This document shows positions 1 to 64,000 of a stretch of DNA of 64,000 nucleotides, piece by piece. Below the pieces are notes generated by a model. The model saw nothing but the letters and a program-made list of their open reading frames with translations, searched no databases and was not told the DNA's origin. The translations under genes were made by a program, and so were the position numbers. Positions within the stretch are counted from its first letter, which is position 1. Every line of letters starts with the position of its first letter. This DNA comes from Luteitalea pratensis (GTDB lineage Bacteria > Acidobacteriota > Vicinamibacteria > Vicinamibacterales > Vicinamibacteraceae). Where the stretch lies: NCBI RefSeq assembly GCF_001618865.1, contig NZ_CP015136.1, forward strand, positions 1,647,001-1,711,000, read 5' to 3'.

Positions 1-2
1 GG

Positions 3-920
3 CGCGAGTTGCAGCGGTGGGGTATTGGCGAGAGCCGGCTGCCAGCGGGCAGCGTCGTGCGATATCGGGCGCCCAGCCCGTGGCAGCAATACCGGTTCAC
101 GGTACTTGGCGTGCTTGCCGCGCTCGTTGTCCAGTCGTTGCTGATTGGCGGGCTCCTGTTCGAGCGCCGTGCCAGGCAGCGGGCGGAAATCGAAAGCCGG
201 AAGAACCTGGCCCTCGCCGCTGACGCAAGTCGCCGGCAGACGATGTCGGCGTTGACCAGTTCGATCGGGCATGAGCTCGGCCAGCCGCTCACGGCCATCC
301 TGCACAACGTCGAGGCGCTGCAGATCCTGGTATCGGCCAATCGCGCGACATCCGACGACATGGGCGAGATCGTCGCCGACATCCAGGCGGAAATCGTGCA
401 GGCCACGCAGATCATCGATCGCCATCGGACGATGCTGCGCAGTCATCAACTGGAGAAGAAGCCGGTCGACCTGCACGCCGTCATCAAGGCCAGCCTGGCC
501 CTCGTCGCGCACGACATGCGCGCGCGGCATATCGAGGCCACCGCGCACATGTCCTCGGATCCCTGCGTCATCGTTGGCGATCCGGTACTCTTGCAGCAGG
601 TGCTCGTGAACCTCGTGGTCAACGCCATGGACGCGATGGCCGAGACGCCGCCGGCGCGGCGTCGCCTCACGATCCGGAGCGAAGTCCGTGCCGCCGACGT
701 CGAAGTCTCCGTGCGCGACACGGGAACCGGTCTGCCGACGCACATCAACGGCAAGCTGTTCGCACCATTCGTGACGACGAAGACGCACGGCCTCGGAATC
801 GGCCTGACGATCGTCCGGACGATCGTCGACGCGCATGGCGGCACCATCGAGGCCCACAACAATCCGGACGGGGGCGCGACGTTTGCCGTCACGTTTCGCT
901 GCAACGGAACGTCCGGCTGA
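3..920 (+). CDS. Sensor histidine kinase, 3' part (5' end outside window)
   Basis: The frame is open to the left edge (codons before the TTG at 9 are in frame), so this is the C-terminal part of a longer kinase. A transmembrane helix lies around residues 30-52. It is followed by a dimerisation/phosphoacceptor segment with the H-box motif SIGHELGQPL, an N-box (VNLVVNAMDAM), a G1 box (DTGTGLP) and a G2 box (GLGIGLTIV), i.e. HisKA plus HATPase_c. The stretch just before the helix (RWGIGESRLP, then SVVRYRAPSPWQQYR) resembles the junction of kinases whose periplasmic sensor is an ABC-substrate-binding-like domain. That sensor would lie upstream and is inferred. No partner regulator is adjacent. 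The next gene is convergent, 6 bases away. Confidence 0.88.
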   Translation, partial: RELQRWGIGESRLPAGSVVRYRAPSPWQQYRFTVLGVLAALVVQSLLIGGLLFERRARQRAEIESRKNLALAADASRRQTMSALTSSIGHELGQPLTAILHNVEALQILVSANRATSDDMGEIVADIQAEIVQATQIIDRHRTMLRSHQLEKKPVDLHAVIKASLALVAHDMRARHIEATAHMSSDPCVIVGDPVLLQQVLVNLVVNAMDAMAETPPARRRLTIRSEVRAADVEVSVRDTGTGLPTHINGKLFAPFVTTKTHGLGIGLTIVRTIVDAHGGTIEAHNNPDGGATFAVTFRCNGTSG

Positions 921-926
921 GGCTCG

Positions 927-2150
927 CTACCTGTCCATCCGATTCGGACTCAGAAGCTCCAGGTACGCGACGATGTCGTCGACGTCATCGTCTGTCAGCA
1001 CGATGCGACCGCCCAGGGTGCGCGAACCCACCGGGTCCTGTTCCTCCGTGAAGTTGAAGAACCGCTGGTAGTGGGCGACAGCGTCACGCAGAGTCTTGGC
1101 GCCGTTGTCGTGGAAGTATGGCGCCGTGTCCTTGACGCCCCACAGCGTCGGGATCTTGAACGCACCGGCAAGGAAGGCGCGCGGCAGGTCGGAGGGTGGC
1201 GGCGTTGGCGGTGAGGGGCCGAGGATCACCCCGACATCTGGCGAGCGGACCGTCACCACCGGGTTGATCCGGTCATCGATGACCCACGTCCGGATCGGAT
1301 TGCCGGGTTGATTGACGAGCGTGACGCCCGTGTTGAAGAAGCGGGCCCCCACCGGCGGACGACCGTTGCCGAAGTCCGAATGCGCCTGGTTGGACATGTT
1401 CAGCATCGGGCCGCTGTGACACAGGGCGCAGATGCCGTCCTTGGAAGGAGGCGCAAAGGGCGCATCCACGAGGAACCTGCGCCCGCGCTGCTCGGCTGGG
1501 CTGATTCCCGGCGGCAACTCGGGCGGCGGACCACCAGCTGCGAATTGCCTGAGCGCACTTGAAGAGAAGAAGTGGGCGTCGCGGCGCTCGAATTCCGCGA
1601 TCGCCTCGAGTTGCGCGACCGTCGGTTCCACCGTGCCCTGGTAGTGGTCGTGAATCGCTCCCAGTGCCTGCTCCTGGAGCGTGGCTGCTCGTGCATCGTG
1701 CAGCAGCACCCGGTCAAGGGCTGGCGTGTTCCGGGTCGACGGGATACCGCGAAAGACGGTGACGTGGGTCGCACCACGGTCGTCCGCCATCGTGATCCAC
1801 GGCGGCAGCGGAATCGAGAAACGGATCGTGGCATGCGCCTGGACTCGGGTCGTGCCGACGCCGTCCTCGTCGAGCGCGTCGTGCAACAGGAACGGGTCGT
1901 CCGGGTTCGCCTTGTTGATGATCTGCTGCACGTCGGCCAGGGTAAGCGTTCCGCTGTCCTTGGCATGACACGTGCGGCATGTCCGCCCATTGCCGCCGAA
2001 GGTCTCTTTCTCGAAGAGCTTCTTGCCGTTGAGTTCTCCGTCCGGCTCGGCCTGAACTGGTGCCGTTGAAATCGATCGGTCGCTGGCGACGGCAGTCGCG
2101 CAAGTGATCGTGGCAACCAACGCAACCACATGACGTACGGTCCCAAACAT
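927..2150 (-). CDS. Di-haem cytochrome c peroxidase-like protein
   Basis: A 407-residue protein with an N-terminal signal peptide (cleavage probably near residue 22). Two haem c binding motifs, CRTCH (about residue 58) and CALCH (about residue 242), are spaced as in the di-haem cytochrome c peroxidase / MauG superfamily. The C-terminal half keeps family-like motifs such as FKIPTLWGVKDTAPYFHDN. A periplasmic redox enzyme is expected. Whether it reduces peroxide or oxidises another substrate cannot be told from sequence. The start at 2150 is backed by a strong AGGAGG ribosome site 5 bases upstream. It is divergent from the WD40 regulator and convergent with the histidine kinase. Confidence 0.87.
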   Translation of the reverse strand: MFGTVRHVVALVATITCATAVASDRSISTAPVQAEPDGELNGKKLFEKETFGGNGRTCRTCHAKDSGTLTLADVQQIINKANPDDPFLLHDALDEDGVGTTRVQAHATIRFSIPLPPWITMADDRGATHVTVFRGIPSTRNTPALDRVLLHDARAATLQEQALGAIHDHYQGTVEPTVAQLEAIAEFERRDAHFFSSSALRQFAAGGPPPELPPGISPAEQRGRRFLVDAPFAPPSKDGICALCHSGPMLNMSNQAHSDFGNGRPPVGARFFNTGVTLVNQPGNPIRTWVIDDRINPVVTVRSPDVGVILGPSPPTPPPSDLPRAFLAGAFKIPTLWGVKDTAPYFHDNGAKTLRDAVAHYQRFFNFTEEQDPVGSRTLGGRIVLTDDDVDDIVAYLELLSPNRMDR

Positions 2151-2240
2151 GGCGCCTCCTGGTGATGGGCGCGACGAATGTGAAGGACATCACTCGGAAG
2201 CCGCCAGATCTTTACGGTGTTCTACCGCCGGAACAGCCGG

Positions 2241-2271
2241 TTGAAAACGAGCCCGCACGGCGTTGTACACT
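2241..2271 (+). promoter_or_regulatory. Possible sigma-70 type promoter of the propeller regulator
   Basis: TTGAAA at 2241-2246 and TACACT at 2266-2271 are separated by 19 bases. Transcription would begin near 2279, just before the ATG at 2297. This argues against the in-frame ATG at 2162. The -10 match is only 4 of 6 and the spacer is long, so this is tentative. Confidence 0.3.
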
Positions 2272-2296
2272 GGGGTCCTTTCACACCGAGTGCCGA

Positions 2297-4480
2297 ATGC
2301 CCACCGAAACCGGCGGACGCGGCCACGCGCGAAGCGACCTTCCGGCCGCCGCCGTCCGTGCGCAACTCGAGAGCATCCTCGCCAGCACGGTCTTTGCCCG
2401 ATCGCCACAGCTGCGGTCATTCCTCTCGTACATCGTCGAACAACACCTCGGCGGGCAGGGACATACGCTCAAGGAATCGGTCCTCGCCCGCGAGCTGTAT
2501 GGAAAGGGATCGGACTTCGATGGCGGGAGCGATCCGGTCGTTCGGGTCGATGCCAGGAGGCTCCGCGACAAGCTGCGCGAGTTCTACGAGGGCAGAACCG
2601 ATTCGGTCGTCATCTCGCTGCCAAAGGGCAGCTACGTTCCCCTCTTTGAAGGGAACTCCGGCCCGCAGCGCGAGGAGGCTCCCGCGCTCGCTGTCCGGGA
2701 GCGCGAAGTCCGGCGCCCGGTTGTCCATCTCGGCCGGAGGGCGCCGGTCCTCCGCGCTCTCGCGCTCGTCGCGCTCGCCGCGACGGCCGTCATCGCCTGG
2801 CGCGCACTCCGCCCGCAAGAGTCTGCAAAGATCCAGATGCTCCCCCTGGCTTCGTACCCGGGTGCCGAGGGACCGCCCGCGTTGTCCCCTGACGGCAATT
2901 TCGTCGCCTTCGCGTGGTCGGGCCAGGTCGAGCCTGGCCCGGGCGACATCTACGTCAAGGCTGTCGGGACCGAAGCGCTTCGGCGGCTGACGGACACCCC
3001 GGCCTCGGAGTCCAACCCGGCCTGGTCCCCTGACGGAGGCAGCATCGCCTTCGTGCGGGATCGTCGAGGCGTCGTCGTCATGTCGCAGCTCGGTGGAAGC
3101 GAACGCCAGGTCTCGGCGTCGGGCACTCACGTGACATGGGCTGCTGACTCGAAATCGGTGCTCATCCGGGACCGGGAAGCGAACATGGGACCATTTGGCA
3201 TCTTCCAGGTGTCGCTCGACACACTGGAGCGTAGCCGGCTGACGCAGGCGCCCGTCGGCATCGGAGACTGGAGGTTCGACGTCTCGCCGGACGGCAGGAC
3301 GCTGGCGTTCATTCGCTACGAACGACCGGGAATCGCGGACCTGCATGTCGTAGCCATGCACGGCGGCGAACCGCGTCGGCTCACGAACTGGAATGCCAAC
3401 CTTACCGGATTGGCGTGGACTCCCGACAGTCGAGAGATTGTCTTCTCGGTCGAGCAGCCGTCCGCCGCTCGTCTGTGGCGAATCAACGCCAACACCTCTC
3501 GACCCGGTCGAGGAACGCCGATTCCCGACATCCCGGCGGCTGCGGTCATGCCGTCGATCTCGAGGCCGAAGTCCGGGCTGCCGGCACGCCTCGCCTTCCA
3601 AACGATCACCCGCGACGTCGACATCCACCTGATGGACCTCGAGGCTCGGTTACTGGGCGATCGCATCGAGTCGAGGCCGTTTTCGAGGTCCACGCGCGTG
3701 GAGAGTTCGGCTCGATTCTCGCCGGACGGCAACCGGGTCGCGTTCGTCTCGCACCGCTCCGGGGAGCCAGAAATCTGGGTCGGTGGGCGCGATGGGAGCG
3801 CAATTCAGCAGGTCACGACACTGGGTGCTTCCCAACTTGTCGTCGGTGGATGGTCCCCGGATGGCGCGCGCATCGTCCTGGATGCCGCGATTGACGGCAA
3901 CAGCGATATCTACGTTGTCGGAGCAGATGGTGGGCACCTGCGTCGGCTGACCTCTGAACCGTCCGTGGACGCAATTCCCTCCTGGTCGGGGGATGGACGG
4001 TGGGTCTACTTCGCGTCGACACGCGCAGGCGTCATTCCCGACATCTGGCGTGTCTCCGCCGACGGCGGCCCGGCGATGCGACTGACACGCCACGGCGGCT
4101 TCGAACCGCGGGAGTCTCCCGATGGTCGGTCCCTTTTCTATCTCGACCGTCATCCAGCCGGCCTGGCCATCGACGGTACGGCCCGGCTGATGAGCGCACT
4201 GCTCGCTGGCGGGCCGGAAGAACCGGTGATGGAGCGAGTTCTACCGTTCTTGTGGTCGGTCACCGACAAGGGGATCGTGTTGGTCACCCGTGAGCCGGAC
4301 TTCGATGCGATTGACGTGTACCGGTTCGCCGACCAGTGGGTCTCCCGCGTGGGACGGCTCGGCTTTCGGATCCCGGGGATCTACACACACATGACGGTGT
4401 CCCGCGATGGGCGATGGGCCTTGGCAACGGAGATGGTTCGATACGACGCTGACCTCCTGCTGCTCGACAACTTCCAGTGA
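2297..4480 (+). CDS. Winged-helix-like domain protein with C-terminal WD40/PD40 propeller
   Basis: 727 residues from the ATG at 2297; an upstream in-frame ATG at 2162 would add a stretch without family likeness. Residues about 10-110 match a domain frequent in Acidobacteria, with motifs such as LRSFLSYIVEQHL, DPVVRVDARRLRDKL and ISLPKGSYVP, related to winged-helix DNA-binding or adenylate-cyclase-associated regulators. One transmembrane helix follows (LALVALAATAVIAW, about residues 150-170). The rest is a TolB-like beta-propeller with recurrent SPDG motifs (ALSPDGNFVAF, AWSPDGGSIAF, RFSPDGNRVAF). A membrane-anchored regulator with an extracytoplasmic propeller is likely. The ligand is unknown. 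Confidence 0.8.
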   Translation: MPTETGGRGHARSDLPAAAVRAQLESILASTVFARSPQLRSFLSYIVEQHLGGQGHTLKESVLARELYGKGSDFDGGSDPVVRVDARRLRDKLREFYEGRTDSVVISLPKGSYVPLFEGNSGPQREEAPALAVREREVRRPVVHLGRRAPVLRALALVALAATAVIAWRALRPQESAKIQMLPLASYPGAEGPPALSPDGNFVAFAWSGQVEPGPGDIYVKAVGTEALRRLTDTPASESNPAWSPDGGSIAFVRDRRGVVVMSQLGGSERQVSASGTHVTWAADSKSVLIRDREANMGPFGIFQVSLDTLERSRLTQAPVGIGDWRFDVSPDGRTLAFIRYERPGIADLHVVAMHGGEPRRLTNWNANLTGLAWTPDSREIVFSVEQPSAARLWRINANTSRPGRGTPIPDIPAAAVMPSISRPKSGLPARLAFQTITRDVDIHLMDLEARLLGDRIESRPFSRSTRVESSARFSPDGNRVAFVSHRSGEPEIWVGGRDGSAIQQVTTLGASQLVVGGWSPDGARIVLDAAIDGNSDIYVVGADGGHLRRLTSEPSVDAIPSWSGDGRWVYFASTRAGVIPDIWRVSADGGPAMRLTRHGGFEPRESPDGRSLFYLDRHPAGLAIDGTARLMSALLAGGPEEPVMERVLPFLWSVTDKGIVLVTREPDFDAIDVYRFADQWVSRVGRLGFRIPGIYTHMTVSRDGRWALATEMVRYDADLLLLDNFQ

Positions 4481-4542
4481 GACGCTCGTCGGCATGGCTG
4501 ACTGGGTCGCGGGACACACCCGAAACGCCCGACCGTGGATGG

Positions 4543-5901
4543 TTAGTTCCAATTGAACGGTCCCGCCTCGGATTCAATCAGCGACGGGACCCGCAACGTC
4601 CGGTCGATCGGAAGAAACAGCGTTGGCACCCAGCCCACGGCCTCGGCCAGATCCGGCTCGCGGACGGCGTTGTACTCAGCCAGTGGATCCACGCCGTGGT
4701 TCGCCGCGGCAGCGTTGAGCAGTGTGCCCTCCGCGTGAATTGACCGGCCGTTGGTGAACCGCGCGATGAAGCGGTCGGGCGCGACGTCCTTGTCGGCCCG
4801 GAAGAAGTTGTTCTGCGCAAAGATGCCTGACGTCACTGGCAACGGCTGCACGCCGACGCCCCAGCTGTAGCCGTAGGTGTCACCAGACCGAATGACGTAG
4901 TAGTTGTTGTAGACGTGCACCTGCCCGTAGCGGACCCGCGGTACGCGCTGCCCGAGGTTCTCGAACAGATTGTGGTGCAGCGTGACGCGAAGCCGGCCGA
5001 CGTCGCGCGGGGCGGTGTCCGAGGACCCGATCAGCATCGTCTTGTCGTGATCGCGGAGCCGGTTGTACGACACGGTCACGAGGTCCGAGGCGTTGGTGAT
5101 GTCCAGGTGGCCGTCGTGGACCTGGTACTTGCTGCCGAAGTAGATCGGAAGCGTGCTGTCGGCGGTGGCCACGTCCCTGAATTCGTTATGGTCGACCCAC
5201 ACGCCCTCGGTCTCGCGCAGCGAGATGGCGTCGTACTCCGCGTCCCAATCGCCAGTGCCGGCCCAGGTGCCGTCGGCGTTGCGCCGCGGCGTCCACGCCG
5301 GGAAGCAGTCGTAGACGTCCTCGAACGTGATGTTCCGGACGATCACGTTCCGGCGCGGCGTCGTCGTCGTGCCACGGATGTCCAGCCACGCACCGCGGAT
5401 CGTGGCGCCCTTGTCCACGCCGACAATCGTCGTGTTGTCCGGAATCCGCCACCGGACCCGTGCTGACTGGTTCGCCGCCGACGCGCGGCGGCCCGCCTCG
5501 AGCGACCCGGCGGTGTTGGCCGGTGGGTTCGGGCCCCACGGGCCGGCCGGATCGTAGAACGCGAGGAACGCGTCGAGCGTGTATCCCGGCGCGTAGTAAT
5601 CCTCACAGGCAAGCGGCTGGTTGCTGTCGTCCACGTTGGCGTCGATCGCGCCGTCCACGTAAAGGATCCGCGGCGCGCCCGTCGGTCCGACTGTGAGGGC
5701 CGCGAGGAACTCGGCGCGGTTGCCGACGACGAACACGTGGTCGGCATCGGCCAGCGCACCGCCGGTCACACCGCCGCCGAGCGACGCCCAGCCGTCGTTG
5801 GCCGCGAGCACCTCGCGTCCAGGATCGCGCTGCGCGCTGACGATGCACGTGCCGGCCAGGGCCATGGCACATGCGGCGGCGAACCTGTTGCGTGAAGTCA
5901 T
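4543..5901 (-). CDS. Secreted pectate lyase, polysaccharide lyase family 1
   Basis: 452 residues from the ATG at 5901, preceded by GAAGGAGA. A longer in-frame ATG at 6186 adds 95 residues with no family likeness and no ribosome site. The signal peptide is residues 1-23. Pectate lyase family 1 hallmarks: RRNVIVRNITFEDVYD, the WVDHNEF motif, DITNASDLVTVSYN, and the catalytic region LHHNLFENLGQRVPRVRYG followed by HVYNNYY, which contains the conserved arginines. It should cleave polygalacturonate by beta-elimination, with Ca2+ bound by acidic residues around the DAEYDAISL/DHNEF strands. No other lyase gene is adjacent. The uronate genes at 24-32 kb could use its products. Confidence 0.92.
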   Translation of the reverse strand: MTSRNRFAAACAMALAGTCIVSAQRDPGREVLAANDGWASLGGGVTGGALADADHVFVVGNRAEFLAALTVGPTGAPRILYVDGAIDANVDDSNQPLACEDYYAPGYTLDAFLAFYDPAGPWGPNPPANTAGSLEAGRRASAANQSARVRWRIPDNTTIVGVDKGATIRGAWLDIRGTTTTPRRNVIVRNITFEDVYDCFPAWTPRRNADGTWAGTGDWDAEYDAISLRETEGVWVDHNEFRDVATADSTLPIYFGSKYQVHDGHLDITNASDLVTVSYNRLRDHDKTMLIGSSDTAPRDVGRLRVTLHHNLFENLGQRVPRVRYGQVHVYNNYYVIRSGDTYGYSWGVGVQPLPVTSGIFAQNNFFRADKDVAPDRFIARFTNGRSIHAEGTLLNAAAANHGVDPLAEYNAVREPDLAEAVGWVPTLFLPIDRTLRVPSLIESEAGPFNWN

Positions 5902-6296
5902 CGGCGTGTCTCCTTCGTCTCGTGCGGGCCGGCCTCCAGCGAGCGGAGCAGCACCCTCATGTTCTCTTGTCTGCCGAGTGTAGCGCGCAAGCTCCGATTC
6001 GTCGCCGGCCACTCGCGCCTCGGCGTCGACGTCAAGACGGAGTTGTTGCGCCGCGTGCGCAAGGTGCTGTTCGATCCGCCGGGTCTGAACGCCGAGCAGG
6101 TCCGCGCGGACCGCTTGCAGGCATGTCGTCTTCCCGGCCCGCGCTCGATTTCGGCCAGCATCTCCGGCCTGGTCATGACCGGCCATCTGGATTCAGGGCC
6201 TTGCGGGTCGGAACTCTGCGACGGAGCCATGTCCCTGGAACGGCTCGATTCGACGAACCGTACAGGTCGAACATCGACCGGGCTGAGTCCATCGCG

Positions 6297-6356
6297 CGTC
6301 GACCTGAAGGTCGACGGCTACAGGGAGAACGTAGGCGTCAACCTTCAGGTCGACGC
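6297..6356. repeat. Pair of inverted palindromic repeats (family A)
   Basis: 6297-6321 is a near-perfect palindrome centred on GACCTGAAGGTC and ending GGCTAC. 6331-6356 starts GTAGGCGTC and contains the same core in opposite orientation. Single copies occur at 44977-45002 and 60014-60039, and a half copy at about 22832-22849. The head-to-head pair resembles the BIME arrangement of REP elements in other bacteria. No RAYT transposase was seen in the window. Confidence 0.7.
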
Positions 6357-6428
6357 TCACCACGACGCCGCGCTGGGCCGTTTCCGCCAGGGCTTCGGCG
6401 CCCAGGGACAGCCAGGCCAGACACAGAC

Positions 6429-6467
6429 GAACGCCGAACGCCGAACGCCGAACGCTGAACGCTGAAC
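6429..6467. repeat. Heptanucleotide tandem array, unit GAACGCC/GAACGCT
   Basis: Five and a half copies of a 7-base unit, the last ones with C to T changes. A similar array with the same unit lies at 61013-61046. Confidence 0.8.
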
Positions 6468-6579
6468 AAGGCCGCTGGCCTCGACGGCCGGCGCGGTCTA
6501 CTCGTTGCAAGAATGCGACTGGGGTTCGACATTCCCGGCATTCGCGGCATTCGCGGCATTACGTGGCTCTTACCTCGTA

Positions 6580-6623
6580 GGTAGTAGACACCCGACCACC
6601 ATGGCGGTAGCCTGTCTACTACC
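6580..6623. promoter_or_regulatory. Palindromic operator/promoter of the padR-permease operon
   Basis: A perfect 11-base inverted repeat, GGTAGTAGACA at 6580-6590 and TGTCTACTACC at 6613-6623, with 22 bases between. The right arm touches the ATG at 6624. TAGACA (6585-6590) resembles a -35 box and TAGCCT (6608-6613) a weak -10 at 17-base spacing, placing the transcript start at or next to the ATG (leaderless). No Shine-Dalgarno is visible. Auto-repression by the PadR product is the natural reading, but it is inferred. Confidence 0.6.
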
Positions 6624-6971
6624 ATGCCGAAGAAGTCACCGGGTGAGCGCCGTCTCGAGCTGATGCAGGGCACGCTCGACATGATGATCCTCCGCGCCCT
6701 GACCTGGGGCCCGCAACACGGCCACGGCATCGGCCAGTGGATTCGCGCCGGCTCCGAAGACCTCCTGCAGATCGAGCACGGCTCCCTCTATCCAGCGCTG
6801 CACCGGCTCGAACGGCAGGGCCGGATTGCCGCCGAGTGGAAGCTCACCGAGAACAAGCAGCGCGCGAAGTACTACCGCCTCACGCCGGCCGGCAAGCGCC
6901 AACTCGCGGCGGCGCACTCGCGCTGGGCCGAGATCGTCGCGGTGATTGCGCGCGTCATGGGGCCGGCGTAG
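6624..6971 (+). CDS. PadR family transcriptional regulator
   Basis: 115 residues. Family motifs: QGTLDMMILRALTWGPQHGHGI (helix 1-2 of the winged helix), the recognition region LLQIEHGSLYPALHRLERQG, then AEWKLTENKQRAKYYRLTPAGKRQL. The C-terminal part is short, as in the PadR-s1 subgroup. It is 15 bases upstream of the permease on the same strand, an arrangement very common in Acidobacteria. It is probably a repressor of this two-gene operon through the palindrome overlapping its own start. The inducer is unknown. Confidence 0.92.
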   Translation: MPKKSPGERRLELMQGTLDMMILRALTWGPQHGHGIGQWIRAGSEDLLQIEHGSLYPALHRLERQGRIAAEWKLTENKQRAKYYRLTPAGKRQLAAAHSRWAEIVAVIARVMGPA

Positions 6972-6986
6972 GGCGAGGAGACGACC

Positions 6987-9641
6987 ATGTGGCTTTGGCG
7001 ACGACGGCCATCCGAGCGTGACGTGGACGACGAGATCGCCTTCCACCTCGGCGAAGAGGCGAGGCTGCGCGTGGAACGCGGTGCGGCGCCCGACGACGCC
7101 AGCGCCGGGGCGCATCGCGCCTTCGGCAACGTGACGCTCGTCCGCGAGGTCACCCGCGACATGTGCGGCACACGCGGGTTCGCGTCGGTGATGCAGGACG
7201 CGCGGTTGGGGCTGCGCCTCCTTCTCCGGCACCGCCTCTTTGCCACCTTCAGTATCGTCTCGCTCGCGCTCGGGGTCGGCGGCACGAGTGCCGTGTTCTC
7301 GCTTTACGACGCGGTCGTCCTGCGCCAGTTGCCGGTGCACGCGCCAGAGCAACTGGTCACACTGGCGCTGCACCAGGAGGGCCGCCAGCCCAACTCGTTC
7401 ATGCCGTTCCCGCAGTTCGAAGCCATGCGCCAGGGGACCCAATCGCTGGAGGGCCTGTTCGCGAGGACCGGCGTCCCGATGCTCAGTGTCAGCGCCGGTG
7501 CGACGACAGGCATCGCGTCGGCGATGGCCGTGACCGGTGCGTACCACGGGACGCTCGGCGTGCGTCCCGCCATCGGGCGGCTGCTGACTCCTGCCGACGA
7601 CGTCGCTGGCGCGCCTGCGGTGGTGGTCTTCAGCCATGCGTACTGGCGACGCAACTTCGGCGGCCGGGCCACGGTCCTGGGCGAAACGATCACGCTGAAT
7701 CAGGTGCCGTTCACCATCGTGGGTGTCGAGCCCGCAGGCTTCTTCGGTGTCACCGTCGGACTCGCGCCGGACATGACCCTGCCGATGCGGGCCAGTTCGC
7801 GGCTGAGCGACAACGAGCCGCCCTGGAACGACGCCTTCGGTACGTGGATCGAAGCCATGGGCCGCCTCCGGCCAGGCGTGTCGACCGCACGTGCTACCGA
7901 GGAACTCGACGTCATCTTTCGGCAGGTGAGCCTCGATGCGGCGGGCGATGCCGCTCTCGACTCGGACGACGCGCGGTTTGCGCGCGCCACGCACCTGCGC
8001 GCGAGGCCCGGTGCAACCGGAGGCGTCAGCGGCTTGCGCAACCGCTACGAGCGCGGGCTGCAGTTGCTGCTGACCCTTCTCGGCGGAGTCCTGGTACTGG
8101 CGAGCCTGAATGTCGCCGCCCTGCTGCTGTCGCGTTCGGAGGCGCGTCGTGACGAGATCGCGATCCGGCTTGCCCTCGGCGCCGGACGGGCCCGGCTGCT
8201 CCTCCAGTTGCTCACCGAGTCGGCGGTGATTGCGGCCGGCGGTGGCGCACTCGGGTTGCTGGTGGCCTGGCGGGGCAGCGAACTGCTCCTGCGCCTTGCC
8301 ATGCCCAACACCACGGTGCTGCCCATCGATCTTTCACCGGACCTGCGCATCGTCGCCTTCACGAGCTTCGTGTCCATTGCCGGCTGCCTGGTATTCGGGC
8401 TGTTACCGGCCGTGCGGACCACCGCATCGGCGCCGGCGAGTTCGAGAGGTGAGGTTGGCGGCCGCCGACGGCGTTGGGTCGATCGCGTGCTGGTCATGTC
8501 GCAGACCGCCGTCGCCCTCGTGCTCGTCGTCACCGCTGGCCTGTTCGTGAACAGCCTGAGGAACCTGTGGGCGCAGGACACCGGCTATGACCGCCGCAAC
8601 GTGTTGATGTTCTCCATCGACGCCCGGCTCGCCGGCCAGCGCGGATTGACGGCGATGCAGACCTACCAGCGCGTGCTGGAGCAGTTGCGCGCTTACCCCG
8701 CCGCGCAGTCGGTGTCGGTGTCCACCGTTCGTCAGGTGAGCAGCACGTACTACTTCATCGATCGCGTGACGAGTGTCGGCGATCGTCTGCTGTCTGCCGA
8801 CGCGCCAATTCGTGTCGCCTACAACCAGCTCGGCCCGGGCTACTTCCAGACGATGGGCATGCGCCTGGTGGCCGGACGGGACTTCGGATGGCGCGACGGG
8901 CCTGACGCGCCGCCGGTGGCGATTATCAGCCAGCAGATGGCGCGACACTTCGTCGGCGACCCGGTCGGGCAACGATTCGCGCTCGGCCCGGACGACGTGC
9001 GCGAAGTGATTGGCGTGGCCGCCGATTCGCGGTACGCGAGAATCACGGACGCGCCGCGCGAGGTCGTCTACCTGCCTTTCTTCGCGCAGGTGTCGCCGCG
9101 GTACGCCCCGACCTACGAGATCAAGTACGCGGGCACGACCGCCGATGCGGTGCGGGCGGTGGGCGAGGCCGTGGCGCGTGTCGACTCGTCGCTGGCGCTC
9201 TTCGGGACGAGGACACTCGAGGTCGAGACTCAGAATTCGCTCGCGCGCGAGCGGATGCTGGCAGGACTCACGACATATTTCGGGGCCTTCGCGTGGCTGC
9301 TGGCAGGCATCGGGCTCTACGGCCTGCTGACCTGCACCGTGGCACAGCGGACACGGGAGTTCGGCTTGCGCATTGCGCTCGGGGCGTCGCCGGGCGCCAT
9401 CCGCCTGGCCGTGCTGCGCGAGAGCGCCGGTACCGTGGTTGTGGGCCTGCTGGCTGGCGTGGGGCTGGCGTTGCTCGCGTTACGCGTCATTCGTGCGCAA
9501 CTGTACGGCGTCGCGCCGGTCGATTCGATGATCGTGGCCGTGGCCGTCCTCGTCTTGCTCGCGCTCGGCGGCTGTGCGTCGTTGCTCCCCGCGCGTCGTG
9601 CGTCGCGGATCGATCCGATGACCGCACTGCGGCAAGACTAA
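6987..9641 (+). CDS. FtsX/MacB-like ABC permease (ADOP type)
   Basis: 884 residues, the usual length of acidobacterial duplicated orphan permeases. A short cytoplasmic N-terminal domain (VDDEIAFHLGEEARLRVERG) precedes a first transmembrane helix (about 85-105). A MacB-like periplasmic core, three helices with an FtsX motif (EARRDEIAIRLALGAGRARLL), a second periplasmic core and a final FtsX domain follow (QRTREFGLRIALGASPGAIR), ending LLPARRASRIDPMTALRQD. No ATPase gene is adjacent, as is usual for this family. Substrate unknown: lipoprotein, peptide or antibiotic export, or envelope signalling, are all possible. It is co-transcribed with the PadR gene. Confidence 0.92.
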   Translation: MWLWRRRPSERDVDDEIAFHLGEEARLRVERGAAPDDASAGAHRAFGNVTLVREVTRDMCGTRGFASVMQDARLGLRLLLRHRLFATFSIVSLALGVGGTSAVFSLYDAVVLRQLPVHAPEQLVTLALHQEGRQPNSFMPFPQFEAMRQGTQSLEGLFARTGVPMLSVSAGATTGIASAMAVTGAYHGTLGVRPAIGRLLTPADDVAGAPAVVVFSHAYWRRNFGGRATVLGETITLNQVPFTIVGVEPAGFFGVTVGLAPDMTLPMRASSRLSDNEPPWNDAFGTWIEAMGRLRPGVSTARATEELDVIFRQVSLDAAGDAALDSDDARFARATHLRARPGATGGVSGLRNRYERGLQLLLTLLGGVLVLASLNVAALLLSRSEARRDEIAIRLALGAGRARLLLQLLTESAVIAAGGGALGLLVAWRGSELLLRLAMPNTTVLPIDLSPDLRIVAFTSFVSIAGCLVFGLLPAVRTTASAPASSRGEVGGRRRRWVDRVLVMSQTAVALVLVVTAGLFVNSLRNLWAQDTGYDRRNVLMFSIDARLAGQRGLTAMQTYQRVLEQLRAYPAAQSVSVSTVRQVSSTYYFIDRVTSVGDRLLSADAPIRVAYNQLGPGYFQTMGMRLVAGRDFGWRDGPDAPPVAIISQQMARHFVGDPVGQRFALGPDDVREVIGVAADSRYARITDAPREVVYLPFFAQVSPRYAPTYEIKYAGTTADAVRAVGEAVARVDSSLALFGTRTLEVETQNSLARERMLAGLTTYFGAFAWLLAGIGLYGLLTCTVAQRTREFGLRIALGASPGAIRLAVLRESAGTVVVGLLAGVGLALLALRVIRAQLYGVAPVDSMIVAVAVLVLLALGGCASLLPARRASRIDPMTALRQD

Positions 9642-9643
9642 CG

Positions 9644-9725
9644 CTTGATGCTTGATGCTTGACGCTTGATGCTTGACGCTTCCAGCCTCTAGTTTCCAGC
9701 CTCCAGCCTCCAGCCTCCAGCCTCG
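9644..9725. repeat. Two adjoining heptanucleotide arrays
   Basis: The first array uses CTTGATG/CTTGACG (9644 to about 9680). The second uses CCAGCCT (about 9681-9725). They fill the whole gap between the permease stop and the truncated response regulator. Confidence 0.8.
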
Positions 9726-10145
9726 ATGACCGACGCCATGGGCCGACCACGAGTGCTCCTCGCGGAAGACCATGCGCCGACGGCCAAGCTCATGCGTGCG
9801 CTGCTTCGCGCCGAGTTCGACTTCATCGGCTGCGTCGAGGACGGGGCGGCCCCGGTGGAGGCCGTCACGCGGCTGTCACCGGACGTGACCGTCTCCGACA
9901 TCGCCATGCCACATCTCGATGGCATTGCGGCCGCCCGTATCATTGTCGCCAGTGACGCGAACGCCCGCATCGTGCTCGTGACCGTGCATGCCGATCTGAT
10001 GCTGGTGGAGGCGGGGCTCGCGGCCGGGGTCCTTGGATACGTGTTGAAGGACACGGCTGGCAGCGGCACGGGCCCATCTGACATCACCGTGGCTGGCCAT
10101 CATCGTGCCGTGCCGAAATCTGCGCTTTCCAGAAGGATTTCATGA
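9726..10145 (+). pseudogene. Truncated response regulator (receiver domain remnant)
   Basis: The first about 107 residues form a CheY-like receiver: acidic pair in LLAEDHAPT, phospho-acceptor Asp in TVSDIAMPHLDG, the Thr/Lys region VLVTVHAD and GYVLKD. In NarL/LuxR-type regulators the GYVLKD motif is followed by a linker and a C-terminal helix-turn-helix. Here the next about 30 residues have no family likeness and the frame stops inside the arylsulfatase start (4-base ATGA overlap). The effector domain is absent in every frame. It is best read as a gene that lost its 3' half. A stand-alone receiver is a less likely alternative. The start could also be the ATG at 9738. Confidence 0.6.
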
Positions 10146-12532
10146 GAACACCAGGGATTTGCATCGCTCTCGGGATTGGCCTGCTTGCGGGTGTGGCTGC
10201 ATGCAGCGCGCCACCATCGCCACCGCCCACGACGCCGGCGGCCGCCGCCGGTGGCATCGATCGCACGGCACTGCCGATCGCGGAACCGGCGCCGCAGCGC
10301 TACACCGAACTCGACGCACGCAACGCCAAGGCACCCGAGCGTTTCACGGTCTCTGCGCCCAAGGGGGCGCCCAACGTCGTGATCGTACTCATTGACGATG
10401 TCGGTTTCGGCGGGCCGAGTACCTTCGGCGGACCCATCCGGACGCCGACGATGGACACGCTGGCGCAGGGCGGACTGCGCTTCAACAACTTCCACACGAC
10501 AGCGTTGTGTTCCCCGACTCGTAACGCCCTCAAGACGGGCCGGAACCATCACACGGTCAACACCGGGTCCATCATGGAAACTGCGACGGCGTTCCCCGGC
10601 AATACCGGCCAGAACCCGAACAGCGTCGCGCCCCTCGCCGAGATGCTGCGGCTCAATGGCTACAGCACCGGCGCGTTCGGCAAGTGGCATGAGACCGCTG
10701 CCTGGGAAACCAGCGTGTCGGGTCCGTTCGATCGCTGGCCGACCCACCAGGGCTTCGACAGGTTCTACGGCTTCATCGGGGGAGAGACCGACCAGTGGTA
10801 TCCGCTCATCTACGACGGATTGATCAAGGTCGAGCCGCCGAAGATGGAGAACTACCACTTCACCGTGGACATGACCAACCAGGCGATCAACTGGGTCAAG
10901 GCGCAGCAGTCGATGACACCAGACAAGCCGTTCTTCGTGTACTACGCGCCGGGCGCGACGCACGCGCCACACCACGTGCCGAAGGAGTGGGCTGACAGGT
11001 ACAAGGGCCAGTTCGACAAGGGCTGGGACCAGGTGCGGATCGAGACCCTCGAGCGCCAGAAGAAGCTCGGCGTCGTCCCGGCCAACACGCAACTGGCCCC
11101 GCGGCCAAAGGAACTGGCCGCGTGGGACTCGCTGCCCGCTGACCAGCGTCGATTGTTCGCGCGGCAGGCAGAAGTGTTCGCCGGATTCCTGGAGCACACC
11201 GACAACGAGATCGGCCGGTTCCAGCAGGCCCTGGCCGACATCGGCGAACTCGACAACACGGTGTTCATCTACATCGCCGGCGACAACGGCACCAGCGCCG
11301 AGGGTGGTTTCGTCGGCATGTACAACGAGATGACCTACTTCAACGGCGTGGCCGAGAAGGTGGAGGATCTGATCCCGCTGATCGACAAGTGGGGTAGTCC
11401 CGAAACGTTCCCGCACATGTCCGCCGGGTGGGCCGTGGCGTTCGATACGCCCTTCTCGTGGACCAAGCAGGTGGCGTCCGACTTCGGCGGCACGCGCAAC
11501 GGCATGGTGATCCATTGGCCGCAGGGCATCAAGCAGCCGGGCAGTCTGCGCAACCAGTTCAGCCACGTCATCGACATCGCCCCGACGATCCTCGAAGCCG
11601 CCGGCTTGCCGGAACCGAAGAGCGTGAATGGCGTCGTGCAGACGCCGATCGAGGGCACCAGCCTGCTCTACGCCTTCAAGGACGCCAATGCACCGGAGCG
11701 GCACACGACGCAGTACTTCGAGATGTTCGGCAATCGGGCGATCTACTCGGGTGGTTGGTTCGCGCGCACGATTCATCGCGCCCCGTGGCAGACGACCAAC
11801 CTCCCGCCGCTGACCGCCGATGTCTGGGAGATCTACGACGTCAGGAGCGACTTCAGCCTGACGAAGAACCTCGCGGCCGACCAGGGCGCGAAGTTGAAGG
11901 AGATGCAGGCCCTGTTCATGAAGGAGGCGGAGAAATACCACGTGTTGCCGATCGACGATCGGACCATCGAGCGCACGAACGCGGCGCTCGCGGGCCGGCC
12001 TGACGTGCTGGGGACACGGACCTCGCTGACCCTCTACGAAGGCATGCAGGGGATGCTCGAGAACACCTTCATGAACATCAAGAACCGGTCCAGCAAGATC
12101 ACCGCGGAGCTCCAGATCCCTACTGGTCGTGTCAGTGGCGCCATCCTGTCGCAGGGGGGACGCTTCGGCGGATGGTCGCTCTACGTGAAGGACGGCCGGC
12201 CCGCGTATACCTACAACTTCCTGGGGATGGCCCGGTACACGGTTGCCTCACCGCAGGCACTGCCGCCAGGTCCGGTCACGATCACGCTCGACTTCGTCTA
12301 CGACGGCGGCGGCGTCGGCAAGGGCGGCAAGGCGACGCTTATGGTGAACGGCAAGGCCGTTGCCGAGGGACGCATCGAGAAGACCCAGCCGAACATCTTC
12401 TCGGCCGATGAGACCGCCGACGTCGGCATCGACAACCAGACTCCGGTCGCCGAGGGCATCGGCATCGGCGCGGAGACGCGCTTCACGGGCCATATCAACA
12501 AGGTGACGCTGGACGTGGGGCCAGCGAAATAG
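10142..12532 (+). CDS. Arylsulfatase, predicted lipoprotein
   Basis: 796 residues. The signal sequence ends in a lipobox (LAGVAACS), so export and lipid anchoring are expected. The sulfatase fold begins with NVVIVLIDDVGFG (metal-binding Asp pair). The catalytic motif CSPTRNALKTGR gives the cysteine to be converted to formylglycine in the C-x-P-x-R consensus. GKWHE and YIAGDNGTSAEG supply further metal and sulfate ligands. The C-terminal 230 residues resemble the beta-rich tail of alkyl/aryl sulfatases. The substrate cannot be predicted. A formylglycine-generating enzyme must be encoded elsewhere. AGAAGGA lies 5 bases before the ATG. Its start overlaps the end of the truncated regulator. Confidence 0.92.
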   Translation: MRTPGICIALGIGLLAGVAACSAPPSPPPTTPAAAAGGIDRTALPIAEPAPQRYTELDARNAKAPERFTVSAPKGAPNVVIVLIDDVGFGGPSTFGGPIRTPTMDTLAQGGLRFNNFHTTALCSPTRNALKTGRNHHTVNTGSIMETATAFPGNTGQNPNSVAPLAEMLRLNGYSTGAFGKWHETAAWETSVSGPFDRWPTHQGFDRFYGFIGGETDQWYPLIYDGLIKVEPPKMENYHFTVDMTNQAINWVKAQQSMTPDKPFFVYYAPGATHAPHHVPKEWADRYKGQFDKGWDQVRIETLERQKKLGVVPANTQLAPRPKELAAWDSLPADQRRLFARQAEVFAGFLEHTDNEIGRFQQALADIGELDNTVFIYIAGDNGTSAEGGFVGMYNEMTYFNGVAEKVEDLIPLIDKWGSPETFPHMSAGWAVAFDTPFSWTKQVASDFGGTRNGMVIHWPQGIKQPGSLRNQFSHVIDIAPTILEAAGLPEPKSVNGVVQTPIEGTSLLYAFKDANAPERHTTQYFEMFGNRAIYSGGWFARTIHRAPWQTTNLPPLTADVWEIYDVRSDFSLTKNLAADQGAKLKEMQALFMKEAEKYHVLPIDDRTIERTNAALAGRPDVLGTRTSLTLYEGMQGMLENTFMNIKNRSSKITAELQIPTGRVSGAILSQGGRFGGWSLYVKDGRPAYTYNFLGMARYTVASPQALPPGPVTITLDFVYDGGGVGKGGKATLMVNGKAVAEGRIEKTQPNIFSADETADVGIDNQTPVAEGIGIGAETRFTGHINKVTLDVGPAK

Positions 12533-12549
12533 TGTTGCGAGGCCCGTCC

Positions 12550-12578
12550 CACGCCATCCATCGTCGATGGGTGGCGTG
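12550..12578. terminator. Bidirectional hairpin between convergent genes
   Basis: A 13-base stem with one G-T pair: CACGCCATCCATC at 12550-12562, loop GTC, and GATGGGTGGCGTG at 12566-12578. It lies between the convergent arylsulfatase and aldo/keto reductase stops. There is no long T run, but the stem is strong on both strands. Confidence 0.6.
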
Positions 12579-12589
12579 TCCTGGCGTGG

Positions 12590-15181
<2,592 letters not shown>

Positions 15182-15209
15182 CGTTGCCTGCTCGCCGGCC
15201 GGGCCGGTC

Positions 15210-15359
15210 TCAGGCCGGCCGCGCCATCGCCAGCGCCTGTTCCCGGCTGAGTTCCATCTGATGCACCTCGCGGGCGTGGTTCTGCGCCTTCTGCACCACG
15301 TCCTCGTCGTCCTGGCCTTCGATTCGCACACCACACGGACACTGGATGATCTTGGTCAT
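15210..15359 (-). CDS. Small DUF1059-type protein
   Basis: 49 residues from the ATG at 15359 with GGGAGGAGC just upstream. The N-terminal pattern MTKIIQCPCGVRIEGQDDED followed by VVQKAQNHAREVH fits the DUF1059 family of small cysteine-containing proteins (CPCG, conserved His pair). Function unknown. It sits alone between the phosphatase (convergent) and the BTAD regulator (divergent). Confidence 0.75.
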   Translation of the reverse strand: MTKIIQCPCGVRIEGQDDEDVVQKAQNHAREVHQMELSREQALAMARPA

Positions 15360-15415
15360 CGTGCTCCTCCCTGGGCCGGTATCATAGCGACGCGCATTGT
15401 GATGATGTTGCCGGA

Positions 15416-16204
15416 ATGTTGACGACGCCTGGTGCCGGTCCGTGCAGTACACGCGTGTATCTCTGCGGACGCGTCGCGGTGGAGCGAGGGCCATGCGTCG
15501 TCCGCGACGCCGCGCTGGGTGGCGCGCAGTGCCGCCTGCTGCTTGCCTTTCTCGGCACGCGCCGGACGCGCCCTGCGTCCCGGCTCGAGACCGTCGACGC
15601 CCTCTGGGGTGACACGCCGCCGCCTTCGGTCGAGGTGTCGCTGAACGCCGTGGTGAGCAAGTTGCGTGCGGCGATGCGCAAGGCTGGTCTGCCACCCCCG
15701 CATGGTGTAGCCACCGAGTCGGGGACGTTCCAGTTGATGCTGCCGGATGCCTGGTTCGACATCGAAGACGCGAGGACGTCGATCGATGGAGCCGAGGGCG
15801 CCCTGCGTCGAGGCGACAACGCGGGCGCCTGGTCTGCGGCGAACGTCTCGGCCGTGATCGCGCGGCAGTCATTCCTCGTCGACGAGGAGGCCCCCTGGGT
15901 CGTGCGCGAGCGCGAAACTCTGCAGCGGATCTGGCGCCGCGCCTGCATCGTGCTGTCGTCGGTCAGTACCGCGACGGGGGAGTTCCAGTTGGGGATCCAG
16001 CATGCCGACGACGCGTGGTCGGCCGAGCCGTTCGACGAAGTCGCCTGCCAGGCGCTGATGCGGGCACACGCGGCCGCAGGCAACCGCGCGGAGGCATTGC
16101 GTGTCTTCGCACGGTGCCGGCGCCTCTTCCGCGACGAACTCGGCGCCGAGCCCTCGGACCAGACGGCCGAAACGTTCCTCACCATCCTTCGATCGAGGAG
16201 TTGA
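15416..16204 (+). CDS. SARP-like regulator with bacterial transcriptional activator (BTAD) domain
   Basis: 262 residues. Residues about 10-105 look like an OmpR-type winged helix (LLLAFLGTRRTRPASRLETV, ALWGDTPPPSVEVSLNAVVSKLR). Residues about 110-260 are the TPR-like BTAD domain (ETLQRIWRRACIVLSSV, EVACQALMRAHAAAGNRAEALRVFARCRRLFRDELG). No ATPase domain follows, so it is a small SARP-type protein. Its TGA overlaps the next ATG (TGATG at 16202-16206), so it is translationally coupled to the Na+/H+ antiporter and may respond to the same stress. The link is inferred. Confidence 0.8.
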   Translation: MLTTPGAGPCSTRVYLCGRVAVERGPCVVRDAALGGAQCRLLLAFLGTRRTRPASRLETVDALWGDTPPPSVEVSLNAVVSKLRAAMRKAGLPPPHGVATESGTFQLMLPDAWFDIEDARTSIDGAEGALRRGDNAGAWSAANVSAVIARQSFLVDEEAPWVVRERETLQRIWRRACIVLSSVSTATGEFQLGIQHADDAWSAEPFDEVACQALMRAHAAAGNRAEALRVFARCRRLFRDELGAEPSDQTAETFLTILRSRS

Positions 16205-17751
16205 TGCGGGGACTCGAAGAACTGCTGGCGTTGTTCCTTGCCGCGGTGGCCCTGGCGAGCGCCGCGCGCCGGGTCGGCGCGCCGTATCCGGTCTTCCTGG
16301 CCCTTGGCGGCGCCGTCCTGGCCTTCGTGCCGGGGGCGCCCTCGTTCTCGGTGCCGCCCGAACTGGCCCTGGCGCTGTTTGTCGCTCCAGTCCTGCTCGA
16401 TGCCGCCTTCGATGCCTCGCTGCGAGACCTTCGCGACAACTGGGCGCCGGTCACGGGCCTCGTCGTCTGCGCCGTCGGGCTGACGACGGCAGCGGTCGCG
16501 GTTGTCGTGCGCACGTTGCTGCCGGAGGTGCCGTGGGCGCCGGCCATCGTGCTGGGCGCCGTCGTGGCTCCGCCCGACGCCGCCGCGGCAACCGCGGTGC
16601 TCCGGCAACTGCGTCCGCCGCACCGCATCCTGACGATTCTCGAGGGCGAGAGCCTGCTGAACGACGCGAGTGCGCTGCTGATCTACCGGCTGGCCGTCGG
16701 CGCAGCCGCGGCTCACAGTTTCAGCCTGAACACGGTTGCGCCCACGTTCCTGGTCGCGGTAGCCGGCAGCGTGGTGGTGGGACCGGTGCTGGGTTGGCTC
16801 GTTTTCAACGTGCTGGCTCGCGTGCAGCACGTGCCGACCTCGATCATCCTGCAGTTTGTCACCACCTTCGGCGTCTGGATTCTCGCCGAGCACCTCGGGC
16901 TCTCGGGGGTCCTGACGATGGTGTGCTACGCGGTGACAGTCGCACGCTGGTCGCCGGAACGGACGCCGGCGCAGACGCGCCTGCCCACCTATGCCGTCTG
17001 GGAGACCGTCGTCTTCGCACTGAATGTGCTGGCGTTCATCTTCATCGGCCTGCAGGTGCGGCCGATCCTCGACAGCCTCGGAGAGGCCGAACGCGGTCGA
17101 TATCTCGTTGTTGCGCTCGCGGTGCTCGCTACGGTCATCGTCGTCCGCCCCGCGTGGCACATGACCTTCAACGCGGTGATCCGCTGGCGGCATCGCCAGT
17201 ACGGATTCAATCCGCCGCGGCCGATGTTGCGGCCGACGGTCGGCAGCGGGCTGGTGATCTCGTGGGCCGGCATGCGCGGCATCGTCTCGCTCGCGGCGGC
17301 GCTGGCGCTGCCGGCGGCGTTTCCCTACCGCGACCTCATCGTGCTCACCGCGTTCTCGGTGGTGCTCGGCACACTCACGATCCAGGGACTCACGCTCAAG
17401 CCGTTGTTGCGGTCACTGCACCTGCAGGATGGCGATCCCGTCGGCCAGGAGTCCAGTGCCGCACGAGTGCGCGTACTGGAGGCCGCGCTGTCGACACTCG
17501 CCGGCGACGCCTCCCCGGCGGCCGAGGCCATTCGCCGCGAACTCGGCGCCCGTCTCGCTCCGGACGTGCCGTGGGATTGCGGCGATGCCGGCCTGGCAGG
17601 TGCCCACGCCCAGTTGCGCCGTCGCGCCCTCGAAGCGTCTCGCCGTGCCGTGCTGGCGATGCGCGCCGGCGGAGACATCGGCGACGACGCTTTTCATCGC
17701 ATCGAAGAAGAACTCGACTGGCTCGAGATGGCGGGAGTCACGCGCGACTGA
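16204..17751 (+). CDS. Na+/H+ antiporter, CPA1 family
   Basis: 515 residues from the ATG overlapping the previous stop; the longer open frame starting at 16015 belongs to the shadow of the BTAD gene. About 11-12 membrane segments. The family motifs APPDAAAATAVLR and ILEGESLLNDASALLIYRLAVG hold the ion-binding acidic residues, and ISWAGMRGIVSLAAALALP is the conserved late helix. A cytoplasmic tail of about 100 residues follows. Expected role: Na+(K+)/H+ exchange for pH and salt homeostasis. Co-expression with the BTAD regulator is likely. Confidence 0.92.
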   Translation: MRGLEELLALFLAAVALASAARRVGAPYPVFLALGGAVLAFVPGAPSFSVPPELALALFVAPVLLDAAFDASLRDLRDNWAPVTGLVVCAVGLTTAAVAVVVRTLLPEVPWAPAIVLGAVVAPPDAAAATAVLRQLRPPHRILTILEGESLLNDASALLIYRLAVGAAAAHSFSLNTVAPTFLVAVAGSVVVGPVLGWLVFNVLARVQHVPTSIILQFVTTFGVWILAEHLGLSGVLTMVCYAVTVARWSPERTPAQTRLPTYAVWETVVFALNVLAFIFIGLQVRPILDSLGEAERGRYLVVALAVLATVIVVRPAWHMTFNAVIRWRHRQYGFNPPRPMLRPTVGSGLVISWAGMRGIVSLAAALALPAAFPYRDLIVLTAFSVVLGTLTIQGLTLKPLLRSLHLQDGDPVGQESSAARVRVLEAALSTLAGDASPAAEAIRRELGARLAPDVPWDCGDAGLAGAHAQLRRRALEASRRAVLAMRAGGDIGDDAFHRIEEELDWLEMAGVTRD

Positions 17752-17870
17752 CCCGCAGGGGCTATGATGGGGCGGCAAAGCTCATCCACATAGCACGTTC
17801 CCATCACTCGACGATGCCCTGAGGCCGCGACCCTGATGCGGTCGAGTGCGGGGCCGAGGCCGTCCCGCGC

Positions 17871-19151
17871 ATGAAGCATCGTCCCCGCGTCCTGGCGTTC
17901 CTCATCCTGCTGTTCGCCATCACCTACATCGATCGGGTCTGCATCTCGGTGGCCGGCCCGCGCATGCAAGCGGAACTCGGGATCAGTCCCGTGATGTGGG
18001 GCTGGGTCACGACGATGTTCACGTTGTCGTACTGCCTGTTCGAGATTCCCACGGGCGCCCTCGGGGATCGGATCGGACCCCGACGAGTACTGACACGCGT
18101 GGTGACGTGGTGGTCGGTGTTCACGTCGCTGACCGGCATGGTGTCCAATGTCTGGGCGTTGCTGGTCGTCCGCTTCTGCTTCGGTGCCGGCGAAGCCGGC
18201 GCGTTCCCCAATGCCTCGATCGTCATCGCCCGATGGTTTCCGGCGCGGCAGCGGGCAAGCGTCTCGGGCGTGATCCTGATGGCCAGCCAGATCGGCGGCG
18301 CGCTCGCTCCGCTGCTGATCGTCCCCATCCAGATGCGATACGGCTGGCGCGCCTCCTTCCTCGTCTTCGGCGCCGTCGGCTTGCTGTGGTCGGCAACCTG
18401 GTACTGGTGGTTTCGCGATTCGCCGCGGGAGATGCCGGGGATCGCTGACGCTGAGCTGGCGGAGGTACGCGACAACCCGTCAGCACCGCATGGCGGGTTC
18501 CCGTGGCGCGTCGCACTCGGGTCGCGCACCGTACTCGCCCTTCTCGGCACGGCGTTCTGCTACGTCTACGTCTATTCGTTCTTCCAGACCTGGCTGCACA
18601 CGTTCCTCGTGCGTGGCCGCGACTTCGGCGAGGCCAGCCTGCTCCTGTCGGCAATGCCCTACACGGTTGGTGCAGGGGCGAACCTGCTGGGTGGCGCCGC
18701 CAGCGACGCGCTCGTGCGGCGGCTGGGCCCGACGTGGGGACGACGGACGCTCGGCGTGGTGGGACTGGGGAGCGCGTGCGTGTTCACCATCGGTCTCGCG
18801 TTCACGCGCGATCCAGGTATCACGGTGCTGCTGTTGTCGCTGATCTACGGCGCGATCGCGTTGCAGCAGTCGGGGGTCTTCGGCGTGTGCCTCGACATCG
18901 GCGGCAGCCATTCGGGAGCCGTGCTCGGGATGATGAACTCGTCGGCGGCACTGGGCGGGCTGGTCGCCGGTCTTGCCTACGGCTACATCGTCGAGGCGAC
19001 CGGCAGCTACGACGCGCCGTTCGTGCCGATGGCCGTGCTGCTAGGCGTCGGGACGTTGCTCTGGCTGCGCATCGACGCGGCGCGCGTCGTCGGCAGCGAA
19101 CCCGGACATCAGGGTGCAGCAGCGACAGTGGCCGTGCCTGTCCGCAGTTGA
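17871..19151 (+). CDS. MFS transporter, anion:cation symporter type
   Basis: 426 residues with 12 predicted helices. The N-terminus ITYIDRVCISVAGPRMQAELG and the loop motif LGDRIGPRRVLTRVV are typical of the anion:cation symporter family (hexuronate, glucarate, phthalate carriers). GAGEAGAFPNASIVIARWFP is another ACS hallmark. A sugar-acid such as galacturonate or glucarate is a plausible substrate given the pectate lyase and uronate genes elsewhere in the window, but no such gene is adjacent. TATGAT at 17763-17768 could be part of a promoter, without a clear -35. Confidence 0.87.
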   Translation: MKHRPRVLAFLILLFAITYIDRVCISVAGPRMQAELGISPVMWGWVTTMFTLSYCLFEIPTGALGDRIGPRRVLTRVVTWWSVFTSLTGMVSNVWALLVVRFCFGAGEAGAFPNASIVIARWFPARQRASVSGVILMASQIGGALAPLLIVPIQMRYGWRASFLVFGAVGLLWSATWYWWFRDSPREMPGIADAELAEVRDNPSAPHGGFPWRVALGSRTVLALLGTAFCYVYVYSFFQTWLHTFLVRGRDFGEASLLLSAMPYTVGAGANLLGGAASDALVRRLGPTWGRRTLGVVGLGSACVFTIGLAFTRDPGITVLLLSLIYGAIALQQSGVFGVCLDIGGSHSGAVLGMMNSSAALGGLVAGLAYGYIVEATGSYDAPFVPMAVLLGVGTLLWLRIDAARVVGSEPGHQGAAATVAVPVRS

Positions 19152-19158
19152 CCCGCGC

Positions 19159-19214
19159 AGGAACACAGGAACACAGGAATACAGGAGCACAGGAGCGCAG
19201 GGGCGCAGGAGCGC
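19159..19214. repeat. Octanucleotide array, unit AGGAACAC and variants
   Basis: About seven 8-base units drifting from AGGAACAC to AGGAGCGC. This is the only clear array in the window with a period of 8. It separates the convergent MFS and HupE-N-like genes. Confidence 0.75.
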
Positions 19215-19243
19215 AAGAGGTGCCGCTCCCGGCGCGGGGCGCT

Positions 19244-19903
19244 TTACCGCATGCGGGCGCGAGTCATACGGACCAGCAGGACGGCAGCCACGAGCCCGGC
19301 CATCACCACGCTGCTGGTCCTCGGGCTGGAGGCGCCCTCCACCGAGTAGTCCAGCGACAATCGACTTTGATCGGGACTGTGCCGCTGTCTCTCGATCACG
19401 ATGCCGGCCGTGTCTGGCATCAGCGCGTTTGCCACGTACACGCTCTCGCGGGGCGCGTGGCCGTTCGTGAACGACAGGTGATGCATGCCGGGAACGACGA
19501 TGTCGCGGTCCGCACGAGCCTGCAGCCGGATGGTGCCTTCGCCGTGGCGCAGCGCCGCGAGCGTCGGGAAGGCCGAGGCGTCGAGGCGCAGCGGCACCAT
19601 CGTGTCGTCCACGACGACTTCGAGGCTGGCAACCACCGCCCTGGCGTAGGTGAGTTCCTCGGCGCGCGAGAGCACGCCGTCGGCGTCGCGGTCGATCGTC
19701 GTGATGATCGATGCCGCGACGGCCGCACCTGGAGTCAACTCGATCGCGGCCAGCACGCCCTCGGGACGAACGTCCAGCCGGGTGGCCTGCAGGTACTCGT
19801 CGAGCCTGTGCGCCGAGACCGCGGAGCCAAACGCGATCGCGGTGGCCACGACGAGACCGGCCGCCGCGACGCTACGGGCGCGTGTACGCGGATCCGTAGT
19901 CAT
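19244..19903 (-). CDS. HupE/UreJ N-terminal-domain-like secreted or membrane protein
   Basis: 219 residues from the ATG at 19903, which lies inside the end of the DUF3500 gene (32-base overlap, probable translational coupling). A signal peptide is followed by AHRLDEYLQATRLDV and IELTPGAAVA, as in the extracytoplasmic domain preceding HupE/UreJ-type membrane domains. An EF-hand-like loop is present (DRDADGVLSRAEE, about residues 68-80). A single C-terminal helix ends in positive residues (VMAGLVAAVLLVRMTRARMR). The multi-helix HupE part is absent. A membrane-anchored, possibly Ca2+-binding partner of the DUF3500 protein is one reading. Confidence 0.65.
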   Translation of the reverse strand: MTTDPRTRARSVAAAGLVVATAIAFGSAVSAHRLDEYLQATRLDVRPEGVLAAIELTPGAAVAASIITTIDRDADGVLSRAEELTYARAVVASLEVVVDDTMVPLRLDASAFPTLAALRHGEGTIRLQARADRDIVVPGMHHLSFTNGHAPRESVYVANALMPDTAGIVIERQRHSPDQSRLSLDYSVEGASSPRTSSVVMAGLVAAVLLVRMTRARMR

Positions 19904-21019
19904 TGGTCGGGTCCCGGTAGATGGTGTGGATGTGGTCGACGTCGCGCTGCGGCGCGTATTCGATGACCAGCGTCGGCCCCTGGATTCGGAAATAGGCGGC
20001 ACTGTCCGGCGTTGTCGGCCCGCTCCATGCGAAGTACGTCTGCGCCAGCTTGCCCCTGATCTCCTCGATCCGTGGAGCCGCATACGCGTCGTTGGCGATA
20101 CCCGCCCACTCGCGCGCGATGTCGATCACCATCGACTGCTGGGTGGCCGACAGTGCAGTGGCGCGGATGCCCTCCGGCTGGATCGTGCGTCCATCCTGCC
20201 CGGGGCCAAGTACGAGATCGGGCACCGCGTACCCGACGATCGCCGGCGTTTTCTGGGTCTCGTCGAGGCTCGCGATCAGCGCAAACGCGCGATCGTTCTC
20301 CTGACCGAGCGGACGGATCGTGCGCCCCTCGAACGCGAAGCTCGCAGGCTGGGTGCCCGTGAGGCTCGGGGCGAGCGTCGCGCGCGCCCCGGCAAACGTC
20401 AGGTTGAGCGCGAGATGGTGCCCGCCGAACTGCAGCATCCACGGCATCGTCGTCGACGGCTGGCCGACGAATGCGATGGAGTACTCGTCGGAACCGAATG
20501 CCACCGGACCGCCAGGCCGACCACCGCCCGGACCACCAGGACCACCAGCTGGCGGGGAAGCACCTCCGGCGGGCGGGCCCCCGGGCCCTCGTCCGCCACC
20601 GCCAGGCCCACCGGGGCCGTTCCTGCCGACACCGTCACGAAATGCATCGTCGGCACGCAGGATCTCGGTGACCTTGCGGTAACCGGAGGCGCTGAATGCC
20701 GTTTCGAGCAGCGTCATCGCCGCCGTCCGTTGCGCCGGCGTGAGGTCGCCGAGCCGCACGCCCTCCCGTTTGAAGATGCGGACGGGAAGTTCGACCAGTG
20801 CGTCTTCTGCCCACTGTCGAACGGGAACTGGACCTTGCCGCGACCCGCCTGGTCGAGCGTGCTCACGAACTGCTGTGCCGCAGCGACGATGCGTGTGGTC
20901 GCCGCAGCGGGCGCGCTCGCCGATGGCGTCACCGCGGCAGGCTGCGTGGGCACCCGAGCGCCAGCGGACACGAAGACACCAAGCAGCGCAGCCGATCCCA
21001 ACCCGAGCACGAGTCGCAT
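19872..21019 (-). pseudogene. DUF3500 protein gene with a one-base frameshift
   Basis: From the ATG at 21019 a signal peptide (MRLVLGLGSAALLGVFVSAG) and family sequence run to THWSNFP. Beyond that the matching continuation VRIFKREGVRLGDLTPAQR is in another frame. One base appears to be missing near 20781-20786 (a run of G on the + strand). The second part continues to TAG at 19872 with family motifs MLQFGGHHLALNLTF and DIAREWAGIANDAYA. A Gly/Pro-rich stretch of about 40 residues (20500-20640) interrupts the domain. Either a true frameshift mutation or an assembly error. If corrected, the protein is about 380 residues, secreted, function unknown. Confidence 0.75.
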
Positions 21020-21155
21020 GTCGACGACCCTCCTGCTGGCACTGTACGTTCGTGCGCGGCAGCGCGTCGACTCGCCGGTCGTCAGCACAAAGATTTCACA
21101 TGTGGCCACGTCGGCACTGGTGTGGAAGCGAGACGCGCGCGATGATGATCGGCGC

Positions 21156-22328
21156 ATGCCTTCGACGACCCGTCGCTCGACGGCGACCCGTGCCAGGCCC
21201 GACACGCTCAGCACCACGCTCGTGCCCACGGCGACGGTCGTGTCGCGCTCACCCAAGGTGCCGGGGCGGTCGACGCTGGAGCGCCTGGTGGAGTACGAGA
21301 TCGGCCAGGTGATCGGCCGCGGCGGATTCGGCGTCGCCCACCGTGCCGTGCGCCGCGTCATCAGCACCGGCGACACTTCGTCCTGTTGCGTCAAGTTCAT
21401 CGAGGCCTCGGCGATCAGCACCTGGCATCGCGAGGCCTATTTCGGTGAGCTGCTCAGGGGCGTGCCGCACGTCGTGCAGGTGCTCGACACGTTCGTCCAT
21501 GTCGGCGGCCGGCGGCCTCGGCACGTCCTGGTGACGGAACTCGCCGAGCACGGCAGCCTGACCACGTTTCTGCCGAAGCATGGCGCCTTCCCGGAAAGGA
21601 AGGCGAAGGCGCAGGTGCTCGGCATCGCCCGTGCCACGGACCTCCTGCACCGGATGCACGCCGTGCATCGCGATCTGACGCCGAACAACATCTTCGTGAT
21701 GAGCGACCTGACGCTGAAGCTCGCCGACTTCGGCATCGCGAAACACATCGCCTACGGACGCGGCGTCCAGAACGACGCGCAGAACCCGGCGTTCGTCCAC
21801 CACCTGATGCGGGTGGGCGGGCTCCGGCTCTGGAAGCGCCAGCAGGACGTCTACCAGTTGGGGCAACTGCTGGCGATGCTCCTCTCCGGCAATCCGAAGC
21901 GGCACGCCTCACGCGACGTCGCCGCCCTGCGCTGCTCCGATCACATGAAGGGGATCATCCAGCGCAGCATCGGCCCCGAGACCGGCCGCTATCCGACGGC
22001 CGCGGAGTTCGTCACGGCTCTGCAGTCCAAGCCGCAGGCGCTCCGTCATCAGCGCCTCGCCGCCCTCCGCGACGCCGTCGTGGTGTTCACCGGGGCGCTG
22101 TCGATGACGCGCGCGAGGGCCGCGTTACTCGCCCGTCGCGCCGGGGCGACCGTCGCGTCGAGCGTGACCCCGGCGACGACGGTCCTCGTGTTCGGTAAGC
22201 CGTCCAAGGATTACGGCGCTGGCAGCAAGGGACGCAAGTTGCTGGAGTACGACCGCTTGTGCGCAGAAGGCTACAAGATCCGGCTCATCAACGAAGCGAC
22301 GTTCGTGCGCGCCGCGAAGGCAAAATGA
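21156..22328 (+). CDS. Serine/threonine protein kinase with C-terminal BRCT domain
   Basis: 390 residues from the ATG at 21156; the open frame runs further upstream but only as antisense of DUF3500. Kinase domain about 45-300: glycine loop IGRGGFGVAHRA, ATP-anchoring Lys in CCVKFIEAS, catalytic loop HRDLTPNN (Thr replaces the usual Lys after Leu), and the metal-binding DFGIAKH. Residues about 307-388 form a BRCT domain (AVVVFTGALSMTRARAALL, RRAGATVASSVTPATTVLVFG), the type found in NAD-dependent DNA ligase and PARP. It has no transmembrane segment, so it is cytoplasmic. The pairing of a kinase with BRCT suggests a role at DNA or in phosphopeptide recognition; this is inferred. Divergent from the DUF3500 gene. 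Confidence 0.85.
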   Translation: MPSTTRRSTATRARPDTLSTTLVPTATVVSRSPKVPGRSTLERLVEYEIGQVIGRGGFGVAHRAVRRVISTGDTSSCCVKFIEASAISTWHREAYFGELLRGVPHVVQVLDTFVHVGGRRPRHVLVTELAEHGSLTTFLPKHGAFPERKAKAQVLGIARATDLLHRMHAVHRDLTPNNIFVMSDLTLKLADFGIAKHIAYGRGVQNDAQNPAFVHHLMRVGGLRLWKRQQDVYQLGQLLAMLLSGNPKRHASRDVAALRCSDHMKGIIQRSIGPETGRYPTAAEFVTALQSKPQALRHQRLAALRDAVVVFTGALSMTRARAALLARRAGATVASSVTPATTVLVFGKPSKDYGAGSKGRKLLEYDRLCAEGYKIRLINEATFVRAAKAK

Positions 22329-22349
22329 CGGAAGCGATGTGGCCCGTGA

Positions 22350-22790
22350 TCACCGGGCGGCCAGACCGTTGGCGCCTGTCGGTGTCGTCGCGCCGGTCGG
22401 GATCGGGCGAATGGCGCCATCACCTTGCACCTCGAACGCACCGATCGTGTGGCTGCCGTTGTTGAGGGTATAGAGGAATCGGCCGTTGCCCGTGATCGCG
22501 ATGTCGCCTGGGCCCGCGCCGGTCTCGCCGGCGCGCCCGTTGGCCTGCACCAGGGTGATCTCCGCGTCGAAACCGATGGCGTACGCCGAGATGGACGCGC
22601 TGCCAGCAATTGTCGTGTAGGCGAAGCGTCCGTTGGGCATCACGACCACCCAGCAGGCCGCCGTCTGCGTGGTCGGCACCGAGGCGCCGACGGTAGTCAG
22701 CGCGCCGTCGGCGCCGGCGATGTACGACGACATGGCGCTCGACAGTGGGGCTCCGCCGAACGCCTCGATGCCGCGCTCGGCGCCCAGCTG
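22350..22790 (-). pseudogene. C-terminal fragment of a lactonase-like beta-propeller protein
   Basis: Residues from EAFGGAPLSSAMSSY through ACWVVVMPNGRFAYT to ITGNGRFLYTLNNGSHTIGAF match the last blades of 6-phosphogluconolactonase/3-carboxymuconate-cyclase-like propellers. There is no signal peptide, start or earlier blade. Upstream the frame runs into repetitive DNA (22806-22881). A decayed remnant is the best reading. Confidence 0.65.
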
Positions 22791-22805
22791 ACCGTCGACC
22801 TGACT

Positions 22806-22881
22806 TGTCCACCGTGGCCTTGGCGAAGGTGGAAGGTCGACGGCTACGCCCCGATGGTGTAGGCGTCGAGCTTGCTCGACG
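22806..22881. repeat. Composite of dispersed palindromic elements
   Basis: Contains a CTTGGCGAAGG segment, a half copy of family A (GGTCGACGGCTACG) and a full family B copy at 22859-22881 (GTAGGCGTCGAG, core GCTTGC, CTCGACG). The inverse of the family B copy is at 45146-45168. It borders the truncated end of the propeller fragment. Confidence 0.65.
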
Positions 22882-22917
22882 CTCGCCGCGACGATGGTGT
22901 GGAACTCTCGGATCGCG

Positions 22918-23568
22918 TCAGGAAGGGCGGGGCAGCCAGCGCAGGAACCTGCGTCCAAGGGCGATGCCCGCGACGGTCAACATCGTCACCGGCCCGAAAT
23001 GCCACAGCAGCAGGTGCGCCGCGTCGTTGTTGGAGCAAATCAGTTGCGTACCGAGGGCTCCGAGCGCCGCCGCCGTAAGCGTGGCGAGCAGCCCGGTCCA
23101 TGCGGGGCGCAGTGGGGCAGCGCGACGCACGAGTGACCACAGCAGGACGCCCGGCACGATCCCGAGCAGCGTGATGTCGACACCGCATTGAGGCGCTGGC
23201 GCTGGCCACCACACCCGCGAGTCCTCGGGCTGCGCGACGATGGCCGCGAAGAGCCACGCAGCCCACGCGGTGATCGCGACGAGCGGCAACCAGCGCGTCG
23301 CCGGCGTCGGTTCCGCACCGGGCACACTGACGACCAGGGCAGCGGTGGCGGCCAGGAGTGCCGTGCCGATCAGCAAGCCGGCCTGTCCCAGGAACGACGC
23401 GGTCCACATCGTCTCCGCGAGGTCGTGCCGCAAGTGCACCCACGCGACTCCAGCGGCGAGGCACAGCGCCGCGGCCAGGGCCCATCGCACGAGGCGCACG
23501 GCAGGGCGCGCCAGTGGACGCACCGGTGTGGCATCCCGGACCAGCCTGTCGATCAGCTCATGCTCCAT
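22918..23568 (-). CDS. NrsF-type membrane anti-sigma factor (DUF1109)
   Basis: 216 residues from the ATG at 23568, overlapping the sigma factor stop by 11 bases. A short cytoplasmic N-terminus (EHELIDRLVRDATPVRPL) with the family pattern is followed by six predicted helices. As in Caulobacter NrsF, an inner-membrane protein is expected to sequester the co-encoded ECF sigma factor until a stress signal arrives. Cysteines, important for NrsF sensing, are present (QCGVD about 130, LICSNND about 180). Confidence 0.85.
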   Translation of the reverse strand: MEHELIDRLVRDATPVRPLARPAVRLVRWALAAALCLAAGVAWVHLRHDLAETMWTASFLGQAGLLIGTALLAATAALVVSVPGAEPTPATRWLPLVAITAWAAWLFAAIVAQPEDSRVWWPAPAPQCGVDITLLGIVPGVLLWSLVRRAAPLRPAWTGLLATLTAAALGALGTQLICSNNDAAHLLLWHFGPVTMLTVAGIALGRRFLRWLPRPS

Positions 23569-24127
23569 GCCACCACCCACCCAGTCGCTCGCGCAACACG
23601 CGATACGCGCGGTGTGCCGTCACCTTGACGTTGGACTCGCTCATCCCGAGGCGGCCAGCGACCTCGCGCACGGGACGCTCCTCCAGTTTCAGCAGACGCA
23701 CCACGTCGCGCTGACGCGGCGGCAACGCATCGACTTCGTCGAGCACGCGGGCTCGGACCTCCGCCTGCCTCGTGTCATCGTCTGGCCCCCGCTGGTCCGG
23801 CGCAGTCGCGATCGCGGTGTCGTCACTGGTCTCGCGCTTGAGCACGCGCGACGCCTTCCGCGCGGCGTCCACCAGGCGGTGCTGCATCAACGCATAGCAC
23901 CACGGCGCGAACGGGCGCGACGGGTTCCACGTGTGCCTGGCCTGGTGCAGGGCCCACAGGATGTCCTGCACCGCGTCGTCAGTCCAGGGGGCGCGACTCG
24001 ACCGCTGCTCGACGTAGCGACGCACCACGGGCACGAGGGCGGTCAACAGCGCGTGGTACGCCTGTTGATCGCCCGCCTGGGCCTGTTGCATGAGGCCGCG
24101 GAACTCGGCTTCCTGGGACGCAGTCAC
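23558..24127 (-). CDS. ECF RNA polymerase sigma factor (SigF-like)
   Basis: 189 residues from a GTG at 24127; the track-length frame to 24211 would include the promoter. Region 2: LVPVVRRYVEQRSS, DDAVQDILWALHQARHTWNPSRPFAPWCYALMQHRLVD, including the FAPWLY-like motif of the SigF/ECF16 group. Region 4: LDEVDALPPRQRDVVRLL, then REVAGRLGMSESNVKVTAHRAYRVLRERL. Encoded with its NrsF anti-sigma gene. The SigF-like promoter directly upstream implies autoregulation. Confidence 0.9.
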   Translation of the reverse strand: MTASQEAEFRGLMQQAQAGDQQAYHALLTALVPVVRRYVEQRSSRAPWTDDAVQDILWALHQARHTWNPSRPFAPWCYALMQHRLVDAARKASRVLKRETSDDTAIATAPDQRGPDDDTRQAEVRARVLDEVDALPPRQRDVVRLLKLEERPVREVAGRLGMSESNVKVTAHRAYRVLRERLGGWWHGA

Positions 24128-24153
24128 GCGCGCACGACGGTCCTGCCGTGATG

Positions 24154-24181
24154 TATTCGCTGGCCGGCAGATCCTGGTTAC
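24154..24181 (-). promoter_or_regulatory. SigF-type promoter of the sigma/anti-sigma operon
   Basis: On the minus strand GTAACC (24181-24176) and CGAATA (24159-24154) are separated by 16 bases, matching the GTAACC-N16-CGAA pattern known for SigF/ECF16 sigma factors. The transcript would start near 24147, about 20 bases before the GTG. Confidence 0.65.
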
Positions 24182-24242
24182 ATCCCTCGCGGGCCACGCT
24201 CGGCGCGGCACACGACTCGGTCACCCCATTATCAACGCGCCA

Positions 24243-24268
24243 GGCCGGGCTCGGAGAGCCGGCCCTAC
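24243..24268. repeat. Family C hairpin element
   Basis: GGCCGGGCTCGGAGAGCCGG followed by CCCTAC. Other intergenic copies: 33539-33565, 59959-59986 and the long form at 61077-61135. Copies inside genes: 38857-38881, 41391-41406, 58771-58797 and the long form 46230-46293. Confidence 0.8.
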
Positions 24269-24333
24269 CCTTATCTCACGAAGGGCCTGACTGCGACGAA
24301 GCGGCTTCGGGCAAGTTGCCGAGTGCTGTCCGC

Positions 24334-26019
24334 TCAGTGACCGTACGGCGGCGCTCCGCCATCGTTCACGCGTATGCGCACGCTTTCGCCTTCCTTGAGC
24401 GTCAGGGCCAGCCCCTGCACCAGTTCGGCGCCGAGCCTCGCGGCGGGCGGGCCATCGCCGACCCTCACCTCGTAGCGGCGATCGTGCTCCACGGTGAACC
24501 ACTCCGGCCACTCGTTGAGCCGCGGATAGTTGATCGGCAGGTGCAGGTGGTCGCGGTGGCGCGGGTAGTCGAAGTGGACCCGGCCGGCCCAGGCCCGATC
24601 GGCGGTGACGCTGAGCAGCACCGAGCTGCCGTCACGCTCGGCGCCGAGGTGTACCTGGGGGTTCCATGGCTCGAGGCGGGCACCCTGCGCCTTCCACATC
24701 ACGTACATGAGCGCGGTGCGGATGGTGTTGCCATCGCCGTACCAGTCCTCGACGATGCCGTCGGGGCGGACGACGTCGAGCATCTTGGCGGTGGCGATGT
24801 CGATCTGCTCCGGCAGTCCAGGCGTCGGGATGCGGTTGAGCAGCACCAGCGCCGACTCGATGGCATCCGAGTAGGAGTCGGCACTCCACCAGGCAACCGG
24901 CGGCGTCTCGTCGAACAGGTACGTGGGCGTACGGGTCACCGTGCCGAGGGCACGCTCGACAGCCTCCCGGAAGCGCGGCTCGCCGGTGGCCATGTACGCG
25001 GTGTACACCCCGTTGAACATGTAGCCCCAGCAGTGCGCATGCCGATTGGCGATCGGCTTGCCGGTGACGATGTCGATGTCGTGGTGCCAGACGCCGTCGG
25101 CAGTGCGGCCAACGGCGAGGAGCCTGTCGATCATGCGGATGAACGCCGGACGGTATTGCGCCGCCTTGTCGGGCCTGGCGTGCATGGCCAGCACGAAGGC
25201 TTCCGACAGTCCGCCGACGATCTCGTTGCCATGGTCCGACAGCACGAAGCGCGTGTTCAGGGGTTTCTGCGTCTTCACGTCCCACCGATCGGCCGGGAGG
25301 TCGTGGGTGGTGGGCAGCATGTCGAGGAAGTAGAAATCCGCGATCGCCAGCACCTGGTCGAGATATGCCTTCTCACCGGTCTTGAAGTAGAGCCGGCTCA
25401 GCACCTGCAACATGTTGCCATTGATCTCGGTGGTCTGGGCGGGCAGCCGACCGCGGCTGGTCTCGTAGGGCGCGTGGCGGATGATGTCGGCCGCGATGCC
25501 CTGCATGCGGTGGTACCAGGGCGTGTCACCGAACAGCTCGGTGAGCGGGATCAGGCCATCCTTCATGTACTCGCCGGAGCCGAAGATGATGGCATCCATG
25601 TCCGGCGTCGCACGGACGAAACCCTGCCCACCGCCCTTTACGTCGTCCGACAACCGGCCCACGCGGGTGGTCAGCAGCGTCTCCTGCCGCAGGATGTCGA
25701 GCATGGCGCCGTTGTAGACGTCCGGCTCGGTGAGCCGCGCCGCCATGACCATGAAGGGATAGAGATCAGCGGCAGTGTTGGCGACGACCCAGCTCGGGTC
25801 CGGTTCGCTGCCCTGGAACCGGCCGCGGTGGGGCAACAGCCCACTATTGGGGTCGCGCCGCGCCAGCCACCCGTGCATGATTCGGTTGCTCGTCACGAGC
25901 GCCCGCGTGGCCTGCCGGCCATTGCGGGCAGCCCGGGCCGCGGCGTCATCGTCGGGCGCGACGGCACCGGCCGCGCTCAGCAACGCACACCACCACACTA
26001 CCGATACGACGGGGCGCAT
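24334..26019 (-). CDS. Secreted (alpha/alpha) toroid-like hydrolase
   Basis: 561 residues with a signal peptide (residues 1-20). The long helical middle part, with motifs QTTEINGNMLQVLSRLYFKT, GEKAYLDQVLAIADFYF and SDAIESALVLLNRIP, has the look of six-hairpin (alpha/alpha)6 glycosidases such as glucuronyl or rhamnogalacturonyl hydrolases. The C-terminal about 100 residues are beta-rich (LSVTADRAWAGRVHFDYPRH). No family could be assigned with certainty. It is divergent from a TonB-dependent receptor across a gap containing an inverted repeat, which supports joint control and a role in glycan breakdown. Confidence 0.6.
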   Translation of the reverse strand: MRPVVSVVWWCALLSAAGAVAPDDDAAARAARNGRQATRALVTSNRIMHGWLARRDPNSGLLPHRGRFQGSEPDPSWVVANTAADLYPFMVMAARLTEPDVYNGAMLDILRQETLLTTRVGRLSDDVKGGGQGFVRATPDMDAIIFGSGEYMKDGLIPLTELFGDTPWYHRMQGIAADIIRHAPYETSRGRLPAQTTEINGNMLQVLSRLYFKTGEKAYLDQVLAIADFYFLDMLPTTHDLPADRWDVKTQKPLNTRFVLSDHGNEIVGGLSEAFVLAMHARPDKAAQYRPAFIRMIDRLLAVGRTADGVWHHDIDIVTGKPIANRHAHCWGYMFNGVYTAYMATGEPRFREAVERALGTVTRTPTYLFDETPPVAWWSADSYSDAIESALVLLNRIPTPGLPEQIDIATAKMLDVVRPDGIVEDWYGDGNTIRTALMYVMWKAQGARLEPWNPQVHLGAERDGSSVLLSVTADRAWAGRVHFDYPRHRDHLHLPINYPRLNEWPEWFTVEHDRRYEVRVGDGPPAARLGAELVQGLALTLKEGESVRIRVNDGGAPPYGH

Positions 26020-26033
26020 CAGTTCGCTCCAGT

Positions 26034-26080
26034 GGATTTGCTCGATGTGGAACAGTCGTTGTCATCCCATAAGCAAATCC
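26034..26080. promoter_or_regulatory. Inverted repeat in the divergent hydrolase/receptor promoter region
   Basis: GGATTTGCT at 26034-26042 and AGCAAATCC at 26072-26080 form a perfect 9-base inverted repeat with 29 bases between. TTGACT at 26085-26090 next to it may be a -35 box for the receptor gene, but no good -10 was found. A regulator-binding site is plausible. Confidence 0.4.
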
Positions 26081-26230
26081 GTTGTTGACTCTGCCGAAAT
26101 CCGCTTCATGCTAGCCGCATTCGGAGCAGTAGATGCCAGCGTGCCTCGTGCTCGGGCTGTTTCCATAAGCAGGCGCCCCCCGAAGCATTCCGCGTGCGTC
26201 CCTGGCCATGCTCACGACCTGGAGGCAACC

Positions 26231-29200
26231 GTGAAGCCGTTTCGACCACTGCACCGCGTCCTCGTTCTGGCCCTGGTAGCGTGCGCATCGCTGGCCTTGC
26301 CGACGATCGCCGCTGCCCAGGCGCTGTATGGCAGCCTCACCGGCACGGTGACCGATAACACCGGCGCCAGCATTCCTGGCGTGACCGTGACGGTCACCAA
26401 CGAAGGGACCGGGCTGAAGCTCGATACCGTAACCGACGGCCAGGGGCTGTACACCATTCGCAACGTGATGCCGGGTACCTACACGCTCAATGCGGTACTG
26501 CAGGGCTTCAAGACCTTTGCGCAAACCGGCATTCCGCTGACCGCCGGCAACATCCTGCGCGTCAATGCGACGCTCGAAATCGGCGCTTTGACCGAGTCGG
26601 TCACCGTGACCAGCGAGGCAGCGCTCCTGAAGACCGACAAGGCCGACGTGAGCGTCGAACTGCAGCCCAAGGCGATCACGGACATGCCGTTGAACCAGTA
26701 CCGGAACTACCAGGCTTTGATGAACCTGGTGCCCGGTGCGACCCCCGGGGCGTTGCAGAATTCGACGGGCTCGACGCCGCAGCGCTCGCTCCGCACGGCC
26801 GTCAACGGAACCAACCCGAACAACAACAGCACCCGCATCGACGGCTCGGCCAGCATCAACATCTGGCTGCCACATCACGCGGGCATGGTGGCGTCGGCCG
26901 AGACGATCGACAACGTCAACATCGTCACCAACAGCTTCGATGCCGACACGGGCATGGCCGGTGGCGCCGCGATTGCGGTTGTGACCAAGTCGGGCACCAA
27001 CAACGTCCGCGGATCCGCGTTTTTCTTCCACAACCGTGACGATTGGAATGCCAACACGTTCTTCAACAACGCCAACGGCCTCGTCAAGCCGCCGGTCGAC
27101 AACTCGATCTACGGCGGCACGCTGGGTGGCCCGATCGTCAAGAACCGTCTCTTCTATTTCGGGTCGTACGAGCGGTTCGAAGAGGAGCGCGGGCTTCAGG
27201 AGACCTTTTCGGTGCCGACGGCGCGGATGCGCAACGGCGACTTCGGCGAGGTCCTGGCGGCCTTTCCGACCTTCCGCATCTTCGATCCTCTGACCGGCGC
27301 GGCTAACGGCACGGGGCGCGAGTTCTTCCCGGGTGCCGTCATCCCTGCCAACCGTATCAGCCAGATTGCGCGGCGCATCCAGGAAACGTACCCGGCGCCC
27401 AACACGACGGCTGACCTGAATCGCAACGGCATTGCCGACGACTACGCGGTCGCGCGCGCGCCGATGTTCGACCGGGACAACTACGACGCCAAGGTGTCCT
27501 GGAACCGCTCCACGGCACACCAGATCTGGGGCAAGATCTCGTACCTCAGGGCGGACGCTCAGGATCGCTTCCTGCTCGGATTCGACGGGAGCGCGCCCGC
27601 GCCGACGGAGGTGATCGCGCCGGTCTTCGGCCACACCTGGACGCTCTCGCCGACGCTGATCCTCGACGGGAGCTTCGGTGTCACGCTGAACGAGCAGTCG
27701 GCCTTCAACCCGGACTACGGCACCAACTACGGGTCCGATATCTGGGGCATCCCGGGAACCAACGGTGGAGACATCCGGCAGAGCGGCATGCCGAACGTCG
27801 CCACGGGCCTCAGCTCGCTCGGCAACACCAACGTCTCGAACCCGTACTTCTGGAACACCTCGGTGTACTCGTTTTCGCAGGCGCTCACCAAGGTGGCCGG
27901 TCATCACGAGCTGCGTCTCGGCTACGACCTGAACCACCTGTCTATGGAGCATTGGCAGCCTGAAATCGGCAACTTCGGTCCGCGCGGCGGGTTCACGTTC
28001 AGCGGCAACGTCACCGGCGCATCGGGGTATCAGCCGGTTAGCGGTGGCGGCTTCAACGGCTATGCCGCGTTCCTGCTCGGCCTGCCATCCAGCTCCGGCA
28101 AGAGCGTGCAGGCCGAGGAGATGACCACGCGCGAATGGCAGCATGGCCTGTACATCCGCGACCGCTGGCAGGTGAACGACAAGCTCACCCTCAACGGTGG
28201 GCTGCGCTTCGAGATGTACCCGACCATGACCAGGGCGGATCGCGGCATCGAGCGGCTGGACTTCAGTACCTGGAACGTCCTGCTCGGCGGCCTGGGTGGC
28301 AATCCGAGCAACGTCGGCGTCAAGGGCAAGCCGGTCTACGTGGCGCCGCGCTTCGGCGCCGCATATCGTATCGACGACAACACGGTGTTCCGCACCGGCT
28401 ACGGCATCACCGTCAACCCGCTGCCGTGGTCGCGTCCGCTGCGTGGCTTCTTCCCGGCCACGATCGCGTTCAGCCAGGCGGCCGCGGGCAACAACTTCAT
28501 CGGCTCGCTCGAGCAAGGTATTCCGCCGATCGCGACCCCGGACCTGAGCACCGGCAGCGTGCTCTTGCCGCGTGGCGTGGACATGCGCACGCCGAACCTC
28601 GATAACGTCGATCGTGCCTACCTGCACCAGTGGAACGTCACGCTGGAGCGCCGCTTGCCGTTGGACCTCGTCACCAGCGTCGGCTACGTGGGCACCCGGA
28701 CCAACGGCGGGTACGCCTACATCAATCAGAACTACGCGGAGCCGGGAGGGGGCGAGGCAGGTCGCCGGTACTTCGCGCAGGCGGGCAGCGCCAGCATCCA
28801 GGACTGGGGCAACTGGACCACCAGCAAGTACCACTCGTTGCAGGTGGCGGTAAACCGTCCGTTCAAGAACGGGTTGCTCGTCAAGGGCGCCTACACCTGG
28901 AGCAAGGCCATGAACATGGCCGACGAGGATGGCTGGCAGGATCTCGTGTGGAATATCTCGAGCCAGTTCGACCGCAACTACGCCAGGGCCGGTTACGACC
29001 GCACCCACGTGTTGCAGATGGGGTTCGTCTACGAGTTGCCCTTCATGCGCGAGAGCCAGAACATCCTCGGCTACGTCGTGAAGGATTGGCAGGTGAACGG
29101 CATCTACTCGGCGTTCTCGGGCGTGCCGTTCACCATCGGCGGCAACAACACGCAGTTGCTCGCGTCTGGCGCCGGCTCCATCACAGCCAACCAGAATGGC

Positions 29201-29530
29201 GACTTCAACGTGATCAACGACCCGAGCCGCGACGTCAAGTGGGTCGACGTGTCGGTCTTCTCGAACCCGAGCGGCTCGCAGTGGGGCAACTCGGGCCGCA
29301 ACGCCTTCCGTGGACCGTCGGTGTGGAACCTCGATCTCTCGCTGTTCCGCAACATTCCGTTTGGCCGCTACCGCATGGAGTTCAGGGCCCAGGCGTCCAA
29401 TGTGCTCAATCACACGCGGTATAACAACCCCGATACCGGCATCAACAACGCGACGTTCATGCAGTTCGTGAATTCCGGGTCGTACGACGCCAACCGCGTG
29501 ATTCAGCTGGGGCTGCGCTTCCAGTTCTAG
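26231..29530 (+). CDS. TonB-dependent receptor with N-terminal carboxypeptidase-regulatory domain (Oar-like)
   Basis: 1099 residues from a GTG at 26231 with GGAGG 5 bases upstream; the longer frame upstream is non-coding. The signal peptide ends near IAAAQ. Residues about 30-115 form a carboxypeptidase-regulatory-like (Ig-type) domain (GSLTGTVTDNTGASIPGVTV). A plug domain follows (about 130-270; MPLNQYRNYQALMNLVPGATP, GTNNVRGSAFFFHNRDDWNA). The rest is a long beta-barrel ending in QLGLRFQF with the terminal Phe of outer-membrane proteins. It should import large or oligomeric substrates using TonB. Neighbours (toroid hydrolase, SDR, epimerase) suggest uronic-acid oligosaccharides. Confidence 0.9.
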   Translation: MKPFRPLHRVLVLALVACASLALPTIAAAQALYGSLTGTVTDNTGASIPGVTVTVTNEGTGLKLDTVTDGQGLYTIRNVMPGTYTLNAVLQGFKTFAQTGIPLTAGNILRVNATLEIGALTESVTVTSEAALLKTDKADVSVELQPKAITDMPLNQYRNYQALMNLVPGATPGALQNSTGSTPQRSLRTAVNGTNPNNNSTRIDGSASINIWLPHHAGMVASAETIDNVNIVTNSFDADTGMAGGAAIAVVTKSGTNNVRGSAFFFHNRDDWNANTFFNNANGLVKPPVDNSIYGGTLGGPIVKNRLFYFGSYERFEEERGLQETFSVPTARMRNGDFGEVLAAFPTFRIFDPLTGAANGTGREFFPGAVIPANRISQIARRIQETYPAPNTTADLNRNGIADDYAVARAPMFDRDNYDAKVSWNRSTAHQIWGKISYLRADAQDRFLLGFDGSAPAPTEVIAPVFGHTWTLSPTLILDGSFGVTLNEQSAFNPDYGTNYGSDIWGIPGTNGGDIRQSGMPNVATGLSSLGNTNVSNPYFWNTSVYSFSQALTKVAGHHELRLGYDLNHLSMEHWQPEIGNFGPRGGFTFSGNVTGASGYQPVSGGGFNGYAAFLLGLPSSSGKSVQAEEMTTREWQHGLYIRDRWQVNDKLTLNGGLRFEMYPTMTRADRGIERLDFSTWNVLLGGLGGNPSNVGVKGKPVYVAPRFGAAYRIDDNTVFRTGYGITVNPLPWSRPLRGFFPATIAFSQAAAGNNFIGSLEQGIPPIATPDLSTGSVLLPRGVDMRTPNLDNVDRAYLHQWNVTLERRLPLDLVTSVGYVGTRTNGGYAYINQNYAEPGGGEAGRRYFAQAGSASIQDWGNWTTSKYHSLQVAVNRPFKNGLLVKGAYTWSKAMNMADEDGWQDLVWNISSQFDRNYARAGYDRTHVLQMGFVYELPFMRESQNILGYVVKDWQVNGIYSAFSGVPFTIGGNNTQLLASGAGSITANQNGDFNVINDPSRDVKWVDVSVFSNPSGSQWGNSGRNAFRGPSVWNLDLSLFRNIPFGRYRMEFRAQASNVLNHTRYNNPDTGINNATFMQFVNSGSYDANRVIQLGLRFQF

Positions 29531-29598
29531 GCAACCTTCGCTTGCTTCGCAAGCTCGGTTGCCAACGCTCATCATCGGGGCCCGCCTCGGGCCCCGAT
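29531..29598 (+). terminator. Double hairpin after the first TonB receptor
   Basis: Immediately after the stop a compound hairpin (outer stem GGCAACC/GGTTGCC, inner stem CTTGC/GCAAG with loop TTC) is followed by CAACGCTCATC. A second stem follows: ATCGGGGCCC at 29574-29583, loop GCCTC, GGGCCCCGAT at 29589-29598. Then comes GAAGTTCTAG. The same layout, with different stem sequences, follows the second TonB receptor. Confidence 0.65.
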
Positions 29599-29653
29599 GA
29601 AGTTCTAGTTCGCCGCCGCTCGCTCAAGCGAGTTCGGCTCATTACGCTCAACG

Positions 29654-29677
29654 ACGGGCGGCCAAACGGCCGCCCGT
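29654..29677 (+). terminator. Strong GC hairpin, probable terminator
   Basis: ACGGGCGGCC at 29654-29663 and GGCCGCCCGT at 29668-29677 with loop AAAC, followed by TGTAGTT. Third hairpin module downstream of the receptor. Another small stem (CTCGC/GCGAG) lies between, near 29620-29635. Confidence 0.6.
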
Positions 29678-29786
29678 TGTAGTTCCAATCGACTCACTCT
29701 CCGGGGGCCTCACGCCGGGCTGCGGCCGGCGTCTCACAGGAAATCCCTGGATGGGAGGCCCGCAGCGGCGATACTCTGCGGCTCTC

Positions 29787-30569
29787 ATGAGCACCTACCT
29801 CGATTCCCTCTTTTCCCTCGACGGCAAGGTCGCCGTCGTCATCGGCGGCACCGGCGAACTCTGCGGCGCCATGGCCGAGGGCCTGGCCGGCGCGGGCGCC
29901 GAAGTCGTCCTGGTCGGTCGTAGCCTCGAGAAAGCCGAGGCGCGCCTGACGAAGATCGCCGCCGCCGGCGGCTCGGGCTGGTTCCACGCCGCCGAGGCCA
30001 GCAGCAGGGCCGAACTCGAGGCCCTGCGCGACGCCGTGCTCGAACGCAGCGGCCGCATCGACATCGTCGTCAACGGCGCCGGCGTCAATTCCGCCACGCC
30101 GTTCTTCGACATCGCCGACGAGGAATTCGACCGCATCGTGCGAGTCAACCTCCAGGGGGTGTTTCTCGGCTGCCAGGTGTTCGGCAAGTACCTCGTGGAG
30201 CGCGGCCAGGGCGGCTCGATCATCAACCTCGGCTCGATGTCCGGCGTCGTGCCGCTGTCGCGCGTGTTCACCTATTCGGCCACCAAGGGCGCCGTGCACA
30301 ACCTCTCGCTCAACCTCGCCCGCGAGTGGGCGCCGCACAAGGTGCGCGTCAACGTCCTCGTCCCGGGCTTCTTCCCGGCCGAACAGAACAGGAAAGTGCT
30401 CACCCCCGACCGCGTTGCCAGCATCATGGGCCACACGCCGATGAAACGCTTCGGCGAGGCCCGCGAACTGATCGGCGCCACGCTGCTGCTCGCGAGCGAC
30501 GCCGCGGGTTCGTTCATCACCGGTGAAGAGCTGATCGTGGACGGCGGCTATCACGCGATGTCGATTTGA
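29787..30569 (+). CDS. SDR family oxidoreductase, likely fructuronate/mannonate reductase type
   Basis: 260 residues from the ATG at 29787. Rossmann motif in [20 protein letters not shown] (TGxxxGxG-like), [15 protein letters not shown] (NAG), catalytic Ser in [13 protein letters not shown] and YxxxK in [14 protein letters not shown], and a C-terminal [15 protein letters not shown]. Classical SDR of about 260 residues. The next gene, 33 bases downstream, resembles tagaturonate/fructuronate epimerase. That supports D-fructuronate to D-mannonate reduction, as proposed for SDR-type enzymes of uronate pathways. The substrate is inferred from context only. Confidence 0.85.
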
Positions 30570-30602
30570 GCGCCCGCCACGGCCAGGCGCGAACATCCTC
30601 TT

Positions 30603-32423
30603 ATGTCTGCCATCAACGCGTTCCTTCTCGAGCACGATCTGCTCATCGCGCAGAACCCCTGCATCAGCCCGGATTTCTGTCTGGACTGGGCGGCGTTATC
30701 GGCCGACGTCCAGACGGGCCGGGTCAGGGAATACTCCAAGAGCCGCTTTGCCACCGCGGCTGGCGAGTGGACCCTGCTCGAGAACGCTTCCGGCGACTGC
30801 GCCTGGAAACTCCACGCCGCCGCCACGCCGCTGGCCGAAGGTGTCGCCCTCGGCGACGCGACCTGCTTCCCGGCCAGCTGGGCGAACCTGCTCACGTTGA
30901 AGAACCTCGTCCAGGAGCACGACCCCGGCTCGACGATCTTCCCGACCGCCGGAGCGAACCTCGGGCGCAGCACGCTCGGCGTTGGCGCGCGCTTCACCAC
31001 GCTGCACTGGCCGGCCGTCGAGTGGGCGATGAGCGCGCTCGGGATCGGCCTCACCGCCAATCAGAACTCCATCCCGCGCGAACTGGTCTACGACGTCGAT
31101 GCGATGCTCGGCGACCGGCTCGACACCGTGCCGTTTCCCTTCATCGGCACCCACGTCCCGGAGGGGCACCAGGGACAGAGCGTGGAGGGTATGAGCCACG
31201 GCTGCGTGCTGTCGAAGCTCAGGACGGGCTTCCACCGGACGCGCATTGCCTGGTCGTTCAACGCCGACCACCAGCCCATCGGAGGCAAGTTCGACGCCCG
31301 TGAGGACGCCCTCGTGCAAGGGTGCCTGCTCGCCAGCTACATCACCTTCGATCTCTCGCCCGAACTCGCGCTCAGTCTGTCGGCCAGCCTCGCCGACATC
31401 CCGGTCGATGTCGTCGCACAGGCTCGGGCGCGTGTCGCCGCCGCCGGCCTGGACCTCGACGACGCCGTGTTCACCCAGCTGCTCGCGACGGTGTGGACGC
31501 CGATGCGCAAGATGAAGCGCCGTGACGAGCAGTACGCCGCGGCTCGCGCGGCGGCGTTCACCACCGCCGTCGGCCGCACCTACCTGCGCGAACTGTCCAT
31601 CGACGAGCTGCCAGGACTGACCACGCCCGAGACCACCGCCATCATGCTGGCGCTCTGCGAGGTGCTCGGCATGCCGGTGGACTTCGTGGCGCCGGCCTTC
31701 GGCTTCCAGAAGAACACGCCGTATCCCGACAACGCCGCCCTGCGCACGCTCATCGAGCGGCAGTGGAACGTCTGCAAGGAGTTTGGCTCCAGCATCGGCT
31801 TCCACTCCGGCTCCGGCAAGTCGGCCGAGAACTACCAGGTCATGGGCCAGGTCACGGGCGGCGCGCTCGAGATCAAGACCAGCGGGCGCTATACGTACGA
31901 GATGGGTGTCGCTCTGGCGCAGTCCACCGATGCGACCGACGCCGCCCTGTGGCGCGACTGGTACAGGTTCACCGTCGACATGGCCGTGGCCGGCGCCTTC
32001 AGCCCCGACGCCACCGAGCAGAAAATGGCCCGGACCTTCGTCGAGACGACGCTGACCGCCATGGGACAGCCGGGCGACGTCTTCACGTCCCCGGCCGACT
32101 GCCACGCCGCGCTCGAGGCGTTGACGCCTTCGGCCGACCACATGATCTTCTTCGAGTACAACTTCCTCTACGTGCTGGCTGCCGGCGGCCGTCCGGAGAA
32201 GTCCGCGCTCGGCGATCACACGCCGGCGGGCTACGCCCAGCGCGCGCGCTTCTACGCCATCAGCCCACAGGCCCGGTTGGGGTTTTCCAAGCGCGTCGCC
32301 GCTTACCTCGTCTTCCTCGCCAGGACCACCGGCCTCTCCTCCAGCGAGCGTTGTGTCTCTGCCAGCCACCGCCTCGACAGCTACACCACCCTCGACGCGA
32401 TGCTCGACGACATCAGTCGGTGA
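30603..32423 (+). CDS. Tagaturonate/fructuronate epimerase-like protein
   Basis: 606 residues, no signal peptide. The C-terminal half has the motif pattern of the UxaE family: GSSIGFHSGSGKSAENYQVM, ALEIKTSGRYTYEMGVALA, MIFFEYNFLYVLAAGG. Upstream are VDFVAPAFGFQKNTPYPD and a barrel-like N-terminus. UxaE interconverts D-tagaturonate and D-fructuronate in bacteria that degrade galacturonate without altronate enzymes. Together with the upstream SDR it would form a two-step route to mannonate. It is longer than typical family members (about 480-500 residues), so an extra N-terminal segment is present. Assignment is from motifs remembered, not from a search. Confidence 0.6.
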   Translation: MSAINAFLLEHDLLIAQNPCISPDFCLDWAALSADVQTGRVREYSKSRFATAAGEWTLLENASGDCAWKLHAAATPLAEGVALGDATCFPASWANLLTLKNLVQEHDPGSTIFPTAGANLGRSTLGVGARFTTLHWPAVEWAMSALGIGLTANQNSIPRELVYDVDAMLGDRLDTVPFPFIGTHVPEGHQGQSVEGMSHGCVLSKLRTGFHRTRIAWSFNADHQPIGGKFDAREDALVQGCLLASYITFDLSPELALSLSASLADIPVDVVAQARARVAAAGLDLDDAVFTQLLATVWTPMRKMKRRDEQYAAARAAAFTTAVGRTYLRELSIDELPGLTTPETTAIMLALCEVLGMPVDFVAPAFGFQKNTPYPDNAALRTLIERQWNVCKEFGSSIGFHSGSGKSAENYQVMGQVTGGALEIKTSGRYTYEMGVALAQSTDATDAALWRDWYRFTVDMAVAGAFSPDATEQKMARTFVETTLTAMGQPGDVFTSPADCHAALEALTPSADHMIFFEYNFLYVLAAGGRPEKSALGDHTPAGYAQRARFYAISPQARLGFSKRVAAYLVFLARTTGLSSSERCVSASHRLDSYTTLDAMLDDISR

Positions 32424-32494
32424 CCAGCACGGACTCGCGCTGCCGTCGCCGCTCCAGGGGACTGGGTCCGAAACCACAAGACAATCGACGACAC

Positions 32495-33355
32495 ATGTTC
32501 AAACGGCAGACTGAAGGCGCGGTGGTGTGCTCCAGTTGCGGCACGCTCGTGGGCGTGCGGGACGCGACATGCCTCAATTGCGGCCGCCGCAATCCGGGAC
32601 TGTGGGGCTATGCGCCGCTGCTGCGCCGGCTCGGCCAGGACCTCGGCTTCGTGTCGCTGATCACGACCGCCTGCGGGGTTCTCTACGTGCTGACGCTGCT
32701 GATGTCAGGGCAGCGAATACGGATGGGCGGGCTCTTCTCGATGTTGTCGCCCGACATGGCGAGCCTGTTTCTCTTCGGCGCCAGCGGCGCGGTGCCGGTG
32801 TTCGGGTATGGACGATGGTGGACGGTACTCAGTGCGGGCTGGCTGCACGGCGGGCTCCTGCACGTCGTGTTCAACATGATGTGGGTGCGCCAACTGGCGC
32901 CGGCGACGGCCGACATCTACGGCCCCGGCCGCACGGTCATCCTGTACACCGTCGCAGGGGTGTGCGGCTTCATCGCGAGTTCGGCCGCCGGAGTCGTGCT
33001 GGTGTGGATGCCGCTGCCGATGCTGCGCGGCGCGCAGTTCACCGTCGGCGCGTCGGCCGCGATCTTCGGCCTGCTCGGCGCGCTGGTGTACTACGGGCGG
33101 CGCAGCGGCATGAGTGCGGTGCGGAGCCAGGCGGTGGGCTACGCGATCATGCTGGGATTGTTCGGCCTGGTCATGCCGGGCATCGACAACTTCGCGCACG
33201 CGGGCGGGTTCGTGGGCGGTTACCTGGCCGGCCGGATCATGGATCCGCTGCGGCCCGAACGACTCGACCACCTGCTGATCGCGCTGGCCTGCCTCGCCGC
33301 CTCGGCGCTCGCCATCGTGGCGTCGATCGCGCTGGGCCTGCCGCAGCTGCGCTGA
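32495..33355 (+). CDS. Rhomboid family intramembrane serine protease with zinc-ribbon N-terminus
   Basis: 286 residues from the ATG at 32495; the longer frame upstream is antisense shadow. A short zinc-ribbon-like segment (CSSCG at about 12-16 and CLNCG at about 27-31) precedes six helices. Catalytic features: WWTVLSAGWLHGGLLHVVFNMMWV (the HxxxHxxxN helix), the nucleophile in GASAAIFGLLG (about residue 190) and the catalytic His in NFAHAGGFVGGYLAG. An inner-membrane protease is expected. Substrate unknown. Confidence 0.92.
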   Translation: MFKRQTEGAVVCSSCGTLVGVRDATCLNCGRRNPGLWGYAPLLRRLGQDLGFVSLITTACGVLYVLTLLMSGQRIRMGGLFSMLSPDMASLFLFGASGAVPVFGYGRWWTVLSAGWLHGGLLHVVFNMMWVRQLAPATADIYGPGRTVILYTVAGVCGFIASSAAGVVLVWMPLPMLRGAQFTVGASAAIFGLLGALVYYGRRSGMSAVRSQAVGYAIMLGLFGLVMPGIDNFAHAGGFVGGYLAGRIMDPLRPERLDHLLIALACLAASALAIVASIALGLPQLR

Positions 33356-33370
33356 CAGACGTTAACCGGC

Positions 33371-33412
33371 CTGAGGCCTGAGGCCTGGGACCTGAGGCCT
33401 GAGACGTGAGAC
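33371..33412. repeat. Heptanucleotide array, unit CTGAGGC
   Basis: Six 7-base units: CTGAGGC, CTGGGAC, CTGAGAC, GTGAGAC variants. It directly follows the rhomboid stop. The 434-base gap to the next gene also holds a family C copy, a second array and hairpins. Confidence 0.8.
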
Positions 33413-33538
33413 ACGCCGATTGGGGGCCAGATCGGCGGTCGGCCTTCGGCCTTCGCGTCAGGTCCTGGCGCCGACCGCCCATGCCCGGTTCCGCTTCATC
33501 ACGCGGCCGTGCCGCGACAACTTCCCGGATTCGCGTCG

Positions 33539-33565
33539 GGCCGGGCTCGGAGAGCCGGCCCGACC
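33539..33565. repeat. Family C hairpin element
   Basis: GGCCGGGCTCGGAGAGCCGG then CCCGACC; nearly identical to 24243-24268. Confidence 0.75.
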
Positions 33566-33600
33566 GTTGATCGTCATCGAGCGGCGACTGGCGCGTTCTT

Positions 33601-33633
33601 CAGACCTGAGACCTGAGACCTGAGACCTGAGAC
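33601..33633. repeat. Heptanucleotide array, unit CTGAGAC
   Basis: Nearly perfect repeats of CTGAGAC (4-5 copies), related to the unit at 33371-33412 and, in reverse complement, to the arrays at 44887 and 54388. Confidence 0.8.
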
Positions 33634-33655
33634 GCTCCGTCTGACCACAGACACG

Positions 33656-33689
33656 AACGGCCCCGGAATCTCGCGATCCCGGGGCCGTT
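33656..33689. terminator. Hairpin between convergent rhomboid and TonB receptor genes
   Basis: AACGGCCCCGG at 33656-33666 pairs with CCGGGGCCGTT at 33679-33689 (11-base perfect stem, loop AATCTCGCGATC with further pairing). It can act on either strand. Confidence 0.6.
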
Positions 33690-33715
33690 GTCGTGCCTTG
33701 ATTCGGTCTAGAACT

Positions 33716-33789
33716 TCGGCGGACTTCCCTTTGAGGAGGTCCGCCGATGAGCGTTGCCCGCCGAGGTCGCGGAGCGACCGGAGGCGGGG
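33716..33789 (-). terminator. Double hairpin after the second TonB receptor
   Basis: On the minus strand after the stop: a compound hairpin CCCGCC-TCC-GGTCGC-TCC-GCGACC-TC-GGCGGG, then CAACGCTCATC. A second stem follows (TCGGCGGAC at 33716-33724 pairing with GTCCGCCGA at 33739-33747), then GAAGTTCTAG. The linkers CAACGCTCATC and GAAGTTCTAG are identical to those after the first TonB receptor although the stems differ. Confidence 0.65.
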
Positions 33790-36700
33790 CTAGAAGGTGA
33801 ACCGCGTCATCACCTGCAGGTTGCGGGCTGGCGCGACGCCGTTGATGGCGCCGAAGCCCTGCGGCCGTACCAGCGCGCCGCTGTTGTCGTACGGCAGGTT
33901 GGTGATCGTGCGGTCGGTGAGGCTCGCGAAGTTCGCCGTCGCGTTGACACCGGTGAACTGCGTGTGGTTCAGCGCGTTGAACATGTCGACGCGGAACTCG
34001 AAGCGCATGTTCTTGGGCAGCGCGAACGTCTTCGACAACGAGAGGTCGAGGTTGTCGATCGGCGGCGCATGGACGAAGAAGCGCGCCGACTCGGCACCGT
34101 CGCTGCTGGGCTGCGGCGGCGCGAAGCACGAGGTGTCGAACTGGCGGTACGGGTCGTCGCTGTAGCCGGCGCCCGGGTCGCAGGTCAGCGCGATACGCGC
34201 GTTCGGGTTGTTGGTACCCGTCAGGTTGCTCGCGCCGATGCCTGGGATGTTGAAGCCGACCGTGTACGGGCGGCCGCTCGTCCAGAAGTACACGCCTGAA
34301 ATCTGCCAATTGTTGACGAGGAGGCCCAGCGCCTTTGACTGGCTCACTTCCGGCGTCTGATAGACGAAGTTGGTGGCGAAGTTGTGCGGCCGATCGTAGT
34401 TGGTGAGCGAGTAGTCGAGGCGACGAATCTGCTCATCGGTCTGGTTGGGGACACCGGCCGCGAAGTCGTCGTTGTTGATGCCGAGTGCCTTCGACCACAC
34501 GTAGAAGAACGAGAACATGAACCCGTTGTCGTAGCGGCGGTTGATGCCGGTCTGCAGCGAGTGGTAGTTGCCGTAGCCGCTGTAGTCCCACATCCGGATG
34601 TCGCCGTAGCCCGGATACGGCCGGAGCAGATCGGTCGGCAGCGCGGTCGCGCCAGGAGTGGTACTTGCGGCACGTGTCGGGTCCTGGTTGCCGGCAGCAA
34701 ACGTCGCACCGAACGGCAGCGAGTTGATCTGCACCTGACGCAGCAGGTTGTCCGAGGTCGATCCCACGTAGGCCAGGTCGAACATGAAGTTCTTGAACAG
34801 CTTGCGCTGGACGCCGAGGTTCCACTGCGTCGTTTTCGGCGGGTCGAACTCGTACACCGTCGGGTTCATCGCCAGAACTGGGTTCGGGTCGCTGCCGCCC
34901 GATGTGAGGCCCTGCAACGTTCCCCACTGGACCGTCGAGTTCAGCACGCCCGGCGCGTTGGCAATCATGTCGAACACCATGTTGCCCTGCGGCCGGTCGT
35001 AGAAGATGCCCCATCCGCCGCGCAGGATGGTCACCGCCTCACCGGTGAAGTCGTAGACGAAACCGACGCGCGGCGAGACCTTGAACGCGGAGCCGTCCTG
35101 CAACTCGGGGTTGATGCCCTGGCCGGCCTGGAACGCGCCGTTGAAGCGGTCCGAGTCAGGCGTCAAACGGCCGATGAAGCGTCCCTCGACCGTGTTGCCG
35201 GTCGTCGGCGCGACGCCCGCGGCGACGAGCCGGGGGTCCATGCCGCGCCGATTCGCGCCGTCACACGGGTAGGCGCTGAGGCAGACCGGCCGGAACAGCT
35301 TCGCGGCATTGGCGGCGTTGAACTCGTCGGGCAGGAAGTTGGAGGCCTGCTCGGTGTGGTCCCACTGCGGCGACAGCTGATAGAAGCGGACGCCGTAGTC
35401 GAGCGTCAACTTGCGGCCCGCACGCCAGTTGTCCTGGACGTAGTACTCGACGTTCGTGTAGCGCCACTCCGGGATCGCGAACTTGTTGGCCTGCGTGTAG
35501 GTGTTGAAGACGCCCAGCGCGGCATTCGCGTATCCGTAACCTGAGTCGAATGGATTGTTGGCGTCGTCGGCGAAGTTGACGCGGCCGTTGAAGCTCGCGA
35601 AGATGCTCTGCGGCTTGTAGCTGTTCTGGTAGTAGAGGCCGGCCTTGGTGTTGTGCGAGCCGAACAGCTTGGTGATGTTGAAGAGCACGTCGTGGGTGAT
35701 GTTCTCGTTGGTGAACGGCCCACGGTCGGTCTGGTACTGGCCGGCGTTGGACGTCCGGCCGCCGCGGAACTGGAATTCCGGCACGTAATCACCCTGCACG
35801 GCATCGGGATACAGGTACGGCAGGCCGTTCGTGCCGGAATTGGCGCGATACAGCTTGTCCAGCTGCATGTCGTAATTCAGGGAGTTGGCGGCGCGACCCC
35901 AGCTCACTTCGAGCGAGGTCGTCGGGTTGAGCACGCCCGTCGCCGAAAGCATGTAGTTCTTGCCTGGCAGGGTCTGCTCCACCGGAAGCGGCAGCTGGTC
36001 GCTGCCGTTACCAGCCCAGGTCGTACCGTACGCCTGGAGGGGGGTGAATTTGGTGTTCATGTACCGGCCGGTAACACGCCACTTGTCGGTGATCTGGTAA
36101 TCCATCCGCAACAGGTCTTCACGCCGCGGCGCGCTGCTGGCGTCCTGGCTCGTGAAGTTCATACCCGCGCCGAGGCCTGAGGCATTGGCCTGTGGGTAGA
36201 TGTTCAGGATCGCAAGGCCGGGCTGGTACAGGCGGCTCGCGGGGATGCGGCCGAGGACACCACCGTCCTGGAAACACCCGGTGGTGTTGGCGGCGCTGCA
36301 GGGCAGTCCGGTCGTGTAATCGCGCACGTACGGGAACGGGTTGCCGCTCGCGTCCACACTCTGCGAGAAGTCGCCCTGTCGCTCGAGCGCGGTGGGCACG
36401 CGGGTCTCACGGGCGCTGGCCAGCGGGTCGGTGCGCCGCTGGTACTCCTGGCTGAAGAAGAAGAACAGCTTGCGCTTGTCTTCGTTGAAACCCGGGAAGA
36501 ACACCGGGCCGCCGACTGTGTAGCCGCCGTCATTGCGGTTGGCCTTGACCTTGGGAATCTCGGGTGTCACGCGCTTGTTGGTCCACGAGTTGGCATTCCA
36601 GTCGGAGCGCCGGCCATACCAGTAACCGGAGCCGTGGAACTCGCGCGATCCACTCTTGGTGACCACCTGGACCTGGGCGCCGGTCGCGCGGCCGTACTCG

Positions 36701-37404
36701 GCCGCGTAGGAATTGGTCAGCACCTTGAACTCGGCGACGGCGTCGATGTTGGTCGTCGCCATGTTGCCGCCGTTGTCGCCGGTGTCGATGTTGGCGACAC
36801 CGTCGATGGTCATGTTGTTGGAGTTCGGGCGCATGCCGTTGACGGTGAAGCCGCTGACCGAGCCGACCTCCTGGCCTGAGGTGCCCTGGGGCAACGCGCC
36901 CGGCACGAGCCTGGCGAAGTTGAACAGCTGACGGCCGTTGTTGGCGATGTTGGTCAGTGCCGCGTTCTCGAGTGCGAACGAACGCTCGCCGTTGGTCGTC
37001 TGCAGTTCGCTGACGCGGCTCGAAACCGTCACTTCCTCGGTCATCGCGCCGACTTCCATCGAGAAGGCAGGCATCGCGATGCGGTCGTTGGCGTTGACGA
37101 CGACGTTGGACTGCTCGAGGGTCTTGAAGCCCTGGAGCGCCGCCTGCAGAGTGTATGTGTCGGGCCGGACGATGTTGAAGACGAACCGTCCGTCAGTATC
37201 GGTGACGGCGGTGAGAGCATTGCCCTGGGTGCGGCTGGTGAGCGTGACGGTCACGCCCGGTAGTACGCCGCCTTGTTGGTCTTGCACGGTACCCGAGACC
37301 GAGGCGCTGGTGGTTTGCGCCTGGCCGTGCACTGCCAACCCCAGGACCACGAGACTCGCGAGCGCAGTGCGCGCGAGCCATTGCAGCCTTCGGTCGAAGG
37401 ACAT
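33790..37404 (-). CDS. TonB-dependent receptor with N-terminal carboxypeptidase-regulatory domain (Oar-like)
   Basis: 1204 residues from the ATG at 37404, preceded by GGGAGG; an in-frame ATG at 37446 lies in the leader. The signal peptide ends near VHGQAQ. A carboxypeptidase-regulatory domain spans about 28-115 (ASVSGTVQDQQGGVLPGVTVTL). The plug contains GFTVNGMRPNSNNMTIDGVANIDTG, which is characteristic of Oar-like receptors, and AEYGRATGAQVQVVTKSG. The barrel ends in QVMTRFTF. It lies downstream of two ASPIC/FG-GAP genes on the same strand but has its own promoter. Likely an outer-membrane importer of a polymer or oligomer. The substrate is not evident. Confidence 0.92.
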   Translation of the reverse strand: MSFDRRLQWLARTALASLVVLGLAVHGQAQTTSASVSGTVQDQQGGVLPGVTVTLTSRTQGNALTAVTDTDGRFVFNIVRPDTYTLQAALQGFKTLEQSNVVVNANDRIAMPAFSMEVGAMTEEVTVSSRVSELQTTNGERSFALENAALTNIANNGRQLFNFARLVPGALPQGTSGQEVGSVSGFTVNGMRPNSNNMTIDGVANIDTGDNGGNMATTNIDAVAEFKVLTNSYAAEYGRATGAQVQVVTKSGSREFHGSGYWYGRRSDWNANSWTNKRVTPEIPKVKANRNDGGYTVGGPVFFPGFNEDKRKLFFFFSQEYQRRTDPLASARETRVPTALERQGDFSQSVDASGNPFPYVRDYTTGLPCSAANTTGCFQDGGVLGRIPASRLYQPGLAILNIYPQANASGLGAGMNFTSQDASSAPRREDLLRMDYQITDKWRVTGRYMNTKFTPLQAYGTTWAGNGSDQLPLPVEQTLPGKNYMLSATGVLNPTTSLEVSWGRAANSLNYDMQLDKLYRANSGTNGLPYLYPDAVQGDYVPEFQFRGGRTSNAGQYQTDRGPFTNENITHDVLFNITKLFGSHNTKAGLYYQNSYKPQSIFASFNGRVNFADDANNPFDSGYGYANAALGVFNTYTQANKFAIPEWRYTNVEYYVQDNWRAGRKLTLDYGVRFYQLSPQWDHTEQASNFLPDEFNAANAAKLFRPVCLSAYPCDGANRRGMDPRLVAAGVAPTTGNTVEGRFIGRLTPDSDRFNGAFQAGQGINPELQDGSAFKVSPRVGFVYDFTGEAVTILRGGWGIFYDRPQGNMVFDMIANAPGVLNSTVQWGTLQGLTSGGSDPNPVLAMNPTVYEFDPPKTTQWNLGVQRKLFKNFMFDLAYVGSTSDNLLRQVQINSLPFGATFAAGNQDPTRAASTTPGATALPTDLLRPYPGYGDIRMWDYSGYGNYHSLQTGINRRYDNGFMFSFFYVWSKALGINNDDFAAGVPNQTDEQIRRLDYSLTNYDRPHNFATNFVYQTPEVSQSKALGLLVNNWQISGVYFWTSGRPYTVGFNIPGIGASNLTGTNNPNARIALTCDPGAGYSDDPYRQFDTSCFAPPQPSSDGAESARFFVHAPPIDNLDLSLSKTFALPKNMRFEFRVDMFNALNHTQFTGVNATANFASLTDRTITNLPYDNSGALVRPQGFGAINGVAPARNLQVMTRFTF

Positions 37405-37439
37405 GGAACCTCCCTGCACCGCAAGACGGCGATGCACGT

Positions 37440-37496
37440 TTGACACACAGTGGGACGAAGCGGCACGAATCTATCGAGGACTGGTCCGTGTGTCAA
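37440..37496 (-). promoter_or_regulatory. Promoter of the second TonB receptor with flanking inverted repeat
   Basis: On the minus strand TTGACA (37496-37491) and TAGATT (37473-37468) with a 17-base spacer form a good sigma-70-like promoter; the transcript would start near 37461, 57 bases before the ATG. The -35 box is part of TTGACACAC, whose inverse complement lies at 37440-37448, downstream of the start point. The 9-base arms are perfect. A dimeric repressor binding both could block initiation. Confidence 0.65.
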
Positions 37497-37549
37497 TAGT
37501 GTGGCGTGGCCTTGTCAGTGATGTGGTAGGACCACTTTGGGCCGAGTGG

Positions 37550-40500
37550 TCAGCGTGGTCGGTACTCGCGCGCCAGGGCGAGCCCTAACTCATGCGTCGG
37601 ATTGCGCTGTAATAACCGTTCCACCGCGCGCAGACCGTCGGCGGTACGTCCGGCGGTCAAGTGAATCCGGGCGATGGTCACGTACGCGTTCTCGAAGGCC
37701 GGTGTTCTGGTCAACAGGTCCTCGAGCAGCGTCACCGCCTCTTCGGACCGGCCACGAGCCACGAGCACGAGGGCCAGGTTGTTGGTGGCGTCGCCGAAGT
37801 CGGGGCGGCGCGCCAGCGCCTCGCGGAAGTGCTTTTCAGCACCCTCGAGGTCGCCGCCGCGTCCGAGCAGCAGCCCCAGGTTGTTGAGCGCTTCGGGGAA
37901 ATCGGGCTGCAGGACGAGTGCGCGCTCGTACATGGGTCGAGCTTCCGCCTCGCGGCCAGTCAGCAGCAACGCATACCCGAGGTTGTTGAGTGCATCGGGA
38001 TACTCCGGCGTCGCCGCCAGCGCCTGCCGGAACCGTGCGATCGCGCCATCGAGATCGCCGTCCTGGGCCAGCAACGTGCCGAGATCGTTGTGCGCCTCGG
38101 CCAACGACGGGTCGAGTGCCAGCGCCGCTTCGTACGCGGCACGTGCTCGCGGTACCTGGCCCGTCTTGGTGAGCAGCGTGCCCAGGCGATACAGCACCGA
38201 GGCACTCGGATTGGCCTGCGACGCGCGCTCCAGGGCGACGATTGCCTCGGCCTCGAGCCCCTCGTCGAGCAGCTCCCGTCCGTATGGGAGGAAATTGCGC
38301 ATCGCCAGCGGCGCGTGGAAGGCGCCCGGGAAGGGCAGCGCTCGCGCCAGTCGCTCGCCTGCGGTCGCTTCGATCGCGGCGGCGTCACGCAGCACGCGTG
38401 CGGCGTCCACGCCGGCGTGGTAGGCACGGACGATGCCGCCGTTGCCATCGAGGAGCAGCGTCGTCGGGAGCGGCATCGGCGGGCGATTCATGAACAGGTG
38501 CCGGTACACGATCGCCCAGAGGAGGCCCTGCGCGTGCGTCGCATGCACGACCGGCACGGACGCCGGTGCCGCGGCCTTCACGCGCGCGGCCTGATCGGCA
38601 TCGTCCAGGGCAATCGCCAGCACGCCGACCTGCGCCGCATCGAGTTGCGCGCGTCCGCGGGCCAGCGCGTCGAGCGCCTGCAGAGATGCCGGGACGTCGC
38701 TGCGCCAGAGCAGCACGACCGACGGATGTCCCTTGAACGCCGCGAGCGTCTGCGTCGTGCCGCCGAGGCGCGTGGCGGTGAACTCGGGTGCCGGCAACGG
38801 CTCGTAGAACCACGTCGCGTCGGCGGGGGTCGAGGCGGGCGACGACGAACGTGAGGGACGGCTCGGAGAGCCGTCCCTACCAACGGATCGGTTCAGGGGT
38901 TCACGCTCGAGCGTGCCGCCTTCGACGAGGTGATAGCGCATGCCGACCGGAAGGTCGGTGAACTCCTGGGCCGTGCCTGTCGGCCACACCACCCTGAGAC
39001 GACGCACGGTGCTGCTGGTGCCGAGGCCGAACAGCAGTTCGCGCGAATGTTGCGACAGGAACCCCGACCCCGCCTGCACCACCTTGAGGTTCTTGACGAT
39101 GTCGGTCTCGACGAAAACCTTGGCGCCGATCGCGTCGCGATTGCTGGTGGTGCCGGTCAGGCGGATCGTCAGTCCGGCACGGGCGGGGTACTCGTTGCGG
39201 AAGACACGCAACTGTGGCGCCTGGCGAGCGGCCATGACGGCGAGGTCCGGGTCGCCATCACGATCCAGATCGAGCACCGCGAAGGATCGGCCGTCCTGAT
39301 CGAGATCGAGGCCGGTCGCGCCCGAGACGTCATCGAAATGGCCCTGTCCGTCGTTGCGCAGCAACACGTTGCGTTGGCGATTCGCGATCGAACCGTGCAC
39401 GAGCAACAGGTTCATCGCCCGCCACGCATCGTCATACGGCGAGCCCTTCATTCGCGTGAGGGGAGACCGCGCCACGACCTGACGCCAGAAGTAGCTGTCC
39501 AGGTCGGTTCGGTCGCCTGCCCGCGAGAGCATGCCGTTGGCGACGTACAGGTCCTGCCATCCGTCGCTATCGAAATCGAACGTATCGGACGCCCATGCCC
39601 AGCGTCCCATCGTCACGCCGGCTTCGGTGGACGTGTCGTCGAACGCGCCGTCGCCGCGGTTGCGGAACAGCGAGTTGCCGCGCGCGTGATGCCGATAGAG
39701 CGCTCGCACTTCGGGTGAGGCGTCAGGCATGAATGCGGCCGAGCCGGTGACGCGCTGTCCGGCAGCGCTCCACATGTTGCCGGCGTAGAGATCGAGCCGG
39801 CCGTCGTTGTCGTAATCGAGGAAGGCCGCGCTCATGCCGGCGCCGTGATCGAGGACCCCGGCGCGTGCCGCGACATCCTCGAAGCGGATCACCCCACCCT
39901 GGGCGCCGAGGTTGCGATACAGGTTCTTGGTGCCGAAATCGTTGGCGACGAAGAGGTCGGGCCAGCCGTCATCGTCGTAGTCGGCCCACGAGGCCGCGAA
40001 GTGATAGCGGTCGTTGCCGGTCCCGAGCCCCGCTTGCGCGGTGACGTCGACGAACTGGCCGTGGCCATCGTTCCTGAAGAGGACACCCGGTGGCCCGTTG
40101 CGGGCATCGTGATAGGGCATGGGCGTACCGGCCTTGTCCTCGCCGGCGCCGAAGAAGTACGAATACACGCACAGGTACGCGTCGAGGAAGCCATCGCGAT
40201 CGAAGTCGGCCATCGTGATGCCCGTGAGGACACCCTGCAGCGGCGACGCGAACGTAAACGCCTTGTCGACGACCGCAAAGTGCCCGCGCCCGTCGTTGAT
40301 CAACAACAGCGGCTGCAGGCTCATGGCCAGCACCAGGTCCTGGTCGCCGTCGTTGTCGATGTCGGCAAACAGCGACTGTGCGGTGTCGTCCAGCAGGCCG
40401 ACGCCGGACGCGGTCGTCACGTCCTCGAACGTGCCGTCTTCGCGCGCTCGAAGCAACCGGTTCGGGAGCCCGGACGGCTGCGCGACGTACAGGTCCTCGA

Positions 40501-41443
40501 GGCCATCACCGTCCGCGTCGCCGACCGAGACGCCGTGATGGCCGTTCGAATCCCGTGTCAGCACCGAATCGAGCCGGGCCATCCAGTCGTCGAGGTGGGT
40601 CGAGAACTGCCGCGCCGCCTCGCTGCCCGGGGCGACGACGTCCTGCGTGATCTCGCGAAAGAGTGGCGCCGGGGCACGGCTGGTCACGGAAGGACCTGCC
40701 GTCCATTCGACGATTTGCCACCCTGTGCCGACCCGTTGCCAGGCGATGTGCCAGGTGCCGACATGCGAGGCCCTTGCGCCGCCAGCCGACTGGCCGACGA
40801 TCTCGGCGCGTACGTCCGTGATGACGTTGCCCGTTGAAGCCTCACGCGAGGCCGGTGCCTGGCTTGCCGAGGCCTCACGCGAGGGTGGAACCGAAGGCGA
40901 CGATGGCGCTTGCCGCGCCGAAGCCGAAGGCGAAGGCAGGGCCGTCACCAAAAACTCCGTCACCGACACCGGTCCCAATGCAGCCGCCAGACGCCGCAGG
41001 TGCGCGATCATCGCGCGCTGGTCCAGTGTCGTCGCGGTGGACCCGGGCCAGTGGCGTATCTCGAGCGCGGTGGTGGCATCGGCGCGCGCCGCCTCGTCGA
41101 ACACGGCGCTGCCGCGGAAGCCAGGCGAGAAGAGTCCATTCGGTAACGCGGGCCGCGTGCCGTCGCCGCGCAGCCAGTCGCCGAGGTCCGACAGGCGCGC
41201 CTCGATGGCTTCGGCGTCGCGCTCGAAGGCGAAGCTGTCGGTGCCTGCGTCGACGTGCGACAGAAAAGGGGCGAGGGCTTCCGGCGTCTTCAGGGTCGGG
41301 CTGAACACCGGCTGTGGCGCCTGTGACCACACGCCTGTTGCGGTGAGAGCGACGATGGCCACGACCGCGACGGCAAAGAAGGCCGGGCTCGGAGAGCCGG
41401 TCCTGTCAGAAGCCACGTGCCATGCCCGCAACCGCTGGATCAC
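37550..41443 (-). CDS. FG-GAP/ASPIC-UnbV protein fused to thioredoxin-like and TPR domains
   Basis: 1297 residues from a GTG at 41443 that overlaps the stop of the upstream gene (GTGA). A hydrophobic N-terminal segment (FFAVAVVAIVALTATG) suggests export. FG-GAP/VCBS repeats with Ca2+-type loops (DADGDGLEDLYVA, DIDNDGDQDLVLA, DYDNDGRLDLYAG) run over about 290-740. An ASPIC/UnbV domain follows (IGAKVFVETDIVKNLKVVQAG, LLFGLGTSSTVRRLRVVWPTG). A thioredoxin/AhpC-like domain without a CxxC pair lies at about 900-1015 (HPSVVLLWRSDVPASLQALDAL). The last about 220 residues are TPR repeats. Two in-frame copies of repeat family C occur (residues about 12-18 and 854-862). Function unknown; likely envelope protein acting with the receptor. 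Confidence 0.85.
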   Translation of the reverse strand: MIQRLRAWHVASDRTGSPSPAFFAVAVVAIVALTATGVWSQAPQPVFSPTLKTPEALAPFLSHVDAGTDSFAFERDAEAIEARLSDLGDWLRGDGTRPALPNGLFSPGFRGSAVFDEAARADATTALEIRHWPGSTATTLDQRAMIAHLRRLAAALGPVSVTEFLVTALPSPSASARQAPSSPSVPPSREASASQAPASREASTGNVITDVRAEIVGQSAGGARASHVGTWHIAWQRVGTGWQIVEWTAGPSVTSRAPAPLFREITQDVVAPGSEAARQFSTHLDDWMARLDSVLTRDSNGHHGVSVGDADGDGLEDLYVAQPSGLPNRLLRAREDGTFEDVTTASGVGLLDDTAQSLFADIDNDGDQDLVLAMSLQPLLLINDGRGHFAVVDKAFTFASPLQGVLTGITMADFDRDGFLDAYLCVYSYFFGAGEDKAGTPMPYHDARNGPPGVLFRNDGHGQFVDVTAQAGLGTGNDRYHFAASWADYDDDGWPDLFVANDFGTKNLYRNLGAQGGVIRFEDVAARAGVLDHGAGMSAAFLDYDNDGRLDLYAGNMWSAAGQRVTGSAAFMPDASPEVRALYRHHARGNSLFRNRGDGAFDDTSTEAGVTMGRWAWASDTFDFDSDGWQDLYVANGMLSRAGDRTDLDSYFWRQVVARSPLTRMKGSPYDDAWRAMNLLLVHGSIANRQRNVLLRNDGQGHFDDVSGATGLDLDQDGRSFAVLDLDRDGDPDLAVMAARQAPQLRVFRNEYPARAGLTIRLTGTTSNRDAIGAKVFVETDIVKNLKVVQAGSGFLSQHSRELLFGLGTSSTVRRLRVVWPTGTAQEFTDLPVGMRYHLVEGGTLEREPLNRSVGRDGSPSRPSRSSSPASTPADATWFYEPLPAPEFTATRLGGTTQTLAAFKGHPSVVLLWRSDVPASLQALDALARGRAQLDAAQVGVLAIALDDADQAARVKAAAPASVPVVHATHAQGLLWAIVYRHLFMNRPPMPLPTTLLLDGNGGIVRAYHAGVDAARVLRDAAAIEATAGERLARALPFPGAFHAPLAMRNFLPYGRELLDEGLEAEAIVALERASQANPSASVLYRLGTLLTKTGQVPRARAAYEAALALDPSLAEAHNDLGTLLAQDGDLDGAIARFRQALAATPEYPDALNNLGYALLLTGREAEARPMYERALVLQPDFPEALNNLGLLLGRGGDLEGAEKHFREALARRPDFGDATNNLALVLVARGRSEEAVTLLEDLLTRTPAFENAYVTIARIHLTAGRTADGLRAVERLLQRNPTHELGLALAREYRPR

Positions 41444-43659
41444 CGGGAGGCTCCGGCCTGGGCCCCGGTACGTGTCTCCGGGGTCAGCGCCAGTGCGTGC
41501 AGGCGATCGATGGCCAGCCCGCGCCATGCCCACCGGGCACCGCCCGGCATGCGGACCTCGACGTCGACGGGAGCGGCATGCGCGCCGAGCCCGATCTGCA
41601 GCCGCAGGTCGCCCTGCGACATGAAGCTGCCGCCGGAGCGCACCTCCCGCACGAGGCGTCGCCCGGCGGCCGTGACCGTGACCCTGGCGCCGATGGCGAG
41701 CCGATTACCCGCAGGCGTGCCGAGCTGCAACGAGATCCAGTGATGGCCGGTGGCCTGGCGGTTCTCGAGCAGCGTCGGCGCGTCGTCCATGTTGCTGATC
41801 ACGACATCGGGGTCGCCGTCGTTGTCGATGTCGCCGACCGCCAGTCCACGACTGACCTTCATCACCTGGAGTCCCGGCCCGGCGGTAGAGGAGACATCGC
41901 GGAAGGTTCCCCCGGTGTTGAGCAGGAACTGGTTGCGTTGCGCGAAGGTCTCGCCGAGCTCCGGGTAGTCGCCGACGTCGGCAAAGATGTGACCGTTGGC
42001 GATGAAGAGATCGAGCTGCGCGTCGAGATCGGCATCGAGGAACGCGACGCCCCATCCCATGCGCTGGAACGTGATCGTCGCCAGTCCTGCCTGCAGCGAG
42101 GCGTCCTCGAACGTGGCGTTGCCAAGGTTCCGATACAGCGTGTTGCGGTCGTGCGCGAACGCGGTCAGCACGAGATCGACGCGCCCGTCCCCATCGGCAT
42201 CACCCGCGTCGACACCCATGCCGGCTTGCGCGCGGGCCTCGGCGTTGACGCCGACGCCCGCCAACAGTCCAGCGCTCTCGAACTGACCGTTGCCGAGATT
42301 GCGGTACAGGAAGTTCGGGTTCGAGTCGTTGGCCACGAACAGATCCACGGCGCCATCGTCGTCGACGTCGGTGGCGACGACGCCGAAGCCGTAGGCGCGC
42401 GCGGCATCGGCGAGGCCATGCGCCGCGGCGGCTTCGCGGAAGCGGCCGTTGCCAAGATTCTCGAAGAAGAGGTCCGACTCTCCGGGAAGCCCCGCGGGGC
42501 CGACCATGATGGCCGGGCCATTGCGCCATCGCAGCGTGCGGCGTGCTCGCTGCAGATCCTCGTCGGTGGCGCTCACATACCGCGCCACGTACAGGTCGAG
42601 GTCGCCGTCGGCATCGGCATCGAAGAACGTGCAGCCGGTGCTCCAGCCGCCGGCCGCGACCCCGGCCGCACTGGCGATGTCCTCGAACCGTCCATCGCCC
42701 TTGTTCCGGAACAGGAGATTCGTCCCCCAGTTCGTGACGTACAGGTCGACACGGCCGTCCCCGTCGGCGTCACCGGCGCACACGCCATTGCCCCAGGCCG
42801 CCGCGTCCACGCCGGCCTTGCGGGAGATGTCCTCGAAGCGCCAGTTGCCCAGATTGCGGTAAAGCGCGTTGCGGTGGGGAATGCGCGAGCGCGAGGCGTC
42901 GAGTTGCGCGGCGGTGACGAGATAGATGTCCAGCAGGCCATCGCCGTCCACGTCCACCAGCGCGACGCCGTTGCCCGGCGATTCGAGGATGTGGTCCTTG
43001 GCCGGTCCGCCATCCCACGTGCGCGTCGGCACGACGGCGTGTTCGTGGAAAGTGACCGGGCTCGGAGCGCCTGTCGCCTCCGCCGCACCCGCGGCTGGCG
43101 CCGGCCCCATCGCCGACGCGTGGCCGCCATAGACCGGCTCCTTCGCGCGCGCCTGGCTGTAGCTGCCCTGGAAGGTGAGGCCGAGGGCCACGTCCCCATC
43201 CAGCGCGGTGCGGAGCCGATCCAGTAAGGACTTGACGGGTGACGTGTCGACGGCCACGCCACCGTCGACCGCCGCGCGGAGTGCCCCGGCGGTGCGCCGC
43301 ACATCCGCGACAAGGTCAGCGCGCAGCACTCGCGCCGCCGCCTCATCACGGGCGATCGCCTCGAGCGATGCCGCAGCCCCTCGCAACGACTCGACGCGGT
43401 CCGCGGCCGTCGTCGAAGGGCTGTCTGCACGACGCAAGGCGTCCTCGGCCTGTCGGCGCAAGCCACCCAGGCGCGCGCGCGCGTCGTCACTTGCGGCGGA
43501 TGCCGGCGCAGCCTGGCGAGTCGCGCCCGGCACAGCCACAACTCCCGCCAGCAGCAGGGTCACACCGGTCATGCCTGCGTGCCTGCGGATCCCTCGCTCG
43601 AGGAACCCCAGGATGGTCGCTGGAGTCGTCCAGGTCACGATTGGCCCATTCTGGACCAT
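41440..43659 (-). CDS. FG-GAP/ASPIC-UnbV (CRTAC1-like) secreted protein
   Basis: 739 residues if begun at the ATG of 43659; the ATG at 43572 is possible but gives a signal peptide without positive charges. The hydrophobic segment is TGVTLLLAGVVAVPG. A helical, Ala-rich region (about 40-170) precedes FG-GAP repeats (VDVDGDGLLDIYLV, GDADGDGRVDLYVTNWG, DADADGDLDLYVARY). The C-terminal ASPIC/UnbV domain carries LGTPAGNRLAIGARVTVTAAG. A degenerate family C element encodes ATGAPSPVT near residue 195. Stop and start overlap (GTGA) couples it to the next FG-GAP gene. It is divergent from the ROK regulator. Confidence 0.85.
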   Translation of the reverse strand: MVQNGPIVTWTTPATILGFLERGIRRHAGMTGVTLLLAGVVAVPGATRQAAPASAASDDARARLGGLRRQAEDALRRADSPSTTAADRVESLRGAAASLEAIARDEAAARVLRADLVADVRRTAGALRAAVDGGVAVDTSPVKSLLDRLRTALDGDVALGLTFQGSYSQARAKEPVYGGHASAMGPAPAAGAAEATGAPSPVTFHEHAVVPTRTWDGGPAKDHILESPGNGVALVDVDGDGLLDIYLVTAAQLDASRSRIPHRNALYRNLGNWRFEDISRKAGVDAAAWGNGVCAGDADGDGRVDLYVTNWGTNLLFRNKGDGRFEDIASAAGVAAGGWSTGCTFFDADADGDLDLYVARYVSATDEDLQRARRTLRWRNGPAIMVGPAGLPGESDLFFENLGNGRFREAAAAHGLADAARAYGFGVVATDVDDDGAVDLFVANDSNPNFLYRNLGNGQFESAGLLAGVGVNAEARAQAGMGVDAGDADGDGRVDLVLTAFAHDRNTLYRNLGNATFEDASLQAGLATITFQRMGWGVAFLDADLDAQLDLFIANGHIFADVGDYPELGETFAQRNQFLLNTGGTFRDVSSTAGPGLQVMKVSRGLAVGDIDNDGDPDVVISNMDDAPTLLENRQATGHHWISLQLGTPAGNRLAIGARVTVTAAGRRLVREVRSGGSFMSQGDLRLQIGLGAHAAPVDVEVRMPGGARWAWRGLAIDRLHALALTPETRTGAQAGASR

Positions 43660-43662
43660 AAT
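43657..43662 (+). promoter_or_regulatory. Possible -10 box of the ROK regulator
   Basis: CATAAT at 43657-43662 is 15 bases before the ATG at 43678. No good -35 is visible. The site overlaps the proposed start of the divergent FG-GAP gene, so both transcripts would depend on this short region. Confidence 0.25.
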
Positions 43663-43677
43663 CGCGACCGAACGCCG

Positions 43678-44886
43678 ATGCGTCGCATCAACCTGACCGA
43701 GTTCCGGATCGCCCACCGGGGCACCTCGCGCGAAATCAACCGCCAGATCGCGCTCAATCTCGTGCGGACGCGGCAGCCGATCTCACGCGCCGAACTGGCG
43801 CGCCTGATGGGCGTGCGTCGCGGCGCGGTCAGCCGCCTCGTGCAGGACCTGCTCGACACGCAGCAGATTTTCGAAGGCGCCAAGGGGGAGACCAAGCGCG
43901 GCCGCAAGCCGCAGTACCTGTTCCTCGAGACGCGCCAACGATGCGTGGTGGCCGTGGACATCAGCGCCAGCCGGACGCTGGTGCAGGTGTCCGACCTGCT
44001 TGGACACCCGCTTCGCCCGCTCGAGCAGTTGCCGACGCCCGCCGATGCCTGTGAAGTCGTGCCACTGCTGGCCAGGGGCGTCGCCGCCGTCCTCTCCGAC
44101 AAGGCCGTCGTCGGCGAGTGCCTGGGGATCGGGGTGTCGATTGCGGGCCTCGTCGATACCGAACAGGGGCGGCTCCTGCGGGCGCCGACCCTCGGTTGGG
44201 TCGACGTCGCGCTGCGCGACCCGCTGCAGGAGGCGACCGGCCTGCCGGTCGTCGTCGAGAACAACGTGAAGGCGTCGGTCCTTGCCCAGCTCTGGGCGGT
44301 GCGGAGCACGGCCGCCGAGGGACCGGTGGTGTTTGTCAACGTGTCGGATGGCGTCGGCGTGGGCATTGCGCTCGACGGACAGCTCGTGCGCGGCGCCCGC
44401 AACGGCGCTGGCGAGTTCGGGCACATCCCAATCAGCATGGACGGGCCCCTGTGCGGGTGCGGGCTGCGCGGTTGCTGGGAGACGTACGCGTCGGTTGGCG
44501 CGACGGTGGCGCGCTATCTCGGGCGCAGCGCGTCGTGGCCCGATACCAACCCGCCCGACATCACGATGGAAGAGATCGTGGCGCGCGCCCACGCCGGCGA
44601 GGCGCACGCCCTCGACGTGCTGCAGCAAACCGGCGCGTACTTGGCGCGCGGCCTGTCGATGGTCGTCAAGGCCGTGCAGCCGGCCCGCATCTACATGAGC
44701 GGCGAGATCACCGACGCGTGGGACATCGTGCTGCCGTCGGTGCGTCGCGTCCTCCGTGAACTCACGCTGGTCCCCGAAGACGCCGACATCGAGATCGTCG
44801 TCGTCCCGGCCTCCGAGCAACCTCGCCTGCGCGGCGCCGCCGCCCTCGTCACCAGCCCCGCGTTCGCGGCTCCGGTCGTCGCGTAG
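43678..44886 (+). CDS. ROK family transcriptional regulator/sugar kinase
   Basis: 402 residues. The N-terminal winged helix (NLVRTRQPISRAELARLMGV, then RGAVSRLVQDLLD) marks it as an NagC/Mlc-type regulator, not a free kinase. The ROK domain has VAVDISASRTLVQVSDLLG, the sugar-binding region GVSIAGLVDTEQGRL and NNVKASVLAQLW. The zinc site and signature are GEFGHIPISMDGPLCGCGLRGCWE (His plus the CGCGxxGC cysteines; quoted in part). It is probably a sugar-responsive repressor of the divergent FG-GAP and TonB receptor genes, which is inferred from position. Confidence 0.9.
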   Translation: MRRINLTEFRIAHRGTSREINRQIALNLVRTRQPISRAELARLMGVRRGAVSRLVQDLLDTQQIFEGAKGETKRGRKPQYLFLETRQRCVVAVDISASRTLVQVSDLLGHPLRPLEQLPTPADACEVVPLLARGVAAVLSDKAVVGECLGIGVSIAGLVDTEQGRLLRAPTLGWVDVALRDPLQEATGLPVVVENNVKASVLAQLWAVRSTAAEGPVVFVNVSDGVGVGIALDGQLVRGARNGAGEFGHIPISMDGPLCGCGLRGCWETYASVGATVARYLGRSASWPDTNPPDITMEEIVARAHAGEAHALDVLQQTGAYLARGLSMVVKAVQPARIYMSGEITDAWDIVLPSVRRVLRELTLVPEDADIEIVVVPASEQPRLRGAAALVTSPAFAAPVVA

Positions 44887-44962
44887 AGGTCTCAGGTCTC
44901 AGGTCTCAGGCCTCAGGCTGCAGGTCTCAGGTCTCAGGTCTCAGGCTGCAGGTCTCAAGCCT
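44887..44962. repeat. Heptanucleotide array, unit AGGTCTC
   Basis: About ten units of 7 bases: AGGTCTC, with AGGCCTC and AGGCTGC variants, starting directly at the ROK stop. It is the first part of a 372-base gap that has no gene. Confidence 0.8.
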
Positions 44963-44976
44963 GATGCGTGGTGCAC

Positions 44977-45002
44977 GTAGCCGTCGACCTTCAGGTCGAC
45001 GG
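44977..45002. repeat. Palindromic element, family A
   Basis: GTAGCCGTCGACCTTCAGGT followed by CGACGG; same core as 6331-6356 and 60014-60039. Confidence 0.7.
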
Positions 45003-45145
45003 AAGGCGAAGACCGTCGTTGCCGACGCAGACCCAGTGGAACGGCCCGCTGGCACGGCGGGCCGCTACCTCCTTTGCCGATCCCGATCCGCGATCTTGCG
45101 GTGCCCGGTGCCCCGAGCCCGGAGGTGTGACGTAAAGCGGCAGCG

Positions 45146-45168
45146 CGTCGAGCAAGCTCGACGCCTAC
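45146..45168. repeat. Palindromic element, family B
   Basis: CGTCGAGCAAGCTCGACG followed by CCTAC; the reverse complement of 22859-22881. It shares the outer CGTCGA/TCGACG and CCTAC flank with family A but has the inner core AGCAAGCT. Confidence 0.7.
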
Positions 45169-45189
45169 GAGCGGCGTTCGGCGTTTGTC

Positions 45190-45246
45190 GGTGCCCGGAG
45201 CCCGGAGCCCTGAGCCGGTACCCGGTACCCGGTACCCGGAGCCCCC
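45190..45246. repeat. Heptanucleotide arrays, units GCCCGGA and CCGGTAC
   Basis: GCCCGGA units (two full copies) pass into CCGGTAC units. The same GGTACCC/CCGGTAC heptamer recurs at 49881-49915 and 59885-59940. Confidence 0.75.
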
Positions 45247-45258
45247 GGCATTCCGGCA

Positions 45259-47283
45259 TCAATGAGCGGCCATGAATGCCGCCATGCCTTCGCGGACTTC
45301 GGGTGCCGCCTTGGCAATCGCGGCGCGGGCGGCATCGTCGTCGAGCGCCACCGATCGCGCCTCGAGCAACTCGGCTGCGTGCGAGGAGACCACCGCGTCG
45401 TAGCCGGCCAGCGCTGCCAGCAGGTCGGGCAGCGCGCGGTAGCGGTCCACGAGGCGTTCTGCGTAAGCACGTGCCGACGTGAAAGAGCCGTCGCCGTCGG
45501 CATCGACGAAGATCGGCGCCGTGAGCCCGAACACCACCGGCTGCCATGCCGTCGTCGTCGGTTGGTACGGCCTGGGGATGGCCCATGAGGGGTCGGTGAC
45601 GCCGGGACCGCTGGCGATCACGACCACGAAGTAATCGTGGGCGCGTCGCGGCAGCGGCCAGGTCACCATGGCCTTCTCGATTCGCGTCGCCGCGGCGCGC
45701 GGCACGGTCGCATGTGCATGCTCGCGCCCGTTCACGAAGAGCGCCACGCGGTCGGCGCTGACCCACGACGGACCGGACACGCTTGCCTCGATCGTCTTCG
45801 CGTCTCGCCCGCTCACCAGGTCCCCTGGGCCCGCCTTGCTTATCCGAGCCTGTGGAAAGAGCCCGAGGCTCACGACGACGCGGCCAGCGCCGATGCTCGT
45901 GATGGCCTCGTCCACGCCGATGCGCCCTGGCGTCGCATCGGCGGCGCGGACATAGGTCCGCCCCTGGCCGACGATGAAGCGGCTGACGTCATGGGAGTCG
46001 CTGGCGCCGATCGGCGTGATGTGGAGTCCACGATTGATCAGCGCGAACCAGCTGCGGATCGGCTCCATCCAGTCCGACCGCATCGCCCCGGAATTGACTA
46101 CCTCCATCGCCGTGAACGCGTGCGCCAGCCCCCGAGTCGCGCCGGTGGCGGCATTGAAGTTGGCGCGGGCGAACGGCGTGAAATCGCTGTGCGTGTCGTG
46201 CGGGTGATTGAGGACGGTCACGGTGCCGTCTGGCCGGGCTCGGCCACCTTCGCGCTGCGCGCTTCGTCGGCCAAGGAGAGCCGGCCCTGCCTCGGACGCG
46301 GGGAAGACGTTGAAGTGCCCGCGCGCCGTGGTCACCTCGTTGCCCGCTATCGTCGTGACCTCGTTGGCCACACCCGTCGCGCTCAGTGCCGGCGAGTAGT
46401 CGGCGACGCGATTGTGTTCGGTGGCGATGGCGAGTTCGATGCCTTCACCGGCGAGTGTGAGCGCGCGCTCGGCCACGCTCGCATCGCCATGTCCACTCAG
46501 TTCGAGGGTGTGAATGTGCGTGTCCATGGCGACCCACCCAGGCGTCGCGACCTCACGAACCAGGGTCAAGGGCAGCTCCTGCCTCTGACCGGCGCGCACC
46601 GTGATCGTGGTTTCGTGCATCCCATACTCGGGGCCACGCGTCGCCCGGACGCGATACGTTCCCGGCAGCAGTTTCACGTCCATCGGGCCGGCAGCCGCGT
46701 ACACGACTCCGGGCCGCACGGCCATGTGGCCCTCACCCGGAACGGCCTGCAATGGCGTGAGCGCGCCGTTGGCATCCACGATCGTCACTCGTGCCGGAAG
46801 CGGCTGCGCATCGCCACCGGTCACGCGCACGCCCAAGCTCGACGTGAGGAGTCGCGCCACTGGCACTGGCTCCAGCCGTACGTCGTGAATCACCACGTCG
46901 TCGGATGGCGTCGTGGAACTGACGCGCAACGTGTTGGGCCCGGTTCGCAGCGTTCCTGCGGGCACTGGCAGTACCTGCACGAGGTCGGCCTCCATGCGGA
47001 CCAGCAGGCCGATGCGCGTGCCATTGATCTCGACACGCCAGTCCTGTTTCACATCGGCCTGGCGAATCAGCAGCGATTGCTCGCCATCGTTGGCCTGCGC
47101 CTCGAACGTCAGGGTGAGGGAATCGGCTGCGGGCGGACTGCTGCGGAAACTGTCCCACTCGGGCTGCCCGGCGATCCCCAGATGCACCGGCCGGGACAGC
47201 AGCGATTGCGCGTGTATCACCGGCGTCGTGGCGATTGCCGCCGCCAGTAGCGCGGCGGATGTCCATCGCCGTTGAAAAGACAT
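45259..47283 (-). CDS. Secreted CehA/McbA-type PHP-domain metallohydrolase
   Basis: 674 residues from the ATG at 47283 (GGAGG 12 bases upstream); an in-frame ATG at 47313 is less likely. The signal peptide ends near VIHAQ. Residues about 30-240 are beta-rich. The PHP-type hydrolase part begins at WVAMDTHIHTLELSGHGD (HxH metal site), with IELAIATEHNRVADYS, TVTVLNHPHDTHSD and ITPIGASDSHD supplying further His/Asp ligands. Hydrolysis of a phosphoester or amide is expected by family; substrate unknown. A long-form family C element is inserted in frame (residues about 330-351, GPALLGRRSAQREGGRARPDG, quoted without flanks). Transcribed alone. Confidence 0.85.
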   Translation of the reverse strand: MSFQRRWTSAALLAAAIATTPVIHAQSLLSRPVHLGIAGQPEWDSFRSSPPAADSLTLTFEAQANDGEQSLLIRQADVKQDWRVEINGTRIGLLVRMEADLVQVLPVPAGTLRTGPNTLRVSSTTPSDDVVIHDVRLEPVPVARLLTSSLGVRVTGGDAQPLPARVTIVDANGALTPLQAVPGEGHMAVRPGVVYAAAGPMDVKLLPGTYRVRATRGPEYGMHETTITVRAGQRQELPLTLVREVATPGWVAMDTHIHTLELSGHGDASVAERALTLAGEGIELAIATEHNRVADYSPALSATGVANEVTTIAGNEVTTARGHFNVFPASEAGPALLGRRSAQREGGRARPDGTVTVLNHPHDTHSDFTPFARANFNAATGATRGLAHAFTAMEVVNSGAMRSDWMEPIRSWFALINRGLHITPIGASDSHDVSRFIVGQGRTYVRAADATPGRIGVDEAITSIGAGRVVVSLGLFPQARISKAGPGDLVSGRDAKTIEASVSGPSWVSADRVALFVNGREHAHATVPRAAATRIEKAMVTWPLPRRAHDYFVVVIASGPGVTDPSWAIPRPYQPTTTAWQPVVFGLTAPIFVDADGDGSFTSARAYAERLVDRYRALPDLLAALAGYDAVVSSHAAELLEARSVALDDDAARAAIAKAAPEVREGMAAFMAAH
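46230..46293. repeat. Long-form family C element inside the PHP hydrolase gene
   Basis: On the + strand GGCCGGGCTCGGCCACCTTC, then GCGCTGCGCGCTTCG, then CCAAGGAGAGCCGGCCCTGC. It aligns over about 60 bases with the reverse complement of the intergenic copy at 61077-61135, with a handful of differences. Confidence 0.75.
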
Positions 47284-47525
47284 TGTCACTTTGCGCCTCC
47301 GCGGCGACGGCATTTCCCATCGTGCGGGAAAAGGCCTACTGTGGAGAGGTTCCGCCTCTGGCCGTCGGTGCCCCCGGCACCGCCCTCCCCTGCGCCCGAA
47401 CGCACCCCCTCCGGGTGTAGCGCGCGTGCTTACGTATCAACTCGTGGTCTCTGACGCTGCCGTGAGCAAGCCTACTCACGACAGGTCGAGCGGTGGTTGT
47501 TACGCTCCACGCGGGAAGGGCTCCA

Positions 47526-47741
47526 GTGTCCGTCTTCACGCTGACTCCACGCCAGTTCGACATCGTCACGAGGGTAGCCAAGGGATACACGGACCAGCAG
47601 ATCGCCGATCAACTCGGCATCAGCCCACGCACCGTGAGCAACAGCCTCGCCCGCATCTACGACCGGATCGGCACCTCCGGCCGCGTCAACCTTGCCGTGC
47701 TGCACGCGACGGGCAAGTTGCTGCTCAGGCCGGAGGTGTAA
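47526..47741 (+). CDS. Stand-alone LuxR-type helix-turn-helix protein
   Basis: 71 residues from a GTG at 47526 with GGGAAGGG 5 bases upstream; an in-frame GTG at 47493 is an alternative (82 residues). It consists only of a GerE/LuxR DNA-binding domain: FTLTPRQFDIVTRVAKGYTD, QQIADQLGISPRTVSNSLARIYDRIG, then NLAVLHATGKLLL. There is no receiver or ligand domain. It may be a small regulator or a remnant of a larger one. The adjacent PQQ dehydrogenase is convergent, 9 bases away. Confidence 0.75.
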   Translation: MSVFTLTPRQFDIVTRVAKGYTDQQIADQLGISPRTVSNSLARIYDRIGTSGRVNLAVLHATGKLLLRPEV

Positions 47742-47750
47742 CGCGCGCGT

Positions 47751-49652
47751 CTATTTCGGCAGCGCGTAGGCGACCAGTCCGGTCGGGCCGGTGTGCGGCG
47801 TCGGAATCGCGGCCGGTCCCGTCGGCTGCGCAGCCGATGCCGTGATCAGCAGGTACTGCCGCCCCCCCAGTTCATACATCGACGGCCCGCCACTCGTCGG
47901 ACCCCCGAGAGGAAACGTCGCCAGCTCCTTGCCATCGCCGCTGTCGTACACGTGCACCTTGCGGTCGGCAGCGGTGGCAAACAACAGCCCGGTGCCGGTC
48001 ACGATCAACCCGCCCTTCACCGTTGCCGCCGACCCGGTGCCCTTGATGCCGATCGGCAGCAATCGCAGGTCGTCTCCAAGGCCCTTCTGCCAGGCGATGG
48101 CGCCCGTGTTCAGGTCGTAGGCCGTCAGGGTCGTATAGGGCGGCTTGATGATCGTCGGGTAGAGCCCGAAACCGTCGGTCACCGGATACCCCTCACGGAC
48201 GATTTCCTCGGGCGCGCCAGCGCGCGCCGGTCGCTTCTCACCCGGCTTCAGCAGGCGGAGGATTGTCGGCACGTTGAAGCCAATCACGTACACGTGTCCG
48301 TCAGTCGGATTGGCCGCCGTGCTGCCCCAGTTCGATCCGCCCTGGTTGCCCGGCATGTGCACGACTTCCTCGAAGCCGATCGGCGTGAACGGCCCTTCGT
48401 TGCGCGCCTTGGCGACGCGCTGCCGGAACTGGTCACGTTCTTCGGCGGTGAGGATGTAGGGATTGAGGTCGTCGACCGTGAACGACTGGCGCGCGAACGG
48501 CGCTGGCTTGGTCGGAAACGGCTGCGTCGGCGACAGCTTCTCGCCCGGTACCGTCGTGCCCTGCGGCACCGGACGCTCCTCGATCGGCCAGATCGGCTTG
48601 CCGGTCGCGCGATCGAACACGTACAGATACCCGGTCTTGCTGGCCTGTGCGACGACGTCGACGGAGCGGCCGTCGTGACGCACGGTCGTCAGCTGCGGCG
48701 CGGAGTTGTTGTCCACGTCCCAGATGTCGTGATGCACGGTCTGGAAGTGCCAGACGCGCTTGCCGGTGCGCGCGTCGAGCGCGATCAAGCTGTCGGAGTA
48801 GAGGTTGTCGCCGTGCCGGTAGCCGCCGTAGAAATTGTGCTTGGCGCTGCCCGTGGGCACGTACACGATGCCGCGCGTGACGTCCACCGAGGACTCGGCC
48901 CAGTTGTTCGCGCCGCCCACGGTCGCGCGTGCGTTGGCCGGCCAGGTGTCGGCACCTTCGTCGCCGGTTCGTGGCACGGTGCGGAACGACCACACCATCG
49001 CGCCGGTGCGCACGTCGAAGGCCCGGATGTCACCCGGCGCCGACGCGTACTCGCGGTTGGTCGCCGATCCGAGGATCAGCAGGTTCTCGAACACACGGCC
49101 TGGCAGGCGGCTCTGCTGCTCGACCTTCGCCGGGTCGCGGTCCAGTCCTTCACGCAGATCGACCACACCATCCTTGCCGAAGGTGGGAATGGGTTTGCCC
49201 GTCTTCGCGTCGAGGGCACGCAGCATGTTCAACGTGCTGAACAGCAGGCGCTGGTCGCTCCCGTCGGCACTCTCCCAGTAGTTCACCCCGCGGATCGCGA
49301 ACGCCTTGAACTCGGCTGACGCCCAGAGTTCCTTGCCGGTGGCCGCGTCCACCGCGACGAGCGCGTTGCCGCGCGCCCGCGTGTAGATCACGCCGCGTAC
49401 CACCAGCGGGTTGAAATCGGTGTCGCCGTCGGCGTAGCTCCACGCCACCTGCAGCTTGCCGACATTGCGCTTCGTGATCTGTGTCGCCGCGACGAACCGG
49501 GAGCTGTCCGGCCCACCCGCGTAGTCGCGCCACTCACGCGGCGTCGGCGTCGCACTCGACACCTGCGCGACTGCCGCAGCCACCAGCGCGGCCAGCGCCA
49601 CGCCACCCGTCACACCCTGCCAGGACTTCACCAGCGACTGCATGCCAAGCAT
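47751..49652 (-). CDS. PQQ-dependent dehydrogenase (quinoprotein)
   Basis: 633 residues from the ATG at 49652 with GGGAG upstream; the longer frame runs into the heptamer array. The signal peptide ends near AQVSSA. An eight-bladed propeller with tryptophan-docking motifs follows (GNALVAVDAATGKELWASA, DIRAFDVRTGAMVWSFRTV, LIALDARTGKRVWHFQTVHH, TGYLYVFDRATGKPIW, LTAYDLNTGAIAWQKGLGD). HHDIWDVDNNSAPQL contains the family Asp thought to be the catalytic base. No cytochrome c domain or membrane anchor is present, so it resembles soluble or membrane-GDH-like quinoproteins. Substrate (sugar or alcohol) unknown. Confidence 0.88.
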   Translation of the reverse strand: MLGMQSLVKSWQGVTGGVALAALVAAAVAQVSSATPTPREWRDYAGGPDSSRFVAATQITKRNVGKLQVAWSYADGDTDFNPLVVRGVIYTRARGNALVAVDAATGKELWASAEFKAFAIRGVNYWESADGSDQRLLFSTLNMLRALDAKTGKPIPTFGKDGVVDLREGLDRDPAKVEQQSRLPGRVFENLLILGSATNREYASAPGDIRAFDVRTGAMVWSFRTVPRTGDEGADTWPANARATVGGANNWAESSVDVTRGIVYVPTGSAKHNFYGGYRHGDNLYSDSLIALDARTGKRVWHFQTVHHDIWDVDNNSAPQLTTVRHDGRSVDVVAQASKTGYLYVFDRATGKPIWPIEERPVPQGTTVPGEKLSPTQPFPTKPAPFARQSFTVDDLNPYILTAEERDQFRQRVAKARNEGPFTPIGFEEVVHMPGNQGGSNWGSTAANPTDGHVYVIGFNVPTILRLLKPGEKRPARAGAPEEIVREGYPVTDGFGLYPTIIKPPYTTLTAYDLNTGAIAWQKGLGDDLRLLPIGIKGTGSAATVKGGLIVTGTGLLFATAADRKVHVYDSGDGKELATFPLGGPTSGGPSMYELGGRQYLLITASAAQPTGPAAIPTPHTGPTGLVAYALPK

Positions 49653-49700
49653 CAATGCGTTCTCCCAGGTTCGAAAGAGGGCAAGTGTATCCCCCCTCGA

Positions 49701-49800
49701 GGAGGGAGGACGGAGGACGGAGGACGGAGGACGGAGGAAGCACGGAGGACGGAGGACGGAGGAGGGAGGAGGGAGGAGGGAGGAGGGAGAGGGAGGACGG
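49701..49800. repeat. Heptanucleotide array, units GGAGGAC and GGAGGAG
   Basis: About fourteen 7-base units; the purine-rich strand is the + strand. It starts about 50 bases upstream of the quinoprotein start and lies in its promoter region, in a roughly 300-base gap with no other recognisable gene. Confidence 0.85.
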
Positions 49801-49880
49801 AACATGGTGCCCGGTGCGCGCGCGGTACTCGGGATTCGGGACGGAGATTGATTGGGCGACGCGGCGATGCGGTGCCTGGC

Positions 49881-49915
49881 GCCCGGTACCCGGTACCCGG
49901 TACCCGGAACCCGGG
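49881..49915. repeat. Heptanucleotide array, unit GGTACCC
   Basis: GCCCGGTACCCGGTACCCGG followed by more of the same; five units of a self-complementary-rich heptamer. Same unit as 45190-45246 and (inverted) 59885-59940. Confidence 0.8.
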
Positions 49916-49949
49916 GGGTGAACCGTCCCGGCAGCGAGGTGGAGTACGG

Positions 49950-52900
49950 TTGGCATGGGTGGGCGTCGATTCCCTGGTCGTGGCGTGCTGGCTAGTTGCT
50001 CGAGTCGCCGAGTGGCGGCGGATCGGCCGGCCTGCGGCGTGCCGGGTGGTGTTGACGCTGCTGCTGCTGGCGTTGGCCGCGCCAGCGACGGCGCAGCCTG
50101 GAGCAGCACGACCCGGCGACGACGGGCGCGTGGCTCGGCTGACGGCCGGGGCGCCCTCCGACACGGCCAGTGCCACGGCCATCGCCGGTTGGCGTCAGCG
50201 CGTACGCGTCGATCCCACGATCCGGCTCATCGTCCTGCTGGCGACGGCGGATCCGACCGCTCCCGCCCTAAATGCTGCTGCGCGCGCAGCCAACGCGGGC
50301 GCGCTCGGGCGCGTCGTCGCTCGCCTGGGCCCGCACGTCCGCGCGGCTCGTACGTTGTCGACCCTGCCCCTTGCCGCCCTTGACGTCGATGCCGACGGAC
50401 TGGAGACGCTCCTGGCCGATCCGTCGGTGGCGACAGTAGAAGAAGACCAGGCGCTGCAGCGCGCGCTGGCGCAGAGCGTGCCACTGGTGCAGGCCGATCG
50501 CGTCTGGGCGCAGGGCTACCGCGGGTTCGGATGGGCCGTCGCGGTCCTGGACGATGGCCTGGACACGGGGCATCCCGCATTCGGCGGGCGAGTGGTCGCC
50601 GAAGCCTGTTATTCCGGCCACGGGAGTCCCGGCAGCAGTATCTGTCCTGGTGGCGTGTTCGCGTCCACCGCAGCGGGATCGGCCGCCCCCTGCCCCGGAT
50701 GCACGCACGGCACGCACGTCGCCGGCATCGCGGCCGGATCGACAGGTGTCGCACCCGAGTCGTCGGTGATCGCGATGCAGGTGTTCTCGAGCGACGGGCT
50801 CGCGTACTTCAGCGACATCCTGCACGCGATCGATCGCGTGCTCGTGCTCGCGAATACGTACCACGTGGCGGCACTCAACCTGAGCCTCGGCAACGGCACC
50901 ACGCATTTCGGTACCTGCGACGACACGTCGCCGTCGGTGTTCACCGCCTTCGTGTCATTGCGCGCCGTCGGGATTGCGCCTGTCGTCGCCTCCGGCAACA
51001 CGGGCACGGCCACCGGTCTCGAGTTCCCGGCGTGCCTGTCGAACGCGGTGAGCGTCGGGAGCACATCGAAGGCCGACGTCGTCGAGGCGTACAGCGACGC
51101 CTCCAGCCAATTGCAGTTGCTCGCGCCGGGTGGCGCCATCACGGCCCCCGTATCCGGCGGCGGTTACGCGACCAAGAGCGGCACGTCCATGGCCGCGCCT
51201 CACGTGGCGGGCGCGTGGGCCCTGCTGCGGCAGCGGGTACCGGCGGCCTCAGTGAGCACCATCCTGGCCGCGCTGAGCACGACCGGGGTCTGGATCACCG
51301 ATGCACGCACTGGGGCGCTGTTCCCGCGGATCCGCATCGCCGACGCTGCCGAAGCGATCGCGACCCTCGGCATCAGTCCGACAACCTGGGCGCCGTTGGC
51401 GACTGGCGGCACCCAGGCGGTGGTCGTCACGAGCGCGCCCGCGGCTGCCTCGTGGTCGGCATCGACCGATGCTGCGTGGCTGTCGGTGAGCCCCGCATCG
51501 GGCGTCGGGAGCGGCAGCACGACGTTGACGGCGACCGCGCACACGACGTCGGCCCTGCCGCGCACGGCGACAGCGACCATCGCCGGCCACAGCGTCGCCG
51601 TGACGCAATCGGGCGCGACGCCCACCTTGACTTTATCGGCGACCACCTGGGAGATCGGACCGGCCGCCGCGACGCGTATGCTGACACTGACCAGTTCGCT
51701 GCCGGACGCCACCTGGTCGGCCACGAGTTCGCAGCCCTGGCTCACCGTCGTCCCGGCCGCCGGCACGGGAAGCGCGACGCTGGGCGTTTCCGTCTCGGCT
51801 CACACGTCGTCGGTATCTCCACGCACCGCCGCGATCACCGTTGCCGGCCAGACGTTCACGGTCATGCAGGCGGGCGCCACGCCGTCGATCACGGCGGGCC
51901 CGACGGCGGTGACGATCGCCGCCGCCGGCGGCACGGCCCCCGTCGCGTTGAACGTTTCGCCCTCCGACGCACCGTGGACGGCGTCCGCGGATGCGTCCTG
52001 GCTGGTTCTCGACCGCGTCAGCGGTGCAGGCGACGCCACCATCACCATCACCGCGGGGCCGCACTCGGGGTCGGCGTTCTCGCGGACCGGCACGGTCACG
52101 ATCGGCGGTCAGGCCGTCACCGTGAAGCAGGCAGGGGCGACGCCTTCGTTCATGGCGACGCCCTCGAGCGTCGATCTGTCCGCGGCCGGAGGCGCCGTGA
52201 CGATCACGCTCACGAGCACGCTTCCCGACGCTTCGTGGACGGCGTCCTCGACGACGCCGTGGCTTGCCGTGCAGCCGCAGTCCGGCATCGGCTCGACGAT
52301 CGTCACCGTCACTGTAGCGCCGCACACGCTGGTGCAGTCACGCAGCGGGACGGTCTCGGTTGCTGGCCAGGTCGTGACACTCAGCCAACAGGGTGCGCCA
52401 AGCGTGTTCACCGCGTCACCGCTGTCGTTGGATGTCCCAGTCGGTGGCGCACTCGCCTCCGTGGTCCTCACGACAACGGCCACGAATGCGCCATGGACCG
52501 CGGTCAGCGACGTCGCGTGGCTCTCCGTCACGCCCACGAGCGGTCACGGCAGTGCGACCCTGGACGTCGCGGTCGACGCTACGACCCCTGCGCAACCGCG
52601 CACCGGGACCATCACTGTCGCCGGTCACGTGATCACCGTGATGCAGGGCGGTGGCGCCCCCGCTGCCAGTATCACGGAGACCGCGTGGATCGCGCCGATC
52701 ACCGGCGGCACGCGTGCGCTCGCGCTCGATGTGTCCGGTTCGACGGGGTCATGGACGGCAACAAGCGACGCGGCATGGCTGACGGTGAGCCCCGTGCACG
52801 GCACCGGCGACAGCGACGTCCTGATCGCGGCGCTTCCGTCCGGCAGCAATGGCGCTGGACTGCCGTCGTTCGCGCTGCCATCGACCATCCCAACGACGAC

Positions 52901-54347
52901 CGCGGTGGTCGTGGTCTCGCAACCGTTCGACGGCGGCATCCGGACGGGAACCCTGGTCTTCACGCCGCATCCGCCCACGACCCTGTATACGCGCTACCTG
53001 GCCGAGGGCGCATCGTCGGCGTTTTTCGACACGTGCCTTGCGCTCCTCAACCCGGGCACCGTTGCAACGACCGCCACGCTGTCATTCCTGCGCTCCGGGC
53101 GAGAGCCGCTCGAGGTCCAGGTGGACGTGCCCGCGGGCACGCGGCGGACGGTGTGGCCTCGCGATCACCTCGGCCCTGGTGATGCGCAGTTCTCGACGAT
53201 CGTGTCCGCATCGCAGCCGCTCGTGGTCGACCGCACGATGACGTGGGATGGGTCCGGCTATGGCGCACACGCCGAGACGGCCACGACCGAGCCTTCACCA
53301 CGCTGGTACTTTGCCGAGGGAGCCACGCACAGCGGCTTCGCGCTGTTCTACCTGCTGCAGAATCCCGGCGACGCGACCGTCACCGCCCGCGTGCGCTACC
53401 TGCGCGCCGGCGCGCCGCCGATCGAGAAGACGTACACGCTCGCGCCACGATCGCGCACGAACATCTGGGCCAACCTCGAGGAGTTTCCCGGGCTCGGGCG
53501 GGCCCTGGCGTCGACCGAAGTGAGTGCCGTGATCGAGACGACGGGTGGCGAACCGATCATCGCCGAACGTGCGATGTATCGCTCGACGACGGGCCGGCTG
53601 TTCGACGCGGGACACGAGAGCATGGGCGTCAGGGCACCGTCGACGCGCTGGTTCCTGGCCGAGGGACGCACCGGTCCGTTCTTCGACGAGTTCATCCTGC
53701 TTGCCAACCCGGCCGACGTCGACGCGTCCGTGCGGATCACGTACCTGCTCGACGACGGCAGGACGTACGTGCGGACGCTTGTGGCACCCGCGGCTGCGAG
53801 AACGAGCCTCTGGGTGGATCACGAGACGATCGACGGTGTGGCAGGCGAGCCCCTGGCCGATGTCGCGCTGTCGGCGACCGTGGAGTCACTCAACGGCGTG
53901 CCCCTCATGGTGGAGCGCGCGATGTGGTGGCCTGGCGACGGCTCGACCTGGCACGAAGCACATGCGTCGGCAGGCGCCGTCGAGACCGGCGTGATGTGGG
54001 CGATGGCGGAGGGCGAGGTTGGTGGCGACCGTGCGGCGCAGACGTACGTGCTCATGGCGAACACCTCGACGTTCGAGGGGCGTGCTCGCGTGACGCTGTT
54101 GTTCGAGGATGGCCAGTCGGCGAGTCGGATTTACGGACTGCCGGCGTCGTCGCGCACCAACGCCGCGATCGGCCCGGACTTCGGCGCCGTGGTCGACCGG
54201 CGAAGGTTCGGCGTCATCGTCGAGGCGCTGGGCACTGACGAGGCCGCGCCGGTCCCGAGAATCGTCGTCGAGCGCGCGATGTACTCAGACGCCAACGGCG
54301 TGGCCCTCGCTGCAGGCACCAACGCGCTCGCGACCAGGCTGAGGTAG
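49950..54347 (+). CDS. Secreted subtilisin-like protease with six BACON domains and four C-terminal repeats
   Basis: About 1465 residues; the start is uncertain (TTG at 49950 after GGTGGAG, or GTG at 49959; the ATG at 49848 lies in repeat DNA). A signal peptide (RVVLTLLLLALAAPATAQ) and an I9-like propeptide (about 55-165) precede a peptidase S8 domain. Its triad is Asp in AVAVLDDGLDTGHPAF (about 199), His in CTHGTHVAGIAAG (about 253) and Ser in KSGTSMAAPHVAGAW (about 412). Six BACON-like modules follow, each with a WxASxDAxWLSVSP pattern and VTVxQxG ends (about 470-905). Four repeats carrying YLAEGASSAFFDTCLALLNPG-like motifs (RWYFAEGATHSGF, RWFLAEGRTGPFFDEF, MWAMAEGEVGG) end the protein. An exported adhesin-like protease is suggested. 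Confidence 0.88.
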   Translation: MAWVGVDSLVVACWLVARVAEWRRIGRPAACRVVLTLLLLALAAPATAQPGAARPGDDGRVARLTAGAPSDTASATAIAGWRQRVRVDPTIRLIVLLATADPTAPALNAAARAANAGALGRVVARLGPHVRAARTLSTLPLAALDVDADGLETLLADPSVATVEEDQALQRALAQSVPLVQADRVWAQGYRGFGWAVAVLDDGLDTGHPAFGGRVVAEACYSGHGSPGSSICPGGVFASTAAGSAAPCPGCTHGTHVAGIAAGSTGVAPESSVIAMQVFSSDGLAYFSDILHAIDRVLVLANTYHVAALNLSLGNGTTHFGTCDDTSPSVFTAFVSLRAVGIAPVVASGNTGTATGLEFPACLSNAVSVGSTSKADVVEAYSDASSQLQLLAPGGAITAPVSGGGYATKSGTSMAAPHVAGAWALLRQRVPAASVSTILAALSTTGVWITDARTGALFPRIRIADAAEAIATLGISPTTWAPLATGGTQAVVVTSAPAAASWSASTDAAWLSVSPASGVGSGSTTLTATAHTTSALPRTATATIAGHSVAVTQSGATPTLTLSATTWEIGPAAATRMLTLTSSLPDATWSATSSQPWLTVVPAAGTGSATLGVSVSAHTSSVSPRTAAITVAGQTFTVMQAGATPSITAGPTAVTIAAAGGTAPVALNVSPSDAPWTASADASWLVLDRVSGAGDATITITAGPHSGSAFSRTGTVTIGGQAVTVKQAGATPSFMATPSSVDLSAAGGAVTITLTSTLPDASWTASSTTPWLAVQPQSGIGSTIVTVTVAPHTLVQSRSGTVSVAGQVVTLSQQGAPSVFTASPLSLDVPVGGALASVVLTTTATNAPWTAVSDVAWLSVTPTSGHGSATLDVAVDATTPAQPRTGTITVAGHVITVMQGGGAPAASITETAWIAPITGGTRALALDVSGSTGSWTATSDAAWLTVSPVHGTGDSDVLIAALPSGSNGAGLPSFALPSTIPTTTAVVVVSQPFDGGIRTGTLVFTPHPPTTLYTRYLAEGASSAFFDTCLALLNPGTVATTATLSFLRSGREPLEVQVDVPAGTRRTVWPRDHLGPGDAQFSTIVSASQPLVVDRTMTWDGSGYGAHAETATTEPSPRWYFAEGATHSGFALFYLLQNPGDATVTARVRYLRAGAPPIEKTYTLAPRSRTNIWANLEEFPGLGRALASTEVSAVIETTGGEPIIAERAMYRSTTGRLFDAGHESMGVRAPSTRWFLAEGRTGPFFDEFILLANPADVDASVRITYLLDDGRTYVRTLVAPAAARTSLWVDHETIDGVAGEPLADVALSATVESLNGVPLMVERAMWWPGDGSTWHEAHASAGAVETGVMWAMAEGEVGGDRAAQTYVLMANTSTFEGRARVTLLFEDGQSASRIYGLPASSRTNAAIGPDFGAVVDRRRFGVIVEALGTDEAAPVPRIVVERAMYSDANGVALAAGTNALATRLR

Positions 54348-54387
54348 TGAGGGCTCATGGCTATGGCGTATGGCTTCGGGCTTACGT

Positions 54388-54500
54388 TCAAGCCTCAAGC
54401 CTCAAGCCTCAAGCCTCAAGCCTCAAGTCTCAAGTCCCAGGTCTCAAGCACTTACCTGAGACATGAGACGTGAGACGTGAGACGGCTTGAGACATGACAG
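54388..54500. repeat. Heptanucleotide array, units AAGCCTC and TGAGACA/G
   Basis: CAAGCCT repeats (six or more) pass through CAAGTCT/CAGGTCT variants into the inverse type ATGAGAC/GTGAGAC. The two halves are partly complementary, so the transcript could fold. Confidence 0.8.
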
Positions 54501-54534
54501 ACTCGGGTCTGAAGCCGCAGGTTAGAGTGGACGC

Positions 54535-56382
54535 GTGACCGGACCTGCCGCGCCGCCCGCGATGCCGTCGCCTGACGCTGTCTACCGGGCCCGGGTGACG
54601 CAGTACGAGGCGGTGGCCGACGCTGCGGACGAGCGATCGCGTTGGCACTCACGCGCGCGCTTGGTGGTCGTCACGATCGCGGTGGCGGCGCTCGTCGTGC
54701 TCGTGCGATCGCCACTCGCGTCCAGCGCTGCGCTGCTGGGCTTCAGCGTCATCGTGTTCGCGTGGCTCGTGGTGCGGCACGACCGTATCGAGCGTCGCCG
54801 CGACGCGGCCCTCGCGATGGTGTCCCTCAACAGGCATGCGCTCGCTCGCCGGGCCCGGTCGTGGCACGACCTGCCCGCGCCGTGGCAGCCTGCGGTGCCC
54901 GACGATCACCCCTTCGCTGCCGACCTCGACATCTTTGGTCACGCCTCGCTGGTGCAGGTCATCGGGCCCGTGCGAACACCCACGGGCCGGCGTTCGCTCG
55001 CCGAGTGGCTGCTCCACGGCGGTGCCTCGCCACTCGAGGCGATTCACGACCGCCAGGCAGCGGTACGCGAACTGGTGCCGGCGCTCGACTTCAGGCAGCA
55101 GTTGTCCGCGCTTGCGCGCCTCCTGCCGGAGGCCACGGGCAGCGGCGGCGACCACGAACTGCCGGCGGCCGTGCACTGGGCCGAGGCGCGCAACGGGCTC
55201 GGTGGGCGTGGGTGGGTATCGGTCATGGCGGTGGTGCTCGGCGTGGCCACCGTGACTGGCGCCATCGGCGCCTACATCGGCGTGGTGACCGGCTCGTGGT
55301 GGCTGCTGACGGGACTGCTCGGCTGGGTGCTGCGCTGGTGGGTCCACGAACCGCTGGAGCACGCCGTCGGCGGGGCGTCAGGGGAGCACGGGCTTCGACC
55401 GTGGGCTGCCGTGATCGGGCATGTCCACGCGGCCCGATTCGCGTCGCCGTTGCTCGCTGCCGCGCGTGCCGACATCGACGCCGCACCGGCGGCGCTGCGC
55501 CAGCTCGAGCAACTCGTGGCGCTCTCCGACGTCCGGCACACGGCCTGGCTGTTCGTGCCGCTGCATACGCTGACGTCGTGGGACCTCCACGTCTGGTGGC
55601 TCATCGAGCGCTGGCGCCAGCGACACGGCGCCGACGTCCGCCGCTGGCTCGAGGCGGTCGGCCGCATCGATGCGGCCGGTGGTCTGGCCGCGCTCGCGTT
55701 CGATCAACCGCAGTGGACGTTCCCGCTCGTCGATCCGACGACGGGGGTGATCGAAGGGGCGGATGTCGGCCACCCGCTGCTGGCCGATGCCGTCCGTGTC
55801 CCCAACGACGTGCAGCTCGGCCCGCCCGGACGCTTCCTGCTCATCACCGGATCCAACATGTCGGGCAAGAGCACGCTGCTCCGCGCCATCGGCCTGAATG
55901 TCGTCCTCGCCCACGCGGGTGGTCCCACGTGCACGACGGCGTTCCGTGTGCCGCGGCTAACGCTTCACACGAGCATGCGCGTGTCCGACTCGCTCGAACT
56001 CGGACTCTCGCTGTTCATGGCGTCGCTGGTGCGACTGCAACAGATCGTGCATGCCGCGCGCATCGCCACGGCCGACCGGCGCGTCTGCTTCCTGCTCGAC
56101 GAGGTGCTGCAGGGCACCAACAGCGCCGAGCGTCAGATTGCGGTGCGGACGGTGGTCGACCACCTGCTCGGGTGCGAGGCGATCGGCGCGGTGACCACGC
56201 ACGATCTGGAACTCGCGCGCGACGCGGGGTTCACCGCGCACGCCGACAGCTTCCACCTGCAGGAGACGCTTGCCGGCAGCGGGCCGACCATCTCGATGAC
56301 CTTCGACTATCGTCTGCGGCCAGGGCCCGCGCAGGCCGGCAACGCGCTGCAACTGCTGCGCATGCTCGGCCTCGCCGAGTAG
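54535..56382 (+). CDS. Membrane-associated MutS-like ATPase
   Basis: 615 residues from a GTG at 54535. Two helix pairs occur near the N-terminus (about 40-80) and at about 220-265 (VMAVVLGVATVTGAIGAYIG, WWLLTGLLGWVLRWW). The C-terminal ATPase is of the MutS type: Walker A FLLITGSNMSGKSTLLRAIG (about 435-455), the signature LELGLSLFMASLVRLQQIV, Walker B VCFLLDEVLQGTNSAERQ and the switch region GAVTTHDLELA. The mismatch-binding and connector domains are absent. Such membrane MutS-domain proteins are widespread but uncharacterised, and a role in mismatch repair is not expected. Confidence 0.87.
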   Translation: MTGPAAPPAMPSPDAVYRARVTQYEAVADAADERSRWHSRARLVVVTIAVAALVVLVRSPLASSAALLGFSVIVFAWLVVRHDRIERRRDAALAMVSLNRHALARRARSWHDLPAPWQPAVPDDHPFAADLDIFGHASLVQVIGPVRTPTGRRSLAEWLLHGGASPLEAIHDRQAAVRELVPALDFRQQLSALARLLPEATGSGGDHELPAAVHWAEARNGLGGRGWVSVMAVVLGVATVTGAIGAYIGVVTGSWWLLTGLLGWVLRWWVHEPLEHAVGGASGEHGLRPWAAVIGHVHAARFASPLLAAARADIDAAPAALRQLEQLVALSDVRHTAWLFVPLHTLTSWDLHVWWLIERWRQRHGADVRRWLEAVGRIDAAGGLAALAFDQPQWTFPLVDPTTGVIEGADVGHPLLADAVRVPNDVQLGPPGRFLLITGSNMSGKSTLLRAIGLNVVLAHAGGPTCTTAFRVPRLTLHTSMRVSDSLELGLSLFMASLVRLQQIVHAARIATADRRVCFLLDEVLQGTNSAERQIAVRTVVDHLLGCEAIGAVTTHDLELARDAGFTAHADSFHLQETLAGSGPTISMTFDYRLRPGPAQAGNALQLLRMLGLAE

Positions 56383-56591
56383 ATGGCCCGAAACCCAGCA
56401 GGCTTGCAGAGTGTTCGATACTGAGCCACTTTTGTCGGGATTGCGCACATCACGCGAAGGGCCGGGGACGACAAAGGGCCAGAGCCCGCGGACCCTGGCC
56501 TGTGCCAGTGGTGCGCGAACTCCGGCCACTGTCTGCTGCCTGTCCGCCGAAGCCTTGGCAAAGACGTGAAAAGATGCAGCCCTGCAGTATT

Positions 56592-56852
56592 TCACGTCGT
56601 GATGCGCCGGCCTCCCGTCGCCATGCGATAGATCGCGAGCAGCACAATGGCGCCGAGCAATGACATCACGAAGCCTGCCGGGTCATTCTGGCCGTACAAG
56701 CCCATCACCTGGCCGAGGAAACCGCCAAGCAGCGAGCCGACGATGCCGATCAGCATGGTCACGATGATGCCGCCCGGATCTCGCCCAGGCATCACCAGTT
56801 TGGCCAACGCACCGATCACCAACCCGAACACGATCCAGCCAAGAATGCCCAT
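56592..56852 (-). CDS. GlsB/YeaQ/YmgE family stress-response membrane protein
   Basis: 86 residues from the ATG at 56852 with GAGGAGGGG upstream. Three short helices with the family pattern GWIVFGLVIGALAKLVMPGR, DPGGIIVTMLIGIVGSLLGG and GFVMSLLGAIVLLAIYRM. Small inner-membrane proteins of this family are often induced by stress; the molecular role is unknown. It is divergent from the LamG-like protein. The 209 bases upstream of the MutS-like gene end hold a GGCTTCGGCG-type element (about 56545-56570). Confidence 0.9.
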   Translation of the reverse strand: MGILGWIVFGLVIGALAKLVMPGRDPGGIIVTMLIGIVGSLLGGFLGQVMGLYGQNDPAGFVMSLLGAIVLLAIYRMATGGRRITT

Positions 56853-56955
56853 AGCACGCCCCTCCTCAATGCAGGTCGCCGGCAGCGACGTGCTGCGCGT
56901 TGACCGATCTGTCGGCGGATCCGTATTGCACGGACCGATCCACCATAATGCCGCG

Positions 56956-57654
56956 ATGCGGACCACCTCGACGATTGCCGGCTCCACGTGCACCGCGCTG
57001 GCCGCCCTGGCCCTTGGTGTTTCGCTGCTGGCAGCAGAGTTGTCCGCCTTCGCCTTGGCGGACGCGGAACAGGTGACCAGCAGGCCCACCTTCGCACCAC
57101 AGTCGCTCGACAAGGAATGGACGCTCGACGGCACCGGCATCTGGGCCCTGCGCGATGGCCTGCTCGCCCTCGTCACGGCCGGCAAGCCCGGCGGACCGAT
57201 CCGCCGCCCGTCTGCCGTGGCTCTCGTCAACGGTCCCAACCTCACGGATACGACCTTCGAAGTGGAGGTTCGCTCCACCGCCGCGCTGCCACCGGTCACG
57301 CCACGCCGCGACGCGCTCCTGGTCGCGGCCTACCAGTCGCCGACGCGGTTCTACTACGTGCACCTGTCGGCCGCGCGAGACGATGTCCACAACGGCATCT
57401 TCCTGGTGAACGACGCCGATCGGCGCCGCATCGACTCGCGTTCGGAGATCGCGCCGCTGGTGGATCAGGAGTGGCACCGCGTACGACTCGTGCGGACTGC
57501 TGCGACGGGTCGTCTCGAGGTCCATGTCGACGAGCGGACCGAGCCGATCATGATCGCCACCGACAAGACGTTGGGATGGGGCCGGGTCGGCGTCGGGTCG
57601 TTCGACGACACCGCCGAGTTCCGCCACGTTGTCGTCACCGGCACGAAGAAATAG
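56956..57654 (+). CDS. Secreted LamG/concanavalin-like protein
   Basis: 232 residues from the ATG at 56956. A signal peptide (ALAALALGVSLLAAELSAFA) is followed by a beta-sandwich of the family seen in DUF1080/LamG proteins: TTFEVEVRSTAALPP, ALLVAAYQSPTRFYYVHLSA, DQEWHRVRLVRTAATGRLEVHVD and GWGRVGVGSFDDTAEFRHVVV. These domains bind or cleave carbohydrates in some relatives. No catalytic residue set can be assigned here. Transcribed alone. Confidence 0.7.
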   Translation: MRTTSTIAGSTCTALAALALGVSLLAAELSAFALADAEQVTSRPTFAPQSLDKEWTLDGTGIWALRDGLLALVTAGKPGGPIRRPSAVALVNGPNLTDTTFEVEVRSTAALPPVTPRRDALLVAAYQSPTRFYYVHLSAARDDVHNGIFLVNDADRRRIDSRSEIAPLVDQEWHRVRLVRTAATGRLEVHVDERTEPIMIATDKTLGWGRVGVGSFDDTAEFRHVVVTGTKK

Positions 57655-57717
57655 GGCGGACGCCGACGGGCTCGTGTCGCGCCGACTTGGGCGCCGAAGC
57701 CGTGGCGGAGGCGCCCG

Positions 57718-59844
57718 TCAGCCGCCGAGGCGACCGATGACGGCGCGGAGGTCGACAGGGGTGCCGCGCAGGATCGGGTTCCACAGATCGCCGGTGGTCT
57801 CGAACCGCGTGAACGCGTTCTCGAGCGTGAAGTCCTCGGGCCGGATGTCCTGGTCGAGTTCATCCCACTGCAGCGGCGTCGAGACGCCGGCAAACTGGCT
57901 CGCGCGGGCGCTGTAGGCGCAGGCCAGTGTCTTGCCCTCGATGTTCTGCAGGTAGTCCACGTAGACGGTGCGTCCGCGCCGGGCGACCGCCCGCTCCACG
58001 GTCGCGACCTTGGGATGCTGCGACGCGACCGCGGTGGCGATGATCTGGCACAGCAGCTGGCCGGACTGGTAAGACGTGCCTTCCGCCAACGGGATGTAGA
58101 TGTGCAGGCCTGACGACCCCGACGTCTTGAGCGCCGCCGGGACGTCGAGCATTACGAGCGCCTCGCGGACCCAGCGCGCCACGTCGCGCACCTGCGCGAA
58201 AGGCACGCCCGGCATCGGGTCGAGATCGATCGCCACGAAATCGGCCGCCGCGGGCGAGGCCGCCCGAGAGAACCACGGGTCGAGCGAGATGGCGCCGAGT
58301 TGCGCCACGTACAACAGCGTCAGCAACGATCCGCCGATGAGCCGCGGCATCGGCCCGTCGTCGTCCTCGTCGCCTTCGACGACCTGCACGTTGACGCCCG
58401 CCGGGACGGTGTCGGGTGCGCGCTGCTGGTAGAACGCCTTGCCGAGCACGCCGTTCGGATAGCGCTTCATGACCAGTGGGCGATCAGCAATCACCGGCAA
58501 CAGCCATGGCGAGATGCGCGCGTAGTACCGCAGCAGGTTACCCTTGGTCAGGCCCGACGCTGGCCAGAAGACCTTCTTCGGGTTCGTGACCTCCAGCACG
58601 CCGTCAGGCAGCGTCAGAGAGCCGTCGCGCCCGGCGTCCTCGAGTAACTGGAGCTGTTCGACGATGGCGGTGATGGGAAGGTAGGGACGCCTCTCCGAGG
58701 CGTCCATGTCCACACCTGCGCCCTCCAGGGAGGATTCGCGCATCGTCGCCCTTGGTCGGGGCTGTTGCGCTGGACGGCTCGGAGAGCCGTCCCTACCTGT
58801 CGGATCGACCGCGTCAGGGCCGACGTCGTCACGCAGCCCGAGGAAGACCGGATGACGCAGTCGCCCCTCAGGCGTCCACTCGCTGAACCGCACCTCGCAG
58901 AGCAGTCTGGGATCCACCCAGTGCTGTCCGCGGGCGCGCGGGGCATCGACGAACGGCGACGTGGTCCGTGCCAGCGGTCGCAGCCGCAGGAGGAGATCCG
59001 AGATGGCCGCGTCGCTGAACCCGCCACCGACGTTGCCCGCGTAGCACAGCGTCGCGTCGCTGCCCTTCGCAGGGCGCGCCGGCTTGCCGCGCGCATCGGT
59101 GAAGCGTCCGACCATCAGGGCGCCGAACCCGGATCGCGTCCCCTTCGGGTCGGTCCAGCCGCCGATCACCAGCGTCGCCGTCTTGTGCAGCTTGACCTTC
59201 CGCCATGTCCGCGAGCGCACGCCGGACAGGTACGGCGCGTCCGCATCCTTGACGATCAGTCCCTCCCAACCCTCCCGTTTGGCCTGTGCCAGCACGTTCC
59301 TGCCGTGTCCGGCGACGTAGAGGCCTTCACGCAGGCGCTCGCTGGTGCGCACGTGCAGCAGGTACTCCAGCCTGGCGCGGCGTGCAGCCAGGGGCAGTGG
59401 ACGGAGATCCTCGACCCCCTCGCGCAAGAGGTCGAACACTACCAGGGCCGTCGGCACCGTCGCCGACCGGGCGTCGATGTCCATCGCGCCCTTGAGGTGC
59501 ATGCGGGATTGCAGCGCGGTGAAGGACGCCGGTTGTCCCCGGGCGTCAAGGGCGACGACTTCGCCGTCGAGGATCACCGTCCCGGACAACTGCGCTGCCA
59601 GTTCGCGCAGGGCGCGGACGATCTCGGGAAACTGCGTGGCCTTGTCGTTGCCGTTGCGCGACAACAGGCGGACCCGCGCGCTCGGATGGGCCGGTTCGAC
59701 GATGACGATGGCGCGGATGCCGTCGAACTTCTGTTCGTAGAGCATCGATGAGTTGTCGAGGTTAAGGGCGTCCAACTCACACGGGGTGGCCAGCATCGGC
59801 GCGGGGGGCGCCTCGTCACGCCAGAGCTGGACCGTACGGGCCAT
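57718..59844 (-). CDS. ligD: ATP-dependent DNA ligase D (ligase plus polymerase domains)
   Basis: 708 residues. The ligase domain has the nucleotidyl-transfer lysine in YEQKFDGIRA (Lys39), ILDGEVVALDARGQP, WEGLIVKDADAPY and WRKVKLHKTATLVIGG, with the OB-fold to about 340. After a linker a primase-type polymerase domain (about 415-700) follows: KVFWPASGLTKGNLLRYYARI, PLVMKRYPNG, the catalytic Asp pair in FVAIDLDPMPG, SGSSGLHIYIPL and YLQNIEGKTLACAYS. The phosphoesterase domain of Pseudomonas/Mycobacterium LigD is absent. The linker contains an in-frame family C element (GRDGSPSRP, about residues 349-358). Divergent from the Ku gene 244 bases away; the pair performs non-homologous end joining. 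Confidence 0.93.
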   Translation of the reverse strand: MARTVQLWRDEAPPAPMLATPCELDALNLDNSSMLYEQKFDGIRAIVIVEPAHPSARVRLLSRNGNDKATQFPEIVRALRELAAQLSGTVILDGEVVALDARGQPASFTALQSRMHLKGAMDIDARSATVPTALVVFDLLREGVEDLRPLPLAARRARLEYLLHVRTSERLREGLYVAGHGRNVLAQAKREGWEGLIVKDADAPYLSGVRSRTWRKVKLHKTATLVIGGWTDPKGTRSGFGALMVGRFTDARGKPARPAKGSDATLCYAGNVGGGFSDAAISDLLLRLRPLARTTSPFVDAPRARGQHWVDPRLLCEVRFSEWTPEGRLRHPVFLGLRDDVGPDAVDPTGRDGSPSRPAQQPRPRATMRESSLEGAGVDMDASERRPYLPITAIVEQLQLLEDAGRDGSLTLPDGVLEVTNPKKVFWPASGLTKGNLLRYYARISPWLLPVIADRPLVMKRYPNGVLGKAFYQQRAPDTVPAGVNVQVVEGDEDDDGPMPRLIGGSLLTLLYVAQLGAISLDPWFSRAASPAAADFVAIDLDPMPGVPFAQVRDVARWVREALVMLDVPAALKTSGSSGLHIYIPLAEGTSYQSGQLLCQIIATAVASQHPKVATVERAVARRGRTVYVDYLQNIEGKTLACAYSARASQFAGVSTPLQWDELDQDIRPEDFTLENAFTRFETTGDLWNPILRGTPVDLRAVIGRLGG

Positions 59845-59884
59845 GGGGCGTAATCATCGGGGTGTCGACGACCGATAGCAAGGA

Positions 59885-59986
59885 TCCGGGTACCGGGTAC
59901 CGGGTGCCGGGTACCGGGTAACGGGTAACGGGGCACCCGGAGCCGGAACGGGGAGTCCGGTAGGGCCGGCTCTCCGAGCCCGGCCA
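59885..59986. repeat. Heptamer array (GGTACCG) followed by a family C element
   Basis: 59885-59940 is an array of GGTACCG/GGTAACG 7-base units. 59959-59986 is a family C copy (TAGGGCCGGCTCTCCGAGCC then CGGCC). Both lie in the LigD-Ku intergenic region. Confidence 0.8.
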
Positions 59987-60013
59987 AGGGCATCGGCTAA
60001 CCGGTCACCAGGC

Positions 60014-60039
60014 GTAGGCGTCGACCTTCAGGTCGACGC
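60014..60039. repeat. Palindromic element, family A
   Basis: GTAGGCGTCGACCTTCAGGT followed by CGACGC, 50 bases upstream of the Ku start. It may overlap the Ku promoter. Confidence 0.7.
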
Positions 60040-60088
60040 GATGAGCGCGTGTCAGGCGGCAGGCCACAAGTTTGCAAGCGAGAGAGCC

Positions 60089-60946
60089 ATGGCAGCACGA
60101 GCAACGTGGAAGGGACATCTCAAGCTGAGTCTGGTGACGATCCCGATCCGGGTATTCCCGGCGACGGACGCGCACGCGACGATCAGCTTCAACCAGCTCC
60201 ACGAGGTCTGCCAGACGCGTATCCAGCAGAAGAAGTGGTGCCCGCATTGCGAGCGCGAGGTCGCCAACGGCGAGATCGTGAAAGGTTACGAGTTCTCGAA
60301 AGGGCGCTTCGTGACTGTCACCGAGGAAGATCTCTCGAAGGTGCGTCCCGAGTCGACGCGTCTCATCAACCTAACGCAGTTCACCACCGTCGATCAGATC
60401 GATCCGATCTACTTCGAGCGGCCGTACTACCTCGCGCCGGATGGCAACGTTGCTGCCGAGGCGTTCGCGGTGATCCGTGAGGGGATGCAGGGCAAGGCAG
60501 GCATCGGCAAGCTCGCGCTCTACGGCCGCGAGTACATCGTCGCCGTGCAGCCGCGCGAGAAGGGGCTGGTGATGTACACGCTGCGCTCGGCCGACGAGGT
60601 GCGCAGCATGTCGCAGATCGAGGAACTGGAGAACGTGCCGGCGAAGCTGAAACCCGAGGAGGTCAAGCTCGCGCAGCAGGTGATCGGGACGTTCGAGGGC
60701 GACCTGGACATCAAGAGCTTCCACGACACCTACCAGGAGGCATTGCGGAGCCTGATCGACGCCAAGGTCTCCGGCGAGGAGATCGTCGAGACCGAGGAAG
60801 AAGCGCCGGCCAAGGTCGTGGACCTGATGGAGGCCCTGCGCCGTAGCCTCGAGACCGTCAGCGCCGGCAAGAAGACTCCCGCCAAGGCCACCTTGAGCTC
60901 CGGCAAGTCGGATGCGACCGCGAAGAAGACCAGGAAGCGCGCATAG
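60089..60946 (+). CDS. ku: Ku protein, non-homologous end joining
   Basis: 285 residues from the ATG at 60089; an in-frame ATG at 60041 falls in the repeat region. Prokaryotic Ku core: ARATWKGHLKLSLVTIPIRV, FNQLHEVCQTRIQQKKWCPHC (zinc-binding-like cysteines), VKGYEFSKGRFVTVTEEDL, DQIDPIYFERPYYLAPDG, then QREKGLV-like RSADEVRSM. The C-terminus is Lys-rich (GKKTPAKA, ATAKKTRKRA), as in Ku proteins that bind DNA and recruit LigD through it. It forms a homodimeric ring on DNA ends. Divergent from ligD. Confidence 0.94.
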   Translation: MAARATWKGHLKLSLVTIPIRVFPATDAHATISFNQLHEVCQTRIQQKKWCPHCEREVANGEIVKGYEFSKGRFVTVTEEDLSKVRPESTRLINLTQFTTVDQIDPIYFERPYYLAPDGNVAAEAFAVIREGMQGKAGIGKLALYGREYIVAVQPREKGLVMYTLRSADEVRSMSQIEELENVPAKLKPEEVKLAQQVIGTFEGDLDIKSFHDTYQEALRSLIDAKVSGEEIVETEEEAPAKVVDLMEALRRSLETVSAGKKTPAKATLSSGKSDATAKKTRKRA

Positions 60947-60947
60947 T

Positions 60948-61135
60948 CATGCCTGATGCCTGATGCCTGATGCCTGACGACCAATGCCTAGCGGCTGAGG
61001 CGTGGCGCCTGACGAACGCCGAACGCCGAACGCTGAACGTCGAACAGGCTGACGGAAGAAGGTCGAAGGTGAAGGTAGGTAGGGCCGGCTCTCCTTGGGC
61101 GCCGAAGCGCGCAGCGCCAAGGTGGCCGAGCCCGC
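60948..61135. repeat. Repeat-filled intergenic region: two heptamer arrays and a long family C element
   Basis: 60948-60980 is a GATGCCT array. 61013-61046 is a GAACGCC/GAACGCT array like 6429-6467. 61077-61135 is the long form of family C, with an inner hairpin (CCTTGG.../CCAAGG) between the two halves of the short form. The 323-base gap before the TerC gene holds no other gene. Confidence 0.8.
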
Positions 61136-61269
61136 CCACGCCCACGCCGACTCCCGACGCCCGACTTCCGACTCCCGATCCGGGATCTGCGATCTGCGGT
61201 CCGCGATCCCCGTCCCTGTACAATCTGAGGTCCGCGCGCGAATGACACGCGCGGACGAAAGGACGTGTC

Positions 61270-62106
61270 GTGATCGAGTCGTTGACCGCCGTGTGGCCCG
61301 AGATGCTCGCGCTGAGCGACGTGGCCCCCGCGGCTGCCGCCGCACCTGTGGCGCCCCTCTGGAGCGTCGCAAGCCTGATTTCGCTGGCCACGCTCGCCTC
61401 GCTCGAGATCGTGCTCGGCATCGACAACGTCATCTTCATCGCGATCCTGTCCGGCCGGCTGCCGAAGGATCAGCAACCGAAGGCCAGAAAACTCGGCATC
61501 GCCATGGCTGTGATTTCGAGGCTGGCGCTCCTGCTCGCGATCTCGTGGGTGATGGGGCTGACGCGGCCGCTGATCGAGCTGGGCAGCACGGGCATCTCGG
61601 GCAAGCAGCTGATCCTGCTGCTTGGCGGGCTGTTCCTCATCGGCAAGGCCACCTACGAGATCCACGACAAGCTCGAGGGCGAGGAAGGACACCACGGTCC
61701 CGGCGGCAGCAAGGCTGGCGTGAGCCTGGCGGGCGTCGTCGCCCAGATCATGCTGATCGACATCGTCTTTTCACTCGACTCGGTGATCACCGCGGTCGGG
61801 ATGACGCCGCACGTGCCGATCATGATGGTCGCGGTCGTGCTCGCGGCCGGCGTCATGCTGATCTTCGCCGGCCCGATCAGCGACTTCGTGCAGAAGCATC
61901 CGACGATGAAGATGCTGGCGCTGGCGTTCCTGATCCTGATTGGCGTGATGCTGGTGGGCGAGGCGTTCGGCCAGCACATCGACAAGGGCTACATCTACTT
62001 CGCGATGGCCTTCTCGGTCCTCGTCGAGCTGCTGAACCTGCGGCTGCGCCGCAAGAGCACGACGCCGGTGGTACTGCATCACTCGTCGATGCCGGGAGAG
62101 TCATGA
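61270..62106 (+). CDS. TerC family integral membrane protein
   Basis: 278 residues from a GTG at 61270. About eight helices with the family signature LEIVLGIDNVIFIAILSGRLP, LALLLAISWVMGLTRP, the second conserved site MLIDIVFSLDSVITAVGM with the Asp residues thought to bind metal, and a C-terminal GYIYFAMAFSVLVELLNLRLR. TerC-like proteins (Alx/MeeY relatives) export Mn2+ or act at the Sec translocon in other bacteria. No tellurite-resistance genes are adjacent. A 4-base ATGA overlap couples it to the next gene. Confidence 0.92.
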   Translation: MIESLTAVWPEMLALSDVAPAAAAAPVAPLWSVASLISLATLASLEIVLGIDNVIFIAILSGRLPKDQQPKARKLGIAMAVISRLALLLAISWVMGLTRPLIELGSTGISGKQLILLLGGLFLIGKATYEIHDKLEGEEGHHGPGGSKAGVSLAGVVAQIMLIDIVFSLDSVITAVGMTPHVPIMMVAVVLAAGVMLIFAGPISDFVQKHPTMKMLALAFLILIGVMLVGEAFGQHIDKGYIYFAMAFSVLVELLNLRLRRKSTTPVVLHHSSMPGES

Positions 62107-62528
62107 GCGACCAGAACTACGCCAACCACGCCCATCGTCCGGTGCCGACCGTGATCGGCTTCGCCTGCTGGATCGTGGCGGTGGTCGGCTTCACCGCGAT
62201 GGGGCGCGGCTACCCGTGGGGACCGAAGATGGCGTGGGCCGGCGTGCTGTTCTGCCTGCTGGTGCTGTTGTCGATCGGGCGTACGTACACGACCAAGCTG
62301 CAGGATCGCGTGATCCTCCTCGAGGAACGCCTCCGGGCCAGCGCGCTGCTCACGCCCGACCAGCAGCGCCGGTTCTCGCAGCTCTCGGCCAAGCAGGTGG
62401 CGGCGCTGCGCTTCGCGTCCGACGCGGAGTTCGCGACGCTGTTCGAGCAGGCTGTCTCGGGCAACATGAAGCCGGACGCGATCAAGCGCGCCGTCCGCGA
62501 CTGGCGGCCAGACCCGCACCGCACGTAG
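62103..62528 (+). CDS. DUF6526-like membrane protein
   Basis: 141 residues, start overlapping the TerC stop. Two helices (VPTVIGFACWIVAVVGFTAM and MAWAGVLFCLLVLLSIGR) are followed by a soluble helical tail with the pattern DRVILLEERLRASALLTPDQ, RFSQLSAKQVAALRFASDAE and KPDAIKRAVRDWRPD, as in the small DUF6526 family. Function unknown. It may assist TerC. Confidence 0.7.
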   Translation: MSDQNYANHAHRPVPTVIGFACWIVAVVGFTAMGRGYPWGPKMAWAGVLFCLLVLLSIGRTYTTKLQDRVILLEERLRASALLTPDQQRRFSQLSAKQVAALRFASDAEFATLFEQAVSGNMKPDAIKRAVRDWRPDPHRT

Positions 62529-62550
62529 GACGACCCAGAAATTTCAGCTC

Positions 62551-63501
62551 TCAAATTTCTGGTTTTACCGCGATGTCCTCGCTGGTGCTGACGTTGAACT
62601 TCTTGTAGTCGGAGAACGATGTCGTCGACTCGAGCGCGAACTTGCGGAAGATCAGCGTCTTGCCGACCAGCTTGTACTGGGCTTCGGCCGGCAGCCAGAT
62701 CTCGTTGTTCACCAGCGTCCGGCGGAACGTGATCGTGCTGCCGCGTCGCATGCGCGCCAGCAGGCCGAGGCCGAAGGTGATGTCCTCGACGGCTTCGAGT
62801 TCGGCCCGCACCACCTGCCTGTCGGCTTCGTTCACCCAGGCCTTGCCGCGAATCTTCTTCAGGAACTTGCCCGCATCACTCCGGGTCCGGGCCCTGGGTC
62901 GCGGCGTCAGGCTGGTGAGGATGGTCGGTCGCCCGTCGAGGGTCTCGCGGCCGAGGATGGCGATCTGGTACACGGCGAAGACGTCGTCGATGACGTCCTG
63001 CTCCTCCTGCCGTTCCCGGGTCTTCTTCGCGAGCCGCTTCTGTCGCTGCGCCGGGGTCTCGACCCGGATCTGCTCCAACTGGTCGAGCACCGTCTTGCGG
63101 TGCTCGGCGTCACGACGCGCGAGGACCGCCGGCGAGAGCGGCACGTTGTCGACGCTGACCAGCCGCTTGTAGGTCTCGCCCGGGACTTCGGAGGGATAGA
63201 CCTCGAACTCCCGCCACGGGCCGAACCGCACCTTGCCGAACTTGGTCACGTCCACGTCGCGGCGACGCTCGCGAAATGTGTACTGCCGCAGCAGTTCCTC
63301 GTCGGTCCTCAGGCCGGCCTGGACCTCGCGGACCAGTTGCTGGGTGTCCGGCAGCGGTGCTCCGGTCGCCTGTCCGGCGCGCGCGGCCGTGGACAACCCG
63401 GACAGGCCACTGGCGATGACGCAGGCCGTGAGGACCAGCACGGCGGTGACATGCCGGTGCGGTCGACGGCGAACAGGCAGGGCATCCATCTCCACGCCCA
63501 T
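62551..63501 (-). CDS. Secreted LolA/LppX-like hypothetical protein
   Basis: 316 residues from the ATG at 63501 (ATG at 63489 also possible). The signal peptide ends near AARAGQA. A conserved acidobacterial pattern: LLRQYTFRERRRDVDVTKFG, VYPSEVPGETYKRLVSVDN, KIRGKAWVNEADRQVVRAELE, FGLGLLARMRRGSTITFRRT and ALESTTSFSDYKKFNV. The fold resembles the LolA-type half-barrel that binds lipids, but this family is not characterised. A basic, glutamine-rich central segment (VETPAQRQKRLAKKTRERQE) follows the first domain. Divergent from the kinase-like gene. Confidence 0.65.
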   Translation of the reverse strand: MGVEMDALPVRRRPHRHVTAVLVLTACVIASGLSGLSTAARAGQATGAPLPDTQQLVREVQAGLRTDEELLRQYTFRERRRDVDVTKFGKVRFGPWREFEVYPSEVPGETYKRLVSVDNVPLSPAVLARRDAEHRKTVLDQLEQIRVETPAQRQKRLAKKTRERQEEQDVIDDVFAVYQIAILGRETLDGRPTILTSLTPRPRARTRSDAGKFLKKIRGKAWVNEADRQVVRAELEAVEDITFGLGLLARMRRGSTITFRRTLVNNEIWLPAEAQYKLVGKTLIFRKFALESTTSFSDYKKFNVSTSEDIAVKPEI

Positions 63502-63562
63502 AGGACGCCTGGTCCGGCGCGGTGGTCGACTGACCTGTGCGACAATCAAGGCACTTTCGCGC

Positions 63563-64000
63563 ATGCGCACTGATCGCGGGCTCACGGATCTGGCCGCTAC
63601 GCTCGCCGATGGCCAGGCAGTGGACTGGGCCGCGCTCGAAGCCGAACTCGGCAGCGAGGCTGAGCGCGCGCTGTTTCGGCAACTCCGCGTGATCGCGGAC
63701 ATCGCCGAACTCCACCGCAGCATACCGGACGAGGATGGGCTCGACGAGTCCGCCCTGACCGCGACGCCGGCCGGCGACACCGAGCCCGAACCGGAACCAT
63801 CCCGTGGGCTTGCGACGACCCCGGTCGGGGACGCTGCGGCGGCCGACGAGGTCGATCTCGGTACCTGGGGACCCTACCGCCTGCTTCGGGCCCTTGGCCC
63901 CGGCACGCTCGGCCGCGTCGTTCGCGCCACCGATCACCTGCATCGCGATGTCGTGATTCGTTTCCTCCCGACGCCGTCGGCACCGGAAGTGGCTGTGGCG
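63563..64000 (+). CDS. Kinase-like protein, 5' end (runs off the window)
   Basis: 146 codons without a stop from the ATG at 63563. The first about 95 residues are acidic and low in motifs. From LGTWGPYRLLRALGPGTLGR the sequence matches the N-lobe of Hanks-type kinases that precede TPR domains in Acidobacteria. The usual ATP-anchoring Lys appears as Arg (DVVIRFLP where relatives have VALKLL), and the glycine loop reads GPGTLG. This may therefore be an inactive or atypical kinase. The remainder lies outside the window. Confidence 0.65.
   Translation, partial: MRTDRGLTDLAATLADGQAVDWAALEAELGSEAERALFRQLRVIADIAELHRSIPDEDGLDESALTATPAGDTEPEPEPSRGLATTPVGDAAAADEVDLGTWGPYRLLRALGPGTLGRVVRATDHLHRDVVIRFLPTPSAPEVAVA

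Follow-up and report, generated by a model that had tools for sequence, protein, structure and literature searches.

A 64-kb stretch of the Luteitalea pratensis genome (the window, taken here at its whole length) carries a short hairpin repeat both between genes and inside them, in places with the reading frame intact. This raises the questions of what kind of element it is, how it entered protein-coding genes and how copies can persist there without breaking their hosts. A preliminary description of the window had proposed a hairpin inserted in frame, mostly at domain linkers, and had compared it to Rickettsia palindromic elements.

The repeated element

The repeat is a GTAG-tagged repetitive extragenic palindrome (REP), consisting of an unpaired GTAG, a 9-bp stem and a 3-base loop, mostly TCC. 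According to fold computation, tag, stem and loop fold as single-stranded DNA; shuffled versions of a bulged variant reached an equally good fold in 7 of 200 cases. GTAG REPs are defined by an unpaired GTAG at the end of a palindrome with a stem of 5-13 bp and a loop of 2-20 bp (Table 1 of PMC3733652). The Luteitalea element, a small hairpin of this type without genes of its own, shows the tag and short palindrome, occurs in many copies, is mainly intergenic and is found beside RAYT transposase genes.

Searching the 7.48 Mb genome for the repeat, as the preliminary description had suggested, returned 495 near-copies of a 20-mer, compared with 5 for a reversed control, and 142 exact 14-base cores (2 in the control). 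Within the window, the 20-mer has 5 matches with up to three mismatches against a shuffle mean of 0.08, bearing out the reported presence of the repeat. A GGACGG... form also has 5 matches (mean 0.03), which come from three places, as two places were scored on each strand. Across 1.664 Mb there are 204 GTAG hairpins, while each of eight other tags gives 18 to 92, some of these tags also picking up REP strands.

REPs occur as single units, as outward-facing pairs (dimers) and in tandem arrays. Plus/minus pairs are numerous, with 45-145 bp from start to start, and the arrays include a repeat of 56 bp and another of about 66 bp.

Copies within the window

Table 1. REP copies in the window and the genes that host them
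Feature	Position	Strand	Remark
Intergenic REP	24243..24268	-	bulged stem
Intergenic REP	33539..33564	-	tag mutated to GTCG; bulged stem
FG-GAP/ASPIC/AhpC-TSA/TPR gene	37550..41443	-	hosts one clear REP
GTAG-tagged REP inside FG-GAP/ASPIC/thioredoxin-like/TPR gene	38856..38880	-	encodes GRDGSPSRP in frame
Degenerate REP, extreme N-terminus or 5' leader of FG-GAP/TPR gene	41381..41406	-	tag lost; start codon uncertain
REP-like by resemblance only, not an insertion; inside second FG-GAP gene	43052..43076	-	judged from orthologue lengths
ligD, ATP-dependent DNA ligase and primase-polymerase	57718..59844	-	hosts REP pair
REP 2 of ligD pair, inverted	58681..58705	+	read through as MDASERRPYL
REP 1 of outward-facing ligD pair	58772..58796	-	encodes GRDGSPSRP
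Intergenic REP	59960..59985	+	bulged stem
Intergenic REP, loop-expanded	61079..61137	+	second palindrome in loop

The intergenic copies described earlier at 24243, 33539, 59959 and 61077 were all recovered, as were the in-frame copies in the FG-GAP/TPR gene and ligD (Table 1). The peptide of the former lies at about residues 885-893 of P0002, between UnbV_ASPIC (801-867) and AhpC-TSA (914-1043), while REP 1 of ligD falls between DNA_ligase_A_C (to residue 340) and LigD_Prim-Pol (from residue 433). The inverted second copy in ligD had been overlooked; its presence identifies the ligD REPs as an outward-facing pair, as found elsewhere in the genome.

Two further claims fared less well. The copy placed at 41391-41406 is indeed a REP, but it is longer, its tag is degenerate, and it belongs to the coding sequence only with a start at GTG 41443 or 41416. 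The likely start is the GTG at 41443, which shares bases with the stop codon of the gene before it, although the gene caller run in this analysis prefers 41362. The degenerate copy in the second FG-GAP gene was rejected as an insertion. Its G003 orthologue has the same length and that of G001 is two residues longer, with no insert-sized gap, indicating ancestral sequence.

RAYT transposases

Two RAYT genes of L. pratensis (RAYT 1 and RAYT 2) have REPs on both sides, as do the RAYTs of genomes G001 and G003, and all four proteins share the motifs MPDH(V/L)H and YLR.NPVRAG. RAYT 1, a protein of 154 aa with the Pfam domain Y1_Tnp, is encoded between REPs, one of which supplies the TAG of its tag as the stop codon. 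Its best PDB match is TnpA-REP (4er8, E 2.2e-8). At the sequence level, the RAYTs combine a HUH motif, kinship to TnpA-REP and a conserved tyrosine, the putative catalytic residue. The RAYT would probably catalyse REP movement. Against this, no RAYT was found in genome G004 with the query used, although one pattern detects 76 REPs there.

Distribution in genes and reading-frame bias

REPs are depleted in genes. The window and 80 stretches at nearly even spacing gave a sample of 100 family members under a loose family definition: 72 sit between genes, 14 run across a gene end and 14 are wholly intragenic. Of 20,000 random places, by contrast, 16,731 fall within genes. A second count placed 173 of 224 REPs in intergenic DNA. 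The strands are used about equally in the 100-member sample (48 plus, 52 minus), and a replication-strand bias was discarded since, judged by eye and without a test, no trend with position is visible. One tandem array dominates one position bin of this sample.

Intragenic copies also favour certain frames. When REPs with at least 20 codons on both sides were sorted by tag frame, 24 of 26 fell into three frames and 2 into the remaining two open ones (p = 0.0003 against 0.6, provided that the elements, which lie in fewer than 26 genes, are independent). One flank has a weak coding score from the gene caller of this analysis in 10 of the 26; among the 16 with coding-like flanks, 15 use the favoured frames. 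The best-proven insertion, in an exonuclease-like gene, is read in one of the two less-used frames. Simple hydropathy was rejected as the cause of the bias: GRLGEPAL and AGLGEPAL, both favoured readings, lack hydrophilic character, and the avoided TARRAVP does not exceed GRLGEPSL in hydrophobicity.

Insertions in orthologue comparisons

Species of the genus carry very different numbers of REPs, from a few to hundreds. Outside the window, the exonuclease-like gene carries a 33-nt in-frame insert that is absent from all three orthologues found, with flanks aligned. It is the cleanest proof of in-frame REP insertion. Other host genes encode GGT, a ThiL-like protein, CcmAB, a glycosyltransferase, a radical SAM protein and an oxidoreductase.

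The peptides of the ligD and FG-GAP/TPR REPs are absent from the orthologues of Luteitalea sp. TBR-22, and a GRDGSPSRP-type peptide was not found in the G003 orthologue of the FG-GAP/TPR gene. More broadly, no REP lies within the G003 orthologues of ligD, FG-GAP/TPR, GGT, ThiL and CcmAB, and that of the exonuclease-like gene also lacks the element, so that all six tested genes are element-free in G003. A ligD scan of named genomes covered one close relative (G001) and 18 distant ones, the latter left out of the comparison.

Together with the domain positions, the orthologues without the peptide support the proposed insertion in frame, mostly at linkers. Element-free orthologues carry no matching peptide in ligD or FG-GAP/TPR, with the cleanest exclusion in the exonuclease-like gene; the sequence at 43052 is the case where they do. 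The clean presence/absence with intact flanks anticipated for ligD and FG-GAP/TPR was seen in the exonuclease-like gene only, the linkers of the other two being too divergent between species. Because linker length varies, exact insertion ends are unreadable in these two genes and in GGT, ThiL and CcmAB.

Origin and persistence of intragenic copies

The best explanation, and very probably the correct one, is that RAYTs mobilised REPs and purifying selection followed. Transposases of the TnpA-REP type, using the HUH motif and tyrosine, would move the REP, most likely as single-stranded DNA, and selection would have removed most insertions in genes. The survivors would be those that kept the frame and avoided the one that turns the tag into a TAG stop. 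The short peptide that they add falls mostly in a domain linker, a loop or a region close to an end. Host proteins probably stay active, and the peptides may well have conferred no new function. The exonuclease-like gene provides a case, tested against orthologues, in which a tiny mobile element has added a peptide to an enzyme while leaving the gene unbroken.

That the repeat is not mobile at all, but convergent low-complexity linker sequence in a GC-rich genome, is extremely improbable. Linkers are hypervariable, and the sequence at 43052 is exactly such a case; for the tagged copies, however, the reversed control refutes this origin, and the tag with its paired stem and the 33-nt insert also oppose it. 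A domesticated role, in which hairpin or peptide benefits the proteins that carry it, for instance by a contribution to DNA repair, was raised as speculation by Di Nocera et al. (PMC3733652). REPs in ligD and in a gene resembling a ligase-associated exonuclease echo the repair genes listed there, but the other hosts are unrelated, the strand, frame and peptide of intragenic copies vary, and the element is missing from the G003 orthologues of the six tested genes, making this role improbable here.

A further possibility supplements RAYT mobilisation and selection without contradicting it. REPs may have entered the ligD, ThiL, FG-GAP/TPR and CcmAB linkers before L. pratensis (G000) and G001 split, their stems being replaced later by gene conversion or repeated RAYT action; we give this somewhat less than an even chance. 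For four of the six genes compared, the linker that carries a REP in L. pratensis also carries one in G001, which would rarely be expected from random landing. In ThiL, the G001 REP and the second G000 REP are equally distant from the same 3' flank, and the ligD pairs agree in order, orientation and frames. Their stems differ, with GGACGGCTC and GGACGCCTC in G000 and GGCCCGTTC and GGCCGGCTC in G001, the last two matching the types that flank the RAYT of G001. Different stems are, however, also explained by independent insertion into tolerant linkers. Distances to conserved flanks in ligD are unequal between the two genomes, the G001 contig ends within the CcmAB linker, and the G001 frame shifts at the FG-GAP/TPR repeats. 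In addition, CcmAB of G001 carries GGACCGCTC, a rare type among the G001 copies listed, and CcmAB and ThiL of G000 carry GGCC types, a minority among the G000 copies listed. The stronger claim, that intragenic REPs persist at the same linkers across speciation while both arms of their stems are rewritten together, without loss of frame, into further REP types that the genome contains, is unlikely, since the stem fits the types beside the species' RAYT in ligD but not in CcmAB. If true, a mobile repeat and its transposase would shape the linkers of unrelated proteins, all evolving together.

Relation to known elements

This kind of element is already known from other bacteria, and Luteitalea is mainly a new, well-testable example. 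For other phyla, Di Nocera et al. (2013, PMC3733652) reported GTAG REPs inside genes, among them repair genes. The REPs described there share with the Luteitalea element the GTAG tag, short stem and loop, pairs, clusters, RAYT genes between REPs and a tag-supplied TAG stop; they are also mostly intergenic, with some copies in genes, including repair genes and a DNA ligase of O. terrae. They differ in phylum, and the main text of that paper names Acidobacteria once, for TIR-flanked transposases.

The suggested likeness to Rickettsia palindromic elements (RPE) holds only at the functional level, as both are palindromic repeats inserted in frame in unrelated genes. It does not extend to the element itself: R. 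conorii RPE sequences are reported to end in CGTC, and CGTC repeats are described without associated transposase genes (PMC3733652), whereas the Luteitalea repeat has the tag GTAG and adjoins RAYT genes.

Within the titles and abstract openings of the papers listed, no description of these elements in Luteitalea and no paper on REP sequences together with LigD was found. The main text of PMC12306157 contains neither "Luteitalea" nor "intragenic", and the sole "palindromic" in PMC8852301 stands within a reference title. New here are the orthologue presence/absence tests, the genic depletion, the three-frame bias and a second species (G001) with REPs in four of the same six genes but with other stems. 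The genus permits a direct test of whether REPs within genes ride along neutrally, serve a function or are driven by conversion.

REP/BIME elements of E. coli are essentially extragenic, and their stem sequences differ from those of Luteitalea. Their TnpA-REP (PDB 4er8) is nonetheless the best solved-structure sequence match of the Luteitalea RAYT, and they too are assigned to the GTAG family in PMC3733652.

The repeats belong to a known type

The L. pratensis genome (G000) is a single contig of 7,480,314 bases that includes the window. It was compared with four genomes of the same genus (Luteitalea; G001 to G004), among them Luteitalea sp. TBR-22 (G003; one contig, 6,468,984 bases), and with two of the same family (G005 and G006). 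A spaced sample of 1.664 Mb comprised the window and 80 near-evenly spaced stretches of G000, while a wider sample drew on 80 spaced stretches and 20 targeted ones in addition to the window, together with 60 loci each 3 kb long. Genes were predicted with our own codon-usage caller.

On its tag strand, the repetitive extragenic palindrome (REP) consists of GTAG followed by a 9-bp stem closed by a TCC loop, as in GTAGGGACGGCTCTCCGAGCCGTCC; in a common variant (59 of 224 elements) one base is bulged. Across the whole G000 genome, one 20-mer of the REP has 495 near-copies, against 5 for the reversed control. Many copies form outward-facing pairs spaced 45 to 145 bp apart, and some form tandem arrays, including one of 15 units of ~56 bp that adjoins a RAYT (TnpA-REP type transposase) and another with ~66-bp units. 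The spaced sample holds 204 GTAG-tagged hairpins: 100 of the TCC-loop family under a loose loop definition, 41 whose loop is TTCA or nearly so, 33 in which it is CTTG or nearly so, and 30 others that are chance-like in appearance. The second and third families (TTCA and CTTG) are almost all intergenic (38/41 and 32/33, respectively). One REP in the window has an expanded loop that contains a second palindrome, and a similar long form is apparently encoded as peptides in the CcmA-CcmB (CcmAB) fusion and in an FG-GAP protein (loci L168 and L162).

RAYT 1 of G000 is a 154-aa protein with a Pfam match to Y1_Tnp, and its best PDB match is TnpA-REP 4er8 (E 2.2e-8). The gene is bracketed by REPs, and the TAG of a REP tag forms its stop codon. 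REPs with different stems likewise flank RAYT 2 of G000, as well as the RAYT of G001 and that of G003, on both sides; MPDH(V/L)H and YLR.NPVRAG are common to all four proteins. RAYT query searches of G002, G004 and G005 found no RAYT. A weaker RAYT match in G003 is flanked on either side by loop-TTCA REPs, so the TTCA family may have its own transposase, with this RAYT-like stretch as the candidate. A broken Y1 transposase remnant, in two pieces with an internal TAG, also occurs in G000.

Di Nocera et al. (2013, PMC3733652) have already defined REPs with a GTAG tag, together with the associated RAYTs and copies located within genes, and the Luteitalea REPs belong to this type. That paper places many intragenic copies in replication and repair genes, including one in an O. 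terrae DNA ligase, and its main text mentions Acidobacteria once, concerning TIR-flanked transposases.

Locations of REP-related features
Feature	Locus coordinates	Genome or window coordinates
RAYT 1 (G000)		genome ~4,000,308-4,000,772
Weaker RAYT match (G003)	L245:1346-2083	
Y1 transposase remnant	L033:1501-1754	genome 2,122,613-2,122,866
Tandem array adjoining RAYT	L031:488-1294	
Second tandem array		genome 5,517,770-5,518,811
Example of the TTCA/CTTG-loop families		window 6297-6321
Loop-expanded REP		window 61079-61137
18-bp tandem repeats adjoining REP (G001)	L207:4855-5090	

Position in genes and proteins

The 100 TCC-loop members in the spaced sample divide into 72 between genes, 14 that run across a gene end and 14 within genes; 16,731 of 20,000 random control places fell inside genes. 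The wider set of 224 elements, in which the element itself was excluded from the gene score, has 173 intergenic, 21 partial and 26 inside (at least 20 codons on each side), plus 4 inside near an end, which the frame count excludes. Raw phases were regrouped by tag frame because the bulge shifts phase. The 26 inside elements read as GR(D/A)xS(P/L)S (11), (L/F)G(E/Q)(P/R/A)(A/S)LP (7) or SE(S/R)xPY (6), with 2 in the other two open frames; a stop interrupts the sixth. The p-value for this frame bias is optimistic, since the 26 are not independent (some are paired, and three sit in a single gene) and a weakly coding flank affects 10 of them. Among the other 16, 15 are in the three favoured frames.

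In LigD, the FG-GAP/TPR protein, an AIRS protein that we take to be ThiL-like, the CcmA-CcmB fusion and one radical-SAM protein, Pfam matches place the REPs between domains. In a GFO/IDH/MocA oxidoreductase the REP precedes the domain, and in a glycosyltransferase it is located in the tail. In gamma-glutamyltranspeptidase (GGT) it lies within the domain, immediately ahead of GDTT, presumably the autocleavage site. A further host, which resembles a ligase-associated exonuclease, matches metallo-beta-lactamase models, all under curated cut-offs.

Orthologues and species differences

The exonuclease-like gene of G000 is 33 nt (11 residues) longer than its orthologues in G001, G002 and G003, and this extra DNA contains the entire REP, read in one of the two rarely used frames; a search of G004 found no orthologue. 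The GGT peptide is not present in G001, G002 or G003, among which linker length varies (a 42% identical G004 match was left out). No GTAG hairpin was found at the ligD loci of G002 to G006, and no REP in FG-GAP/TPR of G003, in ThiL of G002, G003 and G004, or in the likewise fused CcmAB of G003 and G004.

In G001, four of six tested genes carry a REP in the same linker, reflecting either common ancestry or recurrent insertion into linkers that tolerate it. Its ligD has a REP pair with stems that differ from those of G000; its ThiL has one, placed where G000 has its second, degenerate copy; and in CcmAB the contig ends after the REP, a copy that the edge filter of one scan removed. In FG-GAP/TPR the reading frame shifts at the REP, where either the gene is disrupted or the sequence is misassembled; 18-bp tandem repeats adjoin the REP there.

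Copy number and stem type also differ between genomes. One pattern counted 339 REPs in G000, 134 in G001, 76 in G004, 16 in G003, 2 in G002, 1 in G006 and 0 in G005; another, broader in the stems it accepts but without bulges, counted 244 in G000, 174 in G001, 60 in G003, 1 each in G002 and G004, and 0 in G005 and G006. Among the matches listed for this second pattern, GGAC-initial stems make up 80/100 in G000 versus 8/50 in G001. The ligD stems in each species are types common among that species' matches listed. In CcmAB this is reversed, G001 having GGACCGCTC, a type in 4/50 of its matches listed, and G000 having GGCC types; a GGCC-type stem also occurs in ThiL of G000. Stem type and species thus correspond in part.
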